A stretch of 64,000 nt of DNA, from contig NZ_CP025118.1 of the NCBI RefSeq assembly GCF_002831665.1, positions 124,001-188,000 of the forward strand, given 5' to 3'. The first letter of the stretch is position 1; every line of letters starts with the position of its first letter. The translations under genes were made by a program, and so were the position numbers. The notes under the pieces are model-generated. The model did not search any database and was not told the DNA's origin. It was given only the letters and a program-made list of their open reading frames with translations. This document shows, piece after piece, positions 1 to 64,000 of the stretch. This DNA is from Lacinutrix sp. Bg11-31 (lineage in GTDB: Bacteria; Bacteroidota; Bacteroidia; Flavobacteriales; Flavobacteriaceae).

Positions 1-714
1 AAAGACAAACATTTATCTTTAGATAAAACGCTGGCTGATTACTTTCCAGAACTTGTGGGTAGAATTGAAAATGCAGAAAAAATTACTCTGAGGTTGATGA
101 TAAAACATCGGAGTGGTATACCAAATTATACAGATTATGGTTATTGGGATAATCCACCGAAAAGTCATAAAGAAACCCTTGAATTGGCACTTGATTTGCC
201 AGCCAATTTTAAGCCAGGTGAAGATTATGGTTATTCAAACACGAATTATTTATTGCTTCGGAAACTCATGGACAAGGTCTTAGGTTATAGCCGTAACCAA
301 TATATTAAGGAGAAAATTTTGACACCACTCGAGCTAAACAATACATTCAATTCCCTTAATGAAGTAAATATAGACGATATTATGAGTGGATATCATGTTG
401 GCTATGAATCCGATTTAAAAACGGAATATGGTGGAATGTTTGCTACAGCAGAAGATGTTGGCATTTTTTTAAGAGCACTAAACGATGGTTCAGTGTTTGA
501 TGAAGGCGAACAAGAAATCTATTCTTCGATTTATGTGTACAAACATTCGGGGTGGGTTCTTGGATATCAGAGTTTTTCCGAATATTATGAAGATATTGAT
601 ACTGTTGTTGTTCAGTTTAATAACACAACCGACTCTAAACTATATATGTGGAATTTGGCAGAAATAGTATATACCCGAATAGTAAAAATAATTAGAAATA
701 AAAAAATCTCATAA
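1..714 (+). CDS. Serine hydrolase, class C beta-lactamase-like, 5' end outside window
   Basis: The frame is open from base 1 (KDKHLSLDKTLADYFPEL...), so the N-terminus with the SxxK nucleophile lies outside the window; the GTG at 55 is not a convincing start. The visible part shows the Tyr-x-Asn box as YSN within YGYSNTNY and a late KHSG segment that fits the third active-site box. These are the marks of the class C beta-lactamase/penicillin-binding-like serine hydrolase family, whose members range from beta-lactamases to peptidases and esterases; substrate cannot be told. The protein ends in a basic tail (IRNKKIS). Directly after the stop codon lies a solitary cassette-type recombination site, so this may be a cassette gene inserted outside the main array. 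Confidence 0.75.
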   Translation, partial: KDKHLSLDKTLADYFPELVGRIENAEKITLRLMIKHRSGIPNYTDYGYWDNPPKSHKETLELALDLPANFKPGEDYGYSNTNYLLLRKLMDKVLGYSRNQYIKEKILTPLELNNTFNSLNEVNIDDIMSGYHVGYESDLKTEYGGMFATAEDVGIFLRALNDGSVFDEGEQEIYSSIYVYKHSGWVLGYQSFSEYYEDIDTVVVQFNNTTDSKLYMWNLAEIVYTRIVKIIRNKKIS

Positions 715-899
715 CAACGTGTGTAAAACATAGCTAATAAGAGTTTGACCCATAGGTACGTGTATATTTACAAAGACCGCCAAATTTTTAAATTTGGCTT
801 TTAAGATTGATAAGTTAAAAACAAAATATAAAAATTCGGCTCTGTGTTAACCCGAAAAGTTAGTGTCTTTTTACGAGCTACGTTTCATACACGAACACG
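713..899 (+). repeat. Solitary attC-like site, long family (III), plus orientation
   Basis: Read on the plus strand this matches the reverse complement of the long site at 52731-52918 over most of its length: shared blocks include AAAACATAGCT near the start, GTATTTACAAAG in the middle, AATATAAAAATTCGGCTC, and GCTACGTTTCATA at the end. It starts with AACAACG immediately after the serine hydrolase stop codon. The far GTT end is not recognisable, so the site looks degraded. It is 24 kb from the array and in opposite orientation. Confidence 0.65.
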
Positions 900-925
900 A
901 TAATCGAACCTCTACCAAAAACATA

Positions 926-2926
926 CTATTTCAAAGTTTCTAACTTCCCTTGATAACTTTTAATTTCGTCACGTAATTTTGCAGCAACAATAAAATCTAA
1001 AGCTTTTGCTGCTTGCTCCATAACTTTACGTTTTTCACGTATTTTCTTTTCTAATTCACCTTTAGTTAAATATTCGCTTTCTGGTTCTGCAGCACGTGCA
1101 GCTTCCAATTCGTAGCTATAAGTACTTACAGAGTTTTTACCTAAAGCACTATCTAAACTTTTGTTTAGGGCTTTTGGTACCATGTTATTTTCTGTATTGT
1201 AAGCTATTTGTTTTTCGCGTCTATATTCGGTTTCATCAATAGTTTTCTGCATACTTTTGGTAATCTTATCTGCATACATAATGGCTTTACCATTTAAGTT
1301 TCTTGCAGCTCTACCAACGGTTTGTGTTAATGATCTTGCCGAACGTAAAAAGCCTTCTTTATCTGCATCTAAAATAGCAACTAAAGACACTTCTGGTAAA
1401 TCTAAACCTTCACGCAATAAGTTTACACCAACCAAAACATCGTAAATACCTTTACGTAAATCTTGCATAATTTGTACGCGCTCTAAAGTATCTACATCAC
1501 TATGTATGTAATTAACACGAATAGAAATTCGGCTTAAATATTTGGTTAATTCTTCGGCCATACGTTTGGTTAACGTGGTAACTAAAGTACGTTCGTCTTT
1601 CTCGATACGTTGTTGTATTTCTTCAATTAAATCATCTATCTGGTTTAAGCTTGGTCGTACTTCAATAATAGGATCTAGTAAACCTGTTGGTCTAATAACT
1701 TGCTCTACATAAACACCATCGGTTTTTTGAAGCTCGTAATCTGCAGGCGTTGCACTTACGTACAATACTTGGTTTTGCAAAGATTCAAACTCTTCAAATT
1801 TTAAAGGCCTATTATCCATTGCAGCAGGTAATCTAAAACCATAATCGACTAGGTTTACTTTTCGGCTGTAATCACCTCCATACATAGCATGCACTTGTGA
1901 GATCGTTACATGACTTTCGTCTACAACCATTAAATAATCGTCTGGAAAATAATCTAATAAGCAGAAAGGTCGTGTGCCTGGCATTCTACCATCAAGGTAG
2001 CGAGAGTAATTTTCAATACCAGAGCAGTAACCAAGTTCGCGAATCATTTCAAGATCGAACTCTGTACGTTCTTTAAGTCTTTTGGATTCTAAATGCTTGC
2101 CAATTTCTTTAAAGTAATCATACTGTTTTACTAAATCGTCTTGAATACTTTTTATGGCACCTTGCAAAATATCTGGAGAGGTTACAAACATGTTTGCAGG
2201 ATAGATGTTTAGTCTTTCGTACTCCTCAATAACCTTGTTGGTTTGTATATCGAATTGTTCTATTAATTCTATTTCGTCTCCAAAAAAATGAACTCTAAAA
2301 GCATTGTCTGCATAACTTGGGAATATATCTACAGTATCTCCTTTTATTCTAAAATTACCGTGTCTAAAATCTGCTTCGGTACGCGAATACAAACTTTGTA
2401 CTAGTTGATGCAATAGTTTTGTACGCGAAATTTGCTGATCGCGTTCTATAGAAATTACATTTTTTTGAAACTCTACAGGATTTCCAATACCATACAAACA
2501 AGAAACCGATGCTATTACAATAACATCGCGACGACCAGAGAGTAGAGAAGAGGTTGTGCTTAAGCGCATTTTCTCAATCTCCTCGTTAATAGATAAATCT
2601 TTTTCTATATAAACACCAGAAGTTGGTATGTAGGCTTCTGGTTGGTAATAATCGTAATAAGACACAAAATACTCCACAGCATTTTCAGGAAAAAACTGTT
2701 TAAACTCACTGTATAATTGTGCAGCTAAAGTTTTATTGTGAGCTAGTACTAATGTTGGTCTTTGTGTTTGTTCAATAACATTAGCAACTGTAAATGTTTT
2801 TCCAGAACCTGTAACACCAAGTAAAGTTTGGTATCTCTCATTAGAGTTTAAGCCGTTCACCAATTTTTTTATTGCTGAAGGCTGATCTCCTGTTGGACTA
2901 AATTCTGATTGTATTTTGAATTGCAT
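926..2926 (-). CDS. uvrB: UvrABC excinuclease subunit B
   Basis: UvrB is the damage-verifying helicase-like subunit of nucleotide excision repair; it is loaded by UvrA and then recruits UvrC. The 666-residue length is typical. Walker A GVTGSGKT is at residues 37-44, followed by the beta-hairpin YYDYYQPEAYIP that inserts into DNA, the DESH motif II, the SATP motif and C-terminal helicase motifs (GRAARN). The last about 45 residues form the UVR domain that contacts UvrC. It stands alone, with a 320-bp gap upstream. Start ATG at 2926 gives the expected MQFKIQSEFSPTGDQP N-terminus. Assignment is secure. Confidence 0.98.
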   Translation of the reverse strand: MQFKIQSEFSPTGDQPSAIKKLVNGLNSNERYQTLLGVTGSGKTFTVANVIEQTQRPTLVLAHNKTLAAQLYSEFKQFFPENAVEYFVSYYDYYQPEAYIPTSGVYIEKDLSINEEIEKMRLSTTSSLLSGRRDVIVIASVSCLYGIGNPVEFQKNVISIERDQQISRTKLLHQLVQSLYSRTEADFRHGNFRIKGDTVDIFPSYADNAFRVHFFGDEIELIEQFDIQTNKVIEEYERLNIYPANMFVTSPDILQGAIKSIQDDLVKQYDYFKEIGKHLESKRLKERTEFDLEMIRELGYCSGIENYSRYLDGRMPGTRPFCLLDYFPDDYLMVVDESHVTISQVHAMYGGDYSRKVNLVDYGFRLPAAMDNRPLKFEEFESLQNQVLYVSATPADYELQKTDGVYVEQVIRPTGLLDPIIEVRPSLNQIDDLIEEIQQRIEKDERTLVTTLTKRMAEELTKYLSRISIRVNYIHSDVDTLERVQIMQDLRKGIYDVLVGVNLLREGLDLPEVSLVAILDADKEGFLRSARSLTQTVGRAARNLNGKAIMYADKITKSMQKTIDETEYRREKQIAYNTENNMVPKALNKSLDSALGKNSVSTYSYELEAARAAEPESEYLTKGELEKKIREKRKVMEQAAKALDFIVAAKLRDEIKSYQGKLETLK

Positions 2927-3247
2927 AATTTGTGTTATTCCTGTTTTTTTTGCCTTCCTTTAGATAAACTTTGGTTGGAATCTTTATTTAGCGATACTAT
3001 ATTTTATAGATAAGTGTTTTATAAATCTTCTATTTCGAAGGAATGATAAAAAACAAAATTACGGAATAAAAAAGAGTTTTGTTTTAATGAAGCGTTAAGA
3101 ATATTGGACATAAAATATACGCTATAAGAATACTCGTAACTGTATTAAAAATAGCAAAGTATATATTGTAGATTTTCCCATATAAGCCAAAACTTAGGGA
3201 TAAGCTTCACATGATTTTGGACGCAGTTTTAATTTTATTCTTGCGTT
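2927..3247. other. Intergenic, 321 bp, no gene seen
   Basis: AT-rich spacer between the divergent-side end of the cyclophilin gene and the start of uvrB. It must hold the uvrB promoter, but I see no clear TAnnTTTG match, no ORF and no strong hairpin. Confidence 0.5.
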
Positions 3248-4090
3248 TTAATTTATGACCTTTATCGATTGTATTCTCACATCTTTTAAGGGCCTAGCTA
3301 AATCATTTGTAGGAACACTTGCTATTGAATCTAATACGTTCATTCCTTTTATTAACTGACCAAAAACGGTGTAATCTTGATCTAAATGCGGTGTGCCTCC
3401 AATAGATTTGTAGACTTCACGTTGCTTTTCTGGAATAATATAGGATTTAAAATTTTTGTCATTATTAGCAATACTCAAGATGCTATCCATTAATAAATTG
3501 TAACGTTCCTTTAATACATCGTAATGGTCACTTGCATATTGTATAGAATCAATTAAAGGCTTTTTTCTAATATCATTTTTAAAATATGCTCTAGCCTTTT
3601 TTTTATTGATACGGTTTTCAGCTAGACTTAAAAGGCTATCATTAAATTTTTTTCCTTGCACAATATAAAAGTGCATAGCGCTTGAAGACTTTTTAGGATT
3701 ATCTTCTCTAGCAGCAGCGAGTGCTCCTTTTTTGTGAAATAATTCTTTACGGAATTCTGCATTTACCAAATATGGAGCATCTCCATTTCCGAGTGTGTCT
3801 TTTGGTTGCGCATTTTTACTTTCTGGGTCTCCAGTCTGGATCATAAATTCATTTATAATTCTATGAAAAAGTAAACTGTCGTAAGCTTTGTTATTTGCAA
3901 GATTAACGATGTTATCTCGATGCAATGGTGTGCTATTGTAAAGTTCGAAAACCATCGATCCGTAATTTGTTATTATTTCAATTTTCTTACGTTTTTCTTC
4001 TTTAATTTTTAATGTATCTGTTGGCTGCTTGCATTTAAAGAATGAAAGAATAAGTAATGTTAGGAGAGAAAATTTAAGGAAGTATTTCAT
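3248..4090 (-). CDS. Cyclophilin-type peptidyl-prolyl isomerase, probable lipoprotein
   Basis: Cyclophilins isomerise Xaa-Pro bonds during protein folding. A hydrophobic N-terminus ends at Cys20 (LSFFKC), which fits a relaxed lipoprotein signal, so the protein is probably periplasmic and lipid-anchored. The catalytic fold is visible as FHRIINEFMIQTGDP (Phe75-His-Arg, QTGDP at 85-89), and SSSAMHFYIVQG later. A lysine-rich helical insertion of about 70 residues (around 160-235) separates this core from the last strands (DYTVFGQLIKGMNVLDSIA). That long insertion is seen in Bacteroidota cyclophilins. Stand-alone gene. Confidence 0.9.
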   Translation of the reverse strand: MKYFLKFSLLTLLILSFFKCKQPTDTLKIKEEKRKKIEIITNYGSMVFELYNSTPLHRDNIVNLANNKAYDSLLFHRIINEFMIQTGDPESKNAQPKDTLGNGDAPYLVNAEFRKELFHKKGALAAAREDNPKKSSSAMHFYIVQGKKFNDSLLSLAENRINKKKARAYFKNDIRKKPLIDSIQYASDHYDVLKERYNLLMDSILSIANNDKNFKSYIIPEKQREVYKSIGGTPHLDQDYTVFGQLIKGMNVLDSIASVPTNDLARPLKDVRIQSIKVIN

Positions 4091-4232
4091 TTTTGTTTTT
4101 TTTTTTTTTTACCAACAGCGTCCAATGTAGCAACAGTTAGTTTAAACTCGAAGTTCGCCTATTTTTTTTACAAAGCCAAGTCTATAAAACACAAACATTC
4201 CTTAATTAATCTACTATAGCATAAAATAGCAG

Positions 4233-4240
4233 TACCTTTG
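4233..4240 (+). promoter_or_regulatory. Candidate -7 element of the helicase operon
   Basis: TACCTTTG matches the Bacteroidota -7 consensus TAnnTTTG and lies about 58 nt before the helicase start. No clear TTTG is found at the -33 distance. Confidence 0.4.
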
Positions 4241-4298
4241 CAGCAAAATAAAGAAGTGACCTACAATTAAGATAGCGTTTGCTTCATAAACACTATTT

Positions 4299-5621
4299 AT
4301 GTCATTCAAATTATTAGGCCTTTCTGAGCCAATACTAAAAGCAATTAGTAAAAAAGGATACGATACTCCATCACCTATTCAAGCAAAAGCAATTCCACCT
4401 ATTTTAGATGGTTACGATGTTTTGGCCTCTGCACAAACAGGAACAGGAAAAACAGCTGGTTTTACTTTACCAATGCTGCACATATTAAGCGAAAACCCTA
4501 AAGAAAAATTTAGACCAATTCGTGCGTTGGTATTAACACCAACAAGAGAATTAGCAGCACAAGTATATGCTAATGTTAAAGAGTACAGTGAGTTTTTAAA
4601 TTTAAGAAGTACTGTTATTTTTGGTGGTGTAAACCAAAAACCTCAAGTAGCAAATATTAGAAATGGAGTAGATGTTTTGGTAGCAACACCAGGACGTTTG
4701 TTAGATTTATGTAATCAAGGCGCAATTTCTTTAAAGCGCGTTGAAATATTTGTTTTAGATGAAGCAGATAGAATGCTTGATATGGGTTTTTTGCGCGATA
4801 TAGAACGCGTAATGAAACTAATGCCAGATAAAAGACAAAATCTAATGTTCTCGGCAACGTTTTCTAAAGAAATTAAAAAGCTAGCTTTTACTATTCTAAA
4901 CAATCCAGTACAAGTAGAAGCAACTCCAGAAAATACAGCAGTAGAAGCGATTACTCAAAAAGTATATCGCGTAGCGAAAGCGCATAAAACAGGATTAATA
5001 ATTAAACTTATTTCTGAAGGGAATTGGAAACAAGTATTAGTTTTTACACGTACTAAACATGGAGCTAATAACCTAACTAAAAAATTAATAGGTTCTGGTA
5101 TTTCAGCAGCAGCTATTCATGGAAATAAAAGTCAAGGAGCAAGAACTAAAGCCTTAAAAGGTTTTAAAGATGGAACTGTTCGTGTTATGGTTGCTACAGA
5201 TATTGCTGCGCGTGGATTAGATATTCCATTATTACCACACGTTATAAACTTCGAGATTCCTAATATCTCTGAAGATTACGTACATAGAATTGGTAGAACA
5301 GGTAGAGCAGGAGCTAAAGGAGAAGCTATTTCTCTAGTAAGTGCAGACGAAACTACTTTTTTAAGAGATATACAAAAACTTATTGGTGAAAAATTACCAG
5401 TTGAAATTATGGAAGGTTTCGAGCCAGATCCAAATGCTTCAACTACACCTATAAAGCCAGGTCAAAATAGACAACCCAGAAATAGCAAGCCTAAAGCAAA
5501 AGGTTCTGGAGATAAATCTAAAGGGAATTCTAACTCTGAAAATGGAGGTGGAAGAAACCGTAGTAAAAATAAAAGTAGAGGTTCTAGTAGCGATAGGCGT
5601 TCTAGTAGTTCAAGAAGTTAA
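4299..5621 (+). CDS. DEAD-box RNA helicase, RhlE-like
   Basis: ATP-dependent RNA helicase of 440 residues. Visible motifs in order: Q motif ([13 protein letters not shown]), Walker [19 protein letters not shown] within [16 protein letters not shown] within LMFSATFS, and [10 protein letters not shown]. The C-terminal 70 residues are a low-complexity tail rich in Ser, Arg, Lys, Gly and Asn, typical of RhlE-type RNA-binding tails. The stop codon is only 1 nt from the start of the next small gene, so the two are probably co-transcribed. Likely roles are ribosome assembly or RNA turnover. Confidence 0.93.
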
Positions 5622-5622
5622 A

Positions 5623-5832
5623 ATGACTCAAGCATTAAAAGATAAAATAATAGAAGTTTGCGATACCAAAATTGCACAAAAAGGAGATAATGTTGGTCTT
5701 TCTGTTTATGCTTTTTTTAAAAACAAAAATGATAATCCTAAGTTATTAATGGAAGCTGCTACTTGGTGGATAGAAACACACCAATTAGATCATTTTGAAA
5801 AGGCTGTGAAAATTAAAAAGATGATTCAATAG
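5623..5832 (+). CDS. DUF6500 family small protein
   Basis: 69 residues starting at ATG 5623, 1 nt after the helicase stop; a longer frame upstream overlaps the helicase and is not needed. The sequence (IIEVCDTKIAQKGDNVGLSVYAFF, then EAATWWIETHQLDHFEKA) matches my recollection of the DUF6500 family, conserved in marine bacteria and of unknown function. No signal peptide or membrane segment. Placement suggests translational coupling to the helicase. Confidence 0.75.
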   Translation: MTQALKDKIIEVCDTKIAQKGDNVGLSVYAFFKNKNDNPKLLMEAATWWIETHQLDHFEKAVKIKKMIQ

Positions 5833-5914
5833 ATTTTTTATCACATTGAGTATAGTTGAAGTTTAATGCAGACTTTAACTATACTCAAACAGATAAAATA
5901 AAATTTAAAACTAC

Positions 5915-6142
5915 ATGGAAACTCAAAAAAACAACCCACTTCATGGCATAAAGTTAGAGCAAATTGTAACCGATTTACAAGCATATTATGGTTGGGAATA
6001 TTTGGGTTACAACATAAAAATTAAGTGCTTTACAGATAATCCTACAATAAAATCGAGTTTGAAATTTTTAAGACGCATGCCTTGGGCTAGAACTAAGGTT
6101 GAAAACTTATACTTAGAGTATTTAAAGAAAAATAAGAAATAA
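5915..6142 (+). CDS. VF530/DUF2132-type DNA-binding family protein
   Basis: 75 residues, with the family pattern NPLHGIKLEQIVTDL, then YYGWEYLGYNIKIKCFTDNPTIKSSLKFLRRMPWAR. The VF530 (DUF2132) family has a small helical fold and is described as DNA-binding; the precise role is unknown. It follows the helicase and DUF6500 genes at 82 nt and could belong to the same transcript. Confidence 0.85.
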   Translation: METQKNNPLHGIKLEQIVTDLQAYYGWEYLGYNIKIKCFTDNPTIKSSLKFLRRMPWARTKVENLYLEYLKKNKK

Positions 6143-6309
6143 CTGTAAATTATCTTCTAAACAAATCTATTTAGTTAATGGTTTTTTTAGAAATAATGCA
6201 TTTGGTCTGCTAACTTTACCTTTTAACGAATTCGCTTGTTTTTTAAGATTTAAAAAGTAGTGTATAATACGTTTTCAATCTATTTTTGCCAGAAAAATTT
6301 AAAATAGAT

Positions 6310-9300
6310 ATGTTTTTCCCTAAAGCTCTATCGATAGTATTACTTTTTTTCTGTGTTATACCTTTTAATATTATAAATGCACAAACCGGTCCTGGAGGAG
6401 TTGGTACTAATGATGGAACGTCAGATTTAATTATTTGGTACCGTCCAGACAATGGTGTTGTAACAACAGGAACCAGTATTAATAGTTGGGCAAATTCGGC
6501 TGGAATTTCTGCTTTTAATTTAAGTGAAACAGGATCCACGAGACCAACATTAGTTTCTAATATTGTTAATGGCTATGATGAAATTAGTTTTAATGGAATC
6601 AATAGATTAAGAACAGGTCTTACACTAACTACAGCAAACTTTATTACTAATCAAGCAACTTCTATAATTGTTGCTAAGTCAGATAACACTACACAAACGT
6701 CTAGTCTTTATAGTACAGATCCTTTGGTAGGCTCTACTCGTTTTTCTAGTCATATTCCTTGGAGTGGAACAGTTTATTTCGACATAGGTACATGTTGTAA
6801 TACTACAGCGAGAATACAAGTAGGAAGTTTAACAGGATTAAATGACTACTCAATATGGTCTTATAATGCAAATCCTACAACAGGAAAGCAGTTATATAGG
6901 AATTCAGATTTATTACAAGATAGAGCAGGCTCATCTAATTATACTTCTCATGCTTCTCAACGCTTTAATGTTGGAGGTTATACTTCTGGTACAAATGGTT
7001 TTGTTGGAGATTTAACAGAGCTTGTAGTATTTAAATCTACTATTAATACAGCTCAACGTATTATAATAGATAATTATTTAGCAGCAAAATACGATAGAGC
7101 ATTAGCCTCAAACGATATTTATACACATGATAACACAGCAAATGGTAATTTCGATCATGATGTTGCAGGTATTGGTCAAGCGTTAGACGGCTCAAGCCAT
7201 ACAGACTCACGTGGTACAGGTATTGTTAGAGTAAGCAATCCAAATAATTTAAATGATGATGAGTTTTTGTTTTGGGGAGAAGAAACAAAAGATCCTACTT
7301 ATAATTTTAGTACAAACACAAATAATTATACAGAGCAGTTAAACTCAAGATGGAGAGTAGGAAGAAAAGATAATGTTGGAAGAGTAGACGTTTCTTTCGA
7401 TGTAAGTAGTTTTGATCTATCTGGAAAACAAAGTTGTGTCCCTTTACAATTAGTTGTAGATAATAATTATAATTTTTCTTCACCAGATGATGTCTACGAT
7501 TTAACAATAGTAGGTACAACTGCTACTGCTACAAATGTTAGATTACGTAATAACCATTACTTTACACTACGTTATACAGATCAAATTGTATGGGATGGGA
7601 CTAATTTTTATAATGGTTCTGGAACAGCAAACGCACCAGATAATACTAATGCGTGTTTAAAACTTACAGTTAAGTCTGGAATTGATGCTGTTTTAACCGC
7701 TAACGCACATGTTAGGGAAGTAGAAGTAGAAAGCGGTGGAACATTAGAGGTTAGTAATGGTTTTTTATTAGAAGTAGAAAACGGTATAGTTAATAACGGT
7801 ATAATAGACCTTTTAGGTGAAGCACAGCTTATTCAAAACCATGCGGGAACGACATTAAATTCTGGCTCAGGAAGTTTAAAAATTAGACAACAAGGTACAT
7901 CGAATTTATATAATTATAATTATTGGAGTGCACCAGTAAACAGAGGAGGCACATGGCAAATTGGGTATTTAGAAGATGCTAATGGAGTTGTTAATTTTAC
8001 TGGAGGTTACGATGCGAATCCAGCAACCTCACCAGTAACATTAAGTAACTATTGGTTATACGATTATAATGCGGTTTCTGGTGAATATTCAGGGTGGAAC
8101 TTTTTAACGCCTTCAACAGGCTTAACTCCAGGAAGAGGATATTCTATGAAAGGATCTGGCGTTTCTGGATCAGAACAGGAATACGTATTTAAAGGCATTG
8201 CAAATGATGGTGATTATTCTTATCCTGTAGTAGCTGGCAATGATTTTTTATTAGGAAATCCTTATACTTCTGCTTTAAATGCAGACCAGTTTATTAATGA
8301 TAACTTATCCATAATTGATGGGACATTATATTTTTGGGAACATTTTATAACCAATAATAGTCATGTGTATGCTAATTACGAAGGTGGTTATGCTACTTAT
8401 AATCTAATGTTAGGTCTTCCTGCAGTTGCAGGTTTAGTAAGTAACAACGGAACTGCTTCTAAACCTAAGGCAACAGTAAACATTGCTATTGGACAAGCCT
8501 TTTTTGTTACCATGGAAAACGCAGGTACTTTAGTTTTTAATAATCAACAACGCTCATTTGCAAAAGAGTATTTAAATGAAGCTGTATTTTATAAAACTTC
8601 TAACTCAAATACAATTTCGACAATAGATGATAGAACTAAATTTTGGTTTTCATTTACTAGTCCTTCACAATACAAAAGAGTTATTGGGTTAGGTTACGAT
8701 TTAGATAATGCGACTTATAATTATGATAATGGATATGATGCAAAGGCTTATAATGATCAACCTAATGAGTTATATTGGGTTCAAGAGGATTCTAAATTAG
8801 CGATTCAAGCTTTAGCTCAAGTTAATATTCAAGACGAATTACCACTTGGAGTAAAGGTTACAGATGTAGGTTTATTTACAATTAGTATTTCTGAAATGGA
8901 AAATGTTCCAGATGGCCTTTCGGTTTATATAAAAGATAGCATGCTAAACACTTATCACAACCTTATGGAAAGCGATTTTGTAACTTACTTAGATTCTGGA
9001 GTAAACGAAGAACGCTTTAGTGTTGTTTTTCAAGATGGAAATACACTATCTGTTGAAGAGGAAGCATTAAATGGAATATCTTTAATTTATGATTCTGCTT
9101 CAAAAAACATTAAAATTTTAAATACAGAAAATGCTCAGTTAAAAGAGCTATTTGTTTTTAATACTCTTGGTCAACAAGTTTTAACTCAGAAAAAAGAAGT
9201 GCAAACTGAAACTAATATGAGCCCATTTTCAGATGGATTGTATATTGTTAAAATTATAACAGATAAAGGCACTAAAACAGTTAAGTTTATAAAACATTAA
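6310..9300 (+). CDS. Exported LamG-like protein with type IX sorting domain
   Basis: The start is set at ATG 6310, which gives a clean signal peptide (MFFPKALSIVLLFFCVIPFNIINAQ); an upstream TTG at 6286 would spoil it. Residues about 35-260 resemble concanavalin/LamG-type surface domains of Bacteroidota (LIIWYRPDNGV ... LTELVVFKSTINTAQRIIIDNYLAAKY). The middle holds Asn/Gly/Thr-rich beta repeats. The last about 75 residues are a type A C-terminal sorting domain (ELFVFNTLGQQVL ... GLYIVKI ... TKTVKFIKH) that directs secretion through the type IX system and attachment to the surface. 996 residues. Probable adhesin or matrix protein; no catalytic motif seen. Confidence 0.88.
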   Translation: MFFPKALSIVLLFFCVIPFNIINAQTGPGGVGTNDGTSDLIIWYRPDNGVVTTGTSINSWANSAGISAFNLSETGSTRPTLVSNIVNGYDEISFNGINRLRTGLTLTTANFITNQATSIIVAKSDNTTQTSSLYSTDPLVGSTRFSSHIPWSGTVYFDIGTCCNTTARIQVGSLTGLNDYSIWSYNANPTTGKQLYRNSDLLQDRAGSSNYTSHASQRFNVGGYTSGTNGFVGDLTELVVFKSTINTAQRIIIDNYLAAKYDRALASNDIYTHDNTANGNFDHDVAGIGQALDGSSHTDSRGTGIVRVSNPNNLNDDEFLFWGEETKDPTYNFSTNTNNYTEQLNSRWRVGRKDNVGRVDVSFDVSSFDLSGKQSCVPLQLVVDNNYNFSSPDDVYDLTIVGTTATATNVRLRNNHYFTLRYTDQIVWDGTNFYNGSGTANAPDNTNACLKLTVKSGIDAVLTANAHVREVEVESGGTLEVSNGFLLEVENGIVNNGIIDLLGEAQLIQNHAGTTLNSGSGSLKIRQQGTSNLYNYNYWSAPVNRGGTWQIGYLEDANGVVNFTGGYDANPATSPVTLSNYWLYDYNAVSGEYSGWNFLTPSTGLTPGRGYSMKGSGVSGSEQEYVFKGIANDGDYSYPVVAGNDFLLGNPYTSALNADQFINDNLSIIDGTLYFWEHFITNNSHVYANYEGGYATYNLMLGLPAVAGLVSNNGTASKPKATVNIAIGQAFFVTMENAGTLVFNNQQRSFAKEYLNEAVFYKTSNSNTISTIDDRTKFWFSFTSPSQYKRVIGLGYDLDNATYNYDNGYDAKAYNDQPNELYWVQEDSKLAIQALAQVNIQDELPLGVKVTDVGLFTISISEMENVPDGLSVYIKDSMLNTYHNLMESDFVTYLDSGVNEERFSVVFQDGNTLSVEEEALNGISLIYDSASKNIKILNTENAQLKELFVFNTLGQQVLTQKKEVQTETNMSPFSDGLYIVKIITDKGTKTVKFIKH

Positions 9301-9340
9301 TTTTAAGCTTAATAGTTTTAAGAGTTTCCTTTAAAAATAA

Positions 9341-9373
9341 AAAAATGCCTTAGAATTATCTAAGGCATTTTTG
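9341..9373 (+). terminator. Intrinsic terminator after the T9SS cargo gene
   Basis: Perfect 12-bp stem AAATGCCTTAGA / TCTAAGGCATTT with a short loop and flanking A and T runs. It would work in both directions, but only the plus-strand gene ends here. Confidence 0.85.
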
Positions 9374-9638
9374 CTTTAATAGCAATACTGTTATTTCTTC
9401 TCTTTTTTCTTCTTTTTAGATTTCTCTAAAGAAATAGAAACACTAGAAGTTGTATTCATTTTCTCAAATGCTTTTTTTTGTTTTTTTTTCTTGAGCAGTT
9501 GCTAAAATTACAGAGAAAAGATCAAGTGTGAAAAGGCCTAATTTTATTATTTTAGTTAATTATAGCTAGACTATTAATTTTTAATTTGGTTTAATAATGA
9601 TTGAAATATTTATTTAAAAAATAAATTAGTAGCGAGTA
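9374..9638. other. Intergenic, possible remnant of a short exported protein
   Basis: On the minus strand a stretch reads ILATAQEKKTKK and, in another frame, a 22-codon open end (MNTTSSVSISLEKSKK...) down to a stop near 9391. A run of A residues separates the two frames. This could be a degraded small secreted protein, but it is too short to call a gene. Confidence 0.25.
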
Positions 9639-10304
9639 TTAATCTTCATCGTCTTCCTCAAACTCTACTACATTTACATCAAACTCAGCATTTGTAAATT
9701 CATCACGACTCATCCAGTATTCTGAAGTAATTAGTGTGTATGAAGTTTCTCCTGTATATTTTAAATCCCAAATAATACTTTCGGCTTCATTAAAAGCTTC
9801 TTTACCATCTAAAGCATCATGAAACAAACGCTTTATTACATTGCTGTTTGCTAGTGTAGCATTTAAAACTTTCAAGACAACCTCTTTAGAGATGTCTTTA
9901 TTAGGTGTGATTTCGAATTCTACAATAGTGGCTTTGGCACTAGGAAAAGTACCGTTAAAGGCTTTGTAAAGTAGTTGGTTGATGTTAAATAACTGATGGT
10001 GTAGAGAGATGTCTGCATATTCTTCAGAAATTTTATCTAAAAGCATTTCATGCGAAATCTGTTCTATTTGATTTTCGTTTAATTTATCAGATAATTTGTA
10101 GTCTAGAATAATAGCTGCAGCTTCCTCAGGTTCGAAATCTGAAATGGCCATAAAGAGTAATTCTATTAATTCTTTTTCTGAAGTATTCTCTCCAGAATCT
10201 TCGAAACCAAATTTGTCTAATAATTGCACGTAATCTGCCTTAGACCATGCGTTTTCAAGTGCGTCAATAGTTTTTACACTGTTTATTATAATGTGGTATT
10301 TCAT
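9639..10304 (-). CDS. Conserved hypothetical protein, acidic, unknown function
   Basis: 221 residues, not recognised as a named family. It is soluble, without signal peptide or membrane helices. It is acidic, ending in FEEDDED, and mainly helical in the first half (EKELIELLFMAISDFEPEEAAAIILDY). Separated from the TrmL gene by about 100 nt and read in the same direction, so it could be the last gene of the trp-to-trmL run. Confidence 0.7.
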   Translation of the reverse strand: MKYHIIINSVKTIDALENAWSKADYVQLLDKFGFEDSGENTSEKELIELLFMAISDFEPEEAAAIILDYKLSDKLNENQIEQISHEMLLDKISEEYADISLHHQLFNINQLLYKAFNGTFPSAKATIVEFEITPNKDISKEVVLKVLNATLANSNVIKRLFHDALDGKEAFNEAESIIWDLKYTGETSYTLITSEYWMSRDEFTNAEFDVNVVEFEEDDED

Positions 10305-10408
10305 TGTATTTTATTTATAAAAATATAATACAAATTGAGCGTTTTACCACAAGATTTTGGTTAAATAAAACATAAATTAGTTATTCGTCTTTGTGTTTTT
10401 TACTGATT

Positions 10409-10870
10409 TTATTTTAAACTACTTAGCTGTCTTAAACCTTCGTAAGTAACAATGCTTACGGCATTTGCTAAATTTAAACTACGTACATGCTCACTATAAA
10501 GTGGGATTTTAAATAATTTATCAGGATTGTTTTCTGTTATAGATTTGGAGAGTCCTTTAGACTCTTTTCCAAAGACTAAAAACAAATCATCTTCAAATTC
10601 AATATCCCAATGGTCTTTTGTACCATGACTAGAAAGAAACACCATTTTTTTGTTTTCATTTTTATTGAAAAAATCGGCAACACTGTCATAATAATACAAA
10701 TTAAGATGTTGCCAATAATCCAATCCAGCACGTTTTAGTCGTGCATCTGTAATTTCAAATCCAAACGGTTTTACTAAGTGTAGATTAGAACCAGAAGCTA
10801 AAGCTAATCTTCCAATATTTCCAGTGTTGTTTGGTATTTCGGGTTCTATTAAAACAATATTAAGCGCCAT
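10409..10870 (-). CDS. trmL: tRNA (cytidine/uridine-34-2'-O)-methyltransferase, TrmL/YibK family
   Basis: SPOUT-fold methyltransferase that 2'-O-methylates the wobble nucleotide of certain leucine tRNAs using S-adenosylmethionine. The 153-residue length fits TrmL. Visible motifs are EPEIPNNTGNIGRLA, LVFGKESKGL, and IPLYSEHVRSLNLANAVSIVTYE (the knotted cofactor site). Its start overlaps the end of the preceding small membrane protein gene by 11 nt, indicating translational coupling. Confidence 0.93.
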   Translation of the reverse strand: MALNIVLIEPEIPNNTGNIGRLALASGSNLHLVKPFGFEITDARLKRAGLDYWQHLNLYYYDSVADFFNKNENKKMVFLSSHGTKDHWDIEFEDDLFLVFGKESKGLSKSITENNPDKLFKIPLYSEHVRSLNLANAVSIVTYEGLRQLSSLK

Positions 10871-11084
10871 TTTTTTTGAAGAATTTTAGAATTATTATAC
10901 GAATTAAAAGAACCCAAGGAAAGCCATGAAGTACTACATCGAACCAGTCTTTAATTCGCATGCCATTTCCTCCTCCAAAAATCCATTTTAGCTTTCCCCA
11001 AAGATGAGGTTCTGGTAAAAAAGGAGCTAAGCCTAAAGTAAGGCATAATAGCAAAGTAATTTTGAGGTCGTTAAGTATTTTCAT
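10860..11084 (-). CDS. Small membrane protein, two transmembrane segments
   Basis: 74 residues; one hydrophobic helix near the N-terminus (LLLCLTLGLAPFLP) and a second near the end (FPWVLLIRIIILKFF), joined by a Gly-rich loop. Similar short proteins occur in other flavobacteria; function unknown. Lies 4 nt after the acetyltransferase gene and overlaps trmL. Confidence 0.7.
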   Translation of the reverse strand: MKILNDLKITLLLCLTLGLAPFLPEPHLWGKLKWIFGGGNGMRIKDWFDVVLHGFPWVLLIRIIILKFFKKNGA

Positions 11085-11088
11085 TGGT

Positions 11089-11553
11089 TTATTTTAGATG
11101 TATTTTCATTTCAATCATATGCTTTTTAAAACCATTGTTTTCATAGGCTTTTAAAGCTGAAGTATTGTCATTATAAACCTCTAAACGAGCTTCTAAAATG
11201 TTTTTAGAAACAGACCACTTTTTAAGTTGTGCTATTGTTTCTTGAATAATACCTTGTCCTCTAAACTCAGGATTAACATACATAAATCCCATATAAGAGT
11301 ATTCGGTATTTTTATGATAGTGTTTTGCTTGCACAATTTTAGCATAGCCACAGGTTATAATTACCTTATTAAAGCTGCCTACAATAAGCTGAGCTTTACT
11401 AGATGTTATTAGGTAGTCTAAATCATAATAAGTGCAGCTGTCTTTTAAATTAGAATCGAAAGGACGCTCGTAAGCAATTAGTTCTTGCTCGAAATCTAAA
11501 AGTGTTGGGATGTCTTCTAGAGTTGCTGCTCTGTATATAATATTGTCCTTCAT
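11089..11553 (-). CDS. GNAT family N-acetyltransferase
   Basis: 154 residues with the acetyl-CoA binding signature FRGQGIIQETIAQLKKW after strand 4 (YMGFMYVNPE) and the C-terminal YNDNTSALKAYENNGF pattern of the fold. Acceptor substrate unknown. It begins 8 nt after trpA and is probably the next gene of that transcript. Confidence 0.85.
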   Translation of the reverse strand: MKDNIIYRAATLEDIPTLLDFEQELIAYERPFDSNLKDSCTYYDLDYLITSSKAQLIVGSFNKVIITCGYAKIVQAKHYHKNTEYSYMGFMYVNPEFRGQGIIQETIAQLKKWSVSKNILEARLEVYNDNTSALKAYENNGFKKHMIEMKIHLK

Positions 11554-11561
11554 AATTTGGT

Positions 11562-12326
11562 CTATTTTAAAATAGTATCTACAAAAGAATCTATTTTATC
11601 TGTTCCGTTTTTAGATAAGTGTTTAATAAAAGCACTACCAATAATAGCACCTTTTGCATATTCTGTAGCTTGTGAGAATGTTTTATTATCTGAAATACCG
11701 AAACCTACAATTTGCGGATTTTTTAATTTCATGTCTGCAATACGTTTAAAATATGCCGTTTGTTCTTCTCCAAAACCAGAATTACTTCCTGTTACACTTG
11801 CACTACTTACCATGTAAATAAATCCGTTAGAAATAGAATCGATAAAGTTTATACGCTCTACACTTGTTTGTGGTGTAATTAAAAACACGTTTATTAATCC
11901 GTATTTTTCGAAAGTAGCTTTGTATTGGTCGTTATAAACATCGACAGGTAAATCTGGAATAATTAAACCGTCGATACCAATTTCTTGACACTTTTTACAA
12001 AAGGCTTCTACTCCATATTGAAGCATTGGATTAAAATAACCCATTATAATTAATGGGATAGAAACGGTTTTACGAATGTCTTTTAGTTGATTAAAAAGAA
12101 CATCGGTTGTCATTCCGTTTTTTAGAGCTTGTGTAGAACTGGCTTGTATTGTTGGTCCATCTGCTAAAGGATCGCTAAATGGTAGACCAATTTCTATCAT
12201 ATCTGTTCCATTTTTTTCAAGGTTTTCTATTATTGAAACAGTATCGTTTAAATTAGGATAACCTGCCGAAAAGTAGATGCTTAATAGCTTTTTGTTTTCT
12301 TTTAGTTTTTGGTTTATTCTGTTCAT
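11562..12326 (-). CDS. trpA: Tryptophan synthase alpha chain
   Basis: Cleaves indole-3-glycerol phosphate to indole and glyceraldehyde 3-phosphate; the indole is channelled to TrpB. 254 residues, a TIM barrel. The catalytic acids are visible as Glu46 (MIEIGLPFSDP) and Asp56 (LADGPTIQ). The phosphate-binding GFGIS and GAIIGSAF segments are near the end. It is separated from trpB by 535 bp of repeat-rich sequence, unusual inside an operon. Confidence 0.97.
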   Translation of the reverse strand: MNRINQKLKENKKLLSIYFSAGYPNLNDTVSIIENLEKNGTDMIEIGLPFSDPLADGPTIQASSTQALKNGMTTDVLFNQLKDIRKTVSIPLIIMGYFNPMLQYGVEAFCKKCQEIGIDGLIIPDLPVDVYNDQYKATFEKYGLINVFLITPQTSVERINFIDSISNGFIYMVSSASVTGSNSGFGEEQTAYFKRIADMKLKNPQIVGFGISDNKTFSQATEYAKGAIIGSAFIKHLSKNGTDKIDSFVDTILK

Positions 12327-12389
12327 TTTAAAATGAATTTATTTTGTAATTGCGTAATTGAATACGTAATCTAATTAAATTTTATTTAC

Positions 12390-12610
12390 GTTCATTTTGC
12401 CTTGATGCAAAATCCTTAGACTACGCTCAGGATAAACTAAGCAAAAAAAATCACGGACAAGCAAAGGGATTTTTAGTTTTTTAAACTGAAACCGATTCGA
12501 AAACTCCGCGTCGCACAGACCAAAAAAGTCTGCACTCCTGTTTTCGGAGCTTTTCTTTATCTATTCTTCGTCTTGTCGTTCAATTCTATGAATTGATTTA
12601 GGACTTTTAT
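12390..12610. repeat. Dispersed intergenic repeat, copy A
   Basis: Shares several blocks with 16703-16880: GTTCATTTTGnCTTGATnC near the start, AAAAATCACG, and TCAATTCTnTGAATTGATTT near the end. Both copies lie inside the trp operon in the same orientation, and each is followed by a heptamer tandem repeat. The middle differs and includes its own hairpin (GACTTTTTTGG / CCAAAAAAGTC-like). Confidence 0.6.
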
Positions 12611-12656
12611 TTTATTAAATTATTGTTCGTCCTATGTTGTTTTCTTTTTTTATTTT

Positions 12657-12775
12657 TGCTCACTGCTCACTGCTCACTGCTCACTGCTCACTGCTCACTG
12701 CTCACTGCTCACTGCTCACTGCTCACTGCTCACTGCTCACTTCTCACTTCTCACTTCTCACTTCTCACTTCTCAC
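12657..12775. repeat. Heptanucleotide tandem repeat (TGCTCAC x12, TTCTCAC x5)
   Basis: Seventeen perfect 7-bp units in the trpB-trpA gap: twelve TGCTCAC then five TTCTCAC. The switch of unit type is abrupt. Likely to vary in copy number by slippage. Confidence 0.95.
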
Positions 12776-12861
12776 TGCGTTAAGGATTGAAAGGTTTGTT
12801 TGAGCTCCTCGCAGAGAGCGAGCCTTGAAAGCCTGACCCTTGCGGTAACGCCCAAATAATT

Positions 12862-14043
12862 TTATAGATTGAAATAGTCTATATAATTTTGTAAGTCTTT
12901 GTCTCCACGACCAGAAAGACTTAAAACAACAACGTCTTCTGGTTTAAATTTTTTCTGTTCGAAAACGGCTAATGCATGCGAACTTTCTATGGCTGGAATA
13001 ATACCTTCTAGCTTAGATAATTCTAATCCTGCATTCATGGCTTGATCGTCTGTTATTGAAATAAATTCTGCACGACCTGTTTTATATAAATGTGCGTGCA
13101 TTGGACCAATACCAGGATAATCTAAACCTGCAGAAATAGAGTATGGTTCTGTAATTTGTCCGTCGCCAGTTTGCATTAACAACGTTTTGCTACCATGTAT
13201 AACGCCTTCTTTACCAAGTGCAGATGTTGCCGCGCTTTCTCCAGAATGAACACCTTTTCCGGCAGCTTCTACTGCTATTAACTTTACGTCTGTATTTTCT
13301 AAATAATGATAAAAAGCACCAGCAGCATTACTACCACCACCAACGCAAGCTATTACGTAATCTGGCGTGGTTTTGCCTTCTTTTTCTTGTAATTGCCATT
13401 GCATCTCTTCGGATACGACTGCTTGAAAACGAGCAACCATATCTGGATAAGGATGAGGTCCTACAACACTACCAATAATGTAATGGGTGTTTACAGGATT
13501 GTTAATCCAGTCTCTTATGGCTTCGTTAGTGGCATCTTTTAATGTACGACTTCCTGATAACGCAGGAACTACGGTTGCACCTAACATTTTCATTCTTGCA
13601 ACGTTTGGAGCTTGACGTGCAATATCAATTTCGCCCATGTAAACAATACATTCTAAGCCCATAAGTGCACAAACAGTTGCTGTTGCAACTCCGTGTTGTC
13701 CAGCTCCAGTTTCGGCAATAATTCGTTTTTTGCCTAAACGCTGCGCCATTAGAATTTGACCAATAGTATTGTTTATTTTATGTGCTCCTGTATGGTTTAA
13801 ATCTTCTCGTTTTAAGTAGATTTTTGTATTGTATTTTTCGCTTAACCTTTTAGCTAAGTAGAGTGGAGAAGGGCGTCCAACGTAATCTTTTAATAACTGA
13901 TCAAACTCTTCTTTAAAAGAAGGTTCTGCCATTATTTTAAGATAGTTTTGGCGTAATTCTTCAACATTTGGATAGAGCATTTCTGGAATGTATGCGCCTC
14001 CAAATTCTCCGTAATATCCTTTGTCGTTAATATTGTATGTCAT
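12862..14043 (-). CDS. trpB: Tryptophan synthase beta chain
   Basis: PLP enzyme that condenses indole with L-serine. 393 residues. The Schiff-base lysine is Lys89 in HTGAHKINN; the phosphate-binding loop GGGSNAAG and the C-terminal SGRGDKDL are present. Reads [23 protein letters not shown] at the start, as expected. 70 nt downstream of trpF. Confidence 0.98.
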
Positions 14044-14113
14044 GTGTTTTCTGTAAATAATGGATTCCGATATTTGTATTAATACGCTTAACGGAACGAC
14101 ATGAAATAATTAT

Positions 14114-14758
14114 TTAATCTTCTTTTATATAATTAGCTTCTACTAATTTTTTGCGAAAATCTTTTAGTTTTGTATAGTCTTTTATTCCTGCTGCTGTTTC
14201 GAACTTACTGTTTAAATCTAAAGTGCAACAAAGATCGGATTCTGGTCTTTTTAAGAATAGAAGTAGCGCTTCCATTTCGTTTGGACCAATACCTCCACTT
14301 AAAAAATATGGTTTTATAGATGGATATTTTTTAAAGATATTCCAGTTAAAAGTATAACCGTTTCCACCAGGTTCTTTTCCTTTTGTATCGAATAAATAAT
14401 AGTCGCAAACGTCCTCAAAAGGCTCTAAGACTTTAAAATCGAATTGATTTTTTACAGAAAACACTTTAATAACTGTTAAGTCTAATGCTTTAAGTCTTTC
14501 GCACAATTCTGGCGTTTCATCACCACCATGTAATTGTACACCTTGAAGATTGTGCTTTTCTACTTTACCTCTTATAAAATCGAAAGTAGCATTTACAAAA
14601 ACGCCAATTTTGTTTATGTCTTCTGAAATTTCTGGAATAACGCTATCAAAATAACGTGATGATTTTTCGTAAAAAATGAAACCCATATATTCTGGTTTAA
14701 TATCTGCAACATCAAGGATGTTGTTTTCATTTTTCATTCCGCATACTTTTAGTTTCAT
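14114..14758 (-). CDS. trpF: Phosphoribosylanthranilate isomerase
   Basis: Amadori rearrangement of phosphoribosylanthranilate to the CdRP intermediate. 214 residues; starts with the family signature KLKVCGMKN, in which Cys is catalytic, and later shows LQGVQLHGGDE, and FLSGGIGPNE for phosphate binding. Its start overlaps the trpC stop by 4 nt, so translation is coupled. Stand-alone, not fused to TrpC as in enterobacteria. Confidence 0.96.
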   Translation of the reverse strand: MKLKVCGMKNENNILDVADIKPEYMGFIFYEKSSRYFDSVIPEISEDINKIGVFVNATFDFIRGKVEKHNLQGVQLHGGDETPELCERLKALDLTVIKVFSVKNQFDFKVLEPFEDVCDYYLFDTKGKEPGGNGYTFNWNIFKKYPSIKPYFLSGGIGPNEMEALLLFLKRPESDLCCTLDLNSKFETAAGIKDYTKLKDFRKKLVEANYIKED

Positions 14759-15540
14759 AGTCTTAAATCTTTTATAAATTGTTTTGCGCTTTCTCCAGCA
14801 TTTTTTGTTTTCATAAAGTTTTCTCCTATTAAGAATCCTTTATAGCCAAAAGGTTGTAAAGTTTTAATGGCTTCTATATTACTAATTCCACTTTCTGATA
14901 CTTTTACAAAGTCGTTTGGAATTAATGCACTTAATTGTTTACTTGTTTCTAAACTAACGTCGAACGTTTTTAAATTTCTATTGTTTACGCCTAACATATC
15001 TAAACTAGGCATTATAGATTTATTTAGCTCTTCTTCGTTATGGACTTCTAAAAGAACATCTAAATTTAAGCTTTTTGCGAGTTCCGAAAACTGTTTTATT
15101 TCGTTTTTTGTTAGTATGGCAGCTATTAATAAAATAACATCTGCACCATAAGCTTTGGCTTCTATTATTTGATAAGTATCTATAATAAATTCTTTACGAA
15201 GTAGAGGCAGGTTACAGCTTGCTCGTGCTGTTAGCAAATCGTCCAAAGAACCTCCAAAATATTTGCCATCTGTTAAAACAGACATACCGCAAACGCCTGC
15301 TTCTTCGTAACCTTTTGCTACATCAAAAATATTTAAATCGTGATTTATAATTTGTTTCGACGGAGAACGTCGTTTATGTTCTGCAATAATTCCTGTAGTA
15401 CTGTTTCTAAGTTTATTAGCTAAAGAGATCGTTTCCCTTTCAAACAAAATAGATTGTTCTAATTGTTTTGTAGGAATAAGTTGCTTTCGAAGGTTTACTT
15501 CTATGCGCTTATCGTTTACTATTTTGGTTAAAATATCCAT
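14755..15540 (-). CDS. trpC: Indole-3-glycerol-phosphate synthase
   Basis: Converts CdRP to indole-3-glycerol phosphate. 261 residues, TIM barrel. Visible are IIAEHKRRSPSK (catalytic Lys), PLLRKEFIID, and VNNRNLKTF plus SESGI for substrate and phosphate binding. Overlaps trpF by 4 nt. Confidence 0.97.
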   Translation of the reverse strand: MDILTKIVNDKRIEVNLRKQLIPTKQLEQSILFERETISLANKLRNSTTGIIAEHKRRSPSKQIINHDLNIFDVAKGYEEAGVCGMSVLTDGKYFGGSLDDLLTARASCNLPLLRKEFIIDTYQIIEAKAYGADVILLIAAILTKNEIKQFSELAKSLNLDVLLEVHNEEELNKSIMPSLDMLGVNNRNLKTFDVSLETSKQLSALIPNDFVKVSESGISNIEAIKTLQPFGYKGFLIGENFMKTKNAGESAKQFIKDLRL

Positions 15541-15559
15541 GTTTTAGTATTCTTGTCTG

Positions 15560-15652
15560 CTCGAGTGGTTTCGGTTTTTAGCGAAATTGTATCGAGAATT
15601 TTTTTATACTTCTCGATACAATTTTTCGTCCCTCAAAATCACTCGAAGTGAC
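15560..15652. repeat. Long palindrome in the trpD-trpC gap
   Basis: Two nested inverted repeats: CTCGAGTG against CACTCGAAG at the outside, and ATTGTATCGAGAA against TTCTCGATACAAT around a T-rich loop. It looks like a REP-type mobile palindrome and could also cause partial termination inside the operon. Confidence 0.7.
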
Positions 15653-15656
15653 ATTT

Positions 15657-16649
15657 TTATTTACTCAATTCTATTAAGCGCTGTAAACTTGCTTTAGCTC
15701 TACCACTTTCTAAGCTTTCTTTAGCAAGTTGAAATCCATCTTGATGCGATATTTTATTTACGGTTGCAATTGCTAATCCTGCATTTGCGCAAACAACATT
15801 GTTTTGTGCTTCAGTTCCTTTACCTTTAATAATACTTTTGAAAATTTTAGCAGCTTCTTTTACAGATGTGCCTCCAAAGATTTCTGATTGTTCTATTTGG
15901 TCTACTTTTAAATCTGAAGGACTTAATATCGTTTCAGAATTATTAGAAATTATCTTAGTTTCTCCAGTTAAAGAGATTTCGTCATAACCATCTAACGCAT
16001 GAACTATGCTATAGTTTTTGTCTGTATTTTGATATAAATAACCATAAAGCCTTTGTAATTCTAGGTTAAAAACACCTACCATTTGGTTTTTTGGAAATGA
16101 AGGGTTTACCATAGGTCCAAGCATGTTAAAAAAGGTTTTAACACCTAATTCTTTACGAATAGGAGCAACATGTTTCATGGCAGGATGAAATAAAGGTGCG
16201 TGTAACACGCATATTCCTGCTTGATCTATAGAATATTTTAAAAAGTCTGATTTATTAGAAAAATGAATACCTAAAGCCTCCATAACATTTGAAGATCCTG
16301 AAGCAGATGACACACCATAGTTTCCATGCTTGGCAACTTTTACACCTGCTCCAGCAGTTACAAAAGAGGATAAAGTAGAAATGTTGAACGTGTCTTTTCC
16401 ATCGCCTCCAGTGCCACACAAATCTATGGCATTAAAATCTGATAAATTTACTGGGATGCAAAGTTCTAAAAGCGCATCGCGAAAACCTTTAAGCTCTTCT
16501 AGTGTAATGCTACGCATCATGAAAACTGTTAAAAACGATGCAATTTGACTTTGGTTATATTTCCCTTCAGAAATATTAACCAATACATTTCTAGCTTCTA
16601 GGCTTGAGATGTTCTCGTGATTTATTAATCTGTTTAGTATTTGTTTCAT
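15657..16649 (-). CDS. trpD: Anthranilate phosphoribosyltransferase
   Basis: Transfers the phosphoribosyl group from PRPP to anthranilate. 330 residues. The PRPP-binding loop GTGGDGKDTFNIST is at 79-92, and KHGNYGVSSASGSSNVMEALG follows, as in the family. Separated from trpC by a 116-nt palindrome-bearing gap and from trpG by 318 bp. Confidence 0.97.
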   Translation of the reverse strand: MKQILNRLINHENISSLEARNVLVNISEGKYNQSQIASFLTVFMMRSITLEELKGFRDALLELCIPVNLSDFNAIDLCGTGGDGKDTFNISTLSSFVTAGAGVKVAKHGNYGVSSASGSSNVMEALGIHFSNKSDFLKYSIDQAGICVLHAPLFHPAMKHVAPIRKELGVKTFFNMLGPMVNPSFPKNQMVGVFNLELQRLYGYLYQNTDKNYSIVHALDGYDEISLTGETKIISNNSETILSPSDLKVDQIEQSEIFGGTSVKEAAKIFKSIIKGKGTEAQNNVVCANAGLAIATVNKISHQDGFQLAKESLESGRAKASLQRLIELSK

Positions 16650-16702
16650 ATTAATGCCTGCGAAAGCAGGTATCTTATTTATTATACTTCTTTTTTATTT
16701 CT

Positions 16703-16880
16703 GTTCATTTTGTCTTGATACAAAAGGAACCAAAAAATCACGATCAAACTCAGGAAATTGCTAAAGCATCATTCTCTTTCGAGATTACGTGCTTAAAGCT
16801 TCGCTTTGCGTCTCCATTCCTTCGATCATTATTTCTTAATTTTGATGTTCAATTCTCTGAATTGATTTAGGACTTTCACT
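16703..16880. repeat. Dispersed intergenic repeat, copy B
   Basis: Second copy of the element described at 12390-12610, inside the trpG-trpD gap, with the same start and end blocks but a different middle. Followed by AT-rich sequence and a heptamer array. Confidence 0.6.
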
Positions 16881-16919
16881 TTTATTATATTTTTGTTTAG
16901 TTCTAATTAATTTCAATTT

Positions 16920-16968
16920 TGCTAACTGCTAACTGCTAACTGCTAACTGCTAACTGCTAACTGCTAAC
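16920..16968. repeat. Heptanucleotide tandem repeat (TGCTAAC x7)
   Basis: Seven perfect units; the last base is the first base of the trpG stop codon on the opposite strand. The unit differs by one base from the TGCTCAC array at 12657-12740. Confidence 0.95.
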
Positions 16969-17534
16969 TAACTATTAATCCAGTTTTCTAAAATTTGTTT
17001 TCCATTAGGTGTTAATACACTTTCTGGATGATATTGTACTCCTTTTACGTCGTAAAGTCTGTGTCTTAAAGACATTACTTGTCCGTTTTTATCGAAAGAA
17101 GTAGCCTCCAATTGTTCTGGTAAATTTGCATTTACAACCCAAGAATGATACCTGCCAACTTCTATGGTTTTTTCCATGCCTTTAAATAACGATTCATTAT
17201 CAACAGTAATATCAACTTTGGTAGCTACACCATGAAAGACGGTATCTAAATTTACTAAACTTCCGCCAAAAACTTCGGCTATAGCTTGTTGTCCTAAACA
17301 AACGCCAAGAATACTTTTTGTTGGAGCATATTGTTTAATAATGGCTTTTAATAAACCAGCTTCATCTGGAATTCCAGGACCTGGTGATAGTACTATTTTA
17401 TCGAATGCGTTAACCTCTTCTAAAGTTAATTTGTCGTTTCGTTTTACAGTAACTTTACAACCTAAGTCTTCTAAATAATGAACTAAGTTGTATGTGAAAC
17501 TATCGTAGTTGTCTATTACTAATACTTTTTTCAT
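16968..17534 (-). CDS. trpG: Anthranilate synthase glutamine amidotransferase subunit
   Basis: Class I glutamine amidotransferase supplying ammonia to TrpE. 188 residues. Catalytic Cys79 is in GVCLGQQAIAE, and His169/Glu171 in YHPESVLTP. Could also serve folate synthesis as PabA, but its place directly after trpE (1 nt apart) makes TrpG the main role. Its stop codon abuts a heptamer repeat. Confidence 0.96.
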   Translation of the reverse strand: MKKVLVIDNYDSFTYNLVHYLEDLGCKVTVKRNDKLTLEEVNAFDKIVLSPGPGIPDEAGLLKAIIKQYAPTKSILGVCLGQQAIAEVFGGSLVNLDTVFHGVATKVDITVDNESLFKGMEKTIEVGRYHSWVVNANLPEQLEATSFDKNGQVMSLRHRLYDVKGVQYHPESVLTPNGKQILENWINS

Positions 17535-17535
17535 A

Positions 17536-18933
17536 TTAAATTTCTTTTGCTAATTCAATAGCATTTGTCAACGCTCCTAATTTATTATACACCTCTTGCA
17601 ATTCACTTTCTGGATTAGATTTAGAAACCAAACCAGCTCCAGCTTGCCAATGCAATTCGTGATTTTTACTTAAGAATGTTCTTATCATAATTGCATGATT
17701 ATAATTACCATTAAAATCCATAAAACCAATAGCTCCTCCATAAAATGCACGACTGGTTTTTTCGTATTTCTCAATAAGTTGCATCGCGTTATGTTTTGGA
17801 GCACCACTTAAAGTTCCTGCAGGAAATGTATCTGCAACTACTTGCATAGTTGGTGTATTGTCGTGTATTTTTCCTGTAACCTTACTTACCAAATGTATAA
17901 CATGAGAGAAAAACTGTGCTTCTCTATATGTTTCAACTTTTACTTGGCTTCCATGTCTACTTAAATCGTTCCTGGCTAAGTCAACAAGCATAACATGTTC
18001 AGCATTTTCTTTTTCATCACTAGCCAATTGTTTTGCTAATTCTGTGTCTTTTTCATCGTTTCCAGTACGTTTAAATGTTCCTGCAATAGGATGGATTTCT
18101 GCGATACCTTCGTTTACAACTAATTGTGCTTCAGGTGAACTTCCAAATATTTTAAAATCGCCATAATCGAAATAGAATAAATATGGAGAAGGATTAATGC
18201 TTCGTAAAGCGCGATAGACATTAAACTCGTCACCTTTAAATTTTTGAGAAAACTTTTTCGAAAGCACAAGTTGAAAAACATCACCTCGAGCACAGTGTTG
18301 TTTTGCTAATGTTACATGTTCTTTATATTCGTTATCAGTTAAGTTCGATTCAATCTCTGAATCTGTAGAAAACTCGTAAGAGGCAAAATTTGTAGACTTT
18401 ATTAAATGTAATATTTCATCAATATTACTGGCATTATCATTAAAGCAATGTGCGAAAATATAAGCCTCATTTTTAAAATGATTAATGGCAATAATATTTT
18501 GGTAAACTGCGTAATAAATATCTGGTATATCTATTGAATTTGGTTTTTTTGAAATTTCAATGTCTTCAAAGTACTTTACAGCATCATAAGAGGTGTAACC
18601 AAAAACACCATTGTTTATAAATTTAAAATCTTCATCAGAAGTGACCTTGAAACGTTGCGTGAACTTATGTATCATTTTAGGAACATCTGTAGTACGATTT
18701 CTTAGCATACTACCATCTGGGAATTTTTGCTCAATAGTATCTCCTGAAACTTTGATAGAAGCAATAGGATTAAAACAGATGTAAGAAAAACTATTATCAC
18801 TTGCATGATAGTCACTACTTTCTAATAAGATGCTATTCGGAAATTTATCGCGAATTTTTAAGTAGATACTCACAGGTGTAATAGTATCTGCAAGGATTTT
18901 TTTGTAATTGGTGTAAAGGCTAAAAGTCTTCAT
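17536..18933 (-). CDS. trpE: Anthranilate synthase component I
   Basis: Converts chorismate and ammonia to anthranilate. 465 residues. The N-terminal LLES motif at 36-39 is the tryptophan feedback site. The chorismate-binding C-terminal half shows SPYLFYFDYGDFKIFGSSPE, PIAGTFKRTG, and FPAGTLSGAPK. First structural gene of the operon, preceded by a leader peptide and attenuator, so it is controlled both by feedback and by transcription attenuation. Confidence 0.97.
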   Translation of the reverse strand: MKTFSLYTNYKKILADTITPVSIYLKIRDKFPNSILLESSDYHASDNSFSYICFNPIASIKVSGDTIEQKFPDGSMLRNRTTDVPKMIHKFTQRFKVTSDEDFKFINNGVFGYTSYDAVKYFEDIEISKKPNSIDIPDIYYAVYQNIIAINHFKNEAYIFAHCFNDNASNIDEILHLIKSTNFASYEFSTDSEIESNLTDNEYKEHVTLAKQHCARGDVFQLVLSKKFSQKFKGDEFNVYRALRSINPSPYLFYFDYGDFKIFGSSPEAQLVVNEGIAEIHPIAGTFKRTGNDEKDTELAKQLASDEKENAEHVMLVDLARNDLSRHGSQVKVETYREAQFFSHVIHLVSKVTGKIHDNTPTMQVVADTFPAGTLSGAPKHNAMQLIEKYEKTSRAFYGGAIGFMDFNGNYNHAIMIRTFLSKNHELHWQAGAGLVSKSNPESELQEVYNKLGALTNAIELAKEI

Positions 18934-19008
18934 TTATTCTGAATTTATTTTCAGTATCTCAATTAATGAGATGTTATTTTTATTTAAGATTCTGAAACAA
19001 ATTCAGAA

Positions 19009-19044
19009 TAAAAAAAAAGGCTTGTCGTGAATGACAAGCCTTTT
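19009..19044 (-). terminator. trp attenuator terminator
   Basis: On the minus strand an 11-bp perfect stem AAAGGCTTGTC / GACAAGCCTTT with loop ATTCAC, followed by a run of T. It lies between the leader peptide stop (19073) and trpE (18933), so it can end transcription before the structural genes. Confidence 0.9.
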
Positions 19045-19072
19045 GTATGTTTAATTAAATATACGTAAGAGT

Positions 19073-19132
19073 TTATTCACGAATTGTTTTTCGAGAAGTC
19101 CACCACCAAGTATAATTTAAATTTGCGTTCAT
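19073..19132 (-). CDS. trpL: trp operon leader peptide
   Basis: A 19-codon ORF, MNANLNYTWWWTSRKTIRE, with three consecutive Trp codons (TGG TGG TGG) at positions 9-11. It starts 16 nt after the -7 promoter element and is followed by a terminator hairpin, then trpE. Ribosome stalling at the Trp codons when tryptophanyl-tRNA is scarce would be expected to prevent terminator formation. Too short for gene callers, but the context is unambiguous. Confidence 0.9.
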   Translation of the reverse strand: MNANLNYTWWWTSRKTIRE

Positions 19133-19147
19133 ATTTAGTATAAAGGT

Positions 19148-19178
19148 CAAAGATATAAATTGAATGCTAAAAATCAAA
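19148..19178 (-). promoter_or_regulatory. trp operon promoter
   Basis: On the minus strand TTTG (19175-19178), a 19-nt spacer, then TATCTTTG (19148-19155): a full match to the Bacteroidota promoter TTTG/TAnnTTTG. It lies directly upstream of the leader peptide. Confidence 0.85.
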
Positions 19179-19268
19179 TTAATTTTAACGTAAATATTAA
19201 AAAATGAGTTGTGGATGTAACACTTTATGTTTTTTTTCGTCTATATTTTAAGGAAAAGTTAATTTCAT

Positions 19269-19276
19269 TAACTTTG
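19269..19276 (+). promoter_or_regulatory. Candidate -7 element for the rhodanese gene
   Basis: TAACTTTG matches TAnnTTTG and lies 17 nt before the start codon at 19294. The -33 element is not clear. Confidence 0.5.
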
Positions 19277-19293
19277 CACTTTAAAAAATAACA

Positions 19294-19605
19294 ATGGCAG
19301 ATTTATCACAAGAGCAATGGGCTCAACAACTAAAAGCAGACGAAAATGCTTTTTTATTAGATGTAAGAACTGAAGAAGAGGTTGCAGACGGGTTTATACC
19401 AAATGCTAAGAATCTAAATATATTTAAAGGCCAGGCCTTTGTCTATGAATTGGAAGCATTAGATAAAAATAAAAATTATTATGTGTATTGCAAAGCTGGC
19501 GGAAGAAGTGGTCAAGCATGTGCACTCATGAATCAAATGGGATTTGAAAACACTTACAATTTAATGGGTGGGTTTTCAGAATGGACAGGAGAAGTCGAAG
19601 AATAG
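19294..19605 (+). CDS. Rhodanese-like single-domain protein
   Basis: 103 residues, a single rhodanese domain. The persulfide-forming Cys66 is in the active-site loop YCKAGGRSGQAC, and LLDVRTEEEVADGFIPNAKNL is the typical early strand. No signal peptide, so cytoplasmic. Its natural sulfur acceptor is unknown. A second, exported rhodanese follows. Confidence 0.92.
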   Translation: MADLSQEQWAQQLKADENAFLLDVRTEEEVADGFIPNAKNLNIFKGQAFVYELEALDKNKNYYVYCKAGGRSGQACALMNQMGFENTYNLMGGFSEWTGEVEE

Positions 19606-19652
<47 letters not shown>

Positions 19653-19687
19653 AAATTCCGTCTTTGCGGAAGTAAAAAATAAAAACA

Positions 19688-20080
19688 ATGAAAAAATCAA
19701 CAATAGTAATCGTATTAGTTTTAATGATAAGTGTATTTAGCTGTTCTACAAAAACTAAAAATGGAATTACAGTAGTCTCTATTGAAGAAATGCAGACATT
19801 AATAGACCTAGAAAATGTGCAATTAGTAGATGTAAGAACTCCAGCAGAGCATAAAGCAGGGCATATTTCGAATTCTCAAAATATAGATTTTAATTCACCT
19901 ACTTTTGAAGATGATATTACTAAATTAGATAAAGAAAAACCTGTAATATTATATTGTCAAAGAGGAGCTAGAAGCGCTAAGTGCGCTGATAAACTGTTGC
20001 AAGCTGGCTTTAAAAAAATATACGATTTAAAAGGCGGTTTTTCAGAATGGGAACATGTAGACTTAGATATTAAACTTTAA
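19688..20080 (+). CDS. Rhodanese-like lipoprotein
   Basis: 130 residues. The N-terminus is a lipoprotein signal with Cys19 (ISVFSC), so the domain sits in the periplasm. VQLVDVRTPAEHKAGHI and the active loop YCQRGARSAKCA with Cys90 identify the rhodanese domain. It may handle sulfane sulfur outside the cytoplasm; the pairing with a cytoplasmic rhodanese suggests a shared task. Confidence 0.9.
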   Translation: MKKSTIVIVLVLMISVFSCSTKTKNGITVVSIEEMQTLIDLENVQLVDVRTPAEHKAGHISNSQNIDFNSPTFEDDITKLDKEKPVILYCQRGARSAKCADKLLQAGFKKIYDLKGGFSEWEHVDLDIKL

Positions 20081-20135
20081 GTTTCTTTTTAAAGACTTGT
20101 GAGGTCCTAAAATAGCGATACAGAATTAATAAATT

Positions 20136-20168
20136 AAAGGTAGTGATTTTTTATCACTGCCTTTTTTA
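20136..20168 (+). terminator. Intrinsic terminator after the rhodanese pair
   Basis: Stem AAAGGTAGTGAT / ATCACTGCCTTT with one mismatch and a T-rich loop, followed by a T run. Confidence 0.8.
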
Positions 20169-20216
20169 TTAAAAAACAAAATTTCACTAAAAGGAAACCA
20201 AAAGAAATTATTAATA

Positions 20217-20441
20217 ATGCGAAGCATTTTTGGGTTAATTCCCATGGTGCTTTTCTTTTTGTCCTTAAAATATATAGCTATGGGAACAGCAGTTTCAATA
20301 CGTTATATAGCTCCAGTTTTTGCAACTTTTTTTGCTATTTATTTTCTTAAAGAGAAAGTTAAACCTATTCAATGGTTGTTTTTTGGTCTCGCCTTTTTAG
20401 GAGTCATACGTTTTATCGTCTTTCTAGTGTTTTTAATGTGA
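20217..20441 (+). pseudogene. EamA/DMT transporter fragment
   Basis: About 74 residues resembling one half of an EamA-domain drug/metabolite transporter (FLSLKYIAMGTAVSIRYIAPVFATFFAIYFLKEKV). A full transporter has about 300 residues and two EamA repeats, so both ends are missing. No intact copy nearby. Confidence 0.65.
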
Positions 20442-21002
20442 AATAATTTTAAATAAACCCATGGTTTTTTCTTCTTGATGTTATAGCTGTGTATAAACTT
20501 ATCTTATTCTTTCCACAGAGAACAAATTAGTCTACATGAACATTGTTACCCATTAGGTTATTGCCGCTTGAAAATATAGATTTTCGTGCTTTTTAGCATA
20601 AATAAACGCGCTGTTTTTTGGTAATGACATAATAACTCACATGTAACTAGCTAATATATATGGTTGTTGTGGTTAAAATAAAATGCCCATTAAATACAGA
20701 ATTAAAAAATGAAACGCATTTATGTTCCGTGATTCTTCTTATGTATTTAGAAAATGTGTTGTTTTGAAACTAAAATCTTTAATAGTATTTTGGTCAGTCA
20801 AAAAATGAATTTAAATAGAGTTTACTTTTTTCTAAAACAATATCAATGTAAGAATAGTATCAATGTATTGCGATAGGCTAAAAAAACCTCAGACAAATTC
20901 ATAAAAATTCTATAAATTGGGCGATATAGATTAAAAAAGTAAAGAAAGATTAAACATTACGTTTAAATATTTTTTGCATAAAAGCACTAAAAAATAACAT
21001 AT
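20442..21002. other. Intergenic, 561 bp, no gene seen
   Basis: AT-rich, no credible ORF, RNA gene or strong hairpin recognised. It presumably carries decayed sequence and the symporter promoter; no clear TAnnTTTG element was found close to 21003. Confidence 0.5.
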
Positions 21003-22817
21003 ATGGTATCCTTAAGCACTTTAGATTATGCATTAATAATAATATTCTTTGTGATAACACTATCCATTGGTATCTATGTTTCAAAAAAATCAGGAAAGAG
21101 CTCTTCAGAGTTTTTTCTTTCAGGTCGCACAATGCCTTGGTGGTTGTTAGGCGTATCTATGGTTGCTACAACGTTTTCTACAGATACACCTAATCTAGTT
21201 ACAGATATTGTTAGAACTAATGGTGTTTCTGGTAATTGGGTATGGTGGGCTTTTTTAATTACAGGATTGTTAACAGTCTTTGTCTATGCTAAATTATGGC
21301 GAAAATCTAACGTGAAAACAGATATAGAGTTTTATGAATTTAGATATGGAGGTAAGCCAGCAAAATTTTTAAGGAAATTTAGAGCTGTTTATTTAGGTGT
21401 TATTTTTAATGTTATTACAATGTCTGCAGTAACATTAGCAGCAATTAAAATAGGAGGTATTATGTTGGGCTTAGAGCCATGGCAAACAGTAATTAGTGCT
21501 GGTTTAATAACAGTTGTATTTAGTGCTTTAGGCGGTTTTAAAGGTGTTGTTTATACAGATTTTGTTTTATTCTTTGTTGCAATGGGAGGAGCTATTGGTG
21601 CAGCTTACTATTTAATTAACATTCCAGAAGTTGGAGGTTTAGAGGCTTTGTTAAACAACGAGAATGTTTCAGATAAGCTTTCAATATTACCGGATTTTAA
21701 TGATACAAATGCATTAATAACACTTTTTATTATTCCTTTAGCGGTACAATGGTGGAGTTCTTGGTATCCTGGAGCAGAACCTGGAGGAGGTGGTTATATT
21801 GCACAAAGAATGTTAGCTGCAAAAGACGAAAATCATGCTATTGGTGCAACGTTTTTTTTTAATATTATGCATTATGCTTTACGTCCTTGGCCATGGATTA
21901 TGGTGGCTTTAGCTTCTTTAGTCGTATTCCCAGATTTAGCGAGTATACAGGAGGCTTTTCCTAATGTTACTAACGATAAGTTGGGTCATGATTTAGCGTA
22001 TTCAGCAATGTTAACAAAACTCCCTAGCGGTCTATTAGGCCTGGTTTTAGCATCTTTAATTGCAGCATATATGTCTACTATTTCTACTCAATTAAATTGG
22101 GGATCTTCATACATGGTTTATGATTTTTATAAGCAACAAATTAATCCTAATGCATCAGAAAAAAAATTAGTGTTTGTAGGTAGGGTTTCAACAGTTGTAC
22201 TTATGGTTTTAAGTTCTGTTTTAGCATTATTACTTCAAAATGCATTACAACTTTTTGATGTTTTATTAATGTTTGGAGCAGGTACAGGTTTAATTTTTAT
22301 TCTGCGTTGGTTTTGGTGGAGAATTAATGCTTGGAGCGAAATAACAGCTATGTTTGCTTCTGGTATTATCTCAATTATTCTAAAATTAACTCCTGCAGGA
22401 ATGTTCTTTTTTGGAGCAGAATCAGGGATGTTTCCAGACTATTATCAATATCCAGCGGTTGTTTTAATTACCACAATTATTTGGCTTATTGCTACATATG
22501 TTACGCAACCAGAGAGTAATGAGGTGCTTCAAAAATTCTATAACAAAATTCAACCTGGAGGTCCAGGATGGCAAAAAGTAATTAACGATGCCGAAAAAGA
22601 AGGTATTATACTTAAAGATAATAACCAAGGTTGGAGTGTGCCTTCTGGGTTGTATGCTATGCTTTTAGGTTGCGTATTAATATACAGTTGCATGTTTGCA
22701 ACTGGATACTATATTTATGGAGAATATAATTTAGCTTTAATATTAACTGCAGTATCGGTCGTTTCAGGTTTTTTATTAATAAAAACATGGAAAAAAATAA
22801 AAAGCACTATTTTATAA
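21003..22817 (+). CDS. Sodium:solute symporter family transporter
   Basis: 604 residues with about 13-14 hydrophobic segments. The family start LDYALIIIFFVITLSIGIYVSKKSGKSSSEFFLSGRTMPWWLLG and the conserved TFSTDTPNLV are visible. It uses the sodium gradient to import a solute, perhaps a sugar or organic acid; the remnant of a sugar transporter directly downstream hints at carbohydrate use but does not prove it. The stop codon is inside the stem of the terminator. Confidence 0.9.
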   Translation: MVSLSTLDYALIIIFFVITLSIGIYVSKKSGKSSSEFFLSGRTMPWWLLGVSMVATTFSTDTPNLVTDIVRTNGVSGNWVWWAFLITGLLTVFVYAKLWRKSNVKTDIEFYEFRYGGKPAKFLRKFRAVYLGVIFNVITMSAVTLAAIKIGGIMLGLEPWQTVISAGLITVVFSALGGFKGVVYTDFVLFFVAMGGAIGAAYYLINIPEVGGLEALLNNENVSDKLSILPDFNDTNALITLFIIPLAVQWWSSWYPGAEPGGGGYIAQRMLAAKDENHAIGATFFFNIMHYALRPWPWIMVALASLVVFPDLASIQEAFPNVTNDKLGHDLAYSAMLTKLPSGLLGLVLASLIAAYMSTISTQLNWGSSYMVYDFYKQQINPNASEKKLVFVGRVSTVVLMVLSSVLALLLQNALQLFDVLLMFGAGTGLIFILRWFWWRINAWSEITAMFASGIISIILKLTPAGMFFFGAESGMFPDYYQYPAVVLITTIIWLIATYVTQPESNEVLQKFYNKIQPGGPGWQKVINDAEKEGIILKDNNQGWSVPSGLYAMLLGCVLIYSCMFATGYYIYGEYNLALILTAVSVVSGFLLIKTWKKIKSTIL

Positions 22818-22832
22818 AATAGCGCTTTTTTA
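22800..22832 (+). terminator. Intrinsic terminator of the symporter gene
   Basis: Stem AAAAAGCACTAT / ATAGCGCTTTTT with a single mismatch and a T run. The gene's TAA lies within the hairpin. Confidence 0.8.
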
Positions 22833-22869
22833 AATTAATTTCAAAATTTTAGGGATTATACTTTGATTT

Positions 22870-23082
22870 TGCATTGTTTTTGCTAACAGATTTGCACCTG
22901 TTTTTTTTGTTGCAGCACTAGGCATTGCAAACGCTTTAGTTTGGCCAGCAATTTGGCCTTTAGCATAAATAGGATTAGGTGAATTTACTAAAACGGTATC
23001 TGCATTATTAATTTTGGCAATTTCTGGAGGCGCAGTTCTTCTGCCTCTTTATGGTGCTTTAGTGCATACGTCTAAAAAATAA
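22870..23082 (+). pseudogene. Sugar MFS transporter remnant (GluP/FucP-like C-terminus)
   Basis: The frame reads FVAALGIANALVWPAIWPLA, a stop at 22966, then IGLGEFTKTVSALLILAISGG...LLPLYGALVHTSKK. This matches the last third of glucose/galactose- or N-acetylglucosamine-type MFS transporters. The rest of the gene is missing and there is an in-frame stop, so it is dead. Confidence 0.7.
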
Positions 23083-23239
23083 ACACTCTAAAATCAATGC
23101 TTTAGAGGGGAGAAAGTGGACTCCGAGCAAAAGAGTTCGAACTTTTTGAATGAGGATATAAATCTAATCATCTCAAAAATTAGTAATCTTTGATAATCGA
23201 GTCGTTTAACTATTGTTGTAAACAAGATTTTCTTATTTT

Positions 23240-23295
23240 ATATGTAATTGCGTATATAAGTTGATTATTTGTATAATTTATATTTAATTACATAT
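23240..23295. promoter_or_regulatory. Candidate operator of the hip locus
   Basis: Perfect 10-bp inverted repeat ATATGTAATT / AATTACATAT, 36 bp apart, ending 2 nt before the hipB start. HipB proteins autorepress by binding such paired sites. Confidence 0.6.
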
Positions 23296-23296
23296 A

Positions 23297-23518
23297 ATGA
23301 AAGAATTAGCAGATTTTGTAAAGGAGCGTAGAAAAGAAGTCGATTTAACTCAGAAAGAATTTGCAGATAGAGCAGGAGTAGCGCTTACGGTAATCCGAAA
23401 AATAGAACAAAACAAAACAAATTTAAACTTGGGTAAAGTGAATCAAGTTTTAAAAATGTTTGGTCACAAACTTGTACCTATGAGTTTAAAAGAATTAGAT
23501 GATAATGAGACAAGCTAA
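23297..23518 (+). CDS. hipB: HipB-like XRE-family antitoxin/repressor
   Basis: 73 residues made almost entirely of a helix-turn-helix (FVKERRKEVDLTQKEFADRAGVALTVIRKIEQNKTNLNLGKVNQVLKMFG). In HipBA-type modules it neutralises the kinase toxin and represses the operon. Its end overlaps the start of the HipA N-domain gene. Confidence 0.88.
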   Translation: MKELADFVKERRKEVDLTQKEFADRAGVALTVIRKIEQNKTNLNLGKVNQVLKMFGHKLVPMSLKELDDNETS

Positions 23519-23884
23519 AATATATTACAATACCCTATTTAGTGATCTTTTAACAGAGACCAATGATGGAGATTTTACATTTAAGTATGAGACTGAATAT
23601 GTAAATAAATATACAGGAAATTTCATAACTTTTACTATGCCTGTTAGAGTACAAGAGTACAAGAGTACAAGAGTACAAAGAAAAGCGTTTGTTTGCTTTT
23701 TTTTGAAGGCTTAATTCCTGAAGGTTGGTTATTAGGTATAGCATCTAAAAGTTGGAAAATTAATAAAAACGACAAAATGGGTTTGCTATTAACTTGTTGT
23801 CAGAACTGCATTGGAGCAGTAAGTATTTATACTGTTATAAAGAGGTTGATACAGGCAATGATTTTCATACAGAATGTAGCTTAG
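23505..23884 (+). pseudogene. HipA N-terminal domain (HipS-like) gene, frameshifted
   Basis: Starts at ATG 23505 (MRQAKIYYN), overlapping hipB by 14 nt. The frame is lost at a tandem octamer AGAGTACA x4 (23646-23677). With two copies instead of four it would read VRVQEYKEKRLFAFF, the expected family sequence. A T8 run (23697-23704) adds a second shift; T7 restores FEGLIPEGWLLGIASKSW. The remaining frame (MGLLLTCCQNCIGAVSIY) is normal. Two slippage lesions inactivate the gene as sequenced. Confidence 0.8.
23646..23704. repeat. Octamer tandem repeat x4 and T8 run inside the hipA N-domain
   Basis: Four AGAGTACA units (23646-23677), and a T8 run at 23697-23704. Both change the reading frame when the copy number changes. 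Confidence 0.9.
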
Positions 23885-24744
23885 CTTTTTTTGGTACTGA
23901 AACAACACCAATAATTGAGTATTCATTAGATGAAATGAATAAGTTGGCAAAAAAAGTTGTTGAACGAAGTGTTTCGGTTCCTGGTGTGCAACCTAAATTA
24001 TTTATTTCATTATTAAATGAAGATAAAACGGATAGCAGGTTAACAATAGTTGTCGCATTAGGAGGGAATTATATTTTTAAGCCACCATCAAAGGATTATG
24101 AAGAAATGCCATCAAATGAACATTTAACTATGAAAATGGTAGATTTATTTAATATTGATGTTGTGCCTCATTCTTTGATTAAATTAGCTTCAGGAGAATT
24201 GTCTTATATCACCAAACGAATTGACAGGGCAGAGGATGGGTCTAAAATACATATGATTGATATGTTTCAAGTAACAGAGGCTTTCGATAAATATCGAGGT
24301 TCAATGGAGCGTATAGGAAAAGCAATTGAGGCTTATGCAGATAATACATTATTAGATAAACTTCGTTTTTTTGAGCTCACTATTTTTAGTTACCTCATAG
24401 GAAATAACGATATGCATTTAAAAAACTTTTCCATGATTAAAACATTTTATGGTTGGTCATTATCACCTGCTTATGATTTATTGAACACAGTCATTGTTAA
24501 TCCAGAAGATACAGAAGAACTAGCTTTGATTATTGCTGGGAAAAAGAAAAAAATAACACTTCAAAATTTTCTAGATTTTGGAACTGACTTAGGGTTATCT
24601 AAAAAGCAAATCAATAGTGTGTTAAACCGTTTTAAAGAATTTAAAAAGGATGCTTTAAGCGTGGTTGGAGAATCATTTTTGAGCGATGATATGAAAGTTG
24701 AGTATAAAGCTATTTTAGACCCTAGACTTGAAATTTTAAATTAG
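23794..24744 (+). CDS. HipA-like kinase domain protein (HipT-like)
   Basis: About 300 residues; in Bacteroidota the HipA kinase core is often a separate gene from the N-terminal domain, as here. The start is uncertain: TTG 23794 is the only early candidate, while homologs begin near KYLYCYKE. The kinase core looks intact: VPGVQPKLFISL, YITKRIDR, the catalytic GNNDMHLKNFS, and metal-binding SPAYDLLNT. HipA-type kinases phosphorylate a tRNA synthetase or related target to slow growth. Whether it is made and controlled is unclear because the N-domain gene is broken. Confidence 0.75.
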   Translation: MLSELHWSSKYLYCYKEVDTGNDFHTECSLAFFGTETTPIIEYSLDEMNKLAKKVVERSVSVPGVQPKLFISLLNEDKTDSRLTIVVALGGNYIFKPPSKDYEEMPSNEHLTMKMVDLFNIDVVPHSLIKLASGELSYITKRIDRAEDGSKIHMIDMFQVTEAFDKYRGSMERIGKAIEAYADNTLLDKLRFFELTIFSYLIGNNDMHLKNFSMIKTFYGWSLSPAYDLLNTVIVNPEDTEELALIIAGKKKKITLQNFLDFGTDLGLSKKQINSVLNRFKEFKKDALSVVGESFLSDDMKVEYKAILDPRLEILN

Positions 24745-24769
24745 AGTTGTAATTAAGTGTAGTTATATA

Positions 24770-24804
24770 AAAAACCTCATAAATTGTTTATTATGAGGTT
24801 TTTG
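24770..24804 (+). terminator. Intrinsic terminator of the hip locus
   Basis: Stem AAAAACCTCATAA / TTATGAGGTTTTT with a short AT loop. Confidence 0.85.
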
Positions 24805-25343
24805 TGGAGTCGGAGACAACGACGAGAATTTCAACTTTCTAGTATTTATAGGCCTTCCAAAAGGGATGCTTTTTAGAGGTCACCGAATTGGTCTCGATTT
24901 AACAAACTTTAACATTTCATGTATCAAGATGAGCCTAAAATCAATCAATTGATTATTATGGTTATGAGTGTACATGAGAAAGAGAAACTATCCATAACTT
25001 TGTATAAAGCTTGAAATCAGAGATTTAATTTATATTTCATATTATCTAAGCACCGAATACGTACCTAGCTTTTAATGAGCTTAAATTCAGATATTTAGTA
25101 ATTCCGTTTGTGTGAAAATTCCGCGACACATTTTTTTCGATAATACTTTCTTAAAATTCAAAAAAAATTTCGCGACTAAAGCTAGGCTTTTTTTTATTCC
25201 GCAATTCCATTCTCGAACAAGCCAAAATTCGGCAAGAGTTAATTCCGATTTTGAGTAAGTTTTTCAGCGTTTTGCTTGAAAAAAAAAACAGTAGTTTTTA
25301 TCTTGGTGTTTTTCCGCTTGAGGGAGTTTCTACAATTGTTGCT
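24805..25343. other. Gene-free border of the cassette array
   Basis: No ORF of note. The right half (25081-25343) has the TTCCG-rich character of the cassette genes and ends with GTTGCTAAC at the first site, so it looks like the decayed last cassette. No matching GTTAGCAAC is found on its left, so the array seems truncated here. Confidence 0.5.
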
Positions 25344-25464
25344 AACGGTTTTGTGTATGGTTAGTTGCGTGGTTAGGCAACTAATTTAGCAAATAAATCA
25401 CAGATAGAATATTCCGAAGGAATGTTCGTAAGTCGGCAGTGAACCAAGCAATTAATTATACACG
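25344..25464 (-). repeat. attC-like site 1, family I, interrupted
   Basis: Left arm and central stem (ATATTCCGAAGGAATGTTC) present up to TATACACG; the last bases and GTT were displaced to 26683 by an IS110 insertion. Serves the POT-transporter cassette (TACCTACAAC / GTTGTAGGTA). Confidence 0.8.
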
Positions 25465-26680
25465 TCTTAAGTTTGTATTATCCTTAAATTAGATAAATAA
25501 ACAGAAAGCACAAAAGAGAGGATTAAGGTTATTATACACGCAGAGACTTAGATCTCGTCAACATTGAAAATCACCTCTCTTTTCTACACAGATTTCGTAC
25601 AGTTCTATGAGGCTTTAAGACCTCGCTTTTAAGTCGTTGAAACTCGCGTAGATTGTCCTTTCAAAAAACATTTTCTTATGAATAAAGATATAAAATATTT
25701 TGGAATTGACATTAGTTATTTAGTATTTGATGTTACCGATTCTGATGGTAATTACTATCAGTTTAAAAACAATGTGGGAGGCTTTAGGAAGTTTACAAAA
25801 CTATAGAATACTTATAGTCATTGTGTAATGGAAGCTACAGGTTATTATCATTATCAATTAGCATATTATTTGTTAGAGTCTAGTATAAAATTGTCTGTAG
25901 AGAATCCATTATCTGTTAAACGATTTATACAGATGAAGCTATCAAAAATCAAGACAGACAAGAGCGATTCTAAGCTTATTTGTGAGTATGCTCAGAAAGT
26001 AGAATTAAAGCTTTGGCAAGGTAATTCTAAGAATGAAATAGAATGTTTTCAAATTACCCGAGCGCTTTCTATCTATACTAAACAAAGTACAATGATAAAA
26101 AACAAATTGCATGGAGAAACTGTTTTGGGAGCGCCCAGTAAAGCAGTCGTAAGATCCTTAAAACGCAGTTTAAAATACCTTGGTAAAGAAAAAAAAAACT
26201 TAGAGGATAAGTTGTTGGCCTTAGTGAACCTAACTCATCAAGATCTATTAACTCGTTTAAAAACGATTCCAAGTATTGGTCCAAAAACATCTATTATGCT
26301 AATAGTTTTAACAGGAGGTTTTGATCGCTTTAAAAGCGCAAGTGAATTATGTAGTTATGCAGGATTAACACCAGTAATTAAACAAAGTGGAAGTAGTGTA
26401 AAAGGGCGACCAAGAATTAGTAAAATGGGTAATCAAAAGCTTCGTAATTTATTATTTATGTGCAGCCTTAATGCATGTAAATGTAATAAAGCTTGTCGAG
26501 AACTTTATGAGCGAATAGTTGCAAAAGGAAAGAGTAAAAAATTAGCATTAATTGCAATTTGTAATAAGCTATTAAAACAAGCTTTTGCTATTGCTAAATC
26601 AGGATTAATATATGATGAAAGCTATAGAAGTGTTTTAGTGAAAAATTAATGGGATTTTACTTGTTTTTCACCACAGTACT
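25465..26680 (+). mobile_element. IS110-family element (type 1), degenerate
   Basis: About 1.2 kb between the two halves of site 1. It has a 213-nt upstream region with a long hairpin (AAAAGAGAGG / CCTCTCTTTT, 25513-25580), the usual place of the IS110 bridge RNA, then a transposase gene with a premature stop. No terminal inverted repeats, as is usual for IS110. Ends are placed by comparison with intact sites and may be off by a few bases. Confidence 0.75.
25678..26649 (+). pseudogene. IS110-family transposase with in-frame amber stop
   Basis: ATG at 25678 opens MNKDIKYFGIDIS, the start of the DEDD RuvC-like domain. TAG at 25804 (codon 43) stops it, and the same frame continues as MEATGYYHYQLAYYLL...TDKSDSKLICEYAQ and the C-terminal Transposase_20 domain (IPSIGPKTSIMLIVLTGGFDRFKSASELCSYAGLTP ... 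GRPRISKMGNQKLRNLLFMC). The rest is intact, so the stop looks recent. Confidence 0.85.
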
Positions 26681-27889
26681 TTGTTGTAGGTAGTTTTTTT
26701 TATTCCAAAACACAAGTGCGATAAGTCCAATACTAATAACAGTCATAGTAATTATTCCAAATTTTAATCCTAGAACTGGATTTTCATAAAATCTTTCATT
26801 AAACAAACCAAAAATTAAAGCGATTAACCTTGTTGGTAAAAATGCCAAACTAATTAGAATAGCTAGATATTTTGGGTTAGAATATTTTGTTAATATTGAA
26901 TGGATAATTGGCGAAATATAAATTTCCGAAATACCAAGAAATAATAATGATAACAAATATAAAATTGCATGTTGTTCATTAGGAACTTCTGGAATTAGAA
27001 ATAAAATACCGAATGAGATTGCTCCAAAAATAAAGCCAATCATTAATTTAAAAAATTGTGAGCTATAGAAATATGTCCATACTATAATTGCGATTACACT
27101 AATTGGTATGAAAAAGTAAAAGTTAATAGATTGCCATAAATGTTTAGGGATACCAAGAGTAGAAATTTCACTGAATTCTAATTGTAAATCAAAAATTCGA
27201 ATATTTGAGATTTTGTAAATGCCCCAAAAAAGCCCTACAACAGTGAAAGCAATTGAAATGTTTAAAATTCTATTGCCTATTGATAATTCATTTTTTAAAG
27301 TTTCTTTTGCAATTTTATCTTTAGATATGAGTATGGGAATTATCGATATTAGCATTAGTATTCCAGATATTATAAATCCAATATTATAACCATATTTTTC
27401 TCCAGAAGACCCAATCAGTGAGGCTCCAAGATAAGAGCCTAAATTTATTGCTAAATAAAATATTGTAAACCCTGAATCTAATAGTTTGGTTTTACTCAAA
27501 TATAATTTCCCGAAATTTGAGATAATATTTGGCGTATAAAGTCCGCTACCTAAAACTACAAGAAACATTCCAATATACAGTCCATAAGTTGAAGCACTAC
27601 AAAGAGTAAATGCTCCACAAGCCTGAATAATTCCACCAAAAATTATTGCTTTTTTATTTCCTATAATTAAATCTCCAAGTAGTGCGCCAATAATTTGTGA
27701 AACCACTAATGAACCTGCAAACCATCCAAAAAGACTCAATGCTTCTGTTCTATCCATTTGTAGAATTATTCCTGTCATATGCAAGAGCAGGAGTATTCTT
27801 AAACCATAGTAAGATGCTCGTTCAAGCATTCTTGATAAACAGTAGTAAAAAGTTTCTTTGGTGTGTTTTTGATTTTGAATTTTTTCCAT
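26657..27889 (-). CDS. POT/PTR2-like MFS transporter (cassette 1)
   Basis: 410 residues, 12 hydrophobic segments. The N-terminus has the ERASYYG motif and then GALLGDLIIGNKKAIIFGG, typical of proton-dependent oligopeptide transporters. Closely related to the cassette protein at 50518-51732; both start MEKIQNQKHTKET. The last residues differ because the reading frame runs out of the cassette into the IS110 end (QQSTVVKNK), whereas the other copy ends inside its own site (YLQHRV). Substrate unknown, perhaps di- or tripeptides. Starts 29 nt from the cassette boundary, leaving little room for a promoter. Confidence 0.8.
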   Translation of the reverse strand: MEKIQNQKHTKETFYYCLSRMLERASYYGLRILLLLHMTGIILQMDRTEALSLFGWFAGSLVVSQIIGALLGDLIIGNKKAIIFGGIIQACGAFTLCSASTYGLYIGMFLVVLGSGLYTPNIISNFGKLYLSKTKLLDSGFTIFYLAINLGSYLGASLIGSSGEKYGYNIGFIISGILMLISIIPILISKDKIAKETLKNELSIGNRILNISIAFTVVGLFWGIYKISNIRIFDLQLEFSEISTLGIPKHLWQSINFYFFIPISVIAIIVWTYFYSSQFFKLMIGFIFGAISFGILFLIPEVPNEQHAILYLLSLLFLGISEIYISPIIHSILTKYSNPKYLAILISLAFLPTRLIALIFGLFNERFYENPVLGLKFGIITMTVISIGLIALVFWNKKNYLQQSTVVKNK

Positions 27890-27918
27890 TCAGTTTATTG
27901 GGTTGGTAAATTACCTAC

Positions 27919-28043
27919 AACGGTTATGTATAAGAATAGTGCGGTTTTGTGTGCGAGGATTTTCCGAAGGAAAATCAGAAGCTAGCAAAACTGCACTAAC
28001 CTTTGATTAAGTACTAAACTAAGCATTATTTTTATACGATGTT
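27919..28043 (-). repeat. attC-like site 2, family II, 125 bp
   Basis: Central stem GATTTTCC / GGAAAATC. Identical to sites 3 and 11, each carried by a copy of the same nuclease-like cassette (GCATACAAC / GTTGTATGC). Confidence 0.85.
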
Positions 28044-28055
28044 GTATGCAGTACT

Positions 28056-28742
28056 TTAAATATTCTCAATTATATTCAAATTACTTTTATTAATATTAAA
28101 TTTAGAAATTTTATTTTCAATAAAGACTAAATTACCGAAAATAGGTTTCCCAATAATTCCTGCTACGTTTTCACAGAATTCAGGATAATTTTTCAGAATT
28201 GAATATTTACTTTCAAAGTCTAAATATTCTTTTAAGTCATTATCTGTTATAAAATCTTTTTGTAAGTTAATTACATCAATACAAATAATTAATTTGTAGT
28301 TATCTATTTTAATTAAATCTCTGTATGTTTCTTCTTTGTTAGTGATTTTTGAGATTTGTGGGATGAAATTATTAATTGAAGTAATAAATGAACTTTGAGT
28401 ATTTCCAAAGTATTCATCTTTTTTAAATGATTCAATTTTATTATTTAATTCTTTTTCAATTGGATTTATTTTCTTTACTTCAAATATGATATTTTGATTT
28501 TCAGATTTTACTAACCAATCTGGGGTTTTTCCATTTATCTTTGGTTCGTAAATTACTTCTGAAAATAATTGATTTAGGACATATCCAAATTCCATTTCAG
28601 AAAATAGAGATAGAATATTAATCTCATTTTTTTCTTTTATTAATTTTCTTGAAAATATTCCGTTATATTTTGTATCCAAAAACTCTAGATTCCTTCTATA
28701 ATCGGATTTGTTTTTTAGGATTTTTTCAGCGGTTTCGTTCAT
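28056..28742 (-). CDS. PD-(D/E)XK-nuclease-like protein, copy 1
   Basis: 228 residues, no signal peptide. Not a named family to me. TPDWLVKSENQNIIFEVKKI fits the PD-(D/E)XK active site: Pro-Asp, a spacer of about 12, then Glu-x-Lys. This fold is found in restriction and repair nucleases, so a DNA-cutting or phage-defence role is possible but inferred from this motif only. The same protein is encoded at 28898-29584 and 36868-37554 without any amino-acid change. The start is 18 nt from the cassette end. Confidence 0.75.
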   Translation of the reverse strand: MNETAEKILKNKSDYRRNLEFLDTKYNGIFSRKLIKEKNEINILSLFSEMEFGYVLNQLFSEVIYEPKINGKTPDWLVKSENQNIIFEVKKINPIEKELNNKIESFKKDEYFGNTQSSFITSINNFIPQISKITNKEETYRDLIKIDNYKLIICIDVINLQKDFITDNDLKEYLDFESKYSILKNYPEFCENVAGIIGKPIFGNLVFIENKISKFNINKSNLNIIENI

Positions 28743-28760
28743 CGTTCCGGTATTGCATAC

Positions 28761-28885
28761 AACGGTTATGTATAAGAATAGTGCGGTTTTGTGTGCGAGG
28801 ATTTTCCGAAGGAAAATCAGAAGCTAGCAAAACTGCACTAACCTTTGATTAAGTACTAAACTAAGCATTATTTTTATACGATGTT
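28761..28885 (-). repeat. attC-like site 3, family II, 125 bp
   Basis: Identical to site 2, from a tandem duplication of the cassette with a period of 842 bp. Serves the copy at 28898. Confidence 0.85.
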
Positions 28886-28897
28886 GTATGCAGTACT

Positions 28898-29584
28898 TTA
28901 AATATTCTCAATTATATTCAAATTACTTTTATTAATATTAAATTTAGAAATTTTATTTTCAATAAAGACTAAATTACCGAAAATAGGTTTCCCAATAATT
29001 CCTGCTACGTTTTCACAGAATTCAGGATAATTTTTCAGAATTGAATATTTACTTTCAAAGTCTAAATATTCTTTTAAGTCATTATCTGTTATAAAATCTT
29101 TTTGTAAGTTAATTACATCAATACAAATAATTAATTTGTAGTTATCTATTTTAATTAAATCTCTGTATGTTTCTTCTTTGTTAGTGATTTTTGAGATTTG
29201 TGGGATGAAATTATTAATTGAAGTAATAAATGAACTTTGAGTATTTCCAAAGTATTCATCTTTTTTAAATGATTCAATTTTATTATTTAATTCTTTTTCA
29301 ATTGGATTTATTTTCTTTACTTCAAATATGATATTTTGATTTTCAGATTTTACTAACCAATCTGGGGTTTTTCCATTTATCTTTGGTTCGTAAATTACTT
29401 CTGAAAATAATTGATTTAGGACATATCCAAATTCCATTTCAGAAAATAGAGATAGAATATTAATCTCATTTTTTTCTTTTATTAATTTTCTTGAAAATAT
29501 TCCGTTATATTTTGTATCCAAAAACTCTAGATTCCTTCTATAATCGGATTTGTTTTTTAGGATTTTTTCAGCGGTTTCGTTCAT
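28898..29584 (-). CDS. PD-(D/E)XK-nuclease-like protein, copy 2
   Basis: Same 228-residue protein as at 28056-28742, in the adjacent tandem cassette. On its 5' side identity with copy 1 ends at the AACG boundary (GTTTATG here against GGTTATG there), showing that the cassette is the unit that was duplicated. Confidence 0.75.
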   Translation of the reverse strand: MNETAEKILKNKSDYRRNLEFLDTKYNGIFSRKLIKEKNEINILSLFSEMEFGYVLNQLFSEVIYEPKINGKTPDWLVKSENQNIIFEVKKINPIEKELNNKIESFKKDEYFGNTQSSFITSINNFIPQISKITNKEETYRDLIKIDNYKLIICIDVINLQKDFITDNDLKEYLDFESKYSILKNYPEFCENVAGIIGKPIFGNLVFIENKISKFNINKSNLNIIENI

Positions 29585-29602
29585 CGTTCCGGTATTGCAT
29601 AC

Positions 29603-29726
29603 AACGTTTATGTATAAGGATAGTTGCGGGTTTGTATGCGAGGATTTTCCGAAGGAAAATCAGACGTAACAAACACGCAACGACCTTTGATTAAGGACTA
29701 AGCCGCAATTATTTTTATACGGTGTT
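29603..29726 (-). repeat. attC-like site 4, family II, 124 bp
   Basis: Stem GATTTTCC / GGAAAATC. Cassette ends TATGCCCAAC / GTTGGGCATA. Confidence 0.85.
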
Positions 29727-29737
29727 GGGCATAGTTT

Positions 29738-30769
29738 TTATTCTTCTTCTCCATAGTAATCATTTTTATCTCCGTTGTAAGTAGGAAATAAGTATGTTTT
29801 ATTTTGTGAAGTATTTAATTCAAATATTTTTTCTGTTAAAGTTCGAATTTCATCAACATAGTTGTCGTCTTTGTTATAATTAGAAACAATTCTTCTTTCC
29901 ATAGACCATTCATTGCTCCAAGCATCTGGTAATAAAATCTCAATAGATTCTTTTCTGTCTAATCCTCTTTTTTTAATTTCTTTATTGTAAGCTTTATTGA
30001 GTTTTTCAATACCTAATTCAACACTTTTTCTGTCATTGATAAATTCACTTGTTTGGACTTGCATTAGTCCAAGAGAATGTTTTTTACCTGTAATTTTAAA
30101 ACGAGCATTTTCAACTAATCGAGCAGCTTTTGGTCTGTTGAAATCTTCATAAATCATTATAGCATAAGCTATAGATTTAAGTTTGTCATTATTTAGATTT
30201 TCATTGACTAAATCAGAATACTTTTCTTTAAAAGACGAAAGGCGACTTTTTAAATAATTTTCCTTTCTCTCGATGGTTTTGTCAGAAGATATTCTAATTC
30301 TATTCAGGGTGTGAAATAAAAAAATTAATATTATAATCCATAATTCATTTGAAATTGTATCAAAGTCGGGAAGTATATTCTCTTTTTTATATATGATTTC
30401 TGTATAGGCGAAATAAGAAATTGAAACGATTGAAATCCAATAAAGCACTTGTCTATACCAATTCATTAAAAGTCCACGATTAGTGGCTAGATTAAATGCT
30501 AAACGGAATAAGATGTAGTAAATAGAAATAAAGAAAACATTAGCTACGAATTTGTCTAATCCAAGCTTGTACAGAATAGCTGAGACGATAAAAAGGTAAA
30601 CAATTGGGCTAATTATTCGGAACAGAAAGTTAAAAGCAGGTGCTTCTTCAACTTTCAAGAACATTGAAATTTGCATATATCCAACAGAATAAGAATGTCT
30701 TCCAATCCAATTGATTATAAAAAATAGGATTACTCCTAAAAAGAACTGTAAAATGTGAATCTCTATCAT
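29738..30769 (-). CDS. Membrane protein with possible lysozyme-like domain
   Basis: 343 residues. About five transmembrane helices occupy residues 1-160. The rest is soluble and contains MIYEDFNRPKAARL, then KKHSLGLMQVQT, a pattern like the Glu...S-x-GLMQV of lytic transglycosylases, though the domain is small and the match is by eye. Orientation relative to the membrane is not known, so a role in peptidoglycan cleavage is only a suggestion. Single-gene cassette, start 17 nt from the boundary. Confidence 0.7.
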   Translation of the reverse strand: MIEIHILQFFLGVILFFIINWIGRHSYSVGYMQISMFLKVEEAPAFNFLFRIISPIVYLFIVSAILYKLGLDKFVANVFFISIYYILFRLAFNLATNRGLLMNWYRQVLYWISIVSISYFAYTEIIYKKENILPDFDTISNELWIIILIFLFHTLNRIRISSDKTIERKENYLKSRLSSFKEKYSDLVNENLNNDKLKSIAYAIMIYEDFNRPKAARLVENARFKITGKKHSLGLMQVQTSEFINDRKSVELGIEKLNKAYNKEIKKRGLDRKESIEILLPDAWSNEWSMERRIVSNYNKDDNYVDEIRTLTEKIFELNTSQNKTYLFPTYNGDKNDYYGEEE

Positions 30770-30786
30770 TCGTTTAAATTATGCCC

Positions 30787-30974
30787 AACGTTTATTATAA
30801 GAAACGTAGGGCAATAAATAAGCACTATCGTTTCGGTTTATTACTTAGCTAAATATAAATATTTTGCTTTTATCTTTTCTACTATAAACGCCAAATTTTA
30901 TATTTAGCGGACTTTATAAATATTCACTGAACTTTCGGTTTAGCGCAAATGCCCTATGTTTTTTATACACTGTT
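30787..30974 (-). repeat. attC-like site 5, family III (long), 188 bp
   Basis: Long variant with extra AT-rich arms; outer pairing TAGGGC / GCCCTA. Cassette ends ACGCACAAC / GTTGTGCGT. Confidence 0.75.
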
Positions 30975-30986
30975 GTGCGTTCGTTT

Positions 30987-31862
30987 TTATTCCGATTTAT
31001 ACATATTTCTATAATGTTCAACATGATGAGGAAATTCCTCTTCATAAAATGGGTAACTTATTCCCAAAATTGAGATTTCATATCCTTCATTTTTCATTCC
31101 TGTAATTGCATTTCCGGCAACTCCTTTTATTTCAAGTCCGTCCTGTCTCAATACTTTTAATTCTGATATTACTTTAGTATCAATAAATTCAAATTCTGGG
31201 TCGTCAGTATTTATTACAATATTATTTTTCAAGCAGTATTCTTTAAAGAATTCGTATGGCGTTTCTATTCCATTGAATTCAATTAGTCCAAATGCAACAC
31301 CCATTGGTGCATCTGCTTTTTCTAGTTTAGAAGTTCCAATTTCTTTGCCTTCTAAAACAACATTATAGTTTTTTTTACATTGGTTTAGTACTTTTTCGTT
31401 GTAAAAATCTAAATAATAATCAGAAGCAAGACATTCAAATGTCTCGTCTTTAAAAAAGAAAATAAAATGTTTTCTGTCAGAATTGCTAGTTTGAATTTTC
31501 TCAATCGGATTCGGCAACTCTTTATCTAATCCGCTTTTAATTTCATAGAATTCTCCCCAAGGTAATTCGTTGTGATTTGTTCTATATTGTCCATAGGAAT
31601 ACCCTTCGTCATTGCAAGTATTCAGAGAATATTTCGCACAGTTTTTAAATCGGATTTTAACTTTGTCGCCTTCCTGATATTTGTTGAATTGAAAATGATT
31701 GAGATAAATATCCATTATTAAGTCAATTCCGTCCACTTTTAATTCAATTTCAGGTGAAACTGGGTCTGCGTTCCAATCCTTAGTTATTTGGATATAGTCA
31801 ATTTTTCGAGTTGGAATTCCCTCTACCTTTTTTGTTCCAAATATTTTATTTATCCAACTCAA
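30987..31862 (-). CDS. Hypothetical protein, cassette gene
   Basis: About 290 residues, unrecognised. Soluble, with beta-rich segments (IELKVDGIDLIMDIYLNHFQFNKYQEGDKVKIRFKNC). The frame extends upstream to an ATG at 31934, but that lies inside the neighbouring recombination site, and the first residues (MLKHATNHIHKR) are site sequence. TTG 31862 is the first plausible start inside the cassette. Both starts remain possible. Confidence 0.6.
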   Translation of the reverse strand: MSWINKIFGTKKVEGIPTRKIDYIQITKDWNADPVSPEIELKVDGIDLIMDIYLNHFQFNKYQEGDKVKIRFKNCAKYSLNTCNDEGYSYGQYRTNHNELPWGEFYEIKSGLDKELPNPIEKIQTSNSDRKHFIFFFKDETFECLASDYYLDFYNEKVLNQCKKNYNVVLEGKEIGTSKLEKADAPMGVAFGLIEFNGIETPYEFFKEYCLKNNIVINTDDPEFEFIDTKVISELKVLRQDGLEIKGVAGNAITGMKNEGYEISILGISYPFYEEEFPHHVEHYRNMYKSE

Positions 31863-31897
31863 TTTCTTTCGTTTTCGATTTTTCTTAAATGACGCAC

Positions 31898-32020
31898 AAC
31901 GTTTATGTATATGGTTTGTTGCGTGTTTAAGCAACTAAGTTAATAAATAAATATTGGATAGAAAATCCGCAAGGATTTTCGTAAGTAGGCTAGAACTAGC
32001 AATAAATTATATACGGTGTT
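31898..32020 (-). repeat. attC-like site 6, family I variant, 123 bp
   Basis: Central stem GAAAATCC / GGATTTTC, a compensated change relative to other sites. Cassette ends TGCGTAGAAC / GTTCTACGCA: the base after GTT is C, not the usual G or A, on both sides. Confidence 0.85.
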
Positions 32021-32197
32021 CTACGCAGTTTTTTATTCCGCTAAATTTTTCTTTCAGTTTTTTCAATTCCGAAACTTGCTAAACTCCGAAAGATTTAATT
32101 CTATTTTTCAGATCAGTTTTACGCAACATTTATAAATTCCGTTAGAGTAATAATTCTTTAAGAGTAAATTCTGCGTTCTTTTCCGATTTAGAGTGTT

Positions 32198-32443
32198 TTA
32201 TTCAGTTGTTTTTAATTCCGTTTTATTAAAATTGGGTTGAAATTTTCTTGGTTCTTTAATCACATACTTTTTTCTCAATTGGAAATACAATATTGAACCT
32301 AAAACAGGAAGAAGCAGAACTCCTAAAAGCCAAATTATATTCATTATTGGGCTTTTAAATTTCGATTTTATAATATCTAGAATTGCCCAAGACCATAATA
32401 CAATGGTTAAAATCACAAATCCGATAATCAATGTAGTTTCCAT
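32198..32443 (-). CDS. PLDc_N-type two-helix membrane protein
   Basis: 81 residues, two transmembrane segments with the PLDc_N pattern (LWSWAILDIIKSKFKSPIMNIIWLLGVLLLPVLGSILYFQLRKK). This domain is often found alone; no catalytic activity is expected. About 175 bp between the gene's stop and the site hold no gene, so the cassette has a long 3' region. Confidence 0.75.
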   Translation of the reverse strand: METTLIIGFVILTIVLWSWAILDIIKSKFKSPIMNIIWLLGVLLLPVLGSILYFQLRKKYVIKEPRKFQPNFNKTELKTTE

Positions 32444-32502
32444 AATTTTATCTTTTAATACTTGTTTTCTGTTCAGCGTAATGTTTGTCTCAAATTGCGT
32501 AG

Positions 32503-32626
32503 AACGTTTATGTATAAGAATAGTTGCGGGTTTGTATGCGAGGATTTTCCGAAGGAAAATCAGACGTTACAAACACGCAACGACCTTTGATTAAGCACTA
32601 AACCGCAATTATTTTTATACGGTGTT
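32503..32626 (-). repeat. attC-like site 7, family II, 124 bp
   Basis: Stem GATTTTCC / GGAAAATC. Cassette ends TGTGGCTAAC / GTTAGCCACA. Confidence 0.85.
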
Positions 32627-32637
32627 AGCCACAGTAT

Positions 32638-33222
32638 TTATTCTTTTTTGATTAAAATTATTGTATCTCTTTCAGGTAAATTCCTTTCTAAAAATTGATA
32701 TCCTTCAAATTTAATTTTTAATTCCGTTTTTCCGTTTATTGTATATATTGAATTATCATTAAATTCAATTTCAGTGTTTAAATCTATTTCTTTAATTTTC
32801 TTTTCAAGTATTAAAAATTGCTTTTCCGTAATCTCATAAGGACAACACATTCCCAAAAATCCTTGATTTTCTTGATAAATCACAAAATCATTTTTCTCAA
32901 TTTGTATGTGATTCGGTTGAATAGGATAAAGCACTATTGATGCTATAATTCCGAAAAATATTCCGCCAAACAACCAGAACAATAAAGTCAGAATTGGTGT
33001 AATTGCATAGAAACCAAAGTAAAACCCAATTTTCTTAAATGGCTTGAAATTCCAAAAAAAGAGAATAATTCCGCTTCCATAAATCAAAATCGTTATTAAA
33101 TATGCGAATCTGTAATTTAGACTTATTTCAATTGTGTTTTTCAGAATGAAATTGAGTAATGCAAATCCTAAAAGGTAGAAATGAATCTTTGTTATTATAT
33201 CTCTGATTTGGGTTTTCGTCAT
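32638..33222 (-). CDS. Hypothetical membrane protein
   Basis: 194 residues, unrecognised. Four hydrophobic segments in the first 110 residues, then a beta-rich soluble tail (FVIYQENQGFLGMCCPYEITEKQFLI) with an adjacent Cys pair. The start lies 9 nt from the cassette boundary. Confidence 0.7.
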   Translation of the reverse strand: MTKTQIRDIITKIHFYLLGFALLNFILKNTIEISLNYRFAYLITILIYGSGIILFFWNFKPFKKIGFYFGFYAITPILTLLFWLFGGIFFGIIASIVLYPIQPNHIQIEKNDFVIYQENQGFLGMCCPYEITEKQFLILEKKIKEIDLNTEIEFNDNSIYTINGKTELKIKFEGYQFLERNLPERDTIILIKKE

Positions 33223-33231
33223 ATTGTGGCT

Positions 33232-33358
33232 AACGTTGTTGTGTATGATTAGTTGCGTGTTTAAGCAACTAATTTAATAAACAAATACGAACCCGAGAAA
33301 ATTCCGAAGGAATTTTCCAAATAAGCACTTGCCAAAGCAATTAATTATACACGGTGTT
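33232..33358 (-). repeat. attC-like site 8, family I, 127 bp
   Basis: Stem GAAAATTCC / GGAATTTTC. Cassette ends GTTTGCTAAC / GTTAGCAAAC. Confidence 0.85.
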
Positions 33359-33373
33359 AGCAAACGTATTTTT

Positions 33374-33871
33374 TTATAACAAATCATATCCTTTAAGAAT
33401 CAATCTTGGAAATTCAACAATTATTAATGCAAGCACAGTATTCACAATCAAAACTTTTTTTCCTATTTGAGTATTCCAATCCAGTCGCTCTTTCCATTTC
33501 TTAGAATTAGTAATGAATAGTGAAAAAGCACCTAATCCAATTGGAACAACTAAGAGATAGCCATAAAAAATTCCTACATCTCGACTTATAATCTGCGCAA
33601 TGCATTCCACAATAATTGCTATTCCAAATAAGTTATAAGTCAGTTGGGAAAGTTTGCTTTTATAAATTAACAATAGCCCAGAAATTAATAAAACTAATGC
33701 TATAATCCAGCCACCAGCGTGCAATTCAGCAGTTAATATATAATAATAGCTAATTAAACTGTTTTCTGGATTTCTTTGTTCAAAATAGATTGGAACTTCA
33801 GAGATTAGAAATATTACAGAAATCAAGATTGATAAAATTCCAATTATTATTCTGTACTTCGCTTTTTTCAT
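33374..33871 (-). CDS. Hypothetical membrane protein
   Basis: 165 residues, unrecognised, with four to five transmembrane helices and little else (IIIGILSILISVIFLIS near the start). Single-gene cassette with the start 9 nt from the boundary. Confidence 0.7.
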   Translation of the reverse strand: MKKAKYRIIIGILSILISVIFLISEVPIYFEQRNPENSLISYYYILTAELHAGGWIIALVLLISGLLLIYKSKLSQLTYNLFGIAIIVECIAQIISRDVGIFYGYLLVVPIGLGAFSLFITNSKKWKERLDWNTQIGKKVLIVNTVLALIIVEFPRLILKGYDLL

Positions 33872-33880
33872 ATGTTTGCT

Positions 33881-34004
33881 AACGTTTATGTATAAGAATA
33901 GTTGCGGGTTTGTATGCGAGGATTTTCCGCAGGAAAATCAGACGTTACAAACACGCAACGACCTTTTATTAAGCACTAAACCGCAATTATTTTTATACGG
34001 TGTT
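33881..34004 (-). repeat. attC-like site 9, family II, 124 bp
   Basis: Stem GATTTTCC / GGAAAATC with loop GC. Cassette ends GCTTACAAC / GTTGTAAGC. Confidence 0.85.
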
Positions 34005-34015
34005 GTAAGCAGGTT

Positions 34016-34612
34016 TTATTCATTTTTCCAAACATCTATAATTATTAAAGCGGAATCTAAACTTACTTCTTTCATTGAAGGGAATTCGGGTATGTCTTTA
34101 TATAAAATTTCATTCGCAGCTGTTCCGCATAAATATAAATTATTTTTTTCGGCGTACTTATACATACTATCAAGTTGAATTTTATTCGATTTTCTTTTTT
34201 CATCAGTTGCCACAGTGTCTAAGAGAATGATTGTATATTCCTTTAATAGATAATCATAAGTCAGATATAATCTAGATTTAATGTTTGCGTTTATTTTTTT
34301 TGAATAAATATCAGTTTCAAAAACTTTACTTCTACTTAATGAATTAATTAACAAACTTTTTTTAATTTGTAATTTACCATTTGTTTTTAATTCAAACTTT
34401 TTTTTGACTTTAAAAGCCGGATATTTTAAAGTGTCAGAAGATTCAATTTCCGTAAGTGAACTGTCTTTTTTTATTTCTATCCAAAAAGAAGTCTCTTTTG
34501 TGTTCCAATTTTCAGTTAATTCAGTAAGACCTTTAGCCGTTTTTTCAGTCGTCTTTTTACAAGAATAAAGGGTGACGATTGATAATATAATTATGAAGTT
34601 CTTTGTTTTCAT
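34016..34612 (-). CDS. Hypothetical lipoprotein
   Basis: 198 residues from ATG 34612, which gives a lipoprotein signal (MKTKNFIIILSIVTLYSC). A longer frame to 34777 is translated IS110 and site sequence and is rejected. No family recognised; the mature part is Lys-rich and probably periplasmic. Its promoter-proximal side was separated from upstream cassettes by the IS110 insertion. Confidence 0.75.
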   Translation of the reverse strand: MKTKNFIIILSIVTLYSCKKTTEKTAKGLTELTENWNTKETSFWIEIKKDSSLTEIESSDTLKYPAFKVKKKFELKTNGKLQIKKSLLINSLSRSKVFETDIYSKKINANIKSRLYLTYDYLLKEYTIILLDTVATDEKRKSNKIQLDSMYKYAEKNNLYLCGTAANEILYKDIPEFPSMKEVSLDSALIIIDVWKNE

Positions 34613-34633
34613 ATGAGTGGTTAACTTGCTTAC

Positions 34634-34642
34634 AACGTGTTT
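34634..34642 (-). repeat. attC-like site 10, left stub
   Basis: AACGTGTTT: the start of a family I site cut by the IS110 copy; continues at 35869. Confidence 0.7.
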
Positions 34643-34836
34643 CTTTAGTTTGTAATAAATATCTTTAGATAGAAAAAGAGGAGAACTATAACGTGTTTTA
34701 GAATAACGCTCCCTTACACGTACGAGTCCTCTCTTTCTATACTGTTGCCAAGAACCATTTGGAATACCAGGAGTCAAAATCTCCCGATAAAGGAAGTAGT
34801 TAACGCAACATATTTATTCACTCTAATTGTAAAAAT
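34643..34836 (+). ncRNA. Candidate IS110 bridge RNA region, copy A
   Basis: The 194-nt region before the transposase holds a hairpin AGAAAAAGAGGA / TCCTCTCTTTCT (34680-34740). Its loop contains TAACGTGTT, the same as the left flank of copy B's insertion, and TACACGT, complementary to the ACGTGTA at the right flank. That is the layout expected for the two target guides of a bridge RNA. Boundaries are unknown. Confidence 0.45.
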
Positions 34837-35829
34837 ATGAAAAATTACAAAGAAGTCGTTGGAATCGATGTTTCAAAAAAAACAATAGATGCCTTTTGTT
34901 ATCAAGCAGAAGTACATAAGGAGTTTATTAACGATGTAGTAGGTTATAAAAGTCTTTTAAAATGGGTTTCAAAGTATACCAATGAAATTGACGTTTTTTA
35001 TTGTTTTGAGAATACAGGATATTACTCATTAAAATTAGCGCTTTATTTCGCTAGTCAATCTATAGTTTATGTAGAAGAAAGTCCTTTAAAAATAAAACGT
35101 TCATCGGGAATTGTAAAAGAAAAGACAGACAAGCTTGATGCGGCTTTAATAGCACGTTATGCTTGGCTTTATAGAGAAGAGTTGGAACCAAGTACAGTAA
35201 AAAGTATGTCTCATTTAGAGCTTGGAAGACTGTTAGCTTTACGGGATCAATTAGTTAGAAATAATGCAGGTCTTAAAGGTACTTTAAAAGAAATGAAAAT
35301 ACTTTTATCTAGTCCAACCACAGATTCTGGTTGCATAAGCTTAAAACGCAGTATAGACTATTTATCTAAGCAAGTAAAATCAGTAGAGGATAGGATAAAA
35401 GAGATTATTTCTCAAGATGAATCGATGCAAAAAAATTATGAATTATTATCGAGTTTAAAAGGAGTAGGTTTAGTAGTTGCTAGTCAATTAATTTACCATA
35501 CAGGAAACTTTACACGCTTTGCAAGTTGGCGTGCTTTTTCTAGTTATTGTGGAACAGCGCCATTCGAGCATCGTTCTGGAACCAGTATCTATAAGCGAAA
35601 ACAATGTCATTATTTAGGAGACAGAAAAATGAAAAGCTTATTAAGTATGGCAAGCGTTTCTGCAATACAACATGATAGTGAATTAAGACAATATTATAAG
35701 CGAAAAGTAGCAGAAGGAAAAGATAAAATGTTAGCCATAAATAATGTTAGAAACAAACTAATTGCAAGAGCTTTTGCTGTTGTGAAAAGAGGAACACCTT
35801 ATGTTGTTTTACAACAGCATGCAGCTTAA
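34837..35829 (+). CDS. IS110-family transposase (type 2), copy A
   Basis: 330 residues. The RuvC-like DEDD acids are Asp11 (GIDVSKKT), Glu58 (CFENTGYYS), Asp98 and Asp101 (KTDKLDAALIARYA). The C-terminal Transposase_20 domain follows (LSSLKGVGLVVASQLIYHTGNF ... YCGTAPFEHRSGTSI), including the serine that is nucleophilic in this family. Intact and identical to the copy at 48442-49434, so it was recently active. Confidence 0.93.
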   Translation: MKNYKEVVGIDVSKKTIDAFCYQAEVHKEFINDVVGYKSLLKWVSKYTNEIDVFYCFENTGYYSLKLALYFASQSIVYVEESPLKIKRSSGIVKEKTDKLDAALIARYAWLYREELEPSTVKSMSHLELGRLLALRDQLVRNNAGLKGTLKEMKILLSSPTTDSGCISLKRSIDYLSKQVKSVEDRIKEIISQDESMQKNYELLSSLKGVGLVVASQLIYHTGNFTRFASWRAFSSYCGTAPFEHRSGTSIYKRKQCHYLGDRKMKSLLSMASVSAIQHDSELRQYYKRKVAEGKDKMLAINNVRNKLIARAFAVVKRGTPYVVLQQHAA

Positions 35830-35868
35830 AAAAAAACAGAATATTTATTAGGAAATGATCTTGGAATA

Positions 35869-35986
35869 CGTGTATGGTTAGTTGCGTGGTTAAGCAACTA
35901 ATTTAGCAAAAATGGAACGAACCAGAGGAAATTCCGCAGGAATTTCCACGTAGGATTGAAACAAGCAATTAATTATACACGTTGTT
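35869..35986 (-). repeat. attC-like site 10, main part, family I
   Basis: Resumes at GTGTATGGTTAG after the IS110 copy. Stem GGAAATTCC / GGAATTTCC. Cassette ends TAAAGACAAC / GTTGTCTTTA. Confidence 0.85.
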
Positions 35987-36040
35987 GTCTTTAGTGCTTT
36001 TTTGTCCGTTTTGTCATTCGTTATTACTAATTAAAAATCA

Positions 36041-36505
36041 TTATTTCTTTTTGAATTTTTTATCAATCATCTTTCTTTTCCATTCTTCTCCAAAGAAATC
36101 AAAACTAATGAAAGAATAAATTCCTAAGAAAGCAATCCAGGTAATAAGCATGTAAATAAACAACCACCAACCTTCCGAATCTGAGTCATTAACCGCAATA
36201 AAAAAGAATAAAATAAGGTTAATTAGCGAGAGACCAAGAAGTTTATAAAACCCCTTTAATTTTTGGATATACGTTTCTTCTTTTCTAATTTGATCTACTT
36301 CTTCTTTTTTATTCGAATCTTCAATATTGGTTTCGAAGACGGCTGCCAAAGATTTTAGAGATTCTAACCCTGCGTTTTCTCCGTTTTCTATTCGTTGAAT
36401 AGTTCTTATGCTTAAACCGCTCATTTCCGCCAATTGTTCCTGAGACCAATGACGCTCTAATCTCATTTTTTTAATATCTCTTAAGTTAGTTGTGTTAGAA
36501 TTCAT
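36041..36505 (-). CDS. XRE-type HTH regulator with 2TM domain
   Basis: 154 residues. Residues about 8-60 are a helix-turn-helix (KKMRLERHWSQEQLAEMSGLSIRTIQRIENGENAGLESL). Residues 85-150 carry two transmembrane helices of the 2TM-domain kind (GLSLINLILFFFIAV ... LFIYMLITWIAFLGIYSFISF). A membrane-tethered transcription factor is the simplest reading. Unlike most cassettes it has over 200 bp upstream with its own promoter-like elements. Confidence 0.85.
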   Translation of the reverse strand: MNSNTTNLRDIKKMRLERHWSQEQLAEMSGLSIRTIQRIENGENAGLESLKSLAAVFETNIEDSNKKEEVDQIRKEETYIQKLKGFYKLLGLSLINLILFFFIAVNDSDSEGWWLFIYMLITWIAFLGIYSFISFDFFGEEWKRKMIDKKFKKK

Positions 36506-36571
36506 ATTCTTATTGTTTTAAGTTTTATGCAAATCTAAATATTAACTTCTCCTTTATATTGTAAGCGATAA

Positions 36572-36609
36572 GACACATATATGACAAAGATATGACAGTA
36601 ATATGACAC
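36572..36609 (-). promoter_or_regulatory. Direct repeats and -7 element before the XRE-2TM gene
   Basis: On the minus strand TGTCATAT recurs three times, with TATCTTTG (36585-36592, TAnnTTTG match) between. Plausible promoter with repressor sites, perhaps for autoregulation. Confidence 0.45.
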
Positions 36610-36730
36610 GCACTAAATTCCGTATTGATTCCATTTTGTACTTGAGGAATAGTTCAGTTTTTTTTGATTAAAACGGCTTTATTTATAAGCTGAAAATTTG
36701 CTGACCTAGAAATATCTAGGCATTAAAGAC

Positions 36731-36855
36731 AACGGTTATGTATAAGAATAGTGCGGTTTTGTGTGCGAGGATTTTCCGAAGGAAAATCAGAAGCTAGCAA
36801 AACTGCACTAACCTTTGATTAAGTACTAAACTAAGCATTATTTTTATACGATGTT
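36731..36855 (-). repeat. attC-like site 11, family II, 125 bp
   Basis: Identical to sites 2 and 3; it travelled with the third nuclease-like cassette (GCATACAAC / GTTGTATGC). Confidence 0.85.
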
Positions 36856-36867
36856 GTATGCAGTACT

Positions 36868-37554
36868 TTAAATATTCTCAATTATATTCAAATTACTTTT
36901 ATTAATATTAAATTTAGAAATTTTATTTTCAATAAAGACTAAATTACCGAAAATAGGTTTCCCAATAATTCCTGCTACGTTTTCACAGAATTCAGGATAA
37001 TTTTTCAGAATTGAATATTTACTTTCAAAGTCTAAATATTCTTTTAAGTCATTATCTGTTATAAAATCTTTTTGTAAGTTAATTACATCAATACAAATAA
37101 TTAATTTGTAGTTATCTATTTTAATTAAATCTCTGTATGTTTCTTCTTTGTTAGTGATTTTTGAGATTTGTGGGATGAAATTATTAATTGAAGTAATAAA
37201 TGAACTTTGAGTATTTCCAAAGTATTCATCTTTTTTAAATGATTCAATTTTATTATTTAATTCTTTTTCAATTGGATTTATTTTCTTTACTTCAAATATG
37301 ATATTTTGATTTTCAGATTTTACTAACCAATCTGGGGTTTTTCCATTTATCTTTGGTTCGTAAATTACTTCTGAAAATAATTGATTTAGGACATATCCAA
37401 ATTCCATTTCAGAAAATAGAGATAGAATATTAATCTCATTTTTTTCTTTTATTAATTTTCTTGAAAATATTCCGTTATATTTTGTATCCAAAAACTCTAG
37501 ATTCCTTCTATAATCGGATTTGTTTTTTAGGATTTTTTCAGCGGTTTCGTTCAT
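36868..37554 (-). CDS. PD-(D/E)XK-nuclease-like protein, copy 3
   Basis: Third identical copy of the 228-residue protein at 28056 and 28898, 8 kb away with different neighbours on both sides. The flanking sequence diverges right after AACG (TGATTGTG here), so the cassette moved together with its own site. Confidence 0.75.
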   Translation of the reverse strand: MNETAEKILKNKSDYRRNLEFLDTKYNGIFSRKLIKEKNEINILSLFSEMEFGYVLNQLFSEVIYEPKINGKTPDWLVKSENQNIIFEVKKINPIEKELNNKIESFKKDEYFGNTQSSFITSINNFIPQISKITNKEETYRDLIKIDNYKLIICIDVINLQKDFITDNDLKEYLDFESKYSILKNYPEFCENVAGIIGKPIFGNLVFIENKISKFNINKSNLNIIENI

Positions 37555-37572
37555 CGTTCCGGTATTGCATAC

Positions 37573-37698
37573 AACGTGATTGTGTATGGTTAGTTGCGTG
37601 ATTTAAGGAACTAAGTTAGCAAATAAATCACAGATAGAATATTCCGCAGGAATGTTCGTAAGTAGGCTTAAAACTAGCAATTAATTATACGCGGTGTT
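37573..37698 (-). repeat. attC-like site 12, family I, 126 bp
   Basis: Stem ATATTCC / GGAATGT. Cassette ends TACACAAC / GTTGTGTA. Confidence 0.85.
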
Positions 37699-38181
37699 GT
37701 GTATAGTGCTTTTGTTCATTTTTATAGTTTTCCATAAAATTATAATTCCGATTAATGCTATTATCAAACCGCCAATTAAAAAAGCCATTCCATAACCTTC
37801 AGCAAATATTCCGCAAAAGTAATTCAGATATCTGTTTATTATTCCGTCAGAGTAAATTCCAGTAGCAGATATTCCAAATGTCAAAATGAGAGCTACTATT
37901 GAATTTATGATTCCGAATTTGTTTTTCCAGTTTATAAGTCCAACAATTAAAATTCCGATTAGTAGACTTGCTATAGTCCAGTATGCTTGGTTAATAAAAA
38001 ATTCTCCAACTCTAACATCAGTCAGCGATTCAAATTTTCCCCAATCTTCATTCATTAAAGCATCGAATTGATTTCCGTTATATGCCACGTACAATCGGTC
38101 AATTCCGCTTATGATAAAAATCAGAGCGAAACATTCTAATAAAATCAGTTTTAAGTTAAATTTCTGGATCATTTTAGGCAT
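37681..38181 (-). CDS. Hypothetical membrane protein
   Basis: 166 residues from ATG 38181 (MPKMIQKFNLK); an upstream TTG lies at the cassette edge. Four hydrophobic segments, unrecognised. The reading frame has no stop in the cassette body and ends inside the adjoining recombination site (IHNTAYN), so the site supplies the stop codon and the last residues. Confidence 0.7.
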   Translation of the reverse strand: MPKMIQKFNLKLILLECFALIFIISGIDRLYVAYNGNQFDALMNEDWGKFESLTDVRVGEFFINQAYWTIASLLIGILIVGLINWKNKFGIINSIVALILTFGISATGIYSDGIINRYLNYFCGIFAEGYGMAFLIGGLIIALIGIIILWKTIKMNKSTIHNTAYN

Positions 38182-38188
38182 TGTACAC

Positions 38189-38312
38189 AACGTTTATGTA
38201 TAAGAATAGTGCGGTTTTGTGTGCGAGGATTTTCCGCAGGAAAATCAGACGTAACAAAAATGCACGGACTCTTGATTAAGCACTAAACTAAGCATTATTT
38301 TTATACGGTGTT
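38189..38312 (-). repeat. attC-like site 13, family II, 124 bp
   Basis: Stem GATTTTCC / GGAAAATC. Cassette ends GTGTGGTAAC / GTTACCACAC; the TAA of the gene is part of this end. Confidence 0.85.
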
Positions 38313-39114
38313 ACCACACGTTTTTTATTTTTTCAATTCGTTCTGGATATTTTCCGTTCTCTAAAAACTCTTTAAATTCCTCTCCAGTAAATTTCACATT
38401 CCCAGAATTAATTGTTGTGTTTTTCCAACCAGAAACAATTAATTCAATGGTTTTGAACAACTCTTTATTTTCATCCCCATTTTCAATAGAGATTCTTAAT
38501 TCGCCGTTTTCAATTCCGACAAATTTGAAGAATAATCCTTTTTGAGTTTCGTTTATTTTAGTCAAAGTTTGTATAAAGTATCCACTATAATCTGGATATG
38601 GAACTTTTTCGGATTGAATAAGCTCGCTTGAAAAATATCTAAAACCTGTTTTAATATTATGTTTTTTAAATTCTTCAATCCAATAATCTACTCTTGGAAC
38701 TTCTTTTAGAATTGCAGTCACATAAATTCCTCTATTACTAGTCCGAGGTTTTGTGTAGGTTCGAGTGATTTTCGGTTCGCTAATTTCTATGGATTCACAA
38801 GCCATTTCAAATAGACTTCCTGTATCGAATTTCAAACCAATCCCTTTTTCTGTCAAATCAATTCCGTTAATGCAAGATTCGCTTGTTGGAGAGAATTGTT
38901 CTTTTTTATAAGTCCAATTCTTAAGTCCGATTGGTTTTAAACAAAACTCCTTTAATTCCTGCTTTTCTCCTGCGACATATGTTCCAACTGTTTGATATCC
39001 GATTACAATTTCAAGTCCGTTTTTTGAATCATTAATTTCAGATATAAATCCTTCTTCAAACCAATAATTTTGGTCAAGCCATTCCTCTAATTTAGTTCTG
39101 TTGTCGATGTTCAT
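38311..39114 (-). CDS. Hypothetical protein, soluble
   Basis: 267 residues, unrecognised, no signal or membrane segment. Mixed alpha/beta composition (EEWLDQNYWFEEGFISEI at the start). The stop codon TAA lies in the R''-like end of the cassette. Start 13 nt from the boundary. Confidence 0.7.
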   Translation of the reverse strand: MNIDNRTKLEEWLDQNYWFEEGFISEINDSKNGLEIVIGYQTVGTYVAGEKQELKEFCLKPIGLKNWTYKKEQFSPTSESCINGIDLTEKGIGLKFDTGSLFEMACESIEISEPKITRTYTKPRTSNRGIYVTAILKEVPRVDYWIEEFKKHNIKTGFRYFSSELIQSEKVPYPDYSGYFIQTLTKINETQKGLFFKFVGIENGELRISIENGDENKELFKTIELIVSGWKNTTINSGNVKFTGEEFKEFLENGKYPERIEKIKNVW

Positions 39115-39127
39115 TCAAATGTGTGGT

Positions 39128-39251
39128 AACGTTGTTGTGTATGGTTAGTTGCGTTGTTAAGCGAGTAAGTTAACAAACAAATCACAGATAGAAAATTCCA
39201 GCGGAATTTTCGTAAGTCGGCAGTGACCAGCAATTAATTATACACGGTGTT
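39128..39251 (-). repeat. attC-like site 14, family I, 124 bp
   Basis: Stem AAAATTCC / GGAATTTT. Cassette ends CGTTTCACAAC / GTTGTAAAACA: the pairing is imperfect, so this site may have been swapped or drifted. Confidence 0.8.
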
Positions 39252-39266
39252 GTGAAACGTTTTTTG

Positions 39267-39578
39267 TTATAAGAATAATCTCCATATTTCTAAAACCAAA
39301 AGTAAAATTGATAAAATAGATAGACTTAATGTTAAGATTATTGTCTTTAAGTTCTCTTTTATAAAAATTGAAATTATTGAAAATATAAAAGAAGTTATTC
39401 CTATGAAAACGTAATGTATCTGCATTAAATGCGTAAGTCCATATAATGCTTGCGTCTTTGCATTCGCAGTTTGGTATCCAACAAATAAATCGTATTGGAT
39501 TTTTACGGCAATCCAAATTCCGATTATACTTATAATTATGGATATTTTAGAAATGAGCATTATTGTAAAATGTTTCAT
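39267..39578 (-). CDS. Hypothetical small membrane protein
   Basis: 103 residues with three hydrophobic segments (ISIIISIIGIWIAVKI; IQIHYVFIGITSFIFSIISIF; IILTLSLSILSILLLVLEIW). Second gene of a two-gene cassette, 5 nt after the preceding gene, so probably translated from the same message. Confidence 0.65.
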   Translation of the reverse strand: MKHFTIMLISKISIIISIIGIWIAVKIQYDLFVGYQTANAKTQALYGLTHLMQIHYVFIGITSFIFSIISIFIKENLKTIILTLSLSILSILLLVLEIWRLFL

Positions 39579-39583
39579 TCAGA

Positions 39584-40069
39584 TTAGTTATTGTCAGATA
39601 CTTTTGTCCAAATATTAGCAACTTCAAAATGTCTGTAAAATATTATCCAGTTAGTTTTTTCTGATATTATAGTTACATCATCTGAACTTGGATATAAAAA
39701 ATCAGTCCAATATTTTAAGAATATTTCTTTTGTTGTTTTCAGAGTAATATTCCGATGCCAATTTATTAAAATGCTTTCATCCCATGGTTCTAGGATAGAT
39801 TCGATTTGAGTTCGGAATCTTTCAATTTTTTCTTCACTTTCTTGAATTGCACTTAGCCAGTCAGTTTGAACATGTTTTTCTGATAGATTCCCTTCAGTTT
39901 CGAAGTACTTTATTACCTTATAAAGTCTTTTCGATTCTATATCAGAAACTGGTAGAATTTGATTTTTTTCAGTTTCTAAAATATTAGGATTATGAGTTTT
40001 TTTCCATCTCCAACCTAACTCAAAGTCATTTAGTGTAATTATTTCTCTATGGTCAATTTCTATGTTCAA
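39584..40069 (-). CDS. Hypothetical protein, paralog of 42723-43217
   Basis: 161 residues, soluble, unrecognised. Very similar to the 164-residue product at 42723-43217 (shared WHRNITLKTTKEIFLKYWTDFLYPSSDDVT and IFYRHFEVANIWTK-like end). Immunity-like sizes and compositions are common in such small proteins, but no partner toxin is seen. Confidence 0.7.
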   Translation of the reverse strand: MNIEIDHREIITLNDFELGWRWKKTHNPNILETEKNQILPVSDIESKRLYKVIKYFETEGNLSEKHVQTDWLSAIQESEEKIERFRTQIESILEPWDESILINWHRNITLKTTKEIFLKYWTDFLYPSSDDVTIISEKTNWIIFYRHFEVANIWTKVSDNN

Positions 40070-40090
40070 ATGTTTTTTTAAATGTTTTAC

Positions 40091-40215
40091 AACGTTGTTG
40101 TGTATGGTTAGTTGCGTGGTTAAGCAACTAATTTAGCAAATAAATCACAGATAGAATATTCCGCAGGAATGTTCGTAAGTCGGCAGTGACCAAGCAATTA
40201 ATTATACACGGTGTT
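40091..40215 (-). repeat. attC-like site 15, family I, 125 bp
   Basis: Stem ATATTCC / GGAATGT. Identical to site 21; both are carried by the same secreted-protein cassette (TATAGACAAC / GTTGTCTATA). Confidence 0.85.
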
Positions 40216-40217
40216 GT

Positions 40218-40868
40218 CTATAGTTTTTTATACGTACTAGTTTCTTCAACGTAAGGAAATTCAATTGACTTTAATATTCCATTTTTATAAGAGAAACGAT
40301 ATTTTTCTCTTTTCTCAATTGTCTTTGGTTTGTCATTAATTCTCAAAGTAATTTTGTCAGAATTTCCATTGACAGTAGTGCTTTCTGATGTTTCGTTTCC
40401 ATTAGTTAGATATTTTATTTGAATTCCGACATTTTCATTTTTACCAGATTCAATATCATATTTATTGAACTTTATAATTCCATTTTTATCGGTTTTCTTG
40501 ATTTGAGTTTCATTATTAATGGAATATTTTACTTCAAATTCAGATATAGGTTTTCCGTTTTTATCCGTAACCTCAAATATCACAAAGTCTCTAGAAAATT
40601 TATCTAGTTTCTCAATATATTCTGTCGTTTCTTCTTGAAATGAGTAGTTATGAAAAAGTGTTAATTCGTCATTTTTCAATTCCCAAGTACCCGAAAAGTC
40701 AGACCACATATAACAACTGTCTCCACGTGATTCATATTCAAAAGTTCCGTCTTTTTTCAATTCAAGAGTATCTCCAGCACGATTGCTTTCAATTTGATAT
40801 TTTCCGATAATTTCGGAAGAATTCAGATTAAAAAGACAAAATATTAATGTTAACAAAAGTGTTTTCAT
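40218..40868 (-). CDS. Exported lipocalin-like protein, copy 1
   Basis: 216 residues with an N-terminal signal (MKTLLLTLIFCLFNLNSS). Residues 20-90 resemble small lipocalin-like domains (IIGKYQIES ... GTWELKNDELTLFHNY). The middle part (FEVTDKNGKPISEFEVKYSI ... TDKNGIIKF) looks like an Ig-like/carboxypeptidase-regulatory fold. The same protein is encoded at 45247-45897, and a close paralog at 43365-44018. Role unknown; periplasmic or surface binding is likely. Confidence 0.75.
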   Translation of the reverse strand: MKTLLLTLIFCLFNLNSSEIIGKYQIESNRAGDTLELKKDGTFEYESRGDSCYMWSDFSGTWELKNDELTLFHNYSFQEETTEYIEKLDKFSRDFVIFEVTDKNGKPISEFEVKYSINNETQIKKTDKNGIIKFNKYDIESGKNENVGIQIKYLTNGNETSESTTVNGNSDKITLRINDKPKTIEKREKYRFSYKNGILKSIEFPYVEETSTYKKL

Positions 40869-40879
40869 AAATTATAGAC

Positions 40880-41004
40880 AACGTTGTTGTGTATGGTTAG
40901 TTGCGTGTTTCAGCAACTAAATTAGTAAACTAAAACGAACCAGAGGAAATTCCGCAGGAATTTCCACGTAAGCTAGAACAAAGCAATTAATTATACACGT
41001 TGTT
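40880..41004 (-). repeat. attC-like site 16, family I, 125 bp
   Basis: Stem GGAAATTCC / GGAATTTCC. Cassette ends GTTGCCAAC / GTTGGCAAC. Confidence 0.85.
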
Positions 41005-41015
41005 GGCAACTGGCT

Positions 41016-41291
41016 TTATTCCGTTTTGTTTTTCAGTTTCCTTATTTCCGCAATCAATTTTTGAATATCTTGTTTGGCGTTTGCAATAAAAACGATATCG
41101 TCTTTTGTTCCACCATTTAGTTCAATATCTTGACCTCTTTCGGGATTTTTGAAATCATCACTATTATCGACGTTTGTCATAATAAAGTCAGAGCCAGAAT
41201 CGTGTGTTATTCCCTCAATCATTGGAATCCAATTTCCTTTAGTCGAGTTATTAATTCTGCGTTCTATTTCGTTCAATTCCGATTCAGTCAT
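41016..41291 (-). CDS. Hypothetical small protein, phage-type pattern
   Basis: 91 residues. The layout (RINNSTKGNWIPMIEG ... DIVFIANAKQDIQKLIAEIRKLK) resembles small proteins common in phages and other mobile elements that end in a similar DAxFIAxARxDVPxLL motif; function unknown. Downstream gene of a two-gene cassette, 21 nt after the upstream one. Confidence 0.65.
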   Translation of the reverse strand: MTESELNEIERRINNSTKGNWIPMIEGITHDSGSDFIMTNVDNSDDFKNPERGQDIELNGGTKDDIVFIANAKQDIQKLIAEIRKLKNKTE

Positions 41292-41312
41292 ATTTTTTTA
41301 GCGATTCCTTTA

Positions 41313-41831
41313 TTAAACAATATCGTATCCAATTTCTTTAATTCCTAAAAAATCTTGTTTGGATTTTCGTTCAGTTAACATTCCGCTATCTTCTAATTCG
41401 CGTAATAGTTTTTTTAATACTTTAATTCTTGGCTTTTGACCTAACAACCAAGTTTGGTCAGAAACAGGTGCTCCGTTCAATTTCATTAAATTAATTGGTG
41501 TAATAACTATTCTTTTGTCAGATTTTTTAAGAGCATTTATCAATTCCGAAAGTAATTCTGCGGATAGTTCTTTATGTTCTATTCTGGTAACATTAGGATA
41601 TTTTTTCCAATCGGGAATAGATTCCGATTCGTGAGTTTTTAAATCAGCTCTATTTTCGAAATTTAATAGTCCTTCTAATAGATTTTCGTCTTCAATATAG
41701 AATACTTCAGGACAAGGTTCTTTTGGTTTCGCACCAGCAACAATTAATTGACCTAATCTAAAATCAGGATTCGCTTTCCAAATTCGTTCAAGTTCATTTA
41801 ATATTTTCGGTATTCTATTCTTATCTCTCAA
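41313..41831 (-). CDS. Hypothetical protein, N-terminus like YihD-type small proteins
   Basis: 172 residues. The start MRDKNRIPKILNELERIWKANPDFRLGQLI is a recurring motif in small uncharacterised proteins (RDPxRI...PDxRLGQLI). The rest (RKSKQDFLGIKEIGYDIV at the end) is unrecognised. First gene of the cassette, start 31 nt from the boundary. Confidence 0.65.
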   Translation of the reverse strand: MRDKNRIPKILNELERIWKANPDFRLGQLIVAGAKPKEPCPEVFYIEDENLLEGLLNFENRADLKTHESESIPDWKKYPNVTRIEHKELSAELLSELINALKKSDKRIVITPINLMKLNGAPVSDQTWLLGQKPRIKVLKKLLRELEDSGMLTERKSKQDFLGIKEIGYDIV

Positions 41832-41862
41832 TTTCGTATTCGTGGTTTTTCAGCTTGTTGCC

Positions 41863-41987
41863 AACGTTTATGTATATGAAATGTTGCGTGTTTGTGTGCG
41901 AGGATTTTCCGAAGGAAAATCAGAAGCTAACAAACGAGCAACAAACATTGGTTTAGGTAAAACCAGCAATTTTTTATATACTTTGTT
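41863..41987 (-). repeat. attC-like site 17, family II, 125 bp
   Basis: Stem GATTTTCC / GGAAAATC. Cassette ends AGTTGCCAAC / GTTGGCAACT. Confidence 0.85.
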
Positions 41988-42003
41988 GGCAACTGTAATT
42001 ATT

Positions 42004-42549
42004 TTATTTTCGTATACTGTCTAAAAACACATATGCTATTTTGGGATTCTCAACTTTGTATTTTACCAAGTATTCTTTTTCTAAATCTAATCCATTATTC
42101 AATTCACAAGATTGAATTCTTTTATATTTTTTGTCATTGACAAAATATTCAAAAGTAACTAGGTCATTATTAAGTAAATCCTCTTTTATATTCAGGCTAC
42201 TTGTGTTTTTGTAATTTCCTTTAATTACAAATTTTTTATAATCAATTACAATATCTTCCTTATTTTGAGGATTATAATGAATGATATAATATTCAGAATC
42301 TTGTATGTTATTTGTTTGGTCTTTAACTTTTCTGTAATTCCGACCGTCAATTGTATAATTCCACTTAACAAGTTGTTTATTTTTATAACTTAATAAACTT
42401 TTTGTTTCGAGTTGACAATAAGCTATAGTTTCATAATTGTTCTCAAAAAGTTTTGTGTCATTATCAATCTGATATTTGGGGATAACATAAAAAACAATTC
42501 CAAATAAAATTAGCATTGTAATGTACCAACCTAAATTTTTAATTTTCAT
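42004..42549 (-). CDS. Hypothetical protein with N-terminal membrane anchor
   Basis: 181 residues. One hydrophobic helix at 5-22 (LGWYITMLILFGIVFYVIP), the rest hydrophilic with two similar halves (VKWNYTIDGRNYRKV and VTFEYFVNDKKYKRI), each followed by YYIIHYNP or YLVKYKVENP. This internal repeat is typical of DUF3592-like extracytoplasmic domains, a weak match by eye. Confidence 0.65.
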   Translation of the reverse strand: MKIKNLGWYITMLILFGIVFYVIPKYQIDNDTKLFENNYETIAYCQLETKSLLSYKNKQLVKWNYTIDGRNYRKVKDQTNNIQDSEYYIIHYNPQNKEDIVIDYKKFVIKGNYKNTSSLNIKEDLLNNDLVTFEYFVNDKKYKRIQSCELNNGLDLEKEYLVKYKVENPKIAYVFLDSIRK

Positions 42550-42587
42550 TTATTTCTTTTTCAAAGTTCGAGTGAGTTATAGTTGCC

Positions 42588-42711
42588 AACGTTTATGTAT
42601 AAGAATAGTTGCGGTTTTGTGTGCGAGGATTTTCCGCAGGAAAATCAGACGTAACAAAAGCGCAACGACCTTTGTTTAAGCCTAAAATAGCAATTATTTT
42701 TATACTGTGTT
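42588..42711 (-). repeat. attC-like site 18, family II, 124 bp
   Basis: Stem GATTTTCC / GGAAAATC. Cassette ends GTTTTACAAC / GTTGTAAAAC. Confidence 0.85.
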
Positions 42712-42722
42712 GTAAAACGTTT

Positions 42723-43217
42723 TTATTCCGCTTTTAAATATTCAGATGTTTTAGTCCAAATATTTGCCACTTCAAAATGTCGGTAAAACATTACCCAATT
42801 CGTTTTTTCCGAAATCAGAGTTACATCATCAGAACTCGGATATAAAAAATCAGTCCAATATTTTATAAATATTTCTTTCGTTGTTTTCAGCGTAATGTTC
42901 CGATGCCAAGTTATTATTATTTCTTCGTCCCATTTTTCCAAAGTCAATTCGAGTTGGTTTCTAAACCGCTCAATTTTCTCATCACTTTCTGCATTCGCAC
43001 TTATCCAATCCGTTTGAGTAAATTTTTCTCTTAAATTATATTCCTGTTCGAAATAGTCAATGACCTTATTCAGTCTTTTCGATTCCATTTCAGAAACTGG
43101 TTGAATTTGTTTCTTTTCAGATTCAGAAATATCAGGACTATGAGTTTTTTCAAATCTCCAGCCTAATTCAAATTCGTTTAAAGGAACTATTTCTCTATCG
43201 TCTACTTCTATGTTCAA
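42723..43217 (-). CDS. Hypothetical protein, paralog of 39584-40069
   Basis: 164 residues, closely related to the product at 39584. Start MNIEVDDREIVPLNEFELGWRFEKTHSPDI. It is a diverged version in its own one-gene cassette, next to a cassette with a diverged version of the lipocalin-like gene. Confidence 0.7.
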   Translation of the reverse strand: MNIEVDDREIVPLNEFELGWRFEKTHSPDISESEKKQIQPVSEMESKRLNKVIDYFEQEYNLREKFTQTDWISANAESDEKIERFRNQLELTLEKWDEEIIITWHRNITLKTTKEIFIKYWTDFLYPSSDDVTLISEKTNWVMFYRHFEVANIWTKTSEYLKAE

Positions 43218-43238
43218 TGGTTGGTCTAAATGTTTTAC

Positions 43239-43362
43239 AACGTGATTGTATAAGAATAGTTGCGTGTTTGCGTGCGAGGAATTTCCGCAGGAAATTCAGA
43301 TGTAGCAAATACGCAACTACCTTTGTTTAAGCACAAAATAGCAATTATTTTTATACGTTGTT
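43239..43362 (-). repeat. attC-like site 19, family II variant, 124 bp
   Basis: Stem GGAATTTCC / GGAAATTC. Cassette ends TATAGACAAC / GTTGTCTATA. Confidence 0.85.
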
Positions 43363-43364
43363 GT

Positions 43365-44018
43365 CTATAGTTTTTTATACGTACTTATTTCTTCAACGTA
43401 TCTAAAATCAACTGACTTTAATATTCCGTTTTTGTAAGAAAACAAATATTTTTCCTTTTTGTCAATTGTTTTAGGTTTGCTATTAATTCTCAAAATAATT
43501 CGGTCAGAATTTCCATTTACTGTTGTGCTTTGAGATGTTTCATTTCCGTTCGTTAGATATTTAATTTGAATTCCGACATTTTCATTTCCGCCAGAAACAA
43601 TATCATATTTATCGAACTTTATAATTCCATTTTTATCGGTTTTCTTGATTTGAGATTTATTATAACTAATGGAATATTTTACTTCAAATTCAGATAAAGG
43701 TTTTCCGCTTTTGTCCGTAACCTCAAATATTACATAATCTCGAGAGAATTTATCGAGTTTCTCAATATATTCTGTTGTTTCTTCTTGATATGAGTAATTA
43801 TGAAAAAGTGTTAATTCGTCATTTTTCAATTCCCAAGTACCAGAAAAATCAGACCACATCCAACAACTGTCTCCACGAGATTCATATTCATAAGTTCCGT
43901 TTTTTTTCAACTCAAGAGTATCATATGAGAGTTTGCTTTCAATTTGATATTTTCCGATAATTTCGGTCGAAGTCAAATTAAAAAGACAAATTATTAATGT
44001 TAGCAAAAGTGTTTTCAT
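43365..44018 (-). CDS. Exported lipocalin-like protein, diverged paralog
   Basis: 217 residues, signal peptide MKTLLLTLIICLFNLTS. Aligns along its whole length with the protein at 40218-40868, with scattered substitutions (for example IESKLSYDTLELKKNGTYEY). The flanking site belongs to family II whereas the paralogs carry family I sites. Confidence 0.75.
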   Translation of the reverse strand: MKTLLLTLIICLFNLTSTEIIGKYQIESKLSYDTLELKKNGTYEYESRGDSCWMWSDFSGTWELKNDELTLFHNYSYQEETTEYIEKLDKFSRDYVIFEVTDKSGKPLSEFEVKYSISYNKSQIKKTDKNGIIKFDKYDIVSGGNENVGIQIKYLTNGNETSQSTTVNGNSDRIILRINSKPKTIDKKEKYLFSYKNGILKSVDFRYVEEISTYKKL

Positions 44019-44029
44019 AAATTATAGAC

Positions 44030-44153
44030 AACGGTCTTGTATAAGAATAGTTGCGTGTTTGCGTGCGAGGAATTTCCGTAGGAAATTCAGATGTAGCAAA
44101 TACGCAACTACCTTTGTTTTAGCACTAAACAGTAATTATTTTTATACGTTGTT
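44030..44153 (-). repeat. attC-like site 20, family II variant, 124 bp
   Basis: Stem GGAATTTCC / GGAAATTC with loop GTA. Cassette ends TATTGCCAAC / GTTGGCAATA. Confidence 0.85.
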
Positions 44154-44161
44154 GGCAATAG

Positions 44162-45097
44162 TTATTTGTTAAATTCCGATTTATTCAATAACCTCAATCC
44201 TCCTCCAATTTTCAACAAATCTCCATATTCTATTTTAACTTTTGGGTTTGTGAAGCTTGAACATATTTTAGTTATATAATTAGAATTTGATTTTGGTTCA
44301 ATTAATTTTGATAATTCCATACCCGTTTTTGTAAAGACCAAAACTTTAATTGCTTGTTTTGGGGTATTCTCATCTCTGTATAAAACAATTCCTTTGTTCC
44401 CATATTCTATAACATTAGTTGATTTATCTGTCTTTGTTGGTGGAAAACTAAATTCAAGATTGTTTTCACTAGAAATCAGACCTAATTCAGTCATTAATAA
44501 CCTATCATTAAAAGTAATATTAAATTCCTTTTTGAGAAAGTCACCATTGTCATTGTTCCAGATTACACCATTCCCAGAAACTATCTTTAATTCAGCAAAT
44601 TTCGTGAATGTTTCTGCTTCAGCTTTAGATAAATTTTTTAATAGCTCTAAAGTTCTTTTTGAGTAAGAATTTGGCTGTTTAGTTTCCCCAGCTAATATTC
44701 TACCCCATAATGATTGCATTTCTTCATCGGAAATATCTTGAACTATATTAAAGAATCTTTTTGACCAATCTTTATCCACAGGTTCTGGGGATATATTATC
44801 TTCGTTTTTAAGTTGTTCTGCCGCTATTTCTACAACATTATCTATGCTTTTTTGGCGTTCAGTTTCATTAAAAAGTAGTCTTTCTTGAATTCTTAAATAT
44901 GTATCTGCTTCAAGCTCTTTTCCTTCTGCAATAGCTTTTGATTTGGCTTGCTCAATAATCTCGATTTCATAAGCTTTGGAATCAGCTTCTTTTCTGATTG
45001 CTCTTGGTTTATATAAAGTTCCAATTCCTTTACTTATAACTTCAATAAGTTTTTCAAAAGGTTTTCCTTCTAATTTAATGAGATTTATTTCAGGCAT
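44162..45097 (-). CDS. DUF2806 family protein
   Basis: 311 residues, soluble. The family core DISDEEMQSLWGRILAGETKQPNSYSKRTLELLKNLSKAEAETF matches my recollection of DUF2806, a family of unknown function common on prophages and accessory islands. Residues 30-130 are long charged helices. A defence role is possible from the usual genomic company but not shown. Confidence 0.8.
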   Translation of the reverse strand: MPEINLIKLEGKPFEKLIEVISKGIGTLYKPRAIRKEADSKAYEIEIIEQAKSKAIAEGKELEADTYLRIQERLLFNETERQKSIDNVVEIAAEQLKNEDNISPEPVDKDWSKRFFNIVQDISDEEMQSLWGRILAGETKQPNSYSKRTLELLKNLSKAEAETFTKFAELKIVSGNGVIWNNDNGDFLKKEFNITFNDRLLMTELGLISSENNLEFSFPPTKTDKSTNVIEYGNKGIVLYRDENTPKQAIKVLVFTKTGMELSKLIEPKSNSNYITKICSSFTNPKVKIEYGDLLKIGGGLRLLNKSEFNK

Positions 45098-45119
45098 ATT
45101 TTATTTTTTAATTATTGCC

Positions 45120-45244
45120 AACGTTGTTGTGTATGGTTAGTTGCGTGGTTAAGCAACTAATTTAGCAAATAAATCACAGATAGAATATTCCGCAGGAATG
45201 TTCGTAAGTCGGCAGTGACCAAGCAATTAATTATACACGGTGTT
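45120..45244 (-). repeat. attC-like site 21, family I, 125 bp
   Basis: Same sequence as site 15, moved with the duplicated lipocalin-like cassette (ATAGACAAC / GTTGTCTAT). Confidence 0.85.
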
Positions 45245-45246
45245 GT

Positions 45247-45897
45247 CTATAGTTTTTTATACGTACTAGTTTCTTCAACGTAAGGAAATTCAATTGACTT
45301 TAATATTCCATTTTTATAAGAGAAACGATATTTTTCTCTTTTCTCAATTGTCTTTGGTTTGTCATTAATTCTCAAAGTAATTTTGTCAGAATTTCCATTG
45401 ACAGTAGTGCTTTCTGATGTTTCGTTTCCATTAGTTAGATATTTTATTTGAATTCCGACATTTTCATTTTTACCAGATTCAATATCATATTTATTGAACT
45501 TTATAATTCCATTTTTATCGGTTTTCTTGATTTGAGTTTCATTATTAATGGAATATTTTACTTCAAATTCAGATATAGGTTTTCCGTTTTTATCCGTAAC
45601 CTCAAATATCACAAAGTCTCTAGAAAATTTATCTAGTTTCTCAATATATTCTGTCGTTTCTTCTTGAAATGAGTAGTTATGAAAAAGTGTTAATTCGTCA
45701 TTTTTCAATTCCCAAGTACCCGAAAAGTCAGACCACATATAACAACTGTCTCCACGTGATTCATATTCAAAAGTTCCGTCTTTTTTCAATTCAAGAGTAT
45801 CTCCAGCACGATTGCTTTCAATTTGATATTTTCCGATAATTTCGGAAGAATTCAGATTAAAAAGACAAAATATTAATGTTAACAAAAGTGTTTTCAT
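45247..45897 (-). CDS. Exported lipocalin-like protein, copy 2
   Basis: Same 216 residues as 40218-40868, from ATG 45897. The frame can be extended to 45942, but those extra residues (MKHATNHIQQRCLSF) are translated recombination site. Second copy of the whole cassette including its site. Confidence 0.75.
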   Translation of the reverse strand: MKTLLLTLIFCLFNLNSSEIIGKYQIESNRAGDTLELKKDGTFEYESRGDSCYMWSDFSGTWELKNDELTLFHNYSFQEETTEYIEKLDKFSRDFVIFEVTDKNGKPISEFEVKYSINNETQIKKTDKNGIIKFNKYDIESGKNENVGIQIKYLTNGNETSESTTVNGNSDKITLRINDKPKTIEKREKYRFSYKNGILKSIEFPYVEETSTYKKL

Positions 45898-45908
45898 AAA
45901 TGATAGAC

Positions 45909-46034
45909 AACGTTGTTGTATATGGTTTGTTGCGTGTTTCAAGCAACCAATTTAGTAAATAATTACCGACCAAGAAAGTCCGCGAGGACTTTCGCAAGTA
46001 GGCAAGAAGCGAGCAATAAATTATATACGGTGTT
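45909..46034 (-). repeat. attC-like site 22, family I variant, 126 bp
   Basis: Stem AAAGTCC / GGACTTT, a compensated change of the usual TTCC / GGAA. Cassette ends TGTTTACAAC / GTTGTAAACA. Confidence 0.85.
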
Positions 46035-46045
46035 GTAAACAGTTA

Positions 46046-46249
46046 TTATTTCAAATCTTTTTCATTCACAAAAACATTTTCATCTTTCAATTCTCTTACA
46101 ATTCTTATTAGATAATCAAAACCACCGTGTTCAAAACCTGTATCGATATAATTATTTGGAAAATCACATTTTCTGTGAATAATATGTCCTTGATATTGTT
46201 TTCCTTTTAAAGTTGTATAAATTATTTCTTCTCCTTTTTGAAATTTCAT
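46046..46249 (-). CDS. Hypothetical small protein
   Basis: 67 residues, beta-rich (FQKGEEIIYTTLKGKQYQGHIIHRK), unrecognised. Last of three genes in one cassette, 7 nt after the AlbA_2 gene. Confidence 0.6.
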   Translation of the reverse strand: MKFQKGEEIIYTTLKGKQYQGHIIHRKCDFPNNYIDTGFEHGGFDYLIRIVRELKDENVFVNEKDLK

Positions 46250-46256
46250 TTTGTTT

Positions 46257-47141
46257 TTATTTATTTAACAATTCTGCAAATCTTATCTTTCCTGCTATTG
46301 GTTGAGAGTTATCGCAAAATATTTCCCATTCTAATATGTTTTCATAATCAAAAGGGTAATTGGTTAGTTTTATTTCAGTTAGCTTAAATCTTTGTCTTGG
46401 CAAAATAGGTTCATATCTTGAAGGACCATATTTTTCACTGATATTACCCATTCCCAAAATTTGTACATCAAGTACATCTCTAATAGTGTTGTCAGTATTT
46501 ATTTGAAAAAATTCGTTGTTATAAGAATTATAATATTGTTCCTCGCAGATCTTTTTTGGAATTCTAAATTTTACATTTACATATTTAGCATAAACAGAGC
46601 CCGAATTTATTGCATAAATAATGATTTCTTTATGTTGATTTTTAAATTTAAAATCTAAAGAAATTTCAGGGTTTTTAGTTCTATTTAGAATATCTCTAAC
46701 TTCATAGTCATACATTGCTGTAGATTGGAAGTTAAAACGTTTATAGTATCTTTTGTCGTCTGCTTGATGAGCAGTGTTACTTTTTCCGACTTTAACAACA
46801 TAAACAACCTTATTAAGTTCAATATCGATTGGATATATTTTAAAATCATTCAATCTTGGTCTAATCTTACTTTGAATTATTTGCTCTAACCATTCATTAG
46901 AAAACTGTTTTCTGTCAATTGGATCAATTTCTTTCGGAAGGTGGTTATTGTTATCCTCTGCAATTCCATAGATTATAATTCCGCCGTCAGAATTAGCAAG
47001 AGAACTAACATCTTTAGAAATTTCAGTTGTTTTATTATTTTGTTTTCCTAATGCACCAGAAGATTTATATTCAAGATTAAGACTTTCCTCAACTTTATTT
47101 TCAATGAGAGATTGTAGATATTCTAAATTGTATTCAGTCAA
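46257..47141 (-). CDS. AlbA_2 (Schlafen-type) putative DNA-binding protein
   Basis: 294 residues; TTG start. Residues 1-140 are the AlbA_2 domain: ESLNLEYKSSGALG, KDVSSLANSDGGIIIYGI, and YYKRFNFQSTAMYDYEV. The second half (from about 155) is beta-rich and unrecognised. AlbA_2/Schlafen-type domains bind nucleic acid or act as RNases and occur in regulators and phage-defence proteins. The domain is solid; the biological role is not known. Confidence 0.85.
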   Translation of the reverse strand: MTEYNLEYLQSLIENKVEESLNLEYKSSGALGKQNNKTTEISKDVSSLANSDGGIIIYGIAEDNNNHLPKEIDPIDRKQFSNEWLEQIIQSKIRPRLNDFKIYPIDIELNKVVYVVKVGKSNTAHQADDKRYYKRFNFQSTAMYDYEVRDILNRTKNPEISLDFKFKNQHKEIIIYAINSGSVYAKYVNVKFRIPKKICEEQYYNSYNNEFFQINTDNTIRDVLDVQILGMGNISEKYGPSRYEPILPRQRFKLTEIKLTNYPFDYENILEWEIFCDNSQPIAGKIRFAELLNK

Positions 47142-47145
47142 ATTG

Positions 47146-47298
47146 TTATGCTTTTTTTATTGATTTCAGAGTGTATTTGTCATATGCCATAACATCAAAA
47201 ACTTTAGATTGACCAGTTTTTAACCATTTCTTGTAAATCAACTTTCCATTCATAAAAACGTAAAGTTCATTTTCTTTTGTTTCTTCTGTAAATACCAT
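47146..47298 (-). CDS. Hypothetical 50-residue protein
   Basis: A short frame, MVFTEETKENELYVFMNGKLIYKKW...SIKKA, starting 18 nt inside the cassette boundary, the distance seen for other cassette genes. Its stop is 4 nt from the AlbA_2 start. First gene of a three-gene cassette. Unrecognised. Confidence 0.6.
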   Translation of the reverse strand: MVFTEETKENELYVFMNGKLIYKKWLKTGQSKVFDVMAYDKYTLKSIKKA

Positions 47299-47316
47299 TC
47301 GGCTTTAATTGTTTAC

Positions 47317-47502
47317 AACGTCTAGGCTATGGTTAGTACGGGAATTAAAATTACTGAATTTCCGATTAAGCACTTAGCCAAATCTTTTTATTTTGTTTTA
47401 TCTTTTTTATTTTAAAGCCAAATCAAAAGATTTGGCGGACTTCATAAATATACCCAAACTTTGGGTTAAGTACTAAAACCCGTATTAATTATAGCCATTG
47501 TT
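47317..47502 (-). repeat. attC-like site 23, family III (long), 186 bp
   Basis: Long form with the hairpin GCCAAATC / GATTTGGC near the middle. Closely related to site 32. Cassette ends GCAGGTAAC / GTTACCTGC. Confidence 0.8.
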
Positions 47503-47522
47503 ACCTGCTGGCTTTTTCTCCA

Positions 47523-48218
47523 TTATTCTTTCATTTCGTAAATCCCAGAATCAGTCACAATAAAAGTTCCAAATTCAGTTTGAGCATATTGCCATATCTT
47601 TTCTTCAAAGGTTCTAACCAAGATTAATTCTTTCGTTTTTAAATCTATTTTATATAATCGGTTATTTCCCATATTCGGAATAAACAAATGATTTTCATTG
47701 ATGAAAATACTTTCAGGATAGCTCAAGAACTCGGAATTGTCGTCCCAAGAATATTCTCCAACTTTAAAAATCTCTTTTTTTTCAGAAATTGAAACTTGAG
47801 ATACTGTTTGTCCAGTTGGAAATGCGAACCACATAGAGTCAGGTGATTCAAACTTTATATCATAAATGGGATGACCTACTCCAATTTCAACTTCCCATTC
47901 AAGTGTTTTATTTCCGTCTTTGTCAAACCGATATAATTTATCTTCTTGATATGTACAGAAATAGATATCTCCGTTTTCTCCTTTAGTTGAGCAATAATCT
48001 TCTAAAGAGCCAGATAGTTGTTCTTCAATTTTTTTATAGTTGTTTCCGACTGTGGAAACTCCAAAATACTCTTTATCAACTACACGTAGGTTTTTGCTTT
48101 TATCAAACGCATAAAATACTAGATTCTTTCCATCAGCCCAATCAATTGTCAGGATTTCGGATTTAGTTATGTGTAAATAACTTGTTCCTTGTTTGTCTGT
48201 TATTTTATTCAGCGTCAT
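47523..48218 (-). CDS. Beta-propeller-like hypothetical protein
   Basis: 231 residues of repeated beta strands (GDIYFCTYQEDKLYRFDKDG; ENHLFIPNMGNNRLYKIDLKTKELI), as in SMP-30/NHL-like propellers, but too short for six blades. No signal peptide. Start 20 nt from the cassette end. Confidence 0.65.
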   Translation of the reverse strand: MTLNKITDKQGTSYLHITKSEILTIDWADGKNLVFYAFDKSKNLRVVDKEYFGVSTVGNNYKKIEEQLSGSLEDYCSTKGENGDIYFCTYQEDKLYRFDKDGNKTLEWEVEIGVGHPIYDIKFESPDSMWFAFPTGQTVSQVSISEKKEIFKVGEYSWDDNSEFLSYPESIFINENHLFIPNMGNNRLYKIDLKTKELILVRTFEEKIWQYAQTEFGTFIVTDSGIYEMKE

Positions 48219-48238
48219 TGTTTTTTCAGCTTGCAGGT

Positions 48239-48247
48239 AACGTGTTC
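48239..48247 (-). repeat. attC-like site 24, left stub
   Basis: AACGTGTTC, cut by IS110 copy B at the same position as in site 10; the site resumes at 49474. Confidence 0.7.
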
Positions 48248-49473
48248 CTTTAGTTTGTAATAAATATCTTTAGATAGAAAAAGAGGAGAACTATAACGTG
48301 TTTTAGAATAACGCTCCCTTACACGTACGAGTCCTCTCTTTCTATACTGTTGCCAAGAACCATTTGGAATACCAGGAGTCAAAATCTCCCGATAAAGGAA
48401 GTAGTTAACGCAACATATTTATTCACTCTAATTGTAAAAATATGAAAAATTACAAAGAAGTCGTTGGAATCGATGTTTCAAAAAAAACAATAGATGCCTT
48501 TTGTTATCAAGCAGAAGTACATAAGGAGTTTATTAACGATGTAGTAGGTTATAAAAGTCTTTTAAAATGGGTTTCAAAGTATACCAATGAAATTGACGTT
48601 TTTTATTGTTTTGAGAATACAGGATATTACTCATTAAAATTAGCGCTTTATTTCGCTAGTCAATCTATAGTTTATGTAGAAGAAAGTCCTTTAAAAATAA
48701 AACGTTCATCGGGAATTGTAAAAGAAAAGACAGACAAGCTTGATGCGGCTTTAATAGCACGTTATGCTTGGCTTTATAGAGAAGAGTTGGAACCAAGTAC
48801 AGTAAAAAGTATGTCTCATTTAGAGCTTGGAAGACTGTTAGCTTTACGGGATCAATTAGTTAGAAATAATGCAGGTCTTAAAGGTACTTTAAAAGAAATG
48901 AAAATACTTTTATCTAGTCCAACCACAGATTCTGGTTGCATAAGCTTAAAACGCAGTATAGACTATTTATCTAAGCAAGTAAAATCAGTAGAGGATAGGA
49001 TAAAAGAGATTATTTCTCAAGATGAATCGATGCAAAAAAATTATGAATTATTATCGAGTTTAAAAGGAGTAGGTTTAGTAGTTGCTAGTCAATTAATTTA
49101 CCATACAGGAAACTTTACACGCTTTGCAAGTTGGCGTGCTTTTTCTAGTTATTGTGGAACAGCGCCATTCGAGCATCGTTCTGGAACCAGTATCTATAAG
49201 CGAAAACAATGTCATTATTTAGGAGACAGAAAAATGAAAAGCTTATTAAGTATGGCAAGCGTTTCTGCAATACAACATGATAGTGAATTAAGACAATATT
49301 ATAAGCGAAAAGTAGCAGAAGGAAAAGATAAAATGTTAGCCATAAATAATGTTAGAAACAAACTAATTGCAAGAGCTTTTGCTGTTGTGAAAAGAGGAAC
49401 ACCTTATGTTGTTTTACAACAGCATGCAGCTTAAAAAAAAACAGAATATTTATTAGGAAATGATCTTGGAATA
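48248..49473 (+). mobile_element. IS110-family element (type 2), copy B
   Basis: Same element as 34643-35868, in the same orientation and at the same point of a family I site. Flanks differ on both sides, so the two insertions are independent. The upstream region again carries the bridge-RNA-like hairpin (48248-48441). Confidence 0.85.
48442..49434 (+). CDS. IS110-family transposase (type 2), copy B
   Basis: 330 residues, no difference from copy A at 34837-35829; all four DEDD acids and the C-terminal domain are present. Read against the direction of the cassette genes. Confidence 0.93.
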   Translation: MKNYKEVVGIDVSKKTIDAFCYQAEVHKEFINDVVGYKSLLKWVSKYTNEIDVFYCFENTGYYSLKLALYFASQSIVYVEESPLKIKRSSGIVKEKTDKLDAALIARYAWLYREELEPSTVKSMSHLELGRLLALRDQLVRNNAGLKGTLKEMKILLSSPTTDSGCISLKRSIDYLSKQVKSVEDRIKEIISQDESMQKNYELLSSLKGVGLVVASQLIYHTGNFTRFASWRAFSSYCGTAPFEHRSGTSIYKRKQCHYLGDRKMKSLLSMASVSAIQHDSELRQYYKRKVAEGKDKMLAINNVRNKLIARAFAVVKRGTPYVVLQQHAA

Positions 49474-49590
49474 CGTGTATGGTTAGTTGCGTTGGCTAGC
49501 AACTAAATTAGTAAAAGAAAACGAACCAGAGGAAAATCCGTAGGATTTTCCGAGTACACACATAACTAGCAATTGATTATACACGTTGTT
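49474..49590 (-). repeat. attC-like site 24, main part, family I
   Basis: From GTGTATGGTTAG on; stem GGAAAATCC / GGATTTTCC, compensated. Cassette ends ATGCCTAAC / GTTAGGCAT, a full match to the R''/R' consensus (RYYYAAC / GTTRRRY). Confidence 0.85.
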
Positions 49591-49601
49591 AGGCATAGTT
49601 T

Positions 49602-50381
49602 TTATTCTTTCAAATCTATAGAGTCTAGTTCATCTTTCGATTCATCTATTAATTTTTGATATCGTTCTGTTAAATCAGAATTCAATATTGGTGAATCGCT
49701 AAATTCTATATCATATTTTGAATTATCCTCTTTTTTTGGAGTAAAGAACACGTAATAAGTGTCTTCTGTGAAATTTCCAAATCCATTTTTTGCTTCTACA
49801 TCAAGTGATACTTTCGTTGTCTTGGTTTCTAAATACTCACTGTTCTCATTGAATTCTTTATGTTTACGGATATAAACTTCGTTAAACTTTGCAGAATTTG
49901 GATTTTTTAGATTGTTTTTGACTTCTTGTATTGCTCTTTCATAAAAATAGCCAACTTCTTTAATAACAAATCCACACTCATAAATTATTCCTTTGCTCGT
50001 AAAATTTTGAGAAACTTCTATATCATTTTCAAGTTTATCAATTTTAGTTTTTGTTAACTCGATTTTCTCAAAAATTAAAGTATTGTTAGCTTCTATCATT
50101 TTAACATTTTGGCCTTCAGGTCTAAACCAAGCTGTGTCGGTTTTTAATTCGTTGGTTTTATAAAGTCCATTTTTATCTTCATTAAAATGCATGAAATTCC
50201 AACCGCAATTTTTAAAAATGTCCGAATTAATTCCAACTATTGTGTCATTAATGAAAGTTAGATATAATTCATTTTCGTTATCAATTCCTTTATAAACTTT
50301 ATTTTTTTCGTTAAAATCAAGACTTGATTGACATGATATCATATAAATTAAAAAAAAAATAAAAAATAGATTTTTCTTCAT
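49602..50381 (-). CDS. Hypothetical lipoprotein
   Basis: 259 residues with a lipoprotein signal (MKKNLFFIFFLIYMISC). Unrecognised. The second half reads VKNNLKNPNSAKFNEVYIRKHKE ... YYVFFTPKKEDN, like the small periplasmic domains that follow NPNSAKF motifs in other bacteria. Start 23 nt from the cassette end. Confidence 0.7.
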   Translation of the reverse strand: MKKNLFFIFFLIYMISCQSSLDFNEKNKVYKGIDNENELYLTFINDTIVGINSDIFKNCGWNFMHFNEDKNGLYKTNELKTDTAWFRPEGQNVKMIEANNTLIFEKIELTKTKIDKLENDIEVSQNFTSKGIIYECGFVIKEVGYFYERAIQEVKNNLKNPNSAKFNEVYIRKHKEFNENSEYLETKTTKVSLDVEAKNGFGNFTEDTYYVFFTPKKEDNSKYDIEFSDSPILNSDLTERYQKLIDESKDELDSIDLKE

Positions 50382-50404
50382 TGGTTGTTTTTAGAATTAT
50401 GCCT

Positions 50405-50531
50405 AACGTTGTTGTGTATGGTTAGTTGCGTGTTTAAGCAACTAATTTAGTAAACAAAAACGAACGCGAGAAAATTCCGAAGGAATTTTCCAAATAGGCA
50501 ACGACAAAAGCAATTAATTATACACGGTGTT
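50405..50531 (-). repeat. attC-like site 25, family I, 127 bp
   Basis: Stem GAAAATTCC / GGAATTTTC. Cassette ends TACCTACAAC / GTTGTAGGTA, the same as for site 1. Confidence 0.85.
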
Positions 50532-51732
50532 GTAGGTAGTTTTTATTCCACACTACATATCCAATAAGTCCAATTCCAATAATAGTCATTCCAACTATTC
50601 CAATTTTCAATCCTAACATTGGATTGTCATATAATTTATCGTTAAACAACCCAAAAACTAAATAAATTAATTTTGTAGGCAGGAATGCCAAACTAATCAG
50701 AATTGTTAAATATTTTGGATTAGAATATTTTGTTAAAATCGAATGAATTATTGGCGCAATATGAATTTCCGAAATAGCAAGAAAAAATAATGAAATCAAA
50801 TAAGTTATTGTATGCTGTTCAGTCGGCACTTCTGGAATCAGGAACAATATTCCAAATGATATTACTCCAAAAATAAACCCAAGCATTAATTTAAAGAATT
50901 GACTACTGTAAAAATATGTCCACAAAATAATCGCAATTATACTAATGGGTAAAATGAAAATAGAGTTGATTGATTGCCATAAATGATTTGGAATACCTAA
51001 AGTTGATATTTCGCTCAATTGTAATTGTAAATCAAAAGTCCGAATGCTTGATAATTCGTAGAATCCCCAAAATAAACCAACAACAATAAATGCAATTAAG
51101 ATGTTTAAAATTCTTTTACTTATTGGAAACTCATTTTTCTCAATTTCATCCAATCTTTTTTCCTTTGTAAGAAAGATAGGAATTATTGACATTAACATTA
51201 ATATTCCAGATATAACGAATCCAATATTGTAGCCATATTTTTCTCCTAAATAACCAATTAATAAAATACCCAAAAATGAACCTAAATTTATTGCGAGATA
51301 AAATATCGTGAATCCAGAATCTAATAGTTTAGTCTTATTCAAATAAGTCTTTCCAAAATTTGAGATGATATTTGGTGTGAAAAATCCGCTACCTAAAACA
51401 ACAAGAAATAAGCCTAAATAAAGTCCAGTTGTCGAGGGTATGCATAAACTAAACGCTCCGATTGCTTGAATAATTCCACCAATTATTATTGATTTTTTAT
51501 TTCCGATTAGTAAGTCTCCAAAAAGAGCTCCAACGATTTGAGAAAACACTAATGAAGCTGTAAACCAACCATAAATACTTAATGCTTCAGTTCTTTCCAT
51601 TTTCAGAGTTTCTCCAACCATATAAAGAACCACAAGAGCTCGAAAACCATAATAAGATGCTCGTTCCAACATTCTGGAAATAGAGTAGTAGAGAGTTTCT
51701 TTTGTGTGTTTCTGATTTTGAATTTTTTCCAT
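50518..51732 (-). CDS. POT/PTR2-like MFS transporter, paralog
   Basis: 404 residues, 12 membrane segments, ERASYYG and GDLLIGNKKS motifs. Homologous along its whole length to the protein at 26657-27889 but clearly diverged. The frame ends in the recombination site (YLQHRV then stop). Both cassettes have the same end sequences, so they descend from one cassette. Probably a peptide/proton symporter. Confidence 0.8.
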   Translation of the reverse strand: MEKIQNQKHTKETLYYSISRMLERASYYGFRALVVLYMVGETLKMERTEALSIYGWFTASLVFSQIVGALFGDLLIGNKKSIIIGGIIQAIGAFSLCIPSTTGLYLGLFLVVLGSGFFTPNIISNFGKTYLNKTKLLDSGFTIFYLAINLGSFLGILLIGYLGEKYGYNIGFVISGILMLMSIIPIFLTKEKRLDEIEKNEFPISKRILNILIAFIVVGLFWGFYELSSIRTFDLQLQLSEISTLGIPNHLWQSINSIFILPISIIAIILWTYFYSSQFFKLMLGFIFGVISFGILFLIPEVPTEQHTITYLISLFFLAISEIHIAPIIHSILTKYSNPKYLTILISLAFLPTKLIYLVFGLFNDKLYDNPMLGLKIGIVGMTIIGIGLIGYVVWNKNYLQHRV

Positions 51733-51761
51733 TCAGTTTCTTGGTTTGGTAAATTACCTAC

Positions 51762-51888
51762 AACGTTTTTGTGTATGGTTAGTTGCGTGGTTAAGCAACT
51801 AATTTAGTAAACAAAAACGAACGCGAGAAAATTCCGAAGGAATTTTCCAAATAGGCACTTGCCAAAGCAATTAATTATACACGGTGTT
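51762..51888 (-). repeat. attC-like site 26, family I, 127 bp
   Basis: Stem GAAAATTCC / GGAATTTTC. Identical to site 28. Cassette ends GTGCTACAAC / GTTGTAGCAC. Confidence 0.85.
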
Positions 51889-51907
51889 GTAGCACGTTTT
51901 TATTTAT

Positions 51908-52159
51908 TCAAGTGTTTTTTTTCCTTTCTCTTATTAGCATAAAACTCATAATTAAAATAATGCTTATTCCGATTACTAATAAACCGTATTTGAATAGTCC
52001 TGTTAGAAAAAATGTCAGGAAGCTACCATAACGACCTCTTTCAGATTTTTGAACGAGTTCAGATATGATGCTAGAATTCTCTAATAAGAAATAAAAGACA
52101 ATACAGAATAAGCTAATTATGTATAGTTTTATGATTTTTAAATTTCTTTTATTCATCAC
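51908..52159 (-). CDS. Small membrane protein, copy 1
   Basis: 83 residues, two transmembrane helices (IKLYIISLFCIVFYFLL; YGLLVIGISIILIMSFML) and a basic tail. Directly follows the 182-residue gene with no spacer, so translation is coupled. Unrecognised. Identical to 57240-57491. Confidence 0.7.
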   Translation of the reverse strand: MMNKRNLKIIKLYIISLFCIVFYFLLENSSIISELVQKSERGRYGSFLTFFLTGLFKYGLLVIGISIILIMSFMLIRERKKNT

Positions 52160-52708
52160 TTATTTTAGATTATCAAAAAATTCAGTTGGGTTTGTTATAA
52201 ATAAATGTGCTTTTGAATTTTTTAATAATTCCGCTAATTCTATAATATTCGGATTGCATAGATTTCCATTTTCGTCCATTAAAATCCAGTCATTTCTATC
52301 ACATAATTCCAACATTGAATTTAAGAAATTCAGTTTAGAATCTCTCATATCAGTCCGAAATCTAAAATCTTCTATAAAATTCTCTTTTTCGTTATAGTCA
52401 ATGCTCAAATCGTGGTCAACTTCGTCATTTTCGATTTTCCAACTTTCGTTATTCCACGAAGCTCTTGGAATAATTTTGTCAATTTCGTTTCTTAATTCTG
52501 CAATGTTAATTTGAATTCCTTTCCACCATTTCGTTGAAATCGCATCTTCAAATTCAGGTTCAGGTGCATCATTCAGTTCCACGTCATAATTTCCCCAATA
52601 CTTTTCCCATTCAGCGTGTTTTATTTCAAGCTGTTTTGGAATTCCGCCATATTTTGTTTCAATCGGCTTTCTTGGAAGTACAAATGTTAGAAATTGATAT
52701 GTTGCCAT
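52160..52708 (-). CDS. Hypothetical protein, copy 1
   Basis: 182 residues, acidic, soluble, Trp-rich (WEKYWGNYDVELND; STKWWKGIQINIAE). Composition and size are those of many small immunity-like proteins, but no family is recognised. Forms a pair with the small membrane protein after it. Identical to 57492-58040. Confidence 0.7.
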   Translation of the reverse strand: MATYQFLTFVLPRKPIETKYGGIPKQLEIKHAEWEKYWGNYDVELNDAPEPEFEDAISTKWWKGIQINIAELRNEIDKIIPRASWNNESWKIENDEVDHDLSIDYNEKENFIEDFRFRTDMRDSKLNFLNSMLELCDRNDWILMDENGNLCNPNIIELAELLKNSKAHLFITNPTEFFDNLK

Positions 52709-52730
52709 TGGGTTTTCTTAAATGTGCTAC

Positions 52731-52918
52731 AACGGTCACGTATATGAAACGTAGCGTCTAAAAAGACACTAATCTTTCGGATTATACACGAGCCGAATTT
52801 TTAATTTTTATATTTAATTTTTCTGTTCTAAATATACAAAATTAAAAATTTGGAGTACTTTGTAAATACACAAGAACCTCTCGAAAAGCCTGTAACAGCT
52901 ATGTTTTATATACATTGT
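52731..52918 (-). repeat. attC-like site 27, family III (long), 188 bp
   Basis: Long form, the closest relative of the solitary site at 713-899. Cassette ends TGTGTACAAC / GTTGTACACA, enclosing the TonB/PepSY pair. Confidence 0.8.
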
Positions 52919-53149
52919 TGTACACAGTATTTTCCCCAAGCCTTTGATTTTAAGTACTTAATATTTCGTTTATGCAATTACTTTTAGTTTCAAATTTGTC
53001 CAATTTCAGATGGCAGATGCTAAAGTAAATAGACAACCAACTTACTCAAAATTTTTCTTCTCAAATGTTTCTTCTGCAATGTAATGGAACACTCTTTTTT
53101 GCTTGGATGAAGCGTTGGCGTAAAAGTGTGTGGAATGGTAATTTATAGA

Positions 53150-54292
53150 CTAAACTTTAATGCTATCTAAAGATTTTTTCTTTTTATAATTTCGTCCGTA
53201 CCACAATAGAATTCCAGTTACTGGCAAACTTGCAACGAGTAAACTAACTAAAAATGCAATAATTTTGCCCACAATTCCTCCTATTGCTCCAATATGTATG
53301 TCATAATTCATTCGTAGTATTTTGTCAGCAACTTTGGTGTTTTCATACTTTCCATAAATGGTTTCGGATTGTATTTCGTTCAATGTGTTTTGGTCAAAAA
53401 ACAAAAAGTCTGCATCGTAGTGTAAACCTTTACTATTGCCTACTTCGACATAAATTGCATCTGAATTGGAATGTGGATAATGTATTTCAAAACTTTCCGC
53501 ATTTGGATTTTCTTTTTCGAGTTTAGTTAAAAGGAAATCTATTGGTAAAACATCAGTTATATTTACAAGGTTTTCACTCTGATTTTTAGGTATTAAAAAA
53601 GTGGGATTTTTTTCTCCACCTGCCGATTTATAAACGACATATTGAAGCCAATCATAGGACATCATGGAACCCGTAAATGCTATGATTAACGCAAGTGAAC
53701 AAACATAAAACCCTATAACTGTATGCAAATCGAAATTTTTACGTTTCCAACGTGTTGTTTTTTTCCAATCAAATTTTAAACGCTGTTTTAAGTTTTTACG
53801 CTTTTTAGGTAACCATAAAAAGAAACCAGAAATAATGATTAAAAGAAAAATTAAAATCGACACTCCAACAACTTGTTCGCCAATATCTTTTGGTAACCAA
53901 AGTCGCATATGACCTTTTAAGATAAAAGCAAAAAAACCTGAAAGGTGGTCGTCAATTTGTATAATTTCTCCTGAATACGGATTTAGAAAAACACTTTGGT
54001 AAAACTCTGGTTCTGCATCATAAAAAATAACTTCAATAGCATCGTCATTTTTTCCAAAAATAGTTCCGTGAACAGAGTTGTTTGGAAATATTTTTTTAGT
54101 AAGTTCTTTTGCTTCTGTTGGTGTTAAATTAGATTCGTTTTGTGGTGCTACTTTTTTATAATCATCATAAAGGCTTTCAATTTCTTCTTTAAAAGCCCAA
54201 CAACAACCTGTAATTGCAACAATGAAAACAACAAGTCCAGTCGCAAGTCCTAAAATTTTATGTAGTTGAAAAAGTATTTTTTTAAATGACAT
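53150..54292 (-). CDS. PepSY-associated transmembrane protein
   Basis: 380 residues. Starts FKKILFQLHKILGLATGLVVFIVAITGCCWAFKEEIE, the typical first helix; about four transmembrane helices in all (around 15-35, 140-160, 190-212, 345-370) and a periplasmic PepSY region between. Such proteins are encoded next to siderophore receptors and are thought to reduce or release iron in the periplasm. Lies 58 nt after the TonB receptor gene and is surely co-transcribed. About 230 bp without a gene separate its stop from the recombination site. Confidence 0.9.
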   Translation of the reverse strand: MSFKKILFQLHKILGLATGLVVFIVAITGCCWAFKEEIESLYDDYKKVAPQNESNLTPTEAKELTKKIFPNNSVHGTIFGKNDDAIEVIFYDAEPEFYQSVFLNPYSGEIIQIDDHLSGFFAFILKGHMRLWLPKDIGEQVVGVSILIFLLIIISGFFLWLPKKRKNLKQRLKFDWKKTTRWKRKNFDLHTVIGFYVCSLALIIAFTGSMMSYDWLQYVVYKSAGGEKNPTFLIPKNQSENLVNITDVLPIDFLLTKLEKENPNAESFEIHYPHSNSDAIYVEVGNSKGLHYDADFLFFDQNTLNEIQSETIYGKYENTKVADKILRMNYDIHIGAIGGIVGKIIAFLVSLLVASLPVTGILLWYGRNYKKKKSLDSIKV

Positions 54293-54350
54293 TGTTTTAA
54301 ATTTAAAAAGAGCAACTATTAAAATAAGTTGCCCTTTTGACTTTGACTAA

Positions 54351-56777
54351 TTAAAATTTATATGAAATATTTGCCAATAATGCTCTTGGTGTTTGTGGAT
54401 TTATAGTTGACCAACCTTTGTAATATTCTTTATTAAAAGCATTGTTTAATTTTAACCCAATTCTATATTTATCGGCTTGATAAAATACAGATGCGTTTGC
54501 AACTATATAACTTGGTAATGTAAAATTACCTGTTGTCGTGTAGTTCTTTACAAAACGCTCACTTGCACCATTAAAACCAAAGCCAGCACCAAAACCATTT
54601 AATTTTCCTTCTTGAAATTCGTAATTTGCCCAAAGATTATAAAGTGTTTTTGGACCAGCTTCTAAAGGTCTTTTATTTAAAATTAATGGGTCGTCCGTTT
54701 TTGTAGTTATACTTTCGTTATTACTATATCCAGCTCTTATATTTAACCCTTTAAGTGGATTGGCATTGATTTCTATTTCTACACCTTTGCTCTCAATTTC
54801 TCCACCTTGAATTCTATTAAAAGGTGAATTTGGGTCAATGATGACTCTATCTTTTACTTTAATATCGTAATAGCTAATAGTTGCGTTTAAACGGTTATTA
54901 AAGAAATTTGTTTTCAATCCAAACTCTAATTGATTGGCTTGCTCTGGCTTAAAAGTTTCTAACCTTTGTGGACCATCTTCTGGATTTCCTACTAATTGAG
55001 GTGCAACATTATTAAAGCCATTTTGATAGTTAGCAAAAACAGATAATTTGTCTTTTATTGGTTGATATAGTAAGCCAAATTTTGGCGAAAAAGCGGTTTG
55101 TACAAAATCGTCTTCTGTATTAGTCAAATCTCCTTTATTGTCAAAACGGTCTAATCGTAAACCTATCATTGCAGATAGATTTTCTGTAAAGTTCACAACA
55201 TCTGAAGCATAGATGCTATAAATATTATAAGAGGATTTATTGTTTCCAACAGCTTGCGATTCTAAAACACCATCAACTCCAGCAGTTGAAAGTGGAAATA
55301 AATCAGTTTCTACAACATCTGGCGTAAAAGGATTGTCTCCATTTGAGCCTCCTTCTGGTGTTATATTTCCATAAAATGCGTAACCACTATTATTACTTGT
55401 TTCGGTTGCATTGAAATAGTCTAAACCAATAACGATTCTATTTCGAAGCGATGCAATTTTAGAATCTCCTATAAAGTTTTGTTGAATATCGGTTGTTTGT
55501 GTATTTGCATTTTGTTTGCTGATAAAACGAGAAAATGTATCATCGCCTAAAATACCAAATTCAAATAGATACGAGTAATAGCCTTTCGTAGAAGTTGAGC
55601 TTTTGGAAAGTAAGGTTTGTGATTGCCAAGTGTCCGACAATTTATAGTCCATTTCAATTCTATAATTCTGTGTTGGATTTAGCAATGTTAAATCGTTGCT
55701 TGTAAACGAAAGCTTGTTGTTGTAACCCAATTCCTCAAGATTAGCTGATTCTGTTGGTGCACTTCTGTTCAAGAATAAAAAGGTTGGATTTGTTTGTTCT
55801 GCTTGTGTGATTTCTCCGTAAAATGAAAATGAAAGTCTGTTGTTGACTTTATACGATAAAGATGGTGCTACAAAAAATGATTTTCTAAAACCTGCATCTT
55901 GAAAACTTTGTTCTGTAGTGTAAGCTGTATTTAATCTGAAATACAAATTATCTTCTTTACTTAATGCAGTATTGAAATCTCCCACGATTTGATTAAGTCC
56001 ATAAGTTCCAGAAGTAAAAGATAATTCTCCACCAGTTCCAACATAAGGTTTTTTGGTAACAACATTTATAAGTCCACCATAAGAACTTACCGAATTTCCA
56101 AATAAAGTTGCAGAAGGACCTTTTAGAACTTCAATACGTTCAATATTTGCAGGATTAATTGTTCCGTTTGTTAATCCAGGCAGACCATTTACTAATTGTG
56201 GTTGAACAGAAAATCCACGAAGAGCATAATATCCAGCTCCATCTCCACCACGACCAGTTGAAGCCCATAATTGTTCTACTCCTGTTGCATTTTTTAGAGC
56301 ATCATCAAAATTTGTAACTACTTGTGATTGTAAAAGTTCATTGGTAATTGTACTATACACTTGTGTGTTTTCAATATCTTTTAAAGGAAGTTTAGAAACA
56401 TATGCTGTTTTCTTTCTCGAAAATTTATTACGTCTTTCTCCTTCAACAACAACTTCGCTCAAGATTTCATTTCCTTCGTAAAGTGTAATTGTTTCTAATT
56501 TTGTGTTTTGATTATTTGAAACTGAAATGGAAATTTCTCTTGTTTTAAATCCCAAGTAAGAAATTGAAAGCGTGTAGTTTCCGTTTTCTAAATTAGTTAT
56601 TTCAAACTCTCCATTTTCGTTGGATTGCGTTCCTTTGGTGGTATTTTTTAAAGAAACATTTACTCCGAAAAGATCAGTTTTATTATTGTCTGTAACAGTT
56701 CCAGAAACTGTTCCGTTTTGTGAAAATGCTAAATTAGTTAGCAAAAATAAGGTTAAGGTTAGTAATAAATTTTTCAT
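54351..56777 (-). CDS. TonB-dependent siderophore receptor
   Basis: 808 residues. Signal peptide (MKNLLLTLTLFLLTNLAFSQ), a carboxypeptidase-regulatory-like domain at about 21-110 (GTVSGTVTDNNKTDLFGVNVSL), plug domain at about 130-245 (INPANIERIEVLKGPSATLFGNS), then a beta-barrel ending in the terminal aromatic (NISYKF). The long plug with GRGGDGAGYYALRGFSVQPQLVNGLPG is typical of ferric-siderophore receptors. Together with the PepSY protein it forms an iron-uptake unit inside one giant cassette. Confidence 0.93.
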   Translation of the reverse strand: MKNLLLTLTLFLLTNLAFSQNGTVSGTVTDNNKTDLFGVNVSLKNTTKGTQSNENGEFEITNLENGNYTLSISYLGFKTREISISVSNNQNTKLETITLYEGNEILSEVVVEGERRNKFSRKKTAYVSKLPLKDIENTQVYSTITNELLQSQVVTNFDDALKNATGVEQLWASTGRGGDGAGYYALRGFSVQPQLVNGLPGLTNGTINPANIERIEVLKGPSATLFGNSVSSYGGLINVVTKKPYVGTGGELSFTSGTYGLNQIVGDFNTALSKEDNLYFRLNTAYTTEQSFQDAGFRKSFFVAPSLSYKVNNRLSFSFYGEITQAEQTNPTFLFLNRSAPTESANLEELGYNNKLSFTSNDLTLLNPTQNYRIEMDYKLSDTWQSQTLLSKSSTSTKGYYSYLFEFGILGDDTFSRFISKQNANTQTTDIQQNFIGDSKIASLRNRIVIGLDYFNATETSNNSGYAFYGNITPEGGSNGDNPFTPDVVETDLFPLSTAGVDGVLESQAVGNNKSSYNIYSIYASDVVNFTENLSAMIGLRLDRFDNKGDLTNTEDDFVQTAFSPKFGLLYQPIKDKLSVFANYQNGFNNVAPQLVGNPEDGPQRLETFKPEQANQLEFGLKTNFFNNRLNATISYYDIKVKDRVIIDPNSPFNRIQGGEIESKGVEIEINANPLKGLNIRAGYSNNESITTKTDDPLILNKRPLEAGPKTLYNLWANYEFQEGKLNGFGAGFGFNGASERFVKNYTTTGNFTLPSYIVANASVFYQADKYRIGLKLNNAFNKEYYKGWSTINPQTPRALLANISYKF

Positions 56778-56816
56778 TGTTTTTATTTAGACTTAATATA
56801 AATAATTAATTTTCGA

Positions 56817-56848
56817 CAAAAATATATTTTGCATTTGACATATGCAAA
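56817..56848 (-). promoter_or_regulatory. Promoter and operator of the TonB receptor cassette
   Basis: Minus strand TTTG (56845-56848), 20-nt spacer, TATTTTTG (56817-56824), a good Bacteroidota promoter about 40 nt before the ATG. The spacer overlaps an inverted repeat TTTGCAT N7 ATGCAAA (56828-56848), a plausible repressor site, perhaps iron-responsive. Confidence 0.65.
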
Positions 56849-56877
56849 TTATTTATAATAAATCTAAATAAGGATTT

Positions 56878-57045
56878 TTAAGAGGTTGATTTTCTGTTGT
56901 TAGTACTGTGTTTTTTTTTCTTTCGAAGACGAAAAGTAGCAAGTGCAAAGAAATTATCTCGCAGAGTAATTTTTTGCTCTTGCGGGAATTTAGTACTAAA
57001 TTTTCTGAAAACTTTTTTAGCGAGGAACATTCCAAATAAGCCCAT
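56878..57045 (-). CDS. Possible 55-residue basic protein upstream of the TonB gene
   Basis: ATG 57045 opens MGLFGMFLAKKVFRKFSTKF..., rich in Lys and Arg, ending at TAA 56878. Unrecognised. An overlapping 60-codon frame (57035-56853) is equally long but less protein-like. It is the first frame of the giant cassette, 48 nt from the boundary. Confidence 0.4.
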   Translation of the reverse strand: MGLFGMFLAKKVFRKFSTKFPQEQKITLRDNFFALATFRLRKKKKHSTNNRKSTS

Positions 57046-57093
57046 TTTTCATAGGTTTTTGATGTTCAGAATGTGATTTGTTATATTGTGTAC

Positions 57094-57220
57094 AACGTTT
57101 TTGTGTATGGTTAGTTGCGTGGTTAAGCAACTAATTTAGTAAACAAAAACGAACGCGAGAAAATTCCGAAGGAATTTTCCAAATAGGCACTTGCCAAAGC
57201 AATTAATTATACACGGTGTT
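57094..57220 (-). repeat. attC-like site 28, family I, 127 bp
   Basis: Same sequence as site 26, carried by the second copy of the 182/83-residue cassette (GTGCTACAAC / GTTGTAGCAC). Confidence 0.85.
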
Positions 57221-57239
57221 GTAGCACGTTTTTATTTAT

Positions 57240-57491
57240 TCAAGTGTTTTTTTTCCTTTCTCTTATTAGCATAAAACTCATAATTAAAATAATGCTTATT
57301 CCGATTACTAATAAACCGTATTTGAATAGTCCTGTTAGAAAAAATGTCAGGAAGCTACCATAACGACCTCTTTCAGATTTTTGAACGAGTTCAGATATGA
57401 TGCTAGAATTCTCTAATAAGAAATAAAAGACAATACAGAATAAGCTAATTATGTATAGTTTTATGATTTTTAAATTTCTTTTATTCATCAC
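57240..57491 (-). CDS. Small membrane protein, copy 2
   Basis: Same 83 residues as 51908-52159, in the second copy of this two-gene cassette on the other side of the TonB cassette. Confidence 0.7.
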   Translation of the reverse strand: MMNKRNLKIIKLYIISLFCIVFYFLLENSSIISELVQKSERGRYGSFLTFFLTGLFKYGLLVIGISIILIMSFMLIRERKKNT

Positions 57492-58040
57492 TTATTTTAG
57501 ATTATCAAAAAATTCAGTTGGGTTTGTTATAAATAAATGTGCTTTTGAATTTTTTAATAATTCCGCTAATTCTATAATATTCGGATTGCATAGATTTCCA
57601 TTTTCGTCCATTAAAATCCAGTCATTTCTATCACATAATTCCAACATTGAATTTAAGAAATTCAGTTTAGAATCTCTCATATCAGTCCGAAATCTAAAAT
57701 CTTCTATAAAATTCTCTTTTTCGTTATAGTCAATGCTCAAATCGTGGTCAACTTCGTCATTTTCGATTTTCCAACTTTCGTTATTCCACGAAGCTCTTGG
57801 AATAATTTTGTCAATTTCGTTTCTTAATTCTGCAATGTTAATTTGAATTCCTTTCCACCATTTCGTTGAAATCGCATCTTCAAATTCAGGTTCAGGTGCA
57901 TCATTCAGTTCCACGTCATAATTTCCCCAATACTTTTCCCATTCAGCGTGTTTTATTTCAAGCTGTTTTGGAATTCCGCCATATTTTGTTTCAATCGGCT
58001 TTCTTGGAAGTACAAATGTTAGAAATTGATATGTTGCCAT
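57492..58040 (-). CDS. Hypothetical protein, copy 2
   Basis: Same 182 residues as 52160-52708. Upstream flanks of the two copies diverge straight after AACG (GTCACG against TTTATG). Confidence 0.7.
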   Translation of the reverse strand: MATYQFLTFVLPRKPIETKYGGIPKQLEIKHAEWEKYWGNYDVELNDAPEPEFEDAISTKWWKGIQINIAELRNEIDKIIPRASWNNESWKIENDEVDHDLSIDYNEKENFIEDFRFRTDMRDSKLNFLNSMLELCDRNDWILMDENGNLCNPNIIELAELLKNSKAHLFITNPTEFFDNLK

Positions 58041-58062
58041 TGGGTTTTCTTAAATGTGCTAC

Positions 58063-58187
58063 AACGTTTATGTATAAGAATAGTTGCGGTTTTGTGTGCG
58101 AGGATTTTCCGCAGGAAAATCAGACGTAACAAAACTGCAACGACCTTTGTTTAAGCACTAATTTAGCAATTATTTTTATACGGTGTT
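58063..58187 (-). repeat. attC-like site 29, family II, 125 bp
   Basis: Stem GATTTTCC / GGAAAATC. Cassette ends GTTGCCAAC / GTTGGCAAC. Confidence 0.85.
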
Positions 58188-58544
58188 GGCAACTGGCTTT
58201 TTATTAATCAGTTTCGTAATCCAAATCAGATTAGTTATTCCAATTCCAATAATTCCAAAAGTCGCTATGAATTGAATTGGCGATTCCTTTCCAAAAGCGA
58301 GTAATATCATAATCAGAATGGGAATGAGTCCGATTCCGATTTTCAAAATCAGATTTTGAGTTTTCAATTCAGTAAACCAAAGTAAATATCCGTTAAGTAT
58401 TGCTAAAATCAGAGCTGGAAGTGGATATAATATTAGCAAAAAGAAAATTTCTCCGTATTGCGTATTTTCATAAAATAAAGGCGCGATAAAAATTCCGATT
58501 AAACAGAATAAAAATCCAAATATTATTATCGTTCGACGTTCCAT
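58176..58544 (-). CDS. Hypothetical membrane protein
   Basis: 122 residues from ATG 58544 (MERRTIIIFGFLFCLIGIFI). Four transmembrane helices and little else. The frame stays open for 51 more codons upstream, but those are translated from the neighbouring recombination site and are not counted. Confidence 0.7.
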   Translation of the reverse strand: MERRTIIIFGFLFCLIGIFIAPLFYENTQYGEIFFLLILYPLPALILAILNGYLLWFTELKTQNLILKIGIGLIPILIMILLAFGKESPIQFIATFGIIGIGITNLIWITKLINKKPVANTV

Positions 58545-58567
58545 TTGAGTGAGTTCAGCTTGTTGCC

Positions 58568-58692
58568 AACGTTTATGTATATGGAAAGTTGCGGGTTTGC
58601 GTGCGAGGAATTTCCGAAGGAAATTCAGACGTAGCAAACGTGCAACGACCTTTGATTTAGCACAAAACCAGCAATTTTTTATATACGGTGTT
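58568..58692 (-). repeat. attC-like site 30, family II variant, 125 bp
   Basis: Stem GAATTTCC / GGAAATTC. Open in one minus-strand frame through its whole length. Cassette ends TTTGCCAAC / GTTGGCAAA. Confidence 0.85.
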
Positions 58693-58704
58693 GGCAAATC
58701 GTTT

Positions 58705-59211
58705 TTATGTTTTCTCTTTTTTCAATTTCCGCTTTTCTTTCCGTCTTTCACTTTTTGATTTCCGGTCATAACTTGCGAGCCAATTGATATATTTTTCTTT
58801 AAATAATTTTCCACCATCTTTCTCAATCCAAGGTAAATAATATTCAATTAAGTTCGGGTTATTTTCACAAAATTCCATCGTACAGTTTTGAACTCCAGTA
58901 ACTATAAAATATGGCATTCCCTCAATTCGGTCAGCGATAATAATTGCAATTTCTCCTTTCGTTAAATTCCGCTCTTGACATTCCGATTTAACTTTAGTCA
59001 GAGTTGAGTCAGTAAAAAATTCCGCAAGAGTTTTTAGCGAGTTTTCTCCAAAAGCAATAATCTTTTTAGATTGTTCCGTTTTTGTTATTTCTTTAGAGTT
59101 TTCCGTTTTCGAAATTCCGTTTAATAGTAAGTCAATTTCAGATTCGGTTTGTGAGAAACTCAAATTGAGATTTAGCAGAATTGTCAAAAGTATTAGTCCA
59201 ATTTTTTTCAT
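58705..59211 (-). CDS. Hypothetical exported protein
   Basis: 168 residues, signal peptide MKKIGLILLTILLNLNLSFSQ. Mature part has a TLAEFFTDSTLTKVKSECQERNLTKGEIAIIIADRIEGMPY segment and a very basic C-terminus (DRKSKSERRKEKRKLKKEK). Two cysteines are placed to form a disulfide (QNCTMEFCENN). Unrecognised. Confidence 0.7.
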   Translation of the reverse strand: MKKIGLILLTILLNLNLSFSQTESEIDLLLNGISKTENSKEITKTEQSKKIIAFGENSLKTLAEFFTDSTLTKVKSECQERNLTKGEIAIIIADRIEGMPYFIVTGVQNCTMEFCENNPNLIEYYLPWIEKDGGKLFKEKYINWLASYDRKSKSERRKEKRKLKKEKT

Positions 59212-59316
59212 TCAGTTTAGATTATTTTCAAATCTATTCTTTGTTTAGTAATTCCGAAACTCTAAATGAGTGAACGATGATTTTCAATTAGTTAACGAGT
59301 CTCTTAAATGTTTGCC

Positions 59317-59440
59317 AACGTTTATGTATAAGAATAGTGCGGTTTTGTGTGCGAGGATTTTCCGCAGGAAAATCAGACGTAACAAAAGTGCACGGACTCT
59401 TGATTAAGCACTAAACTACGCATTATTTTTATACGGTGTT
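59317..59440 (-). repeat. attC-like site 31, family II, 124 bp
   Basis: Stem GATTTTCC / GGAAAATC. Cassette ends AGTTGCCAAC / GTTGGCAACT. Confidence 0.85.
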
Positions 59441-59506
59441 GGCAACTGTTTATTTTTTTAGATTACGGTTTTTCATTCCGATATTTTTAAGTAAATGCAT
59501 TTAAAT

Positions 59507-59956
59507 TCAGATACAAAATGTTGAGGCACAGGAATATATTATCAAGCTTAAAATGGATAGACCTAAAGAGATAAGTGTCATTTTTTCACAAAATTCGTAA
59601 AATGGTGTTTTTTCTACATTTACATTTATTGATTTCTCTACGCATCCGTCCAGGATATGTTTTGTGGCTGCATCTTTATAATTTTTCAGAGTCTTCTTTG
59701 AGTAATGCAATTCGGAATATAAAACTGCTAGAGAAAAAATGACACAAAGCCCTAATAAGAGTATGGTTGAAAAGAAAAGCAATGACGAAACTTTCGATGA
59801 ATTATCCCCAGATTTCAAACTTACCAATAAACCTAAAAATCCTAAAATGACTGGAGTTAACTTATTAAAAAAAGAATATTTAACAGAAAATGTTTTATCG
59901 GTCAATATTATCAATTCATCTAATATTTTTTTTTCGTCTTGGTCTTCTTTTGTCAT
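59507..59956 (-). CDS. Hypothetical membrane protein, three helices
   Basis: 149 residues from ATG 59956 (MTKEDQDEKKILDELI); the longer frame to 60052 is site sequence. A charged N-terminal helix, two adjacent transmembrane helices (LTPVILGFLGLLVSL; LLFFSTILLLGLCVIFSLAV), a loop of about 55 residues, then a third helix. The arrangement recalls membrane effectors of defence systems, but nothing specific is recognised. Confidence 0.65.
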   Translation of the reverse strand: MTKEDQDEKKILDELIILTDKTFSVKYSFFNKLTPVILGFLGLLVSLKSGDNSSKVSSLLFFSTILLLGLCVIFSLAVLYSELHYSKKTLKNYKDAATKHILDGCVEKSINVNVEKTPFYEFCEKMTLISLGLSILSLIIYSCASTFCI

Positions 59957-59987
59957 TTTTTTCAGAGTATGATTGGTAATAGTTGCC

Positions 59988-60172
59988 AACGGCTCGGCTA
60001 TGGTTAGTACGGGAATTAAAAGTAGTGAACTTTCGATTAAGCACTTAGCCAAAACTTTTTATTTTGTTTTATCTTTTTTTTATAAAGCCAAATCAAAAGA
60101 TTTGGCGGACTTGGTTTAAAGCTCTAAACTTTGGGTTAAGCACCAAAACCCGTATTAATTATAGCCATTGTT
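59988..60172 (-). repeat. attC-like site 32, family III (long), 185 bp
   Basis: Contains the hairpin GCCAAATC / GATTTGGC and outer pairing GGCTATGG / CCATTG-like. It serves the first cassette after the integrase; ends GTGCACAAC / GTTGTGCAC. Confidence 0.8.
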
Positions 60173-60184
60173 GTGCACTGGTTT

Positions 60185-60706
60185 TTATCCGATTTTAGTT
60201 TTAATAAATTCAGTTACTTTTTCAAATTCTTCCTTTCCGATTTCAGATTCCGCCAGAACGTACGATAAACTGGGTCCAATATTTATATCAAGAAATAAAT
60301 TTGATTCAATTACTCGGTAGCTTTTAAATGAACTCCATATCATTTTCGTCTCATATCTATAATCTTTGTAGCAAAAACTTTCCTCATTGAATTCCCAAAT
60401 ACTATTCTCTTGAGATTTTTTTTGATTGTCAATTTCTGTCTCAATCAAATCGAAATATTGTTTTTTATTTTTTCGATAATGTATATAATTATCTATGAAA
60501 TTCGTGATGGAATGAATTCCAAAACCGATCAATAAATAGCCAAAATAGTTTTCACTAGTAATCATATAATAACCAATTAGAACCATTGGAATTCCCCAAA
60601 TTAATCTCATTCTGTTATTTTCTTTATTCCTTTTCCAAGTCAGATTAAAATGAAGTAACATTTGGGTTTGGTAAAGGTTTTTATCGAAGGGTATCTCAAA
60701 TATCAT
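60185..60706 (-). CDS. YcxB-like membrane protein (first cassette)
   Basis: 173 residues. Two transmembrane helices (LIWGIPMVLIGYYMI; YFGYLLIGFGIHSITNFI) are followed by a YcxB-like soluble part (WEFNEESFCYKDYRYETKMIWSSFKSYRVIESNLFLDI ... EEFEKVTEFIKTKIG). Function unknown. In an integron the first cassette is usually the latest to be inserted. Confidence 0.7.
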   Translation of the reverse strand: MIFEIPFDKNLYQTQMLLHFNLTWKRNKENNRMRLIWGIPMVLIGYYMITSENYFGYLLIGFGIHSITNFIDNYIHYRKNKKQYFDLIETEIDNQKKSQENSIWEFNEESFCYKDYRYETKMIWSSFKSYRVIESNLFLDINIGPSLSYVLAESEIGKEEFEKVTEFIKTKIG

Positions 60707-60734
60707 TTATTTCTTTTGTTTTTGACTTGTGCAC

Positions 60735-60780
60735 AACAATTGGATAAACGTACCTTAGTATGTTTATTCCATTTTTAGTA
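60735..60780 (-). other. attI-like recombination site
   Basis: The first cassette begins at AAC 60735-60737 (GTTGTGCAC on the minus strand). Five bases away lies the imperfect inverted repeat GGATAAACGTAC / GTATGTTTATTCC (60742-60770), which fits paired recombinase-binding sites. Unlike the attC-like sites there is no long palindrome. It directly adjoins the integrase stop codon. Confidence 0.6.
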
Positions 60781-61911
60781 TTACGAATCTAAGGGATTTT
60801 TAATACTTTTAAAAGTATTTGTTGCAACATGTGTATATATTTCAGTCGTTTTAGATGAGCCATGTCCTAAAAGCACCTGTATTTGTCTTAAATCTGTACC
60901 CGACTCCAATAAATGTGTTGCAAAACTATGTCGCAAAACGTGAGGTGTCACTGTTGTTCTTATACGTGCCTTTTCGGCTGAAGTTTTTACAACCTTTAAA
61001 ACACTTGCTCCACTATATTTAAATCCTTTCTTGCCTTCAAATAAATATATTTTAGGTTCATATTTAAGGTAGTATTTCCTTAAATCGATAAGTGCTGTTT
61101 TGGACAATAAGGTTAATCTATCCTTGTTTCCTTTTGAACCTTCTACACGGACTAGCATTCGTTTACTGTCTATATCTTCTAATTTTAAATTTAAAAGCTC
61201 ACTACGTCTTAAACCTGAGCCATATAATAACTGTACTATACATCTATGTTTGATATTGTTGGTGTTTTCAATAATTGAAAGTATTTCCTCCTTTGATATT
61301 ACCTTAGGTAATTTTGACTCTTTTCGAGGCCTTTCAATTTCATAAAAACGGTTGGGCATACCTAAGACAACTTCATAATAAAATTTTATTGCATTGATAG
61401 CTTGGTTTACATAGGAGTTGGAATGTTTCTTTTGAATAAGATGCTGAAGAAATAACCGAATGTCGTTTTCGTCTAGGGCTTTTAATTCTTTATCATTGTG
61501 ATAATTAATGAATAGTTCAAAAAAAGTGACATAAGTTTTAACCGTACTATTAGCATAGCGTTTTAATTCTAGTTTTAACAAATACGCTTCAGGGCAAAGT
61601 CTGTATTCTGGCAAGGTCTCTCTCTTTCTAAACCACTCAACATCAATATCTTCATTATGAGTATTAATAGGCTTATTCGTGAGAAAACGGTTGTAATTTA
61701 TCCATACGACTCCCTTGAATGTATTATATATAATACCGAGATTTACTTTGGTGTTTTCAATATACACCATGTTATACTTTTGACTCCATTTAGGATTAGG
61801 AAGCCCCTTTATTAAATTTTGTATAAGCTTATCAGGTGAAAATTTTAAACCAATCATTTTTTGATTTTTAATCATCAAATGGTAAAGCGTAATTGATTTC
61901 ATAGAATTCAT
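60781..61911 (-). CDS. Tyrosine recombinase of the cassette array (non-canonical integron integrase)
   Basis: 376 residues. Residues 1-100 are an extra N-terminal part of unknown fold; 104-190 form the SAM-like core-binding domain (STVKTYVTFFELFINYH ... YVNQAINAIKFYYEVVLG). The catalytic set is complete: Arg235 (YGSGLRRSELL), Lys260 (GSKGNKDR), His324 and Arg327 (TPHVLRHSFATHLLESG), His350 (LLGH), Tyr359 (TTEIYTHV). Between Lys260 and His324 there are only about 64 residues, so the insertion that marks IntI proteins is absent and the C-terminal part is XerC/D-like. It is read in the same direction as the cassettes and stops where the attI-like site begins. Confidence 0.85.
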   Translation of the reverse strand: MNSMKSITLYHLMIKNQKMIGLKFSPDKLIQNLIKGLPNPKWSQKYNMVYIENTKVNLGIIYNTFKGVVWINYNRFLTNKPINTHNEDIDVEWFRKRETLPEYRLCPEAYLLKLELKRYANSTVKTYVTFFELFINYHNDKELKALDENDIRLFLQHLIQKKHSNSYVNQAINAIKFYYEVVLGMPNRFYEIERPRKESKLPKVISKEEILSIIENTNNIKHRCIVQLLYGSGLRRSELLNLKLEDIDSKRMLVRVEGSKGNKDRLTLLSKTALIDLRKYYLKYEPKIYLFEGKKGFKYSGASVLKVVKTSAEKARIRTTVTPHVLRHSFATHLLESGTDLRQIQVLLGHGSSKTTEIYTHVATNTFKSIKNPLDS

Positions 61912-61942
61912 ATTACAATTTTAACTAGATTTTATAAATTAA

Positions 61943-61970
61943 ATAGTATATTATGAGTATAATATACTAT
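61943..61970. promoter_or_regulatory. Palindromic operator between integrase and zinc-ribbon genes
   Basis: Perfect 10-bp arms ATAGTATATT / AATATACTAT around an 8-bp spacer, 32 nt from the integrase start and 8 nt from the divergent gene. A regulator bound here could control both genes. Confidence 0.55.
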
Positions 61971-61977
61971 TAGTTTT

Positions 61978-62349
61978 ATGGTTATAAAGAAATGCCCAAT
62001 TTGTAGTACTATCGTAAAAGGACGTACAGATAAAATATTTTGTTCTGCTAAATGCAAATCAATTGATCAGTATGAAAAACGACAGGAAACTGAAGCTTTC
62101 TATTTAATAGTTGACAGGAAACTTAGAACCAATAGAAAAATATTAAAGAAATATAATAAATCCGGTTTTTCGACCCTTCGAAAATCTAAATTAATTTGTG
62201 AAGGCTTTGATCCTAAGTTTTTTACCCATTACTGGAAAAACCAAAAAGGAGAAATTTATCTGTTTGTATATGAATACGGGTTTTTAAAAAAGAAATATAA
62301 TGGTAAGGAAAAATACATCTTGGTAACCTGGCAAGATTATATGAATTAG
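61978..62349 (+). CDS. Zinc-ribbon protein, divergent from the integrase
   Basis: 123 residues. The N-terminus is a four-Cys zinc ribbon (KKCPICSTIVKGRTDKIFCSAKC), followed by a basic helical stretch (DRKLRTNRKILKKYNKSG) and a C-terminal beta part (EIYLFVYEYGFLKKK). Similar short zinc-ribbon proteins are common in Bacteroidota; their function is unknown. DNA binding is plausible from the basic helix. The divergent layout with a shared palindrome makes it a candidate regulator or accessory factor of the recombinase. Confidence 0.75.
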   Translation: MVIKKCPICSTIVKGRTDKIFCSAKCKSIDQYEKRQETEAFYLIVDRKLRTNRKILKKYNKSGFSTLRKSKLICEGFDPKFFTHYWKNQKGEIYLFVYEYGFLKKKYNGKEKYILVTWQDYMN

Positions 62350-62960
62350 ACAGCAGCTATACTATTAGCTTATTATTTAATTACCTAACTTTTTCCGTTA
62401 CAATAAATTAACAGCCAGATAAGTAAGTCAGCACATTCCTCTCCATTCCGCCAAAAGCTACATTCCGAGAACGAGCTTTATTATAAAATCTTGGACCCAA
62501 TCTTAAGAGTTGAGTCCGCTTAAGTATAGTCAATCCTCTGCCTTATCTTCTAAAGCATTAAAATTTAAACGAGACGGACTGCATAATCAGGCTCCTGTGT
62601 CGCTCTTTTTATAAGTCCTTATTCATTTAAATTTTAGGAGACTCACATCGAAAAGGCAACAGCGAAGGCTCTATGGGAAGTAAATGATAAGGGGAATCCA
62701 TATGTTATTTTCTTAGCTGTTAATTTTTCTTTTGAAAGATTCTACTAATGAGAAAAAAGAAAAGGAAAACGCTCTAGATATAATAAGTAAATGTTTTTAT
62801 CGATAATGCAATCAAAAGCTGAATTAGGCTGAAAATATTCAAGAGTAACTATAATTGATTCTTAAATTATGGTTATCACAATGTTTGATTTGATTGGTAA
62901 ATTATCTTAAATGGAAGTATATTTTTTTGAAGATGTATCGAAAAAAAGGTATAGCAAGAG
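62350..62960. other. Intergenic, structured, with a coding remnant
   Basis: No complete gene. At 62559-62637 an inverted repeat TAAAATTTAAA / TTTAAATTTTA encloses GGACT / AGTCC, suggesting a folded RNA or DNA structure. At about 62648-62748 a 32-codon open frame (EKATAKALWEVNDKGNPYVIFLAV...) looks like the end of a lost gene. Nothing else recognised. Confidence 0.4.
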
Positions 62961-62961
62961 G

Positions 62962-62983
62962 GTAACACGCTACGCGATGTTAC
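62962..62983. other. Candidate oriT hairpin
   Basis: GTAACA and TGTTAC enclose CGC-TAC-GCG, giving a strong small hairpin in AT-rich DNA, 117 nt upstream of the mobilization gene. It is by far the most GC-rich spot nearby. Assignment as origin of transfer rests on position and shape only. Confidence 0.4.
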
Positions 62984-63099
62984 TATTATTTAACTTATTG
63001 ATATTCAGATAATTAATATTTTATTAAACTGGGGATAGAAATGATTTTTCAGAAAAAATCCTTACAGCCCAATGAAACCAATAATTTTTTTCAGAAAAA

Positions 63100-63552
63100 A
63101 TGGATAAAGGTTACGAAAAAGAGGGATTCGAGAAGTTGGGAATTAAGCTTTCTGTTGCAGTTAAATTTCGAAATTTTTGTAAGAAAATATCAAAATCTCA
63201 ATCGATGACTTTGCTTTTGATGTTAGAGTTTTTTGAACGCAATGAACTGTCTCCAGAAGATAATCTGAAACCAAACTTAATGGAAACTGAAAATCGGATT
63301 AAGAAAAGAATAAATGCACTCATCGCCATTATAAAAGATATAGAAAAGAATCAAACTAAACCAACATTGGCAATGTTGCAATCTCTTTTCGAAGTAACTG
63401 AGCCAAAGCAAAAACTAATGCTTGAAAAAAGACAGCATTTGGGTAATGTAAAACTTAACCAAAAAGCCAATGTGCGATTTCAAGAAAAAAAAGAATTTCA
63501 GACTAAAATAAATAATGAGGCTTCAAATAATGGAGAACAGACATCAAATTAA
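63100..63552 (+). CDS. BfmA/BtgA-like mobilization protein
   Basis: 150 residues. MDKGYEKEGFEKLGIKLSVAVKFRNFCKKISKSQSMTLLLMLEFFERNELSP matches the DNA-binding accessory mobilization proteins of Bacteroidota elements (BfmA/BtgA type), which help a relaxase act at oriT. The C-terminal half is a charged coiled region. A relaxase gene would be expected to follow, but none is seen before the window ends. Confidence 0.75.
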   Translation: MDKGYEKEGFEKLGIKLSVAVKFRNFCKKISKSQSMTLLLMLEFFERNELSPEDNLKPNLMETENRIKKRINALIAIIKDIEKNQTKPTLAMLQSLFEVTEPKQKLMLEKRQHLGNVKLNQKANVRFQEKKEFQTKINNEASNNGEQTSN

Positions 63553-64000
63553 ATCATTTGAAGCCAAGTACTATGAACTCCTAAGTACATTAATAATTTG
63601 TTGATTTTAAAGCTTTTAAAAACGATTTAGAGGCTTAATAATATTTGTGTTTAGAGTGAAGAGATAATTGATTAGGGCTTTTAAAAAGCGTCTTATTTTT
63701 GATTCTGAACTACAATTAAAAACCAAATAAGATATTTTTAGTTTTTTGAAAAATGAAAAAATTATTTATATTTTTTGATAGCTTAGTTTATAAATGTTTT
63801 CTTTTGTTTATTAATGTTTATATATACGGACCACTACTTGTACCACAACTTGTTCATTACTTGTTCACTACTTGTACAGATTTTGGTTATGTTCCGTTTT
63901 TATCGCAAAATGAATCATTTGATAGTAAAACTAATTAGGTCTAAAAACGCTATAGATTTTAGCATTAAAATGGAATGAATTATTGATTTTCTTTCCGGTC
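63553..64000. other. Intergenic end of window with direct repeats
   Basis: Four ACTTGT repeats at 63836, 63848, 63859 and 63870, that is 11-12 bp apart, about one helical turn. They lie inside a weak 61-codon frame (63753-63938, MKKLFIFFDSLVYKC...) that I do not accept as a gene. Possible protein-binding sites. Confidence 0.4.

Follow-up and report, generated by a model that had tools for sequence, protein, structure and literature searches.

The window analysed here is a 64,000-nt stretch of Lacinutrix sp. Bg11-31 (NZ_CP025118.1, positions 124,001–188,000, plus strand), and all coordinates are window positions. Between 25344 and 60172 it carries 32 putative recombination sites, 29 of them intact and three interrupted by IS110 insertions. 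Twenty-five of the intact sites measure 123–127 bp and four measure 185–189 bp, and every one begins with AAC and ends with GTT. The sites alternate with the genes of 32 cassettes, which point away from a tyrosine recombinase gene at the end of the array, with a site 3′ of each gene. The 37 principal ORFs of the array, selected by hand from the ORF list, lie on the minus strand, and on the plus strand the larger genes encode three IS110 transposases. An earlier note on this DNA had described AAC/GTT-bounded palindromic repeats alternating with genes nearly all on one strand, with a tyrosine recombinase at one end, and all of this is borne out. Two covariance models, R2 and R3, between them recover 32 sites from the stretch, all on the plus strand (one minus-strand shadow match was omitted from the count). 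The note had also invoked the attC boundary rule, RYYYAAC and GTTRRRY; AAC and GTT hold, but by eye only two of the 32 right ends fit GTTRRRY, so the boundaries are not those of canonical attC sites. An Rfam scan at the gathering threshold gave a single match, a tryptophan leader, and no family matching the sites.

Table 1 Features of the cassette array and its flank (window positions).
Feature	Position	Strand	Basis
Tyrosine recombinase (376 aa) with N-terminal (~100 aa), SAM-like and catalytic domains; IntI-specific insert absent	60781..61911	-	
Zinc-finger-like partner gene, 123 aa, divergent from recombinase, four invariant Cys	61978..62349	+	
Predicted attI: imperfect palindrome (60745-60766) separated by 7 nt from the AATTG|TT crossover at first cassette	60737..60766	-	by eye
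Site 1, class II, IS110-split near GTT end	25344..25469	+	
Site 2, class I	27919..28043	+	
Site 3, class I	28761..28885	+	
Site 4, class I	29603..29726	+	
Site 5, class III	30787..30974	+	
Site 6, class II	31898..32020	+	
Site 7, class I	32503..32626	+	
Site 8, class II	33232..33358	+	
Site 9, class I	33881..34004	+	
Site 10, class II, IS110-interrupted	34634..35986	+	
Site 11, class I	36731..36855	+	
Site 12, class II	37573..37698	+	
Site 13, class I	38189..38312	+	
Site 14, class II	39128..39251	+	
Site 15, class II	40091..40215	+	
Site 16, class II	40880..41004	+	
Site 17, class I	41863..41987	+	
Site 18, class I	42588..42711	+	
Site 19, class I	43239..43362	+	
Site 20, class I	44030..44153	+	
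Site 21, class II	45120..45244	+	
Site 22, class II	45909..46034	+	
Site 23, class III	47317..47502	+	
Site 24, class II, IS110-interrupted	48239..49590	+	
Site 25, class II	50405..50531	+	
Site 26, class II	51762..51888	+	
Site 27, class III	52731..52919	+	
Site 28, class II	57094..57220	+	
Site 29, class I	58063..58187	+	
Site 30, class I	58568..58692	+	
Site 31, class I	59317..59440	+	
Site 32, class III	59988..60172	+	
Cassette bodies, n=32, 385-4179 bp	26683..60737	-	
Two of three identical cassettes (third: 36853-37575)	28041..29605	-	
Largest cassette (4.2 kb), encoding a PepSY_TM protein and a TonB-dependent siderophore-type receptor	52917..57096	-	
IS110-family transposase; element in short spacer of site 1	25828..26649	+	
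IS110-family transposase; element in long spacer of site 10	34837..35829	+	
IS110-family transposase, copy of that at 34837..35829; same position, in site 24	48442..49434	+	

As in attC sites, each site is predicted to fold as a single strand into a two-box hairpin whose central spacer is unpaired; here the outer stem is 16 bp and the spacer 6/3 nt, with AAC and GTT outside the stem. Read on the plus strand, the 16-bp outer stem of 25 distinct sites holds 333 Watson–Crick pairs, 66 G·T pairs, no A·C pairs and one other; 399 of the 400 cells pair ungapped, and extrahelical bases are missing from this outer stem. The same stem over 374 sites gives 4690 Watson–Crick, 906 G·T, 31 A·C and 357 other. 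The G·T pairs in these counts do not represent independent events, given the kinship of the sites and their detection with models built on those of the window. The plus strand has the better predicted fold in all 29 intact window sites and in 345 of the 374. Strand polarity seems to rest on G·T wobbles, without bulged bases in the outer stem.

The two ends of a cassette are complementary, typically over 12 of 13 nt. For the window cassettes the mean is 8.72 of 9 nt versus 4.96 of 9 for other pairings, a value reached in none of 10,000 permutations, and the ends fit together as if each cassette had been closed as an excised circle. Among the 323 cassettes flanked by consecutive detected sites across all loci, 76% score at least 8/9, versus 3% of shuffled pairs; 73 do not exceed 6/9, perhaps owing to an undetected site between two cassettes. 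The cassettes at 28041, 28883 and 36853 are identical and have a common left site and different right sites. This recurrence of a cassette with its own site beside other neighbours suggests that, as in canonical integrons, a gene and its downstream site move as a unit. Cassette pairs from different genera reach 91–94% identity, sister species hold different cassettes at one chromosomal position, and array contents vary between genomes, so the identical gene order in all relatives that would have spoken against cassette movement is not seen. Few families are common to the 30 cassette proteins scanned, and of the 37 cassette ORFs, 10 were run through PADLOC, which returned helix-turn-helix matches for one and a marginal match (E 0.002) for another.

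A predicted attI lies just past the recombinase stop codon; canonical integrons likewise have an attI beside the integrase gene. In many lineages a palindrome precedes the first cassette: arms of at least 7 nt occur at this position in 39 of 85 loci, versus 5.8% of shuffles, and 36 of 47 with arms of at least 6 end 3–7 nt before a GTT. The other 46 loci are without arms of at least 7 nt there, and the window's own palindrome is imperfect. On the other side of the recombinase, the divergent zinc-finger-like gene is found at the same place in 68 of the 74 loci whose recombinase is at least 53% identical (two of the 68 are weak). Its protein has no solved-fold match at E 0.001, and its presence beside most close recombinase homologs is newly seen here.

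The covariance search of relatives' genomes that the note had proposed shows that the array is no local curiosity: sites of this kind are present in 234 of the 299 family genomes sampled (78%). The recombinase has a match at E 1e-60 in 162 of the 299; weaker homologs were sought in few. Sites are present at 66 of 86 long-recombinase loci, where 455 of 456 are on the strand opposite to the gene and 3′ of it, in agreement with the expectation of codirectional arrays adjoining recombinase homologs; of the 20 loci without sites, 18 have less than 1.3 kb of sequence left on the 3′ side. Canonical integrons usually have an array divergent from the integrase gene. In these 66 loci it is instead 3′ and co-directional, and the divergent arrangement appears at four of six short-recombinase loci, namely those with sites, all 13 of which are same-strand and 5′. 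When three genomes were sampled in 60 pieces of 20 kb, 6 pieces contained any such site; two of the six fall in arrays of the Lacinutrix genome and one in a three-site cluster of genome G294.

The Lacinutrix genome carries sites at 30 separate loci, 28 of them further loci newly seen here. Single scattered sites, which were named as counter-evidence to an array system, do occur, but the arrays are tightly linked to homologs of the recombinase. We dropped the objection, since some of the single-site loci examined are complete single cassettes. Several further loci are seated at a short repeated palindrome. A clean empty allele with joined flanks was sought and we claim no base-exact empty site; in the species G638 and G630 the flank runs on without a detected site or palindrome. 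The well-folding strand is on the lagging-strand template at 26 of the 30 loci (20 of 23 from R2 sites alone, before class III sites were added). The count is 8 of 11 in G125, short of significance; in G294 a single locus of 12 deviates, and it is the largest cluster there, at 1.77–1.79 Mb. The dnaA gene, at 1.62 Mb, is distant from the GC-skew minimum and was therefore left unused for origin placement.

Could this be a true integron that merely adds a divergent IntI to the established family? In favour are the arrays, the attC-like hairpins and an attI-like site; integron integrase IntI4 is the best fold match to the recombinase model, and the integron-integrase profile TIGR02249 matches at 208.8 bits. 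That score is below the cut-off of 265, however, and the match is broken into two stretches, whereas the XerA-like profile NF040815 gives 225 bits, above its curated cut-off of 220. Opposite IntI4 residues 179–246 (68 residues) the recombinase has only residues 279–303 (25 residues), so the insert that defines IntI, an additional domain called necessary for integron recombination (PMC9668308), is absent. Across the 299 family genomes no protein exceeded the TIGR02249 cut-off, a weak result because no control genome matched either. With the scarcity of GTTRRRY ends, the unbulged outer stem and the inverted layout also against it, we regard this reading as improbable. Of the large sedentary integron-like system proposed in the earlier note, the cassette array linked to this recombinase is strongly supported, and the full attC boundary rule is not. 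By its defining insert, the recombinase is no IntI.

The sites might instead be REP- or MITE-like repeats dispersed by another element, with the recombinase a bystander, and both their spread over 30 loci and their use as targets by IS110 elements would suit such repeats. We consider this very unlikely, given that site polarity relative to the recombinase is strict at 66 loci, across genera, that whole-cassette ends are complementary and that complete cassettes are among the single sites examined. Still less credit is due to RNA elements, whether terminators or antisense RNAs, folded from the plus strand. The G·T bias would equally favour a plus-strand RNA, but the complementary ends lie a whole gene apart and one site adjoins both only in a circle or where neighbouring cassettes are identical; few families are shared by the scanned cassette proteins, and Rfam has no family for the sites. 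Neither terminators nor repeats spread by another element explain the cassette ends, and both were set aside.

What the sequences point to, with high probability, is a widespread chromosomal integron-like cassette system beside a Xer-like tyrosine recombinase, distinct from a canonical integron. It is linkage only that ties the recombinase to the sites on which it would act, and the enzyme likely captures and shuffles cassettes as integrons do. We propose that it excises cassettes as circles and inserts them immediately beyond its own stop codon, at the predicted attI. In each site the plus (bottom) strand would fold as single-stranded DNA, G·T wobbles making it the well-folding one, and the cut would fall at G|TT on the coding strand, that is, AA|C on the folded strand. 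Bottom-strand sites would be joined to attI by the recombinase, and cassettes would therefore enter in a uniform direction. The divergent zinc-finger protein may serve as an accessory or regulatory factor, and single cassettes may also be planted elsewhere, at the dispersed short palindrome and at attI-like places. Somewhat above even chances, in our judgement, is the fuller proposal of a second integron lineage across Bacteroidota, with a Xer-type recombinase lacking the IntI domain, single-stranded hairpins, strand identity written in G·T pairs, a zinc-finger helper, a palindromic attI, chromosome-wide seeding via the dispersed short palindrome, and most loci oriented relative to replication in the way that is prone to recombination, opposite to Vibrio superintegrons.

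The system resembles Vibrio-type sedentary chromosomal integrons (SCIs) in its row of cassettes, the hairpin-forming site (mostly ~125 bp here) 3′ of the gene, the presumed G|TT crossover, the adjoining tyrosine recombinase and predicted attI, and the well-folding bottom strand. Several features set it apart: (i) The recombinase is without the IntI-specific insert. (ii) The array lies 3′ of the recombinase gene, in the same direction. (iii) The cassette ends are complementary, usually over 12 of 13 nt. (iv) The outer stem has G·T wobbles and no bulged base. (v) The well-folding strand is mostly the lagging-strand template, whereas in SCIs it is preferentially the leading-strand template (PMC11023631). 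Core and catalytic domains align in one stretch with XerA/XerC-like recombinases (NF040815; PDB 4a8e, 5hxy), from which the protein differs in its extra N-terminal domain, its linkage to an array and attI, and its zinc-finger partner. The single complete cassettes outside the array recall attG insertions of integron cassettes (Loot et al. 2024), although here attI-like places and a short repeated palindrome are among the targets.

IntegronFinder detects integrases through the IntI-specific domain (PMC9668308), an older survey selected on it (PMC2426708), and few integrons are named for Bacteroidetes (PMC9024848). The lack of that domain in the recombinase would explain why surveys requiring it passed the system over. 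If our reading is correct, 78% of the sampled family genomes carry sites of a system that the IntI-domain rule excludes, the necessities of an integron are separable from the incidental features of IntI, the need for the additional domain and for bulged bases becomes testable, and a large reservoir of mobile genes, mostly unknown, is opened.

Like the IS1111-attC insertion sequences (PMC11187229), the IS110/IS1111-type elements of the window sit near one end of cassette sites, but both elements and sites are different ones, and there are two insertion positions, one per spacer. Elsewhere in the Lacinutrix genome, five other tyrosine recombinases have no site within 1.5 kb. In the second recombinase of that genome, residue 9 of the aligned frame is a stop codon, so that this recombinase may start later or be damaged.

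The array, in a source genome of 3.665 Mb on one contig, would represent an integron-like system rather than a canonical integron. It comprises 32 cassettes of 385–4179 bp, whose genes lie on the minus strand and read away from the recombinase. With the covariance models R2 and R3 pooled (R3 adds the class III sites) and one minus-strand shadow row left out, we found 32 sites within the array, 25 intact sites of 123–127 bp, four intact sites of 185–189 bp and three split by IS110-family elements, which bears out the earlier note's 32 AAC...GTT sites alternating with genes nearly all on one strand. The IS110 insertions are of two types, one in the long spacer (two cases, at an identical position) and the other in the short spacer, and insertion into the spacer resembles that of IS1111-attC elements.

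Coordinates of the features (bare positions count within the window, G000:C1:124001-188000; G000 is the source genome)
Feature	Position	Remark
Single cassette off the window's left edge	1-901	
Serine-hydrolase-like gene	55-714	named by eye
Class III site of left-edge cassette	713-901	minus strand; downstream of the serine-hydrolase-like gene
Dispersed palindrome copy	G000:123553	beyond left-edge cassette
Bacteroidete tryptophan leader RNA (RF01692)	19033-19152	minus strand
Array sites (32)	25344-60172	plus strand
Site split by IS110-family element	25344-26690	element in unpaired spacer
Site split by IS110-family element	34634-35986	element in unpaired spacer
Site split by IS110-family element	48239-49590	element in unpaired spacer
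Array recombinase	60781-61911	minus strand
Partner gene, 123 aa	61978-62349	divergent from recombinase
BfmA-type mobilization protein and further tyrosine recombinase	63100-63552 and G000:188064-188552	just beyond array recombinase
Second array, 5 sites	G000:C1:2539248-2547372	beside recombinase 39% identical to array recombinase

Every cassette has reverse-complementary ends: the 9 nt that follow the G of GTT correspond to the 9 nt that precede the C of the next AAC. The mean match in the window is 8.72 of 9, whereas other pairings average 4.96 and comparison across a site gives 5.35; none of 10,000 permutations is as high. The right ends were themselves placed with this complementarity, but an independent motif pattern had already picked out 25 of the 32. 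At position 10, G stands opposite T in 280 of 323 cassettes from all loci. Complementary ends meet at one site only in a closed circle or between identical neighbours. One cassette is present three times (28041, 28883 and 36853), and because the copies share the left site but not the right, each unit consists of a gene with the site that follows its 3′ end.

A site opens with AAC and some 6 nt, followed by the first arm of a 16-bp stem, a variable centre, the second arm, 3 nt and GTT. On the plus strand, the ungapped stems of 25 distinct window sites contain 333 Watson-Crick pairs, 66 G.T, no A.C and one other; for 374 distinct sites of all loci the counts are 4690, 906, 31 and 357, respectively. 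With pairing rich in G.T and poor in A.C, the better-folding strand is therefore the plus strand, which lies opposite to the genes; predicted DNA energies favour it in 29 of 29 window sites and 345 of 374 overall (2 of 374 equal). From these stems we infer that the wobbles may determine which strand is used. Passages of two papers on integrons describe the bottom strand as the one recombined and bulged bases as contacting the enzyme (PMC11641012, PMC11023631); unlike integron attC, the window sites have an outer stem without a bulge. GC skew in 20 sampled pieces, on the assumption of a G-rich leading strand, puts the replication origin at about 2.85 Mb and the terminus at about 1.02 Mb. The better-folding strand is then on the lagging-strand template at 26 of 30 loci in the source genome (p = 6e-5), the left-edge single cassette being one of the four exceptions. 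Using R2 sites only, the same holds for 11 of 12 loci in G294, where the exception is its largest cluster, and for 8 of 11 in G125, which is not significant. For Vibrio SCIs, a passage of PMC11023631 reports the opposite orientation to replication.

The array recombinase (376 aa) has Phage_integrase and SAM_4 domains. It passes NF040815, titled site-specific tyrosine recombinase/integron integrase (225 against a cut-off of 220), and does not reach TIGR02249, which it matches in two stretches (208.8 against 265). Between two matched blocks it is about 43 residues shorter than IntI4, and it aligns with archaeal XerA-type enzymes as a single stretch. Foldseek ranks IntI4 first and XerA next for the predicted model (mean pLDDT 79.6, pTM 0.56). 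A passage of PMC9668308 calls the domain absent here necessary for integron recombination, and a survey selected on that domain (PMC2426708). In a tree of 43 proteins, none of them an IntI, the array recombinases separate from five other tyrosine recombinases of the source genome with modest support (93/73).

Searching 299 genomes of the family, we found a recombinase match at 1e-60 in 162; by our own count among the matches listed, 50 genomes have a homolog of at least 53% identity. The nearest named homologs are in Flavobacteriaceae (e.g., Flagellimonas, Maribacter, Arenibacter, Zobellia). The loci compared (40 flanks from family genomes, 46 named loci, of which several are fragments, and another 20 stretches) overlap, some named loci duplicating unnamed ones. 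Arrays next to recombinase homologs, which the earlier note had proposed to look for, were indeed found: 66 of 86 long-recombinase loci have sites, and 455 of 456 sites lie 3′ of the gene on the opposite strand, the sole exception being the single cassette at the window's left edge. In 18 of the 20 site-less loci, the available sequence on the 3′ side is shorter than 1.3 kb. Sites are present in four of the six short-recombinase loci (278–306 aa), 13 in total, every one 5′ of the gene and on its strand, which is the classical layout. As a control, sites occur in 6 of 60 sampled 20-kb pieces, three of these six in arrays or a cluster, and none lies within 1.5 kb of the five other tyrosine recombinases of the source genome.

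The predicted attI is a palindrome that typically lies some 20 nt past the stop codon of the recombinase gene and is followed by about 6 nt, GTT and the first cassette. Arms of at least 7 nt occur at 39 of 85 loci, compared with 5.8% of shuffled sequences. The sequence varies between lineages, with 38 different palindromes at the 47 loci with arms of at least 6 nt, where 36 palindromes end 3–7 nt before a GTT. The window's own palindrome, read by eye, is imperfect and not the longest by script; a second recombinase clade has, also by eye, another motif at this position. A relative of the partner gene lies divergently within 600 bp at 68 of 74 loci with a recombinase of at least 53% identity (two of the 68 at only 31% identity), with none in that position at loci L145, L056, L066, L074, L072 and L075, and at 1 of 12 loci with a more distant long recombinase. 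The partner protein has four invariant cysteines among 19 aligned members, resembles YacG with a score below the cut-off, and matches no solved fold at E 0.001. The BfmA-type protein and tyrosine recombinase on the same side of the array are perhaps a mobilizable element adjoining it.

R2 sites reach E 1e-4 in 234 of the 299 family genomes, covering 192 of 236 genera (no more than 11 candidates were scored in each genome). A sample of 345 genomes across the phylum yielded them in 38, of which 20 belong to other families. Of 20 genomes searched for the recombinase (18 of the 20 site-bearing ones from other families, plus two of the same genus), a match at 1e-30 was found in 18, although many of these weak hits may be ordinary Xer proteins. 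Four cassette pairs with 91–94% identity over nearly full length link different genera; among the cassettes compared, which omit the 20 added stretches and later loci, no window cassette has a near full-length match of at least 75% in another genome. Among the listed titles and abstract openings of open-licence papers, we saw no account of such a system, which is not proof of absence; a review names Bacteroidota as one of the phyla in which integrons occur (PMC8618304). Of 30 cassette proteins scanned with Pfam (from 37 ORFs), eight pass a cut-off: PLDc_N, HTH_3 with 2TM, DUF2947, DUF2806, SLFN_AlbA_2, PepSY_TM, a TonB-dependent receptor and a POT/MFS transporter.

In the source genome, 30 separate loci together hold 81 sites. 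The array accounts for 32, the second array, next to a second recombinase at 2.54 Mb, for five, and a further 28 loci for 44. The second recombinase has a stop codon at residue 9 of its aligned frame and a different attI motif. Sixteen sites outside the array, of which three belong to the second array, were examined; nine without exact AAC...GTT ends were not read, five have a complementary far end within 1.5 kb (four single cassettes and one with a further site after it) and two have none within that distance. Among the insertion targets is a repeated palindrome some 50 bp long. In the source genome, 15 copies were examined, two further partial copies being left out: seven have a complementary cassette end (7–9 nt) in the piece covered, at one shared base in six cases and 3 nt away in the seventh, and one copy looks empty. 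At two such places, sister species carry other cassettes or none. In L260 (G635:C9) and L259 (G632:C32), loci of two compared genomes, the dispersed short palindrome is also clustered, its copies spaced at about 1 kb, much as a fourth, short class of array site would be.
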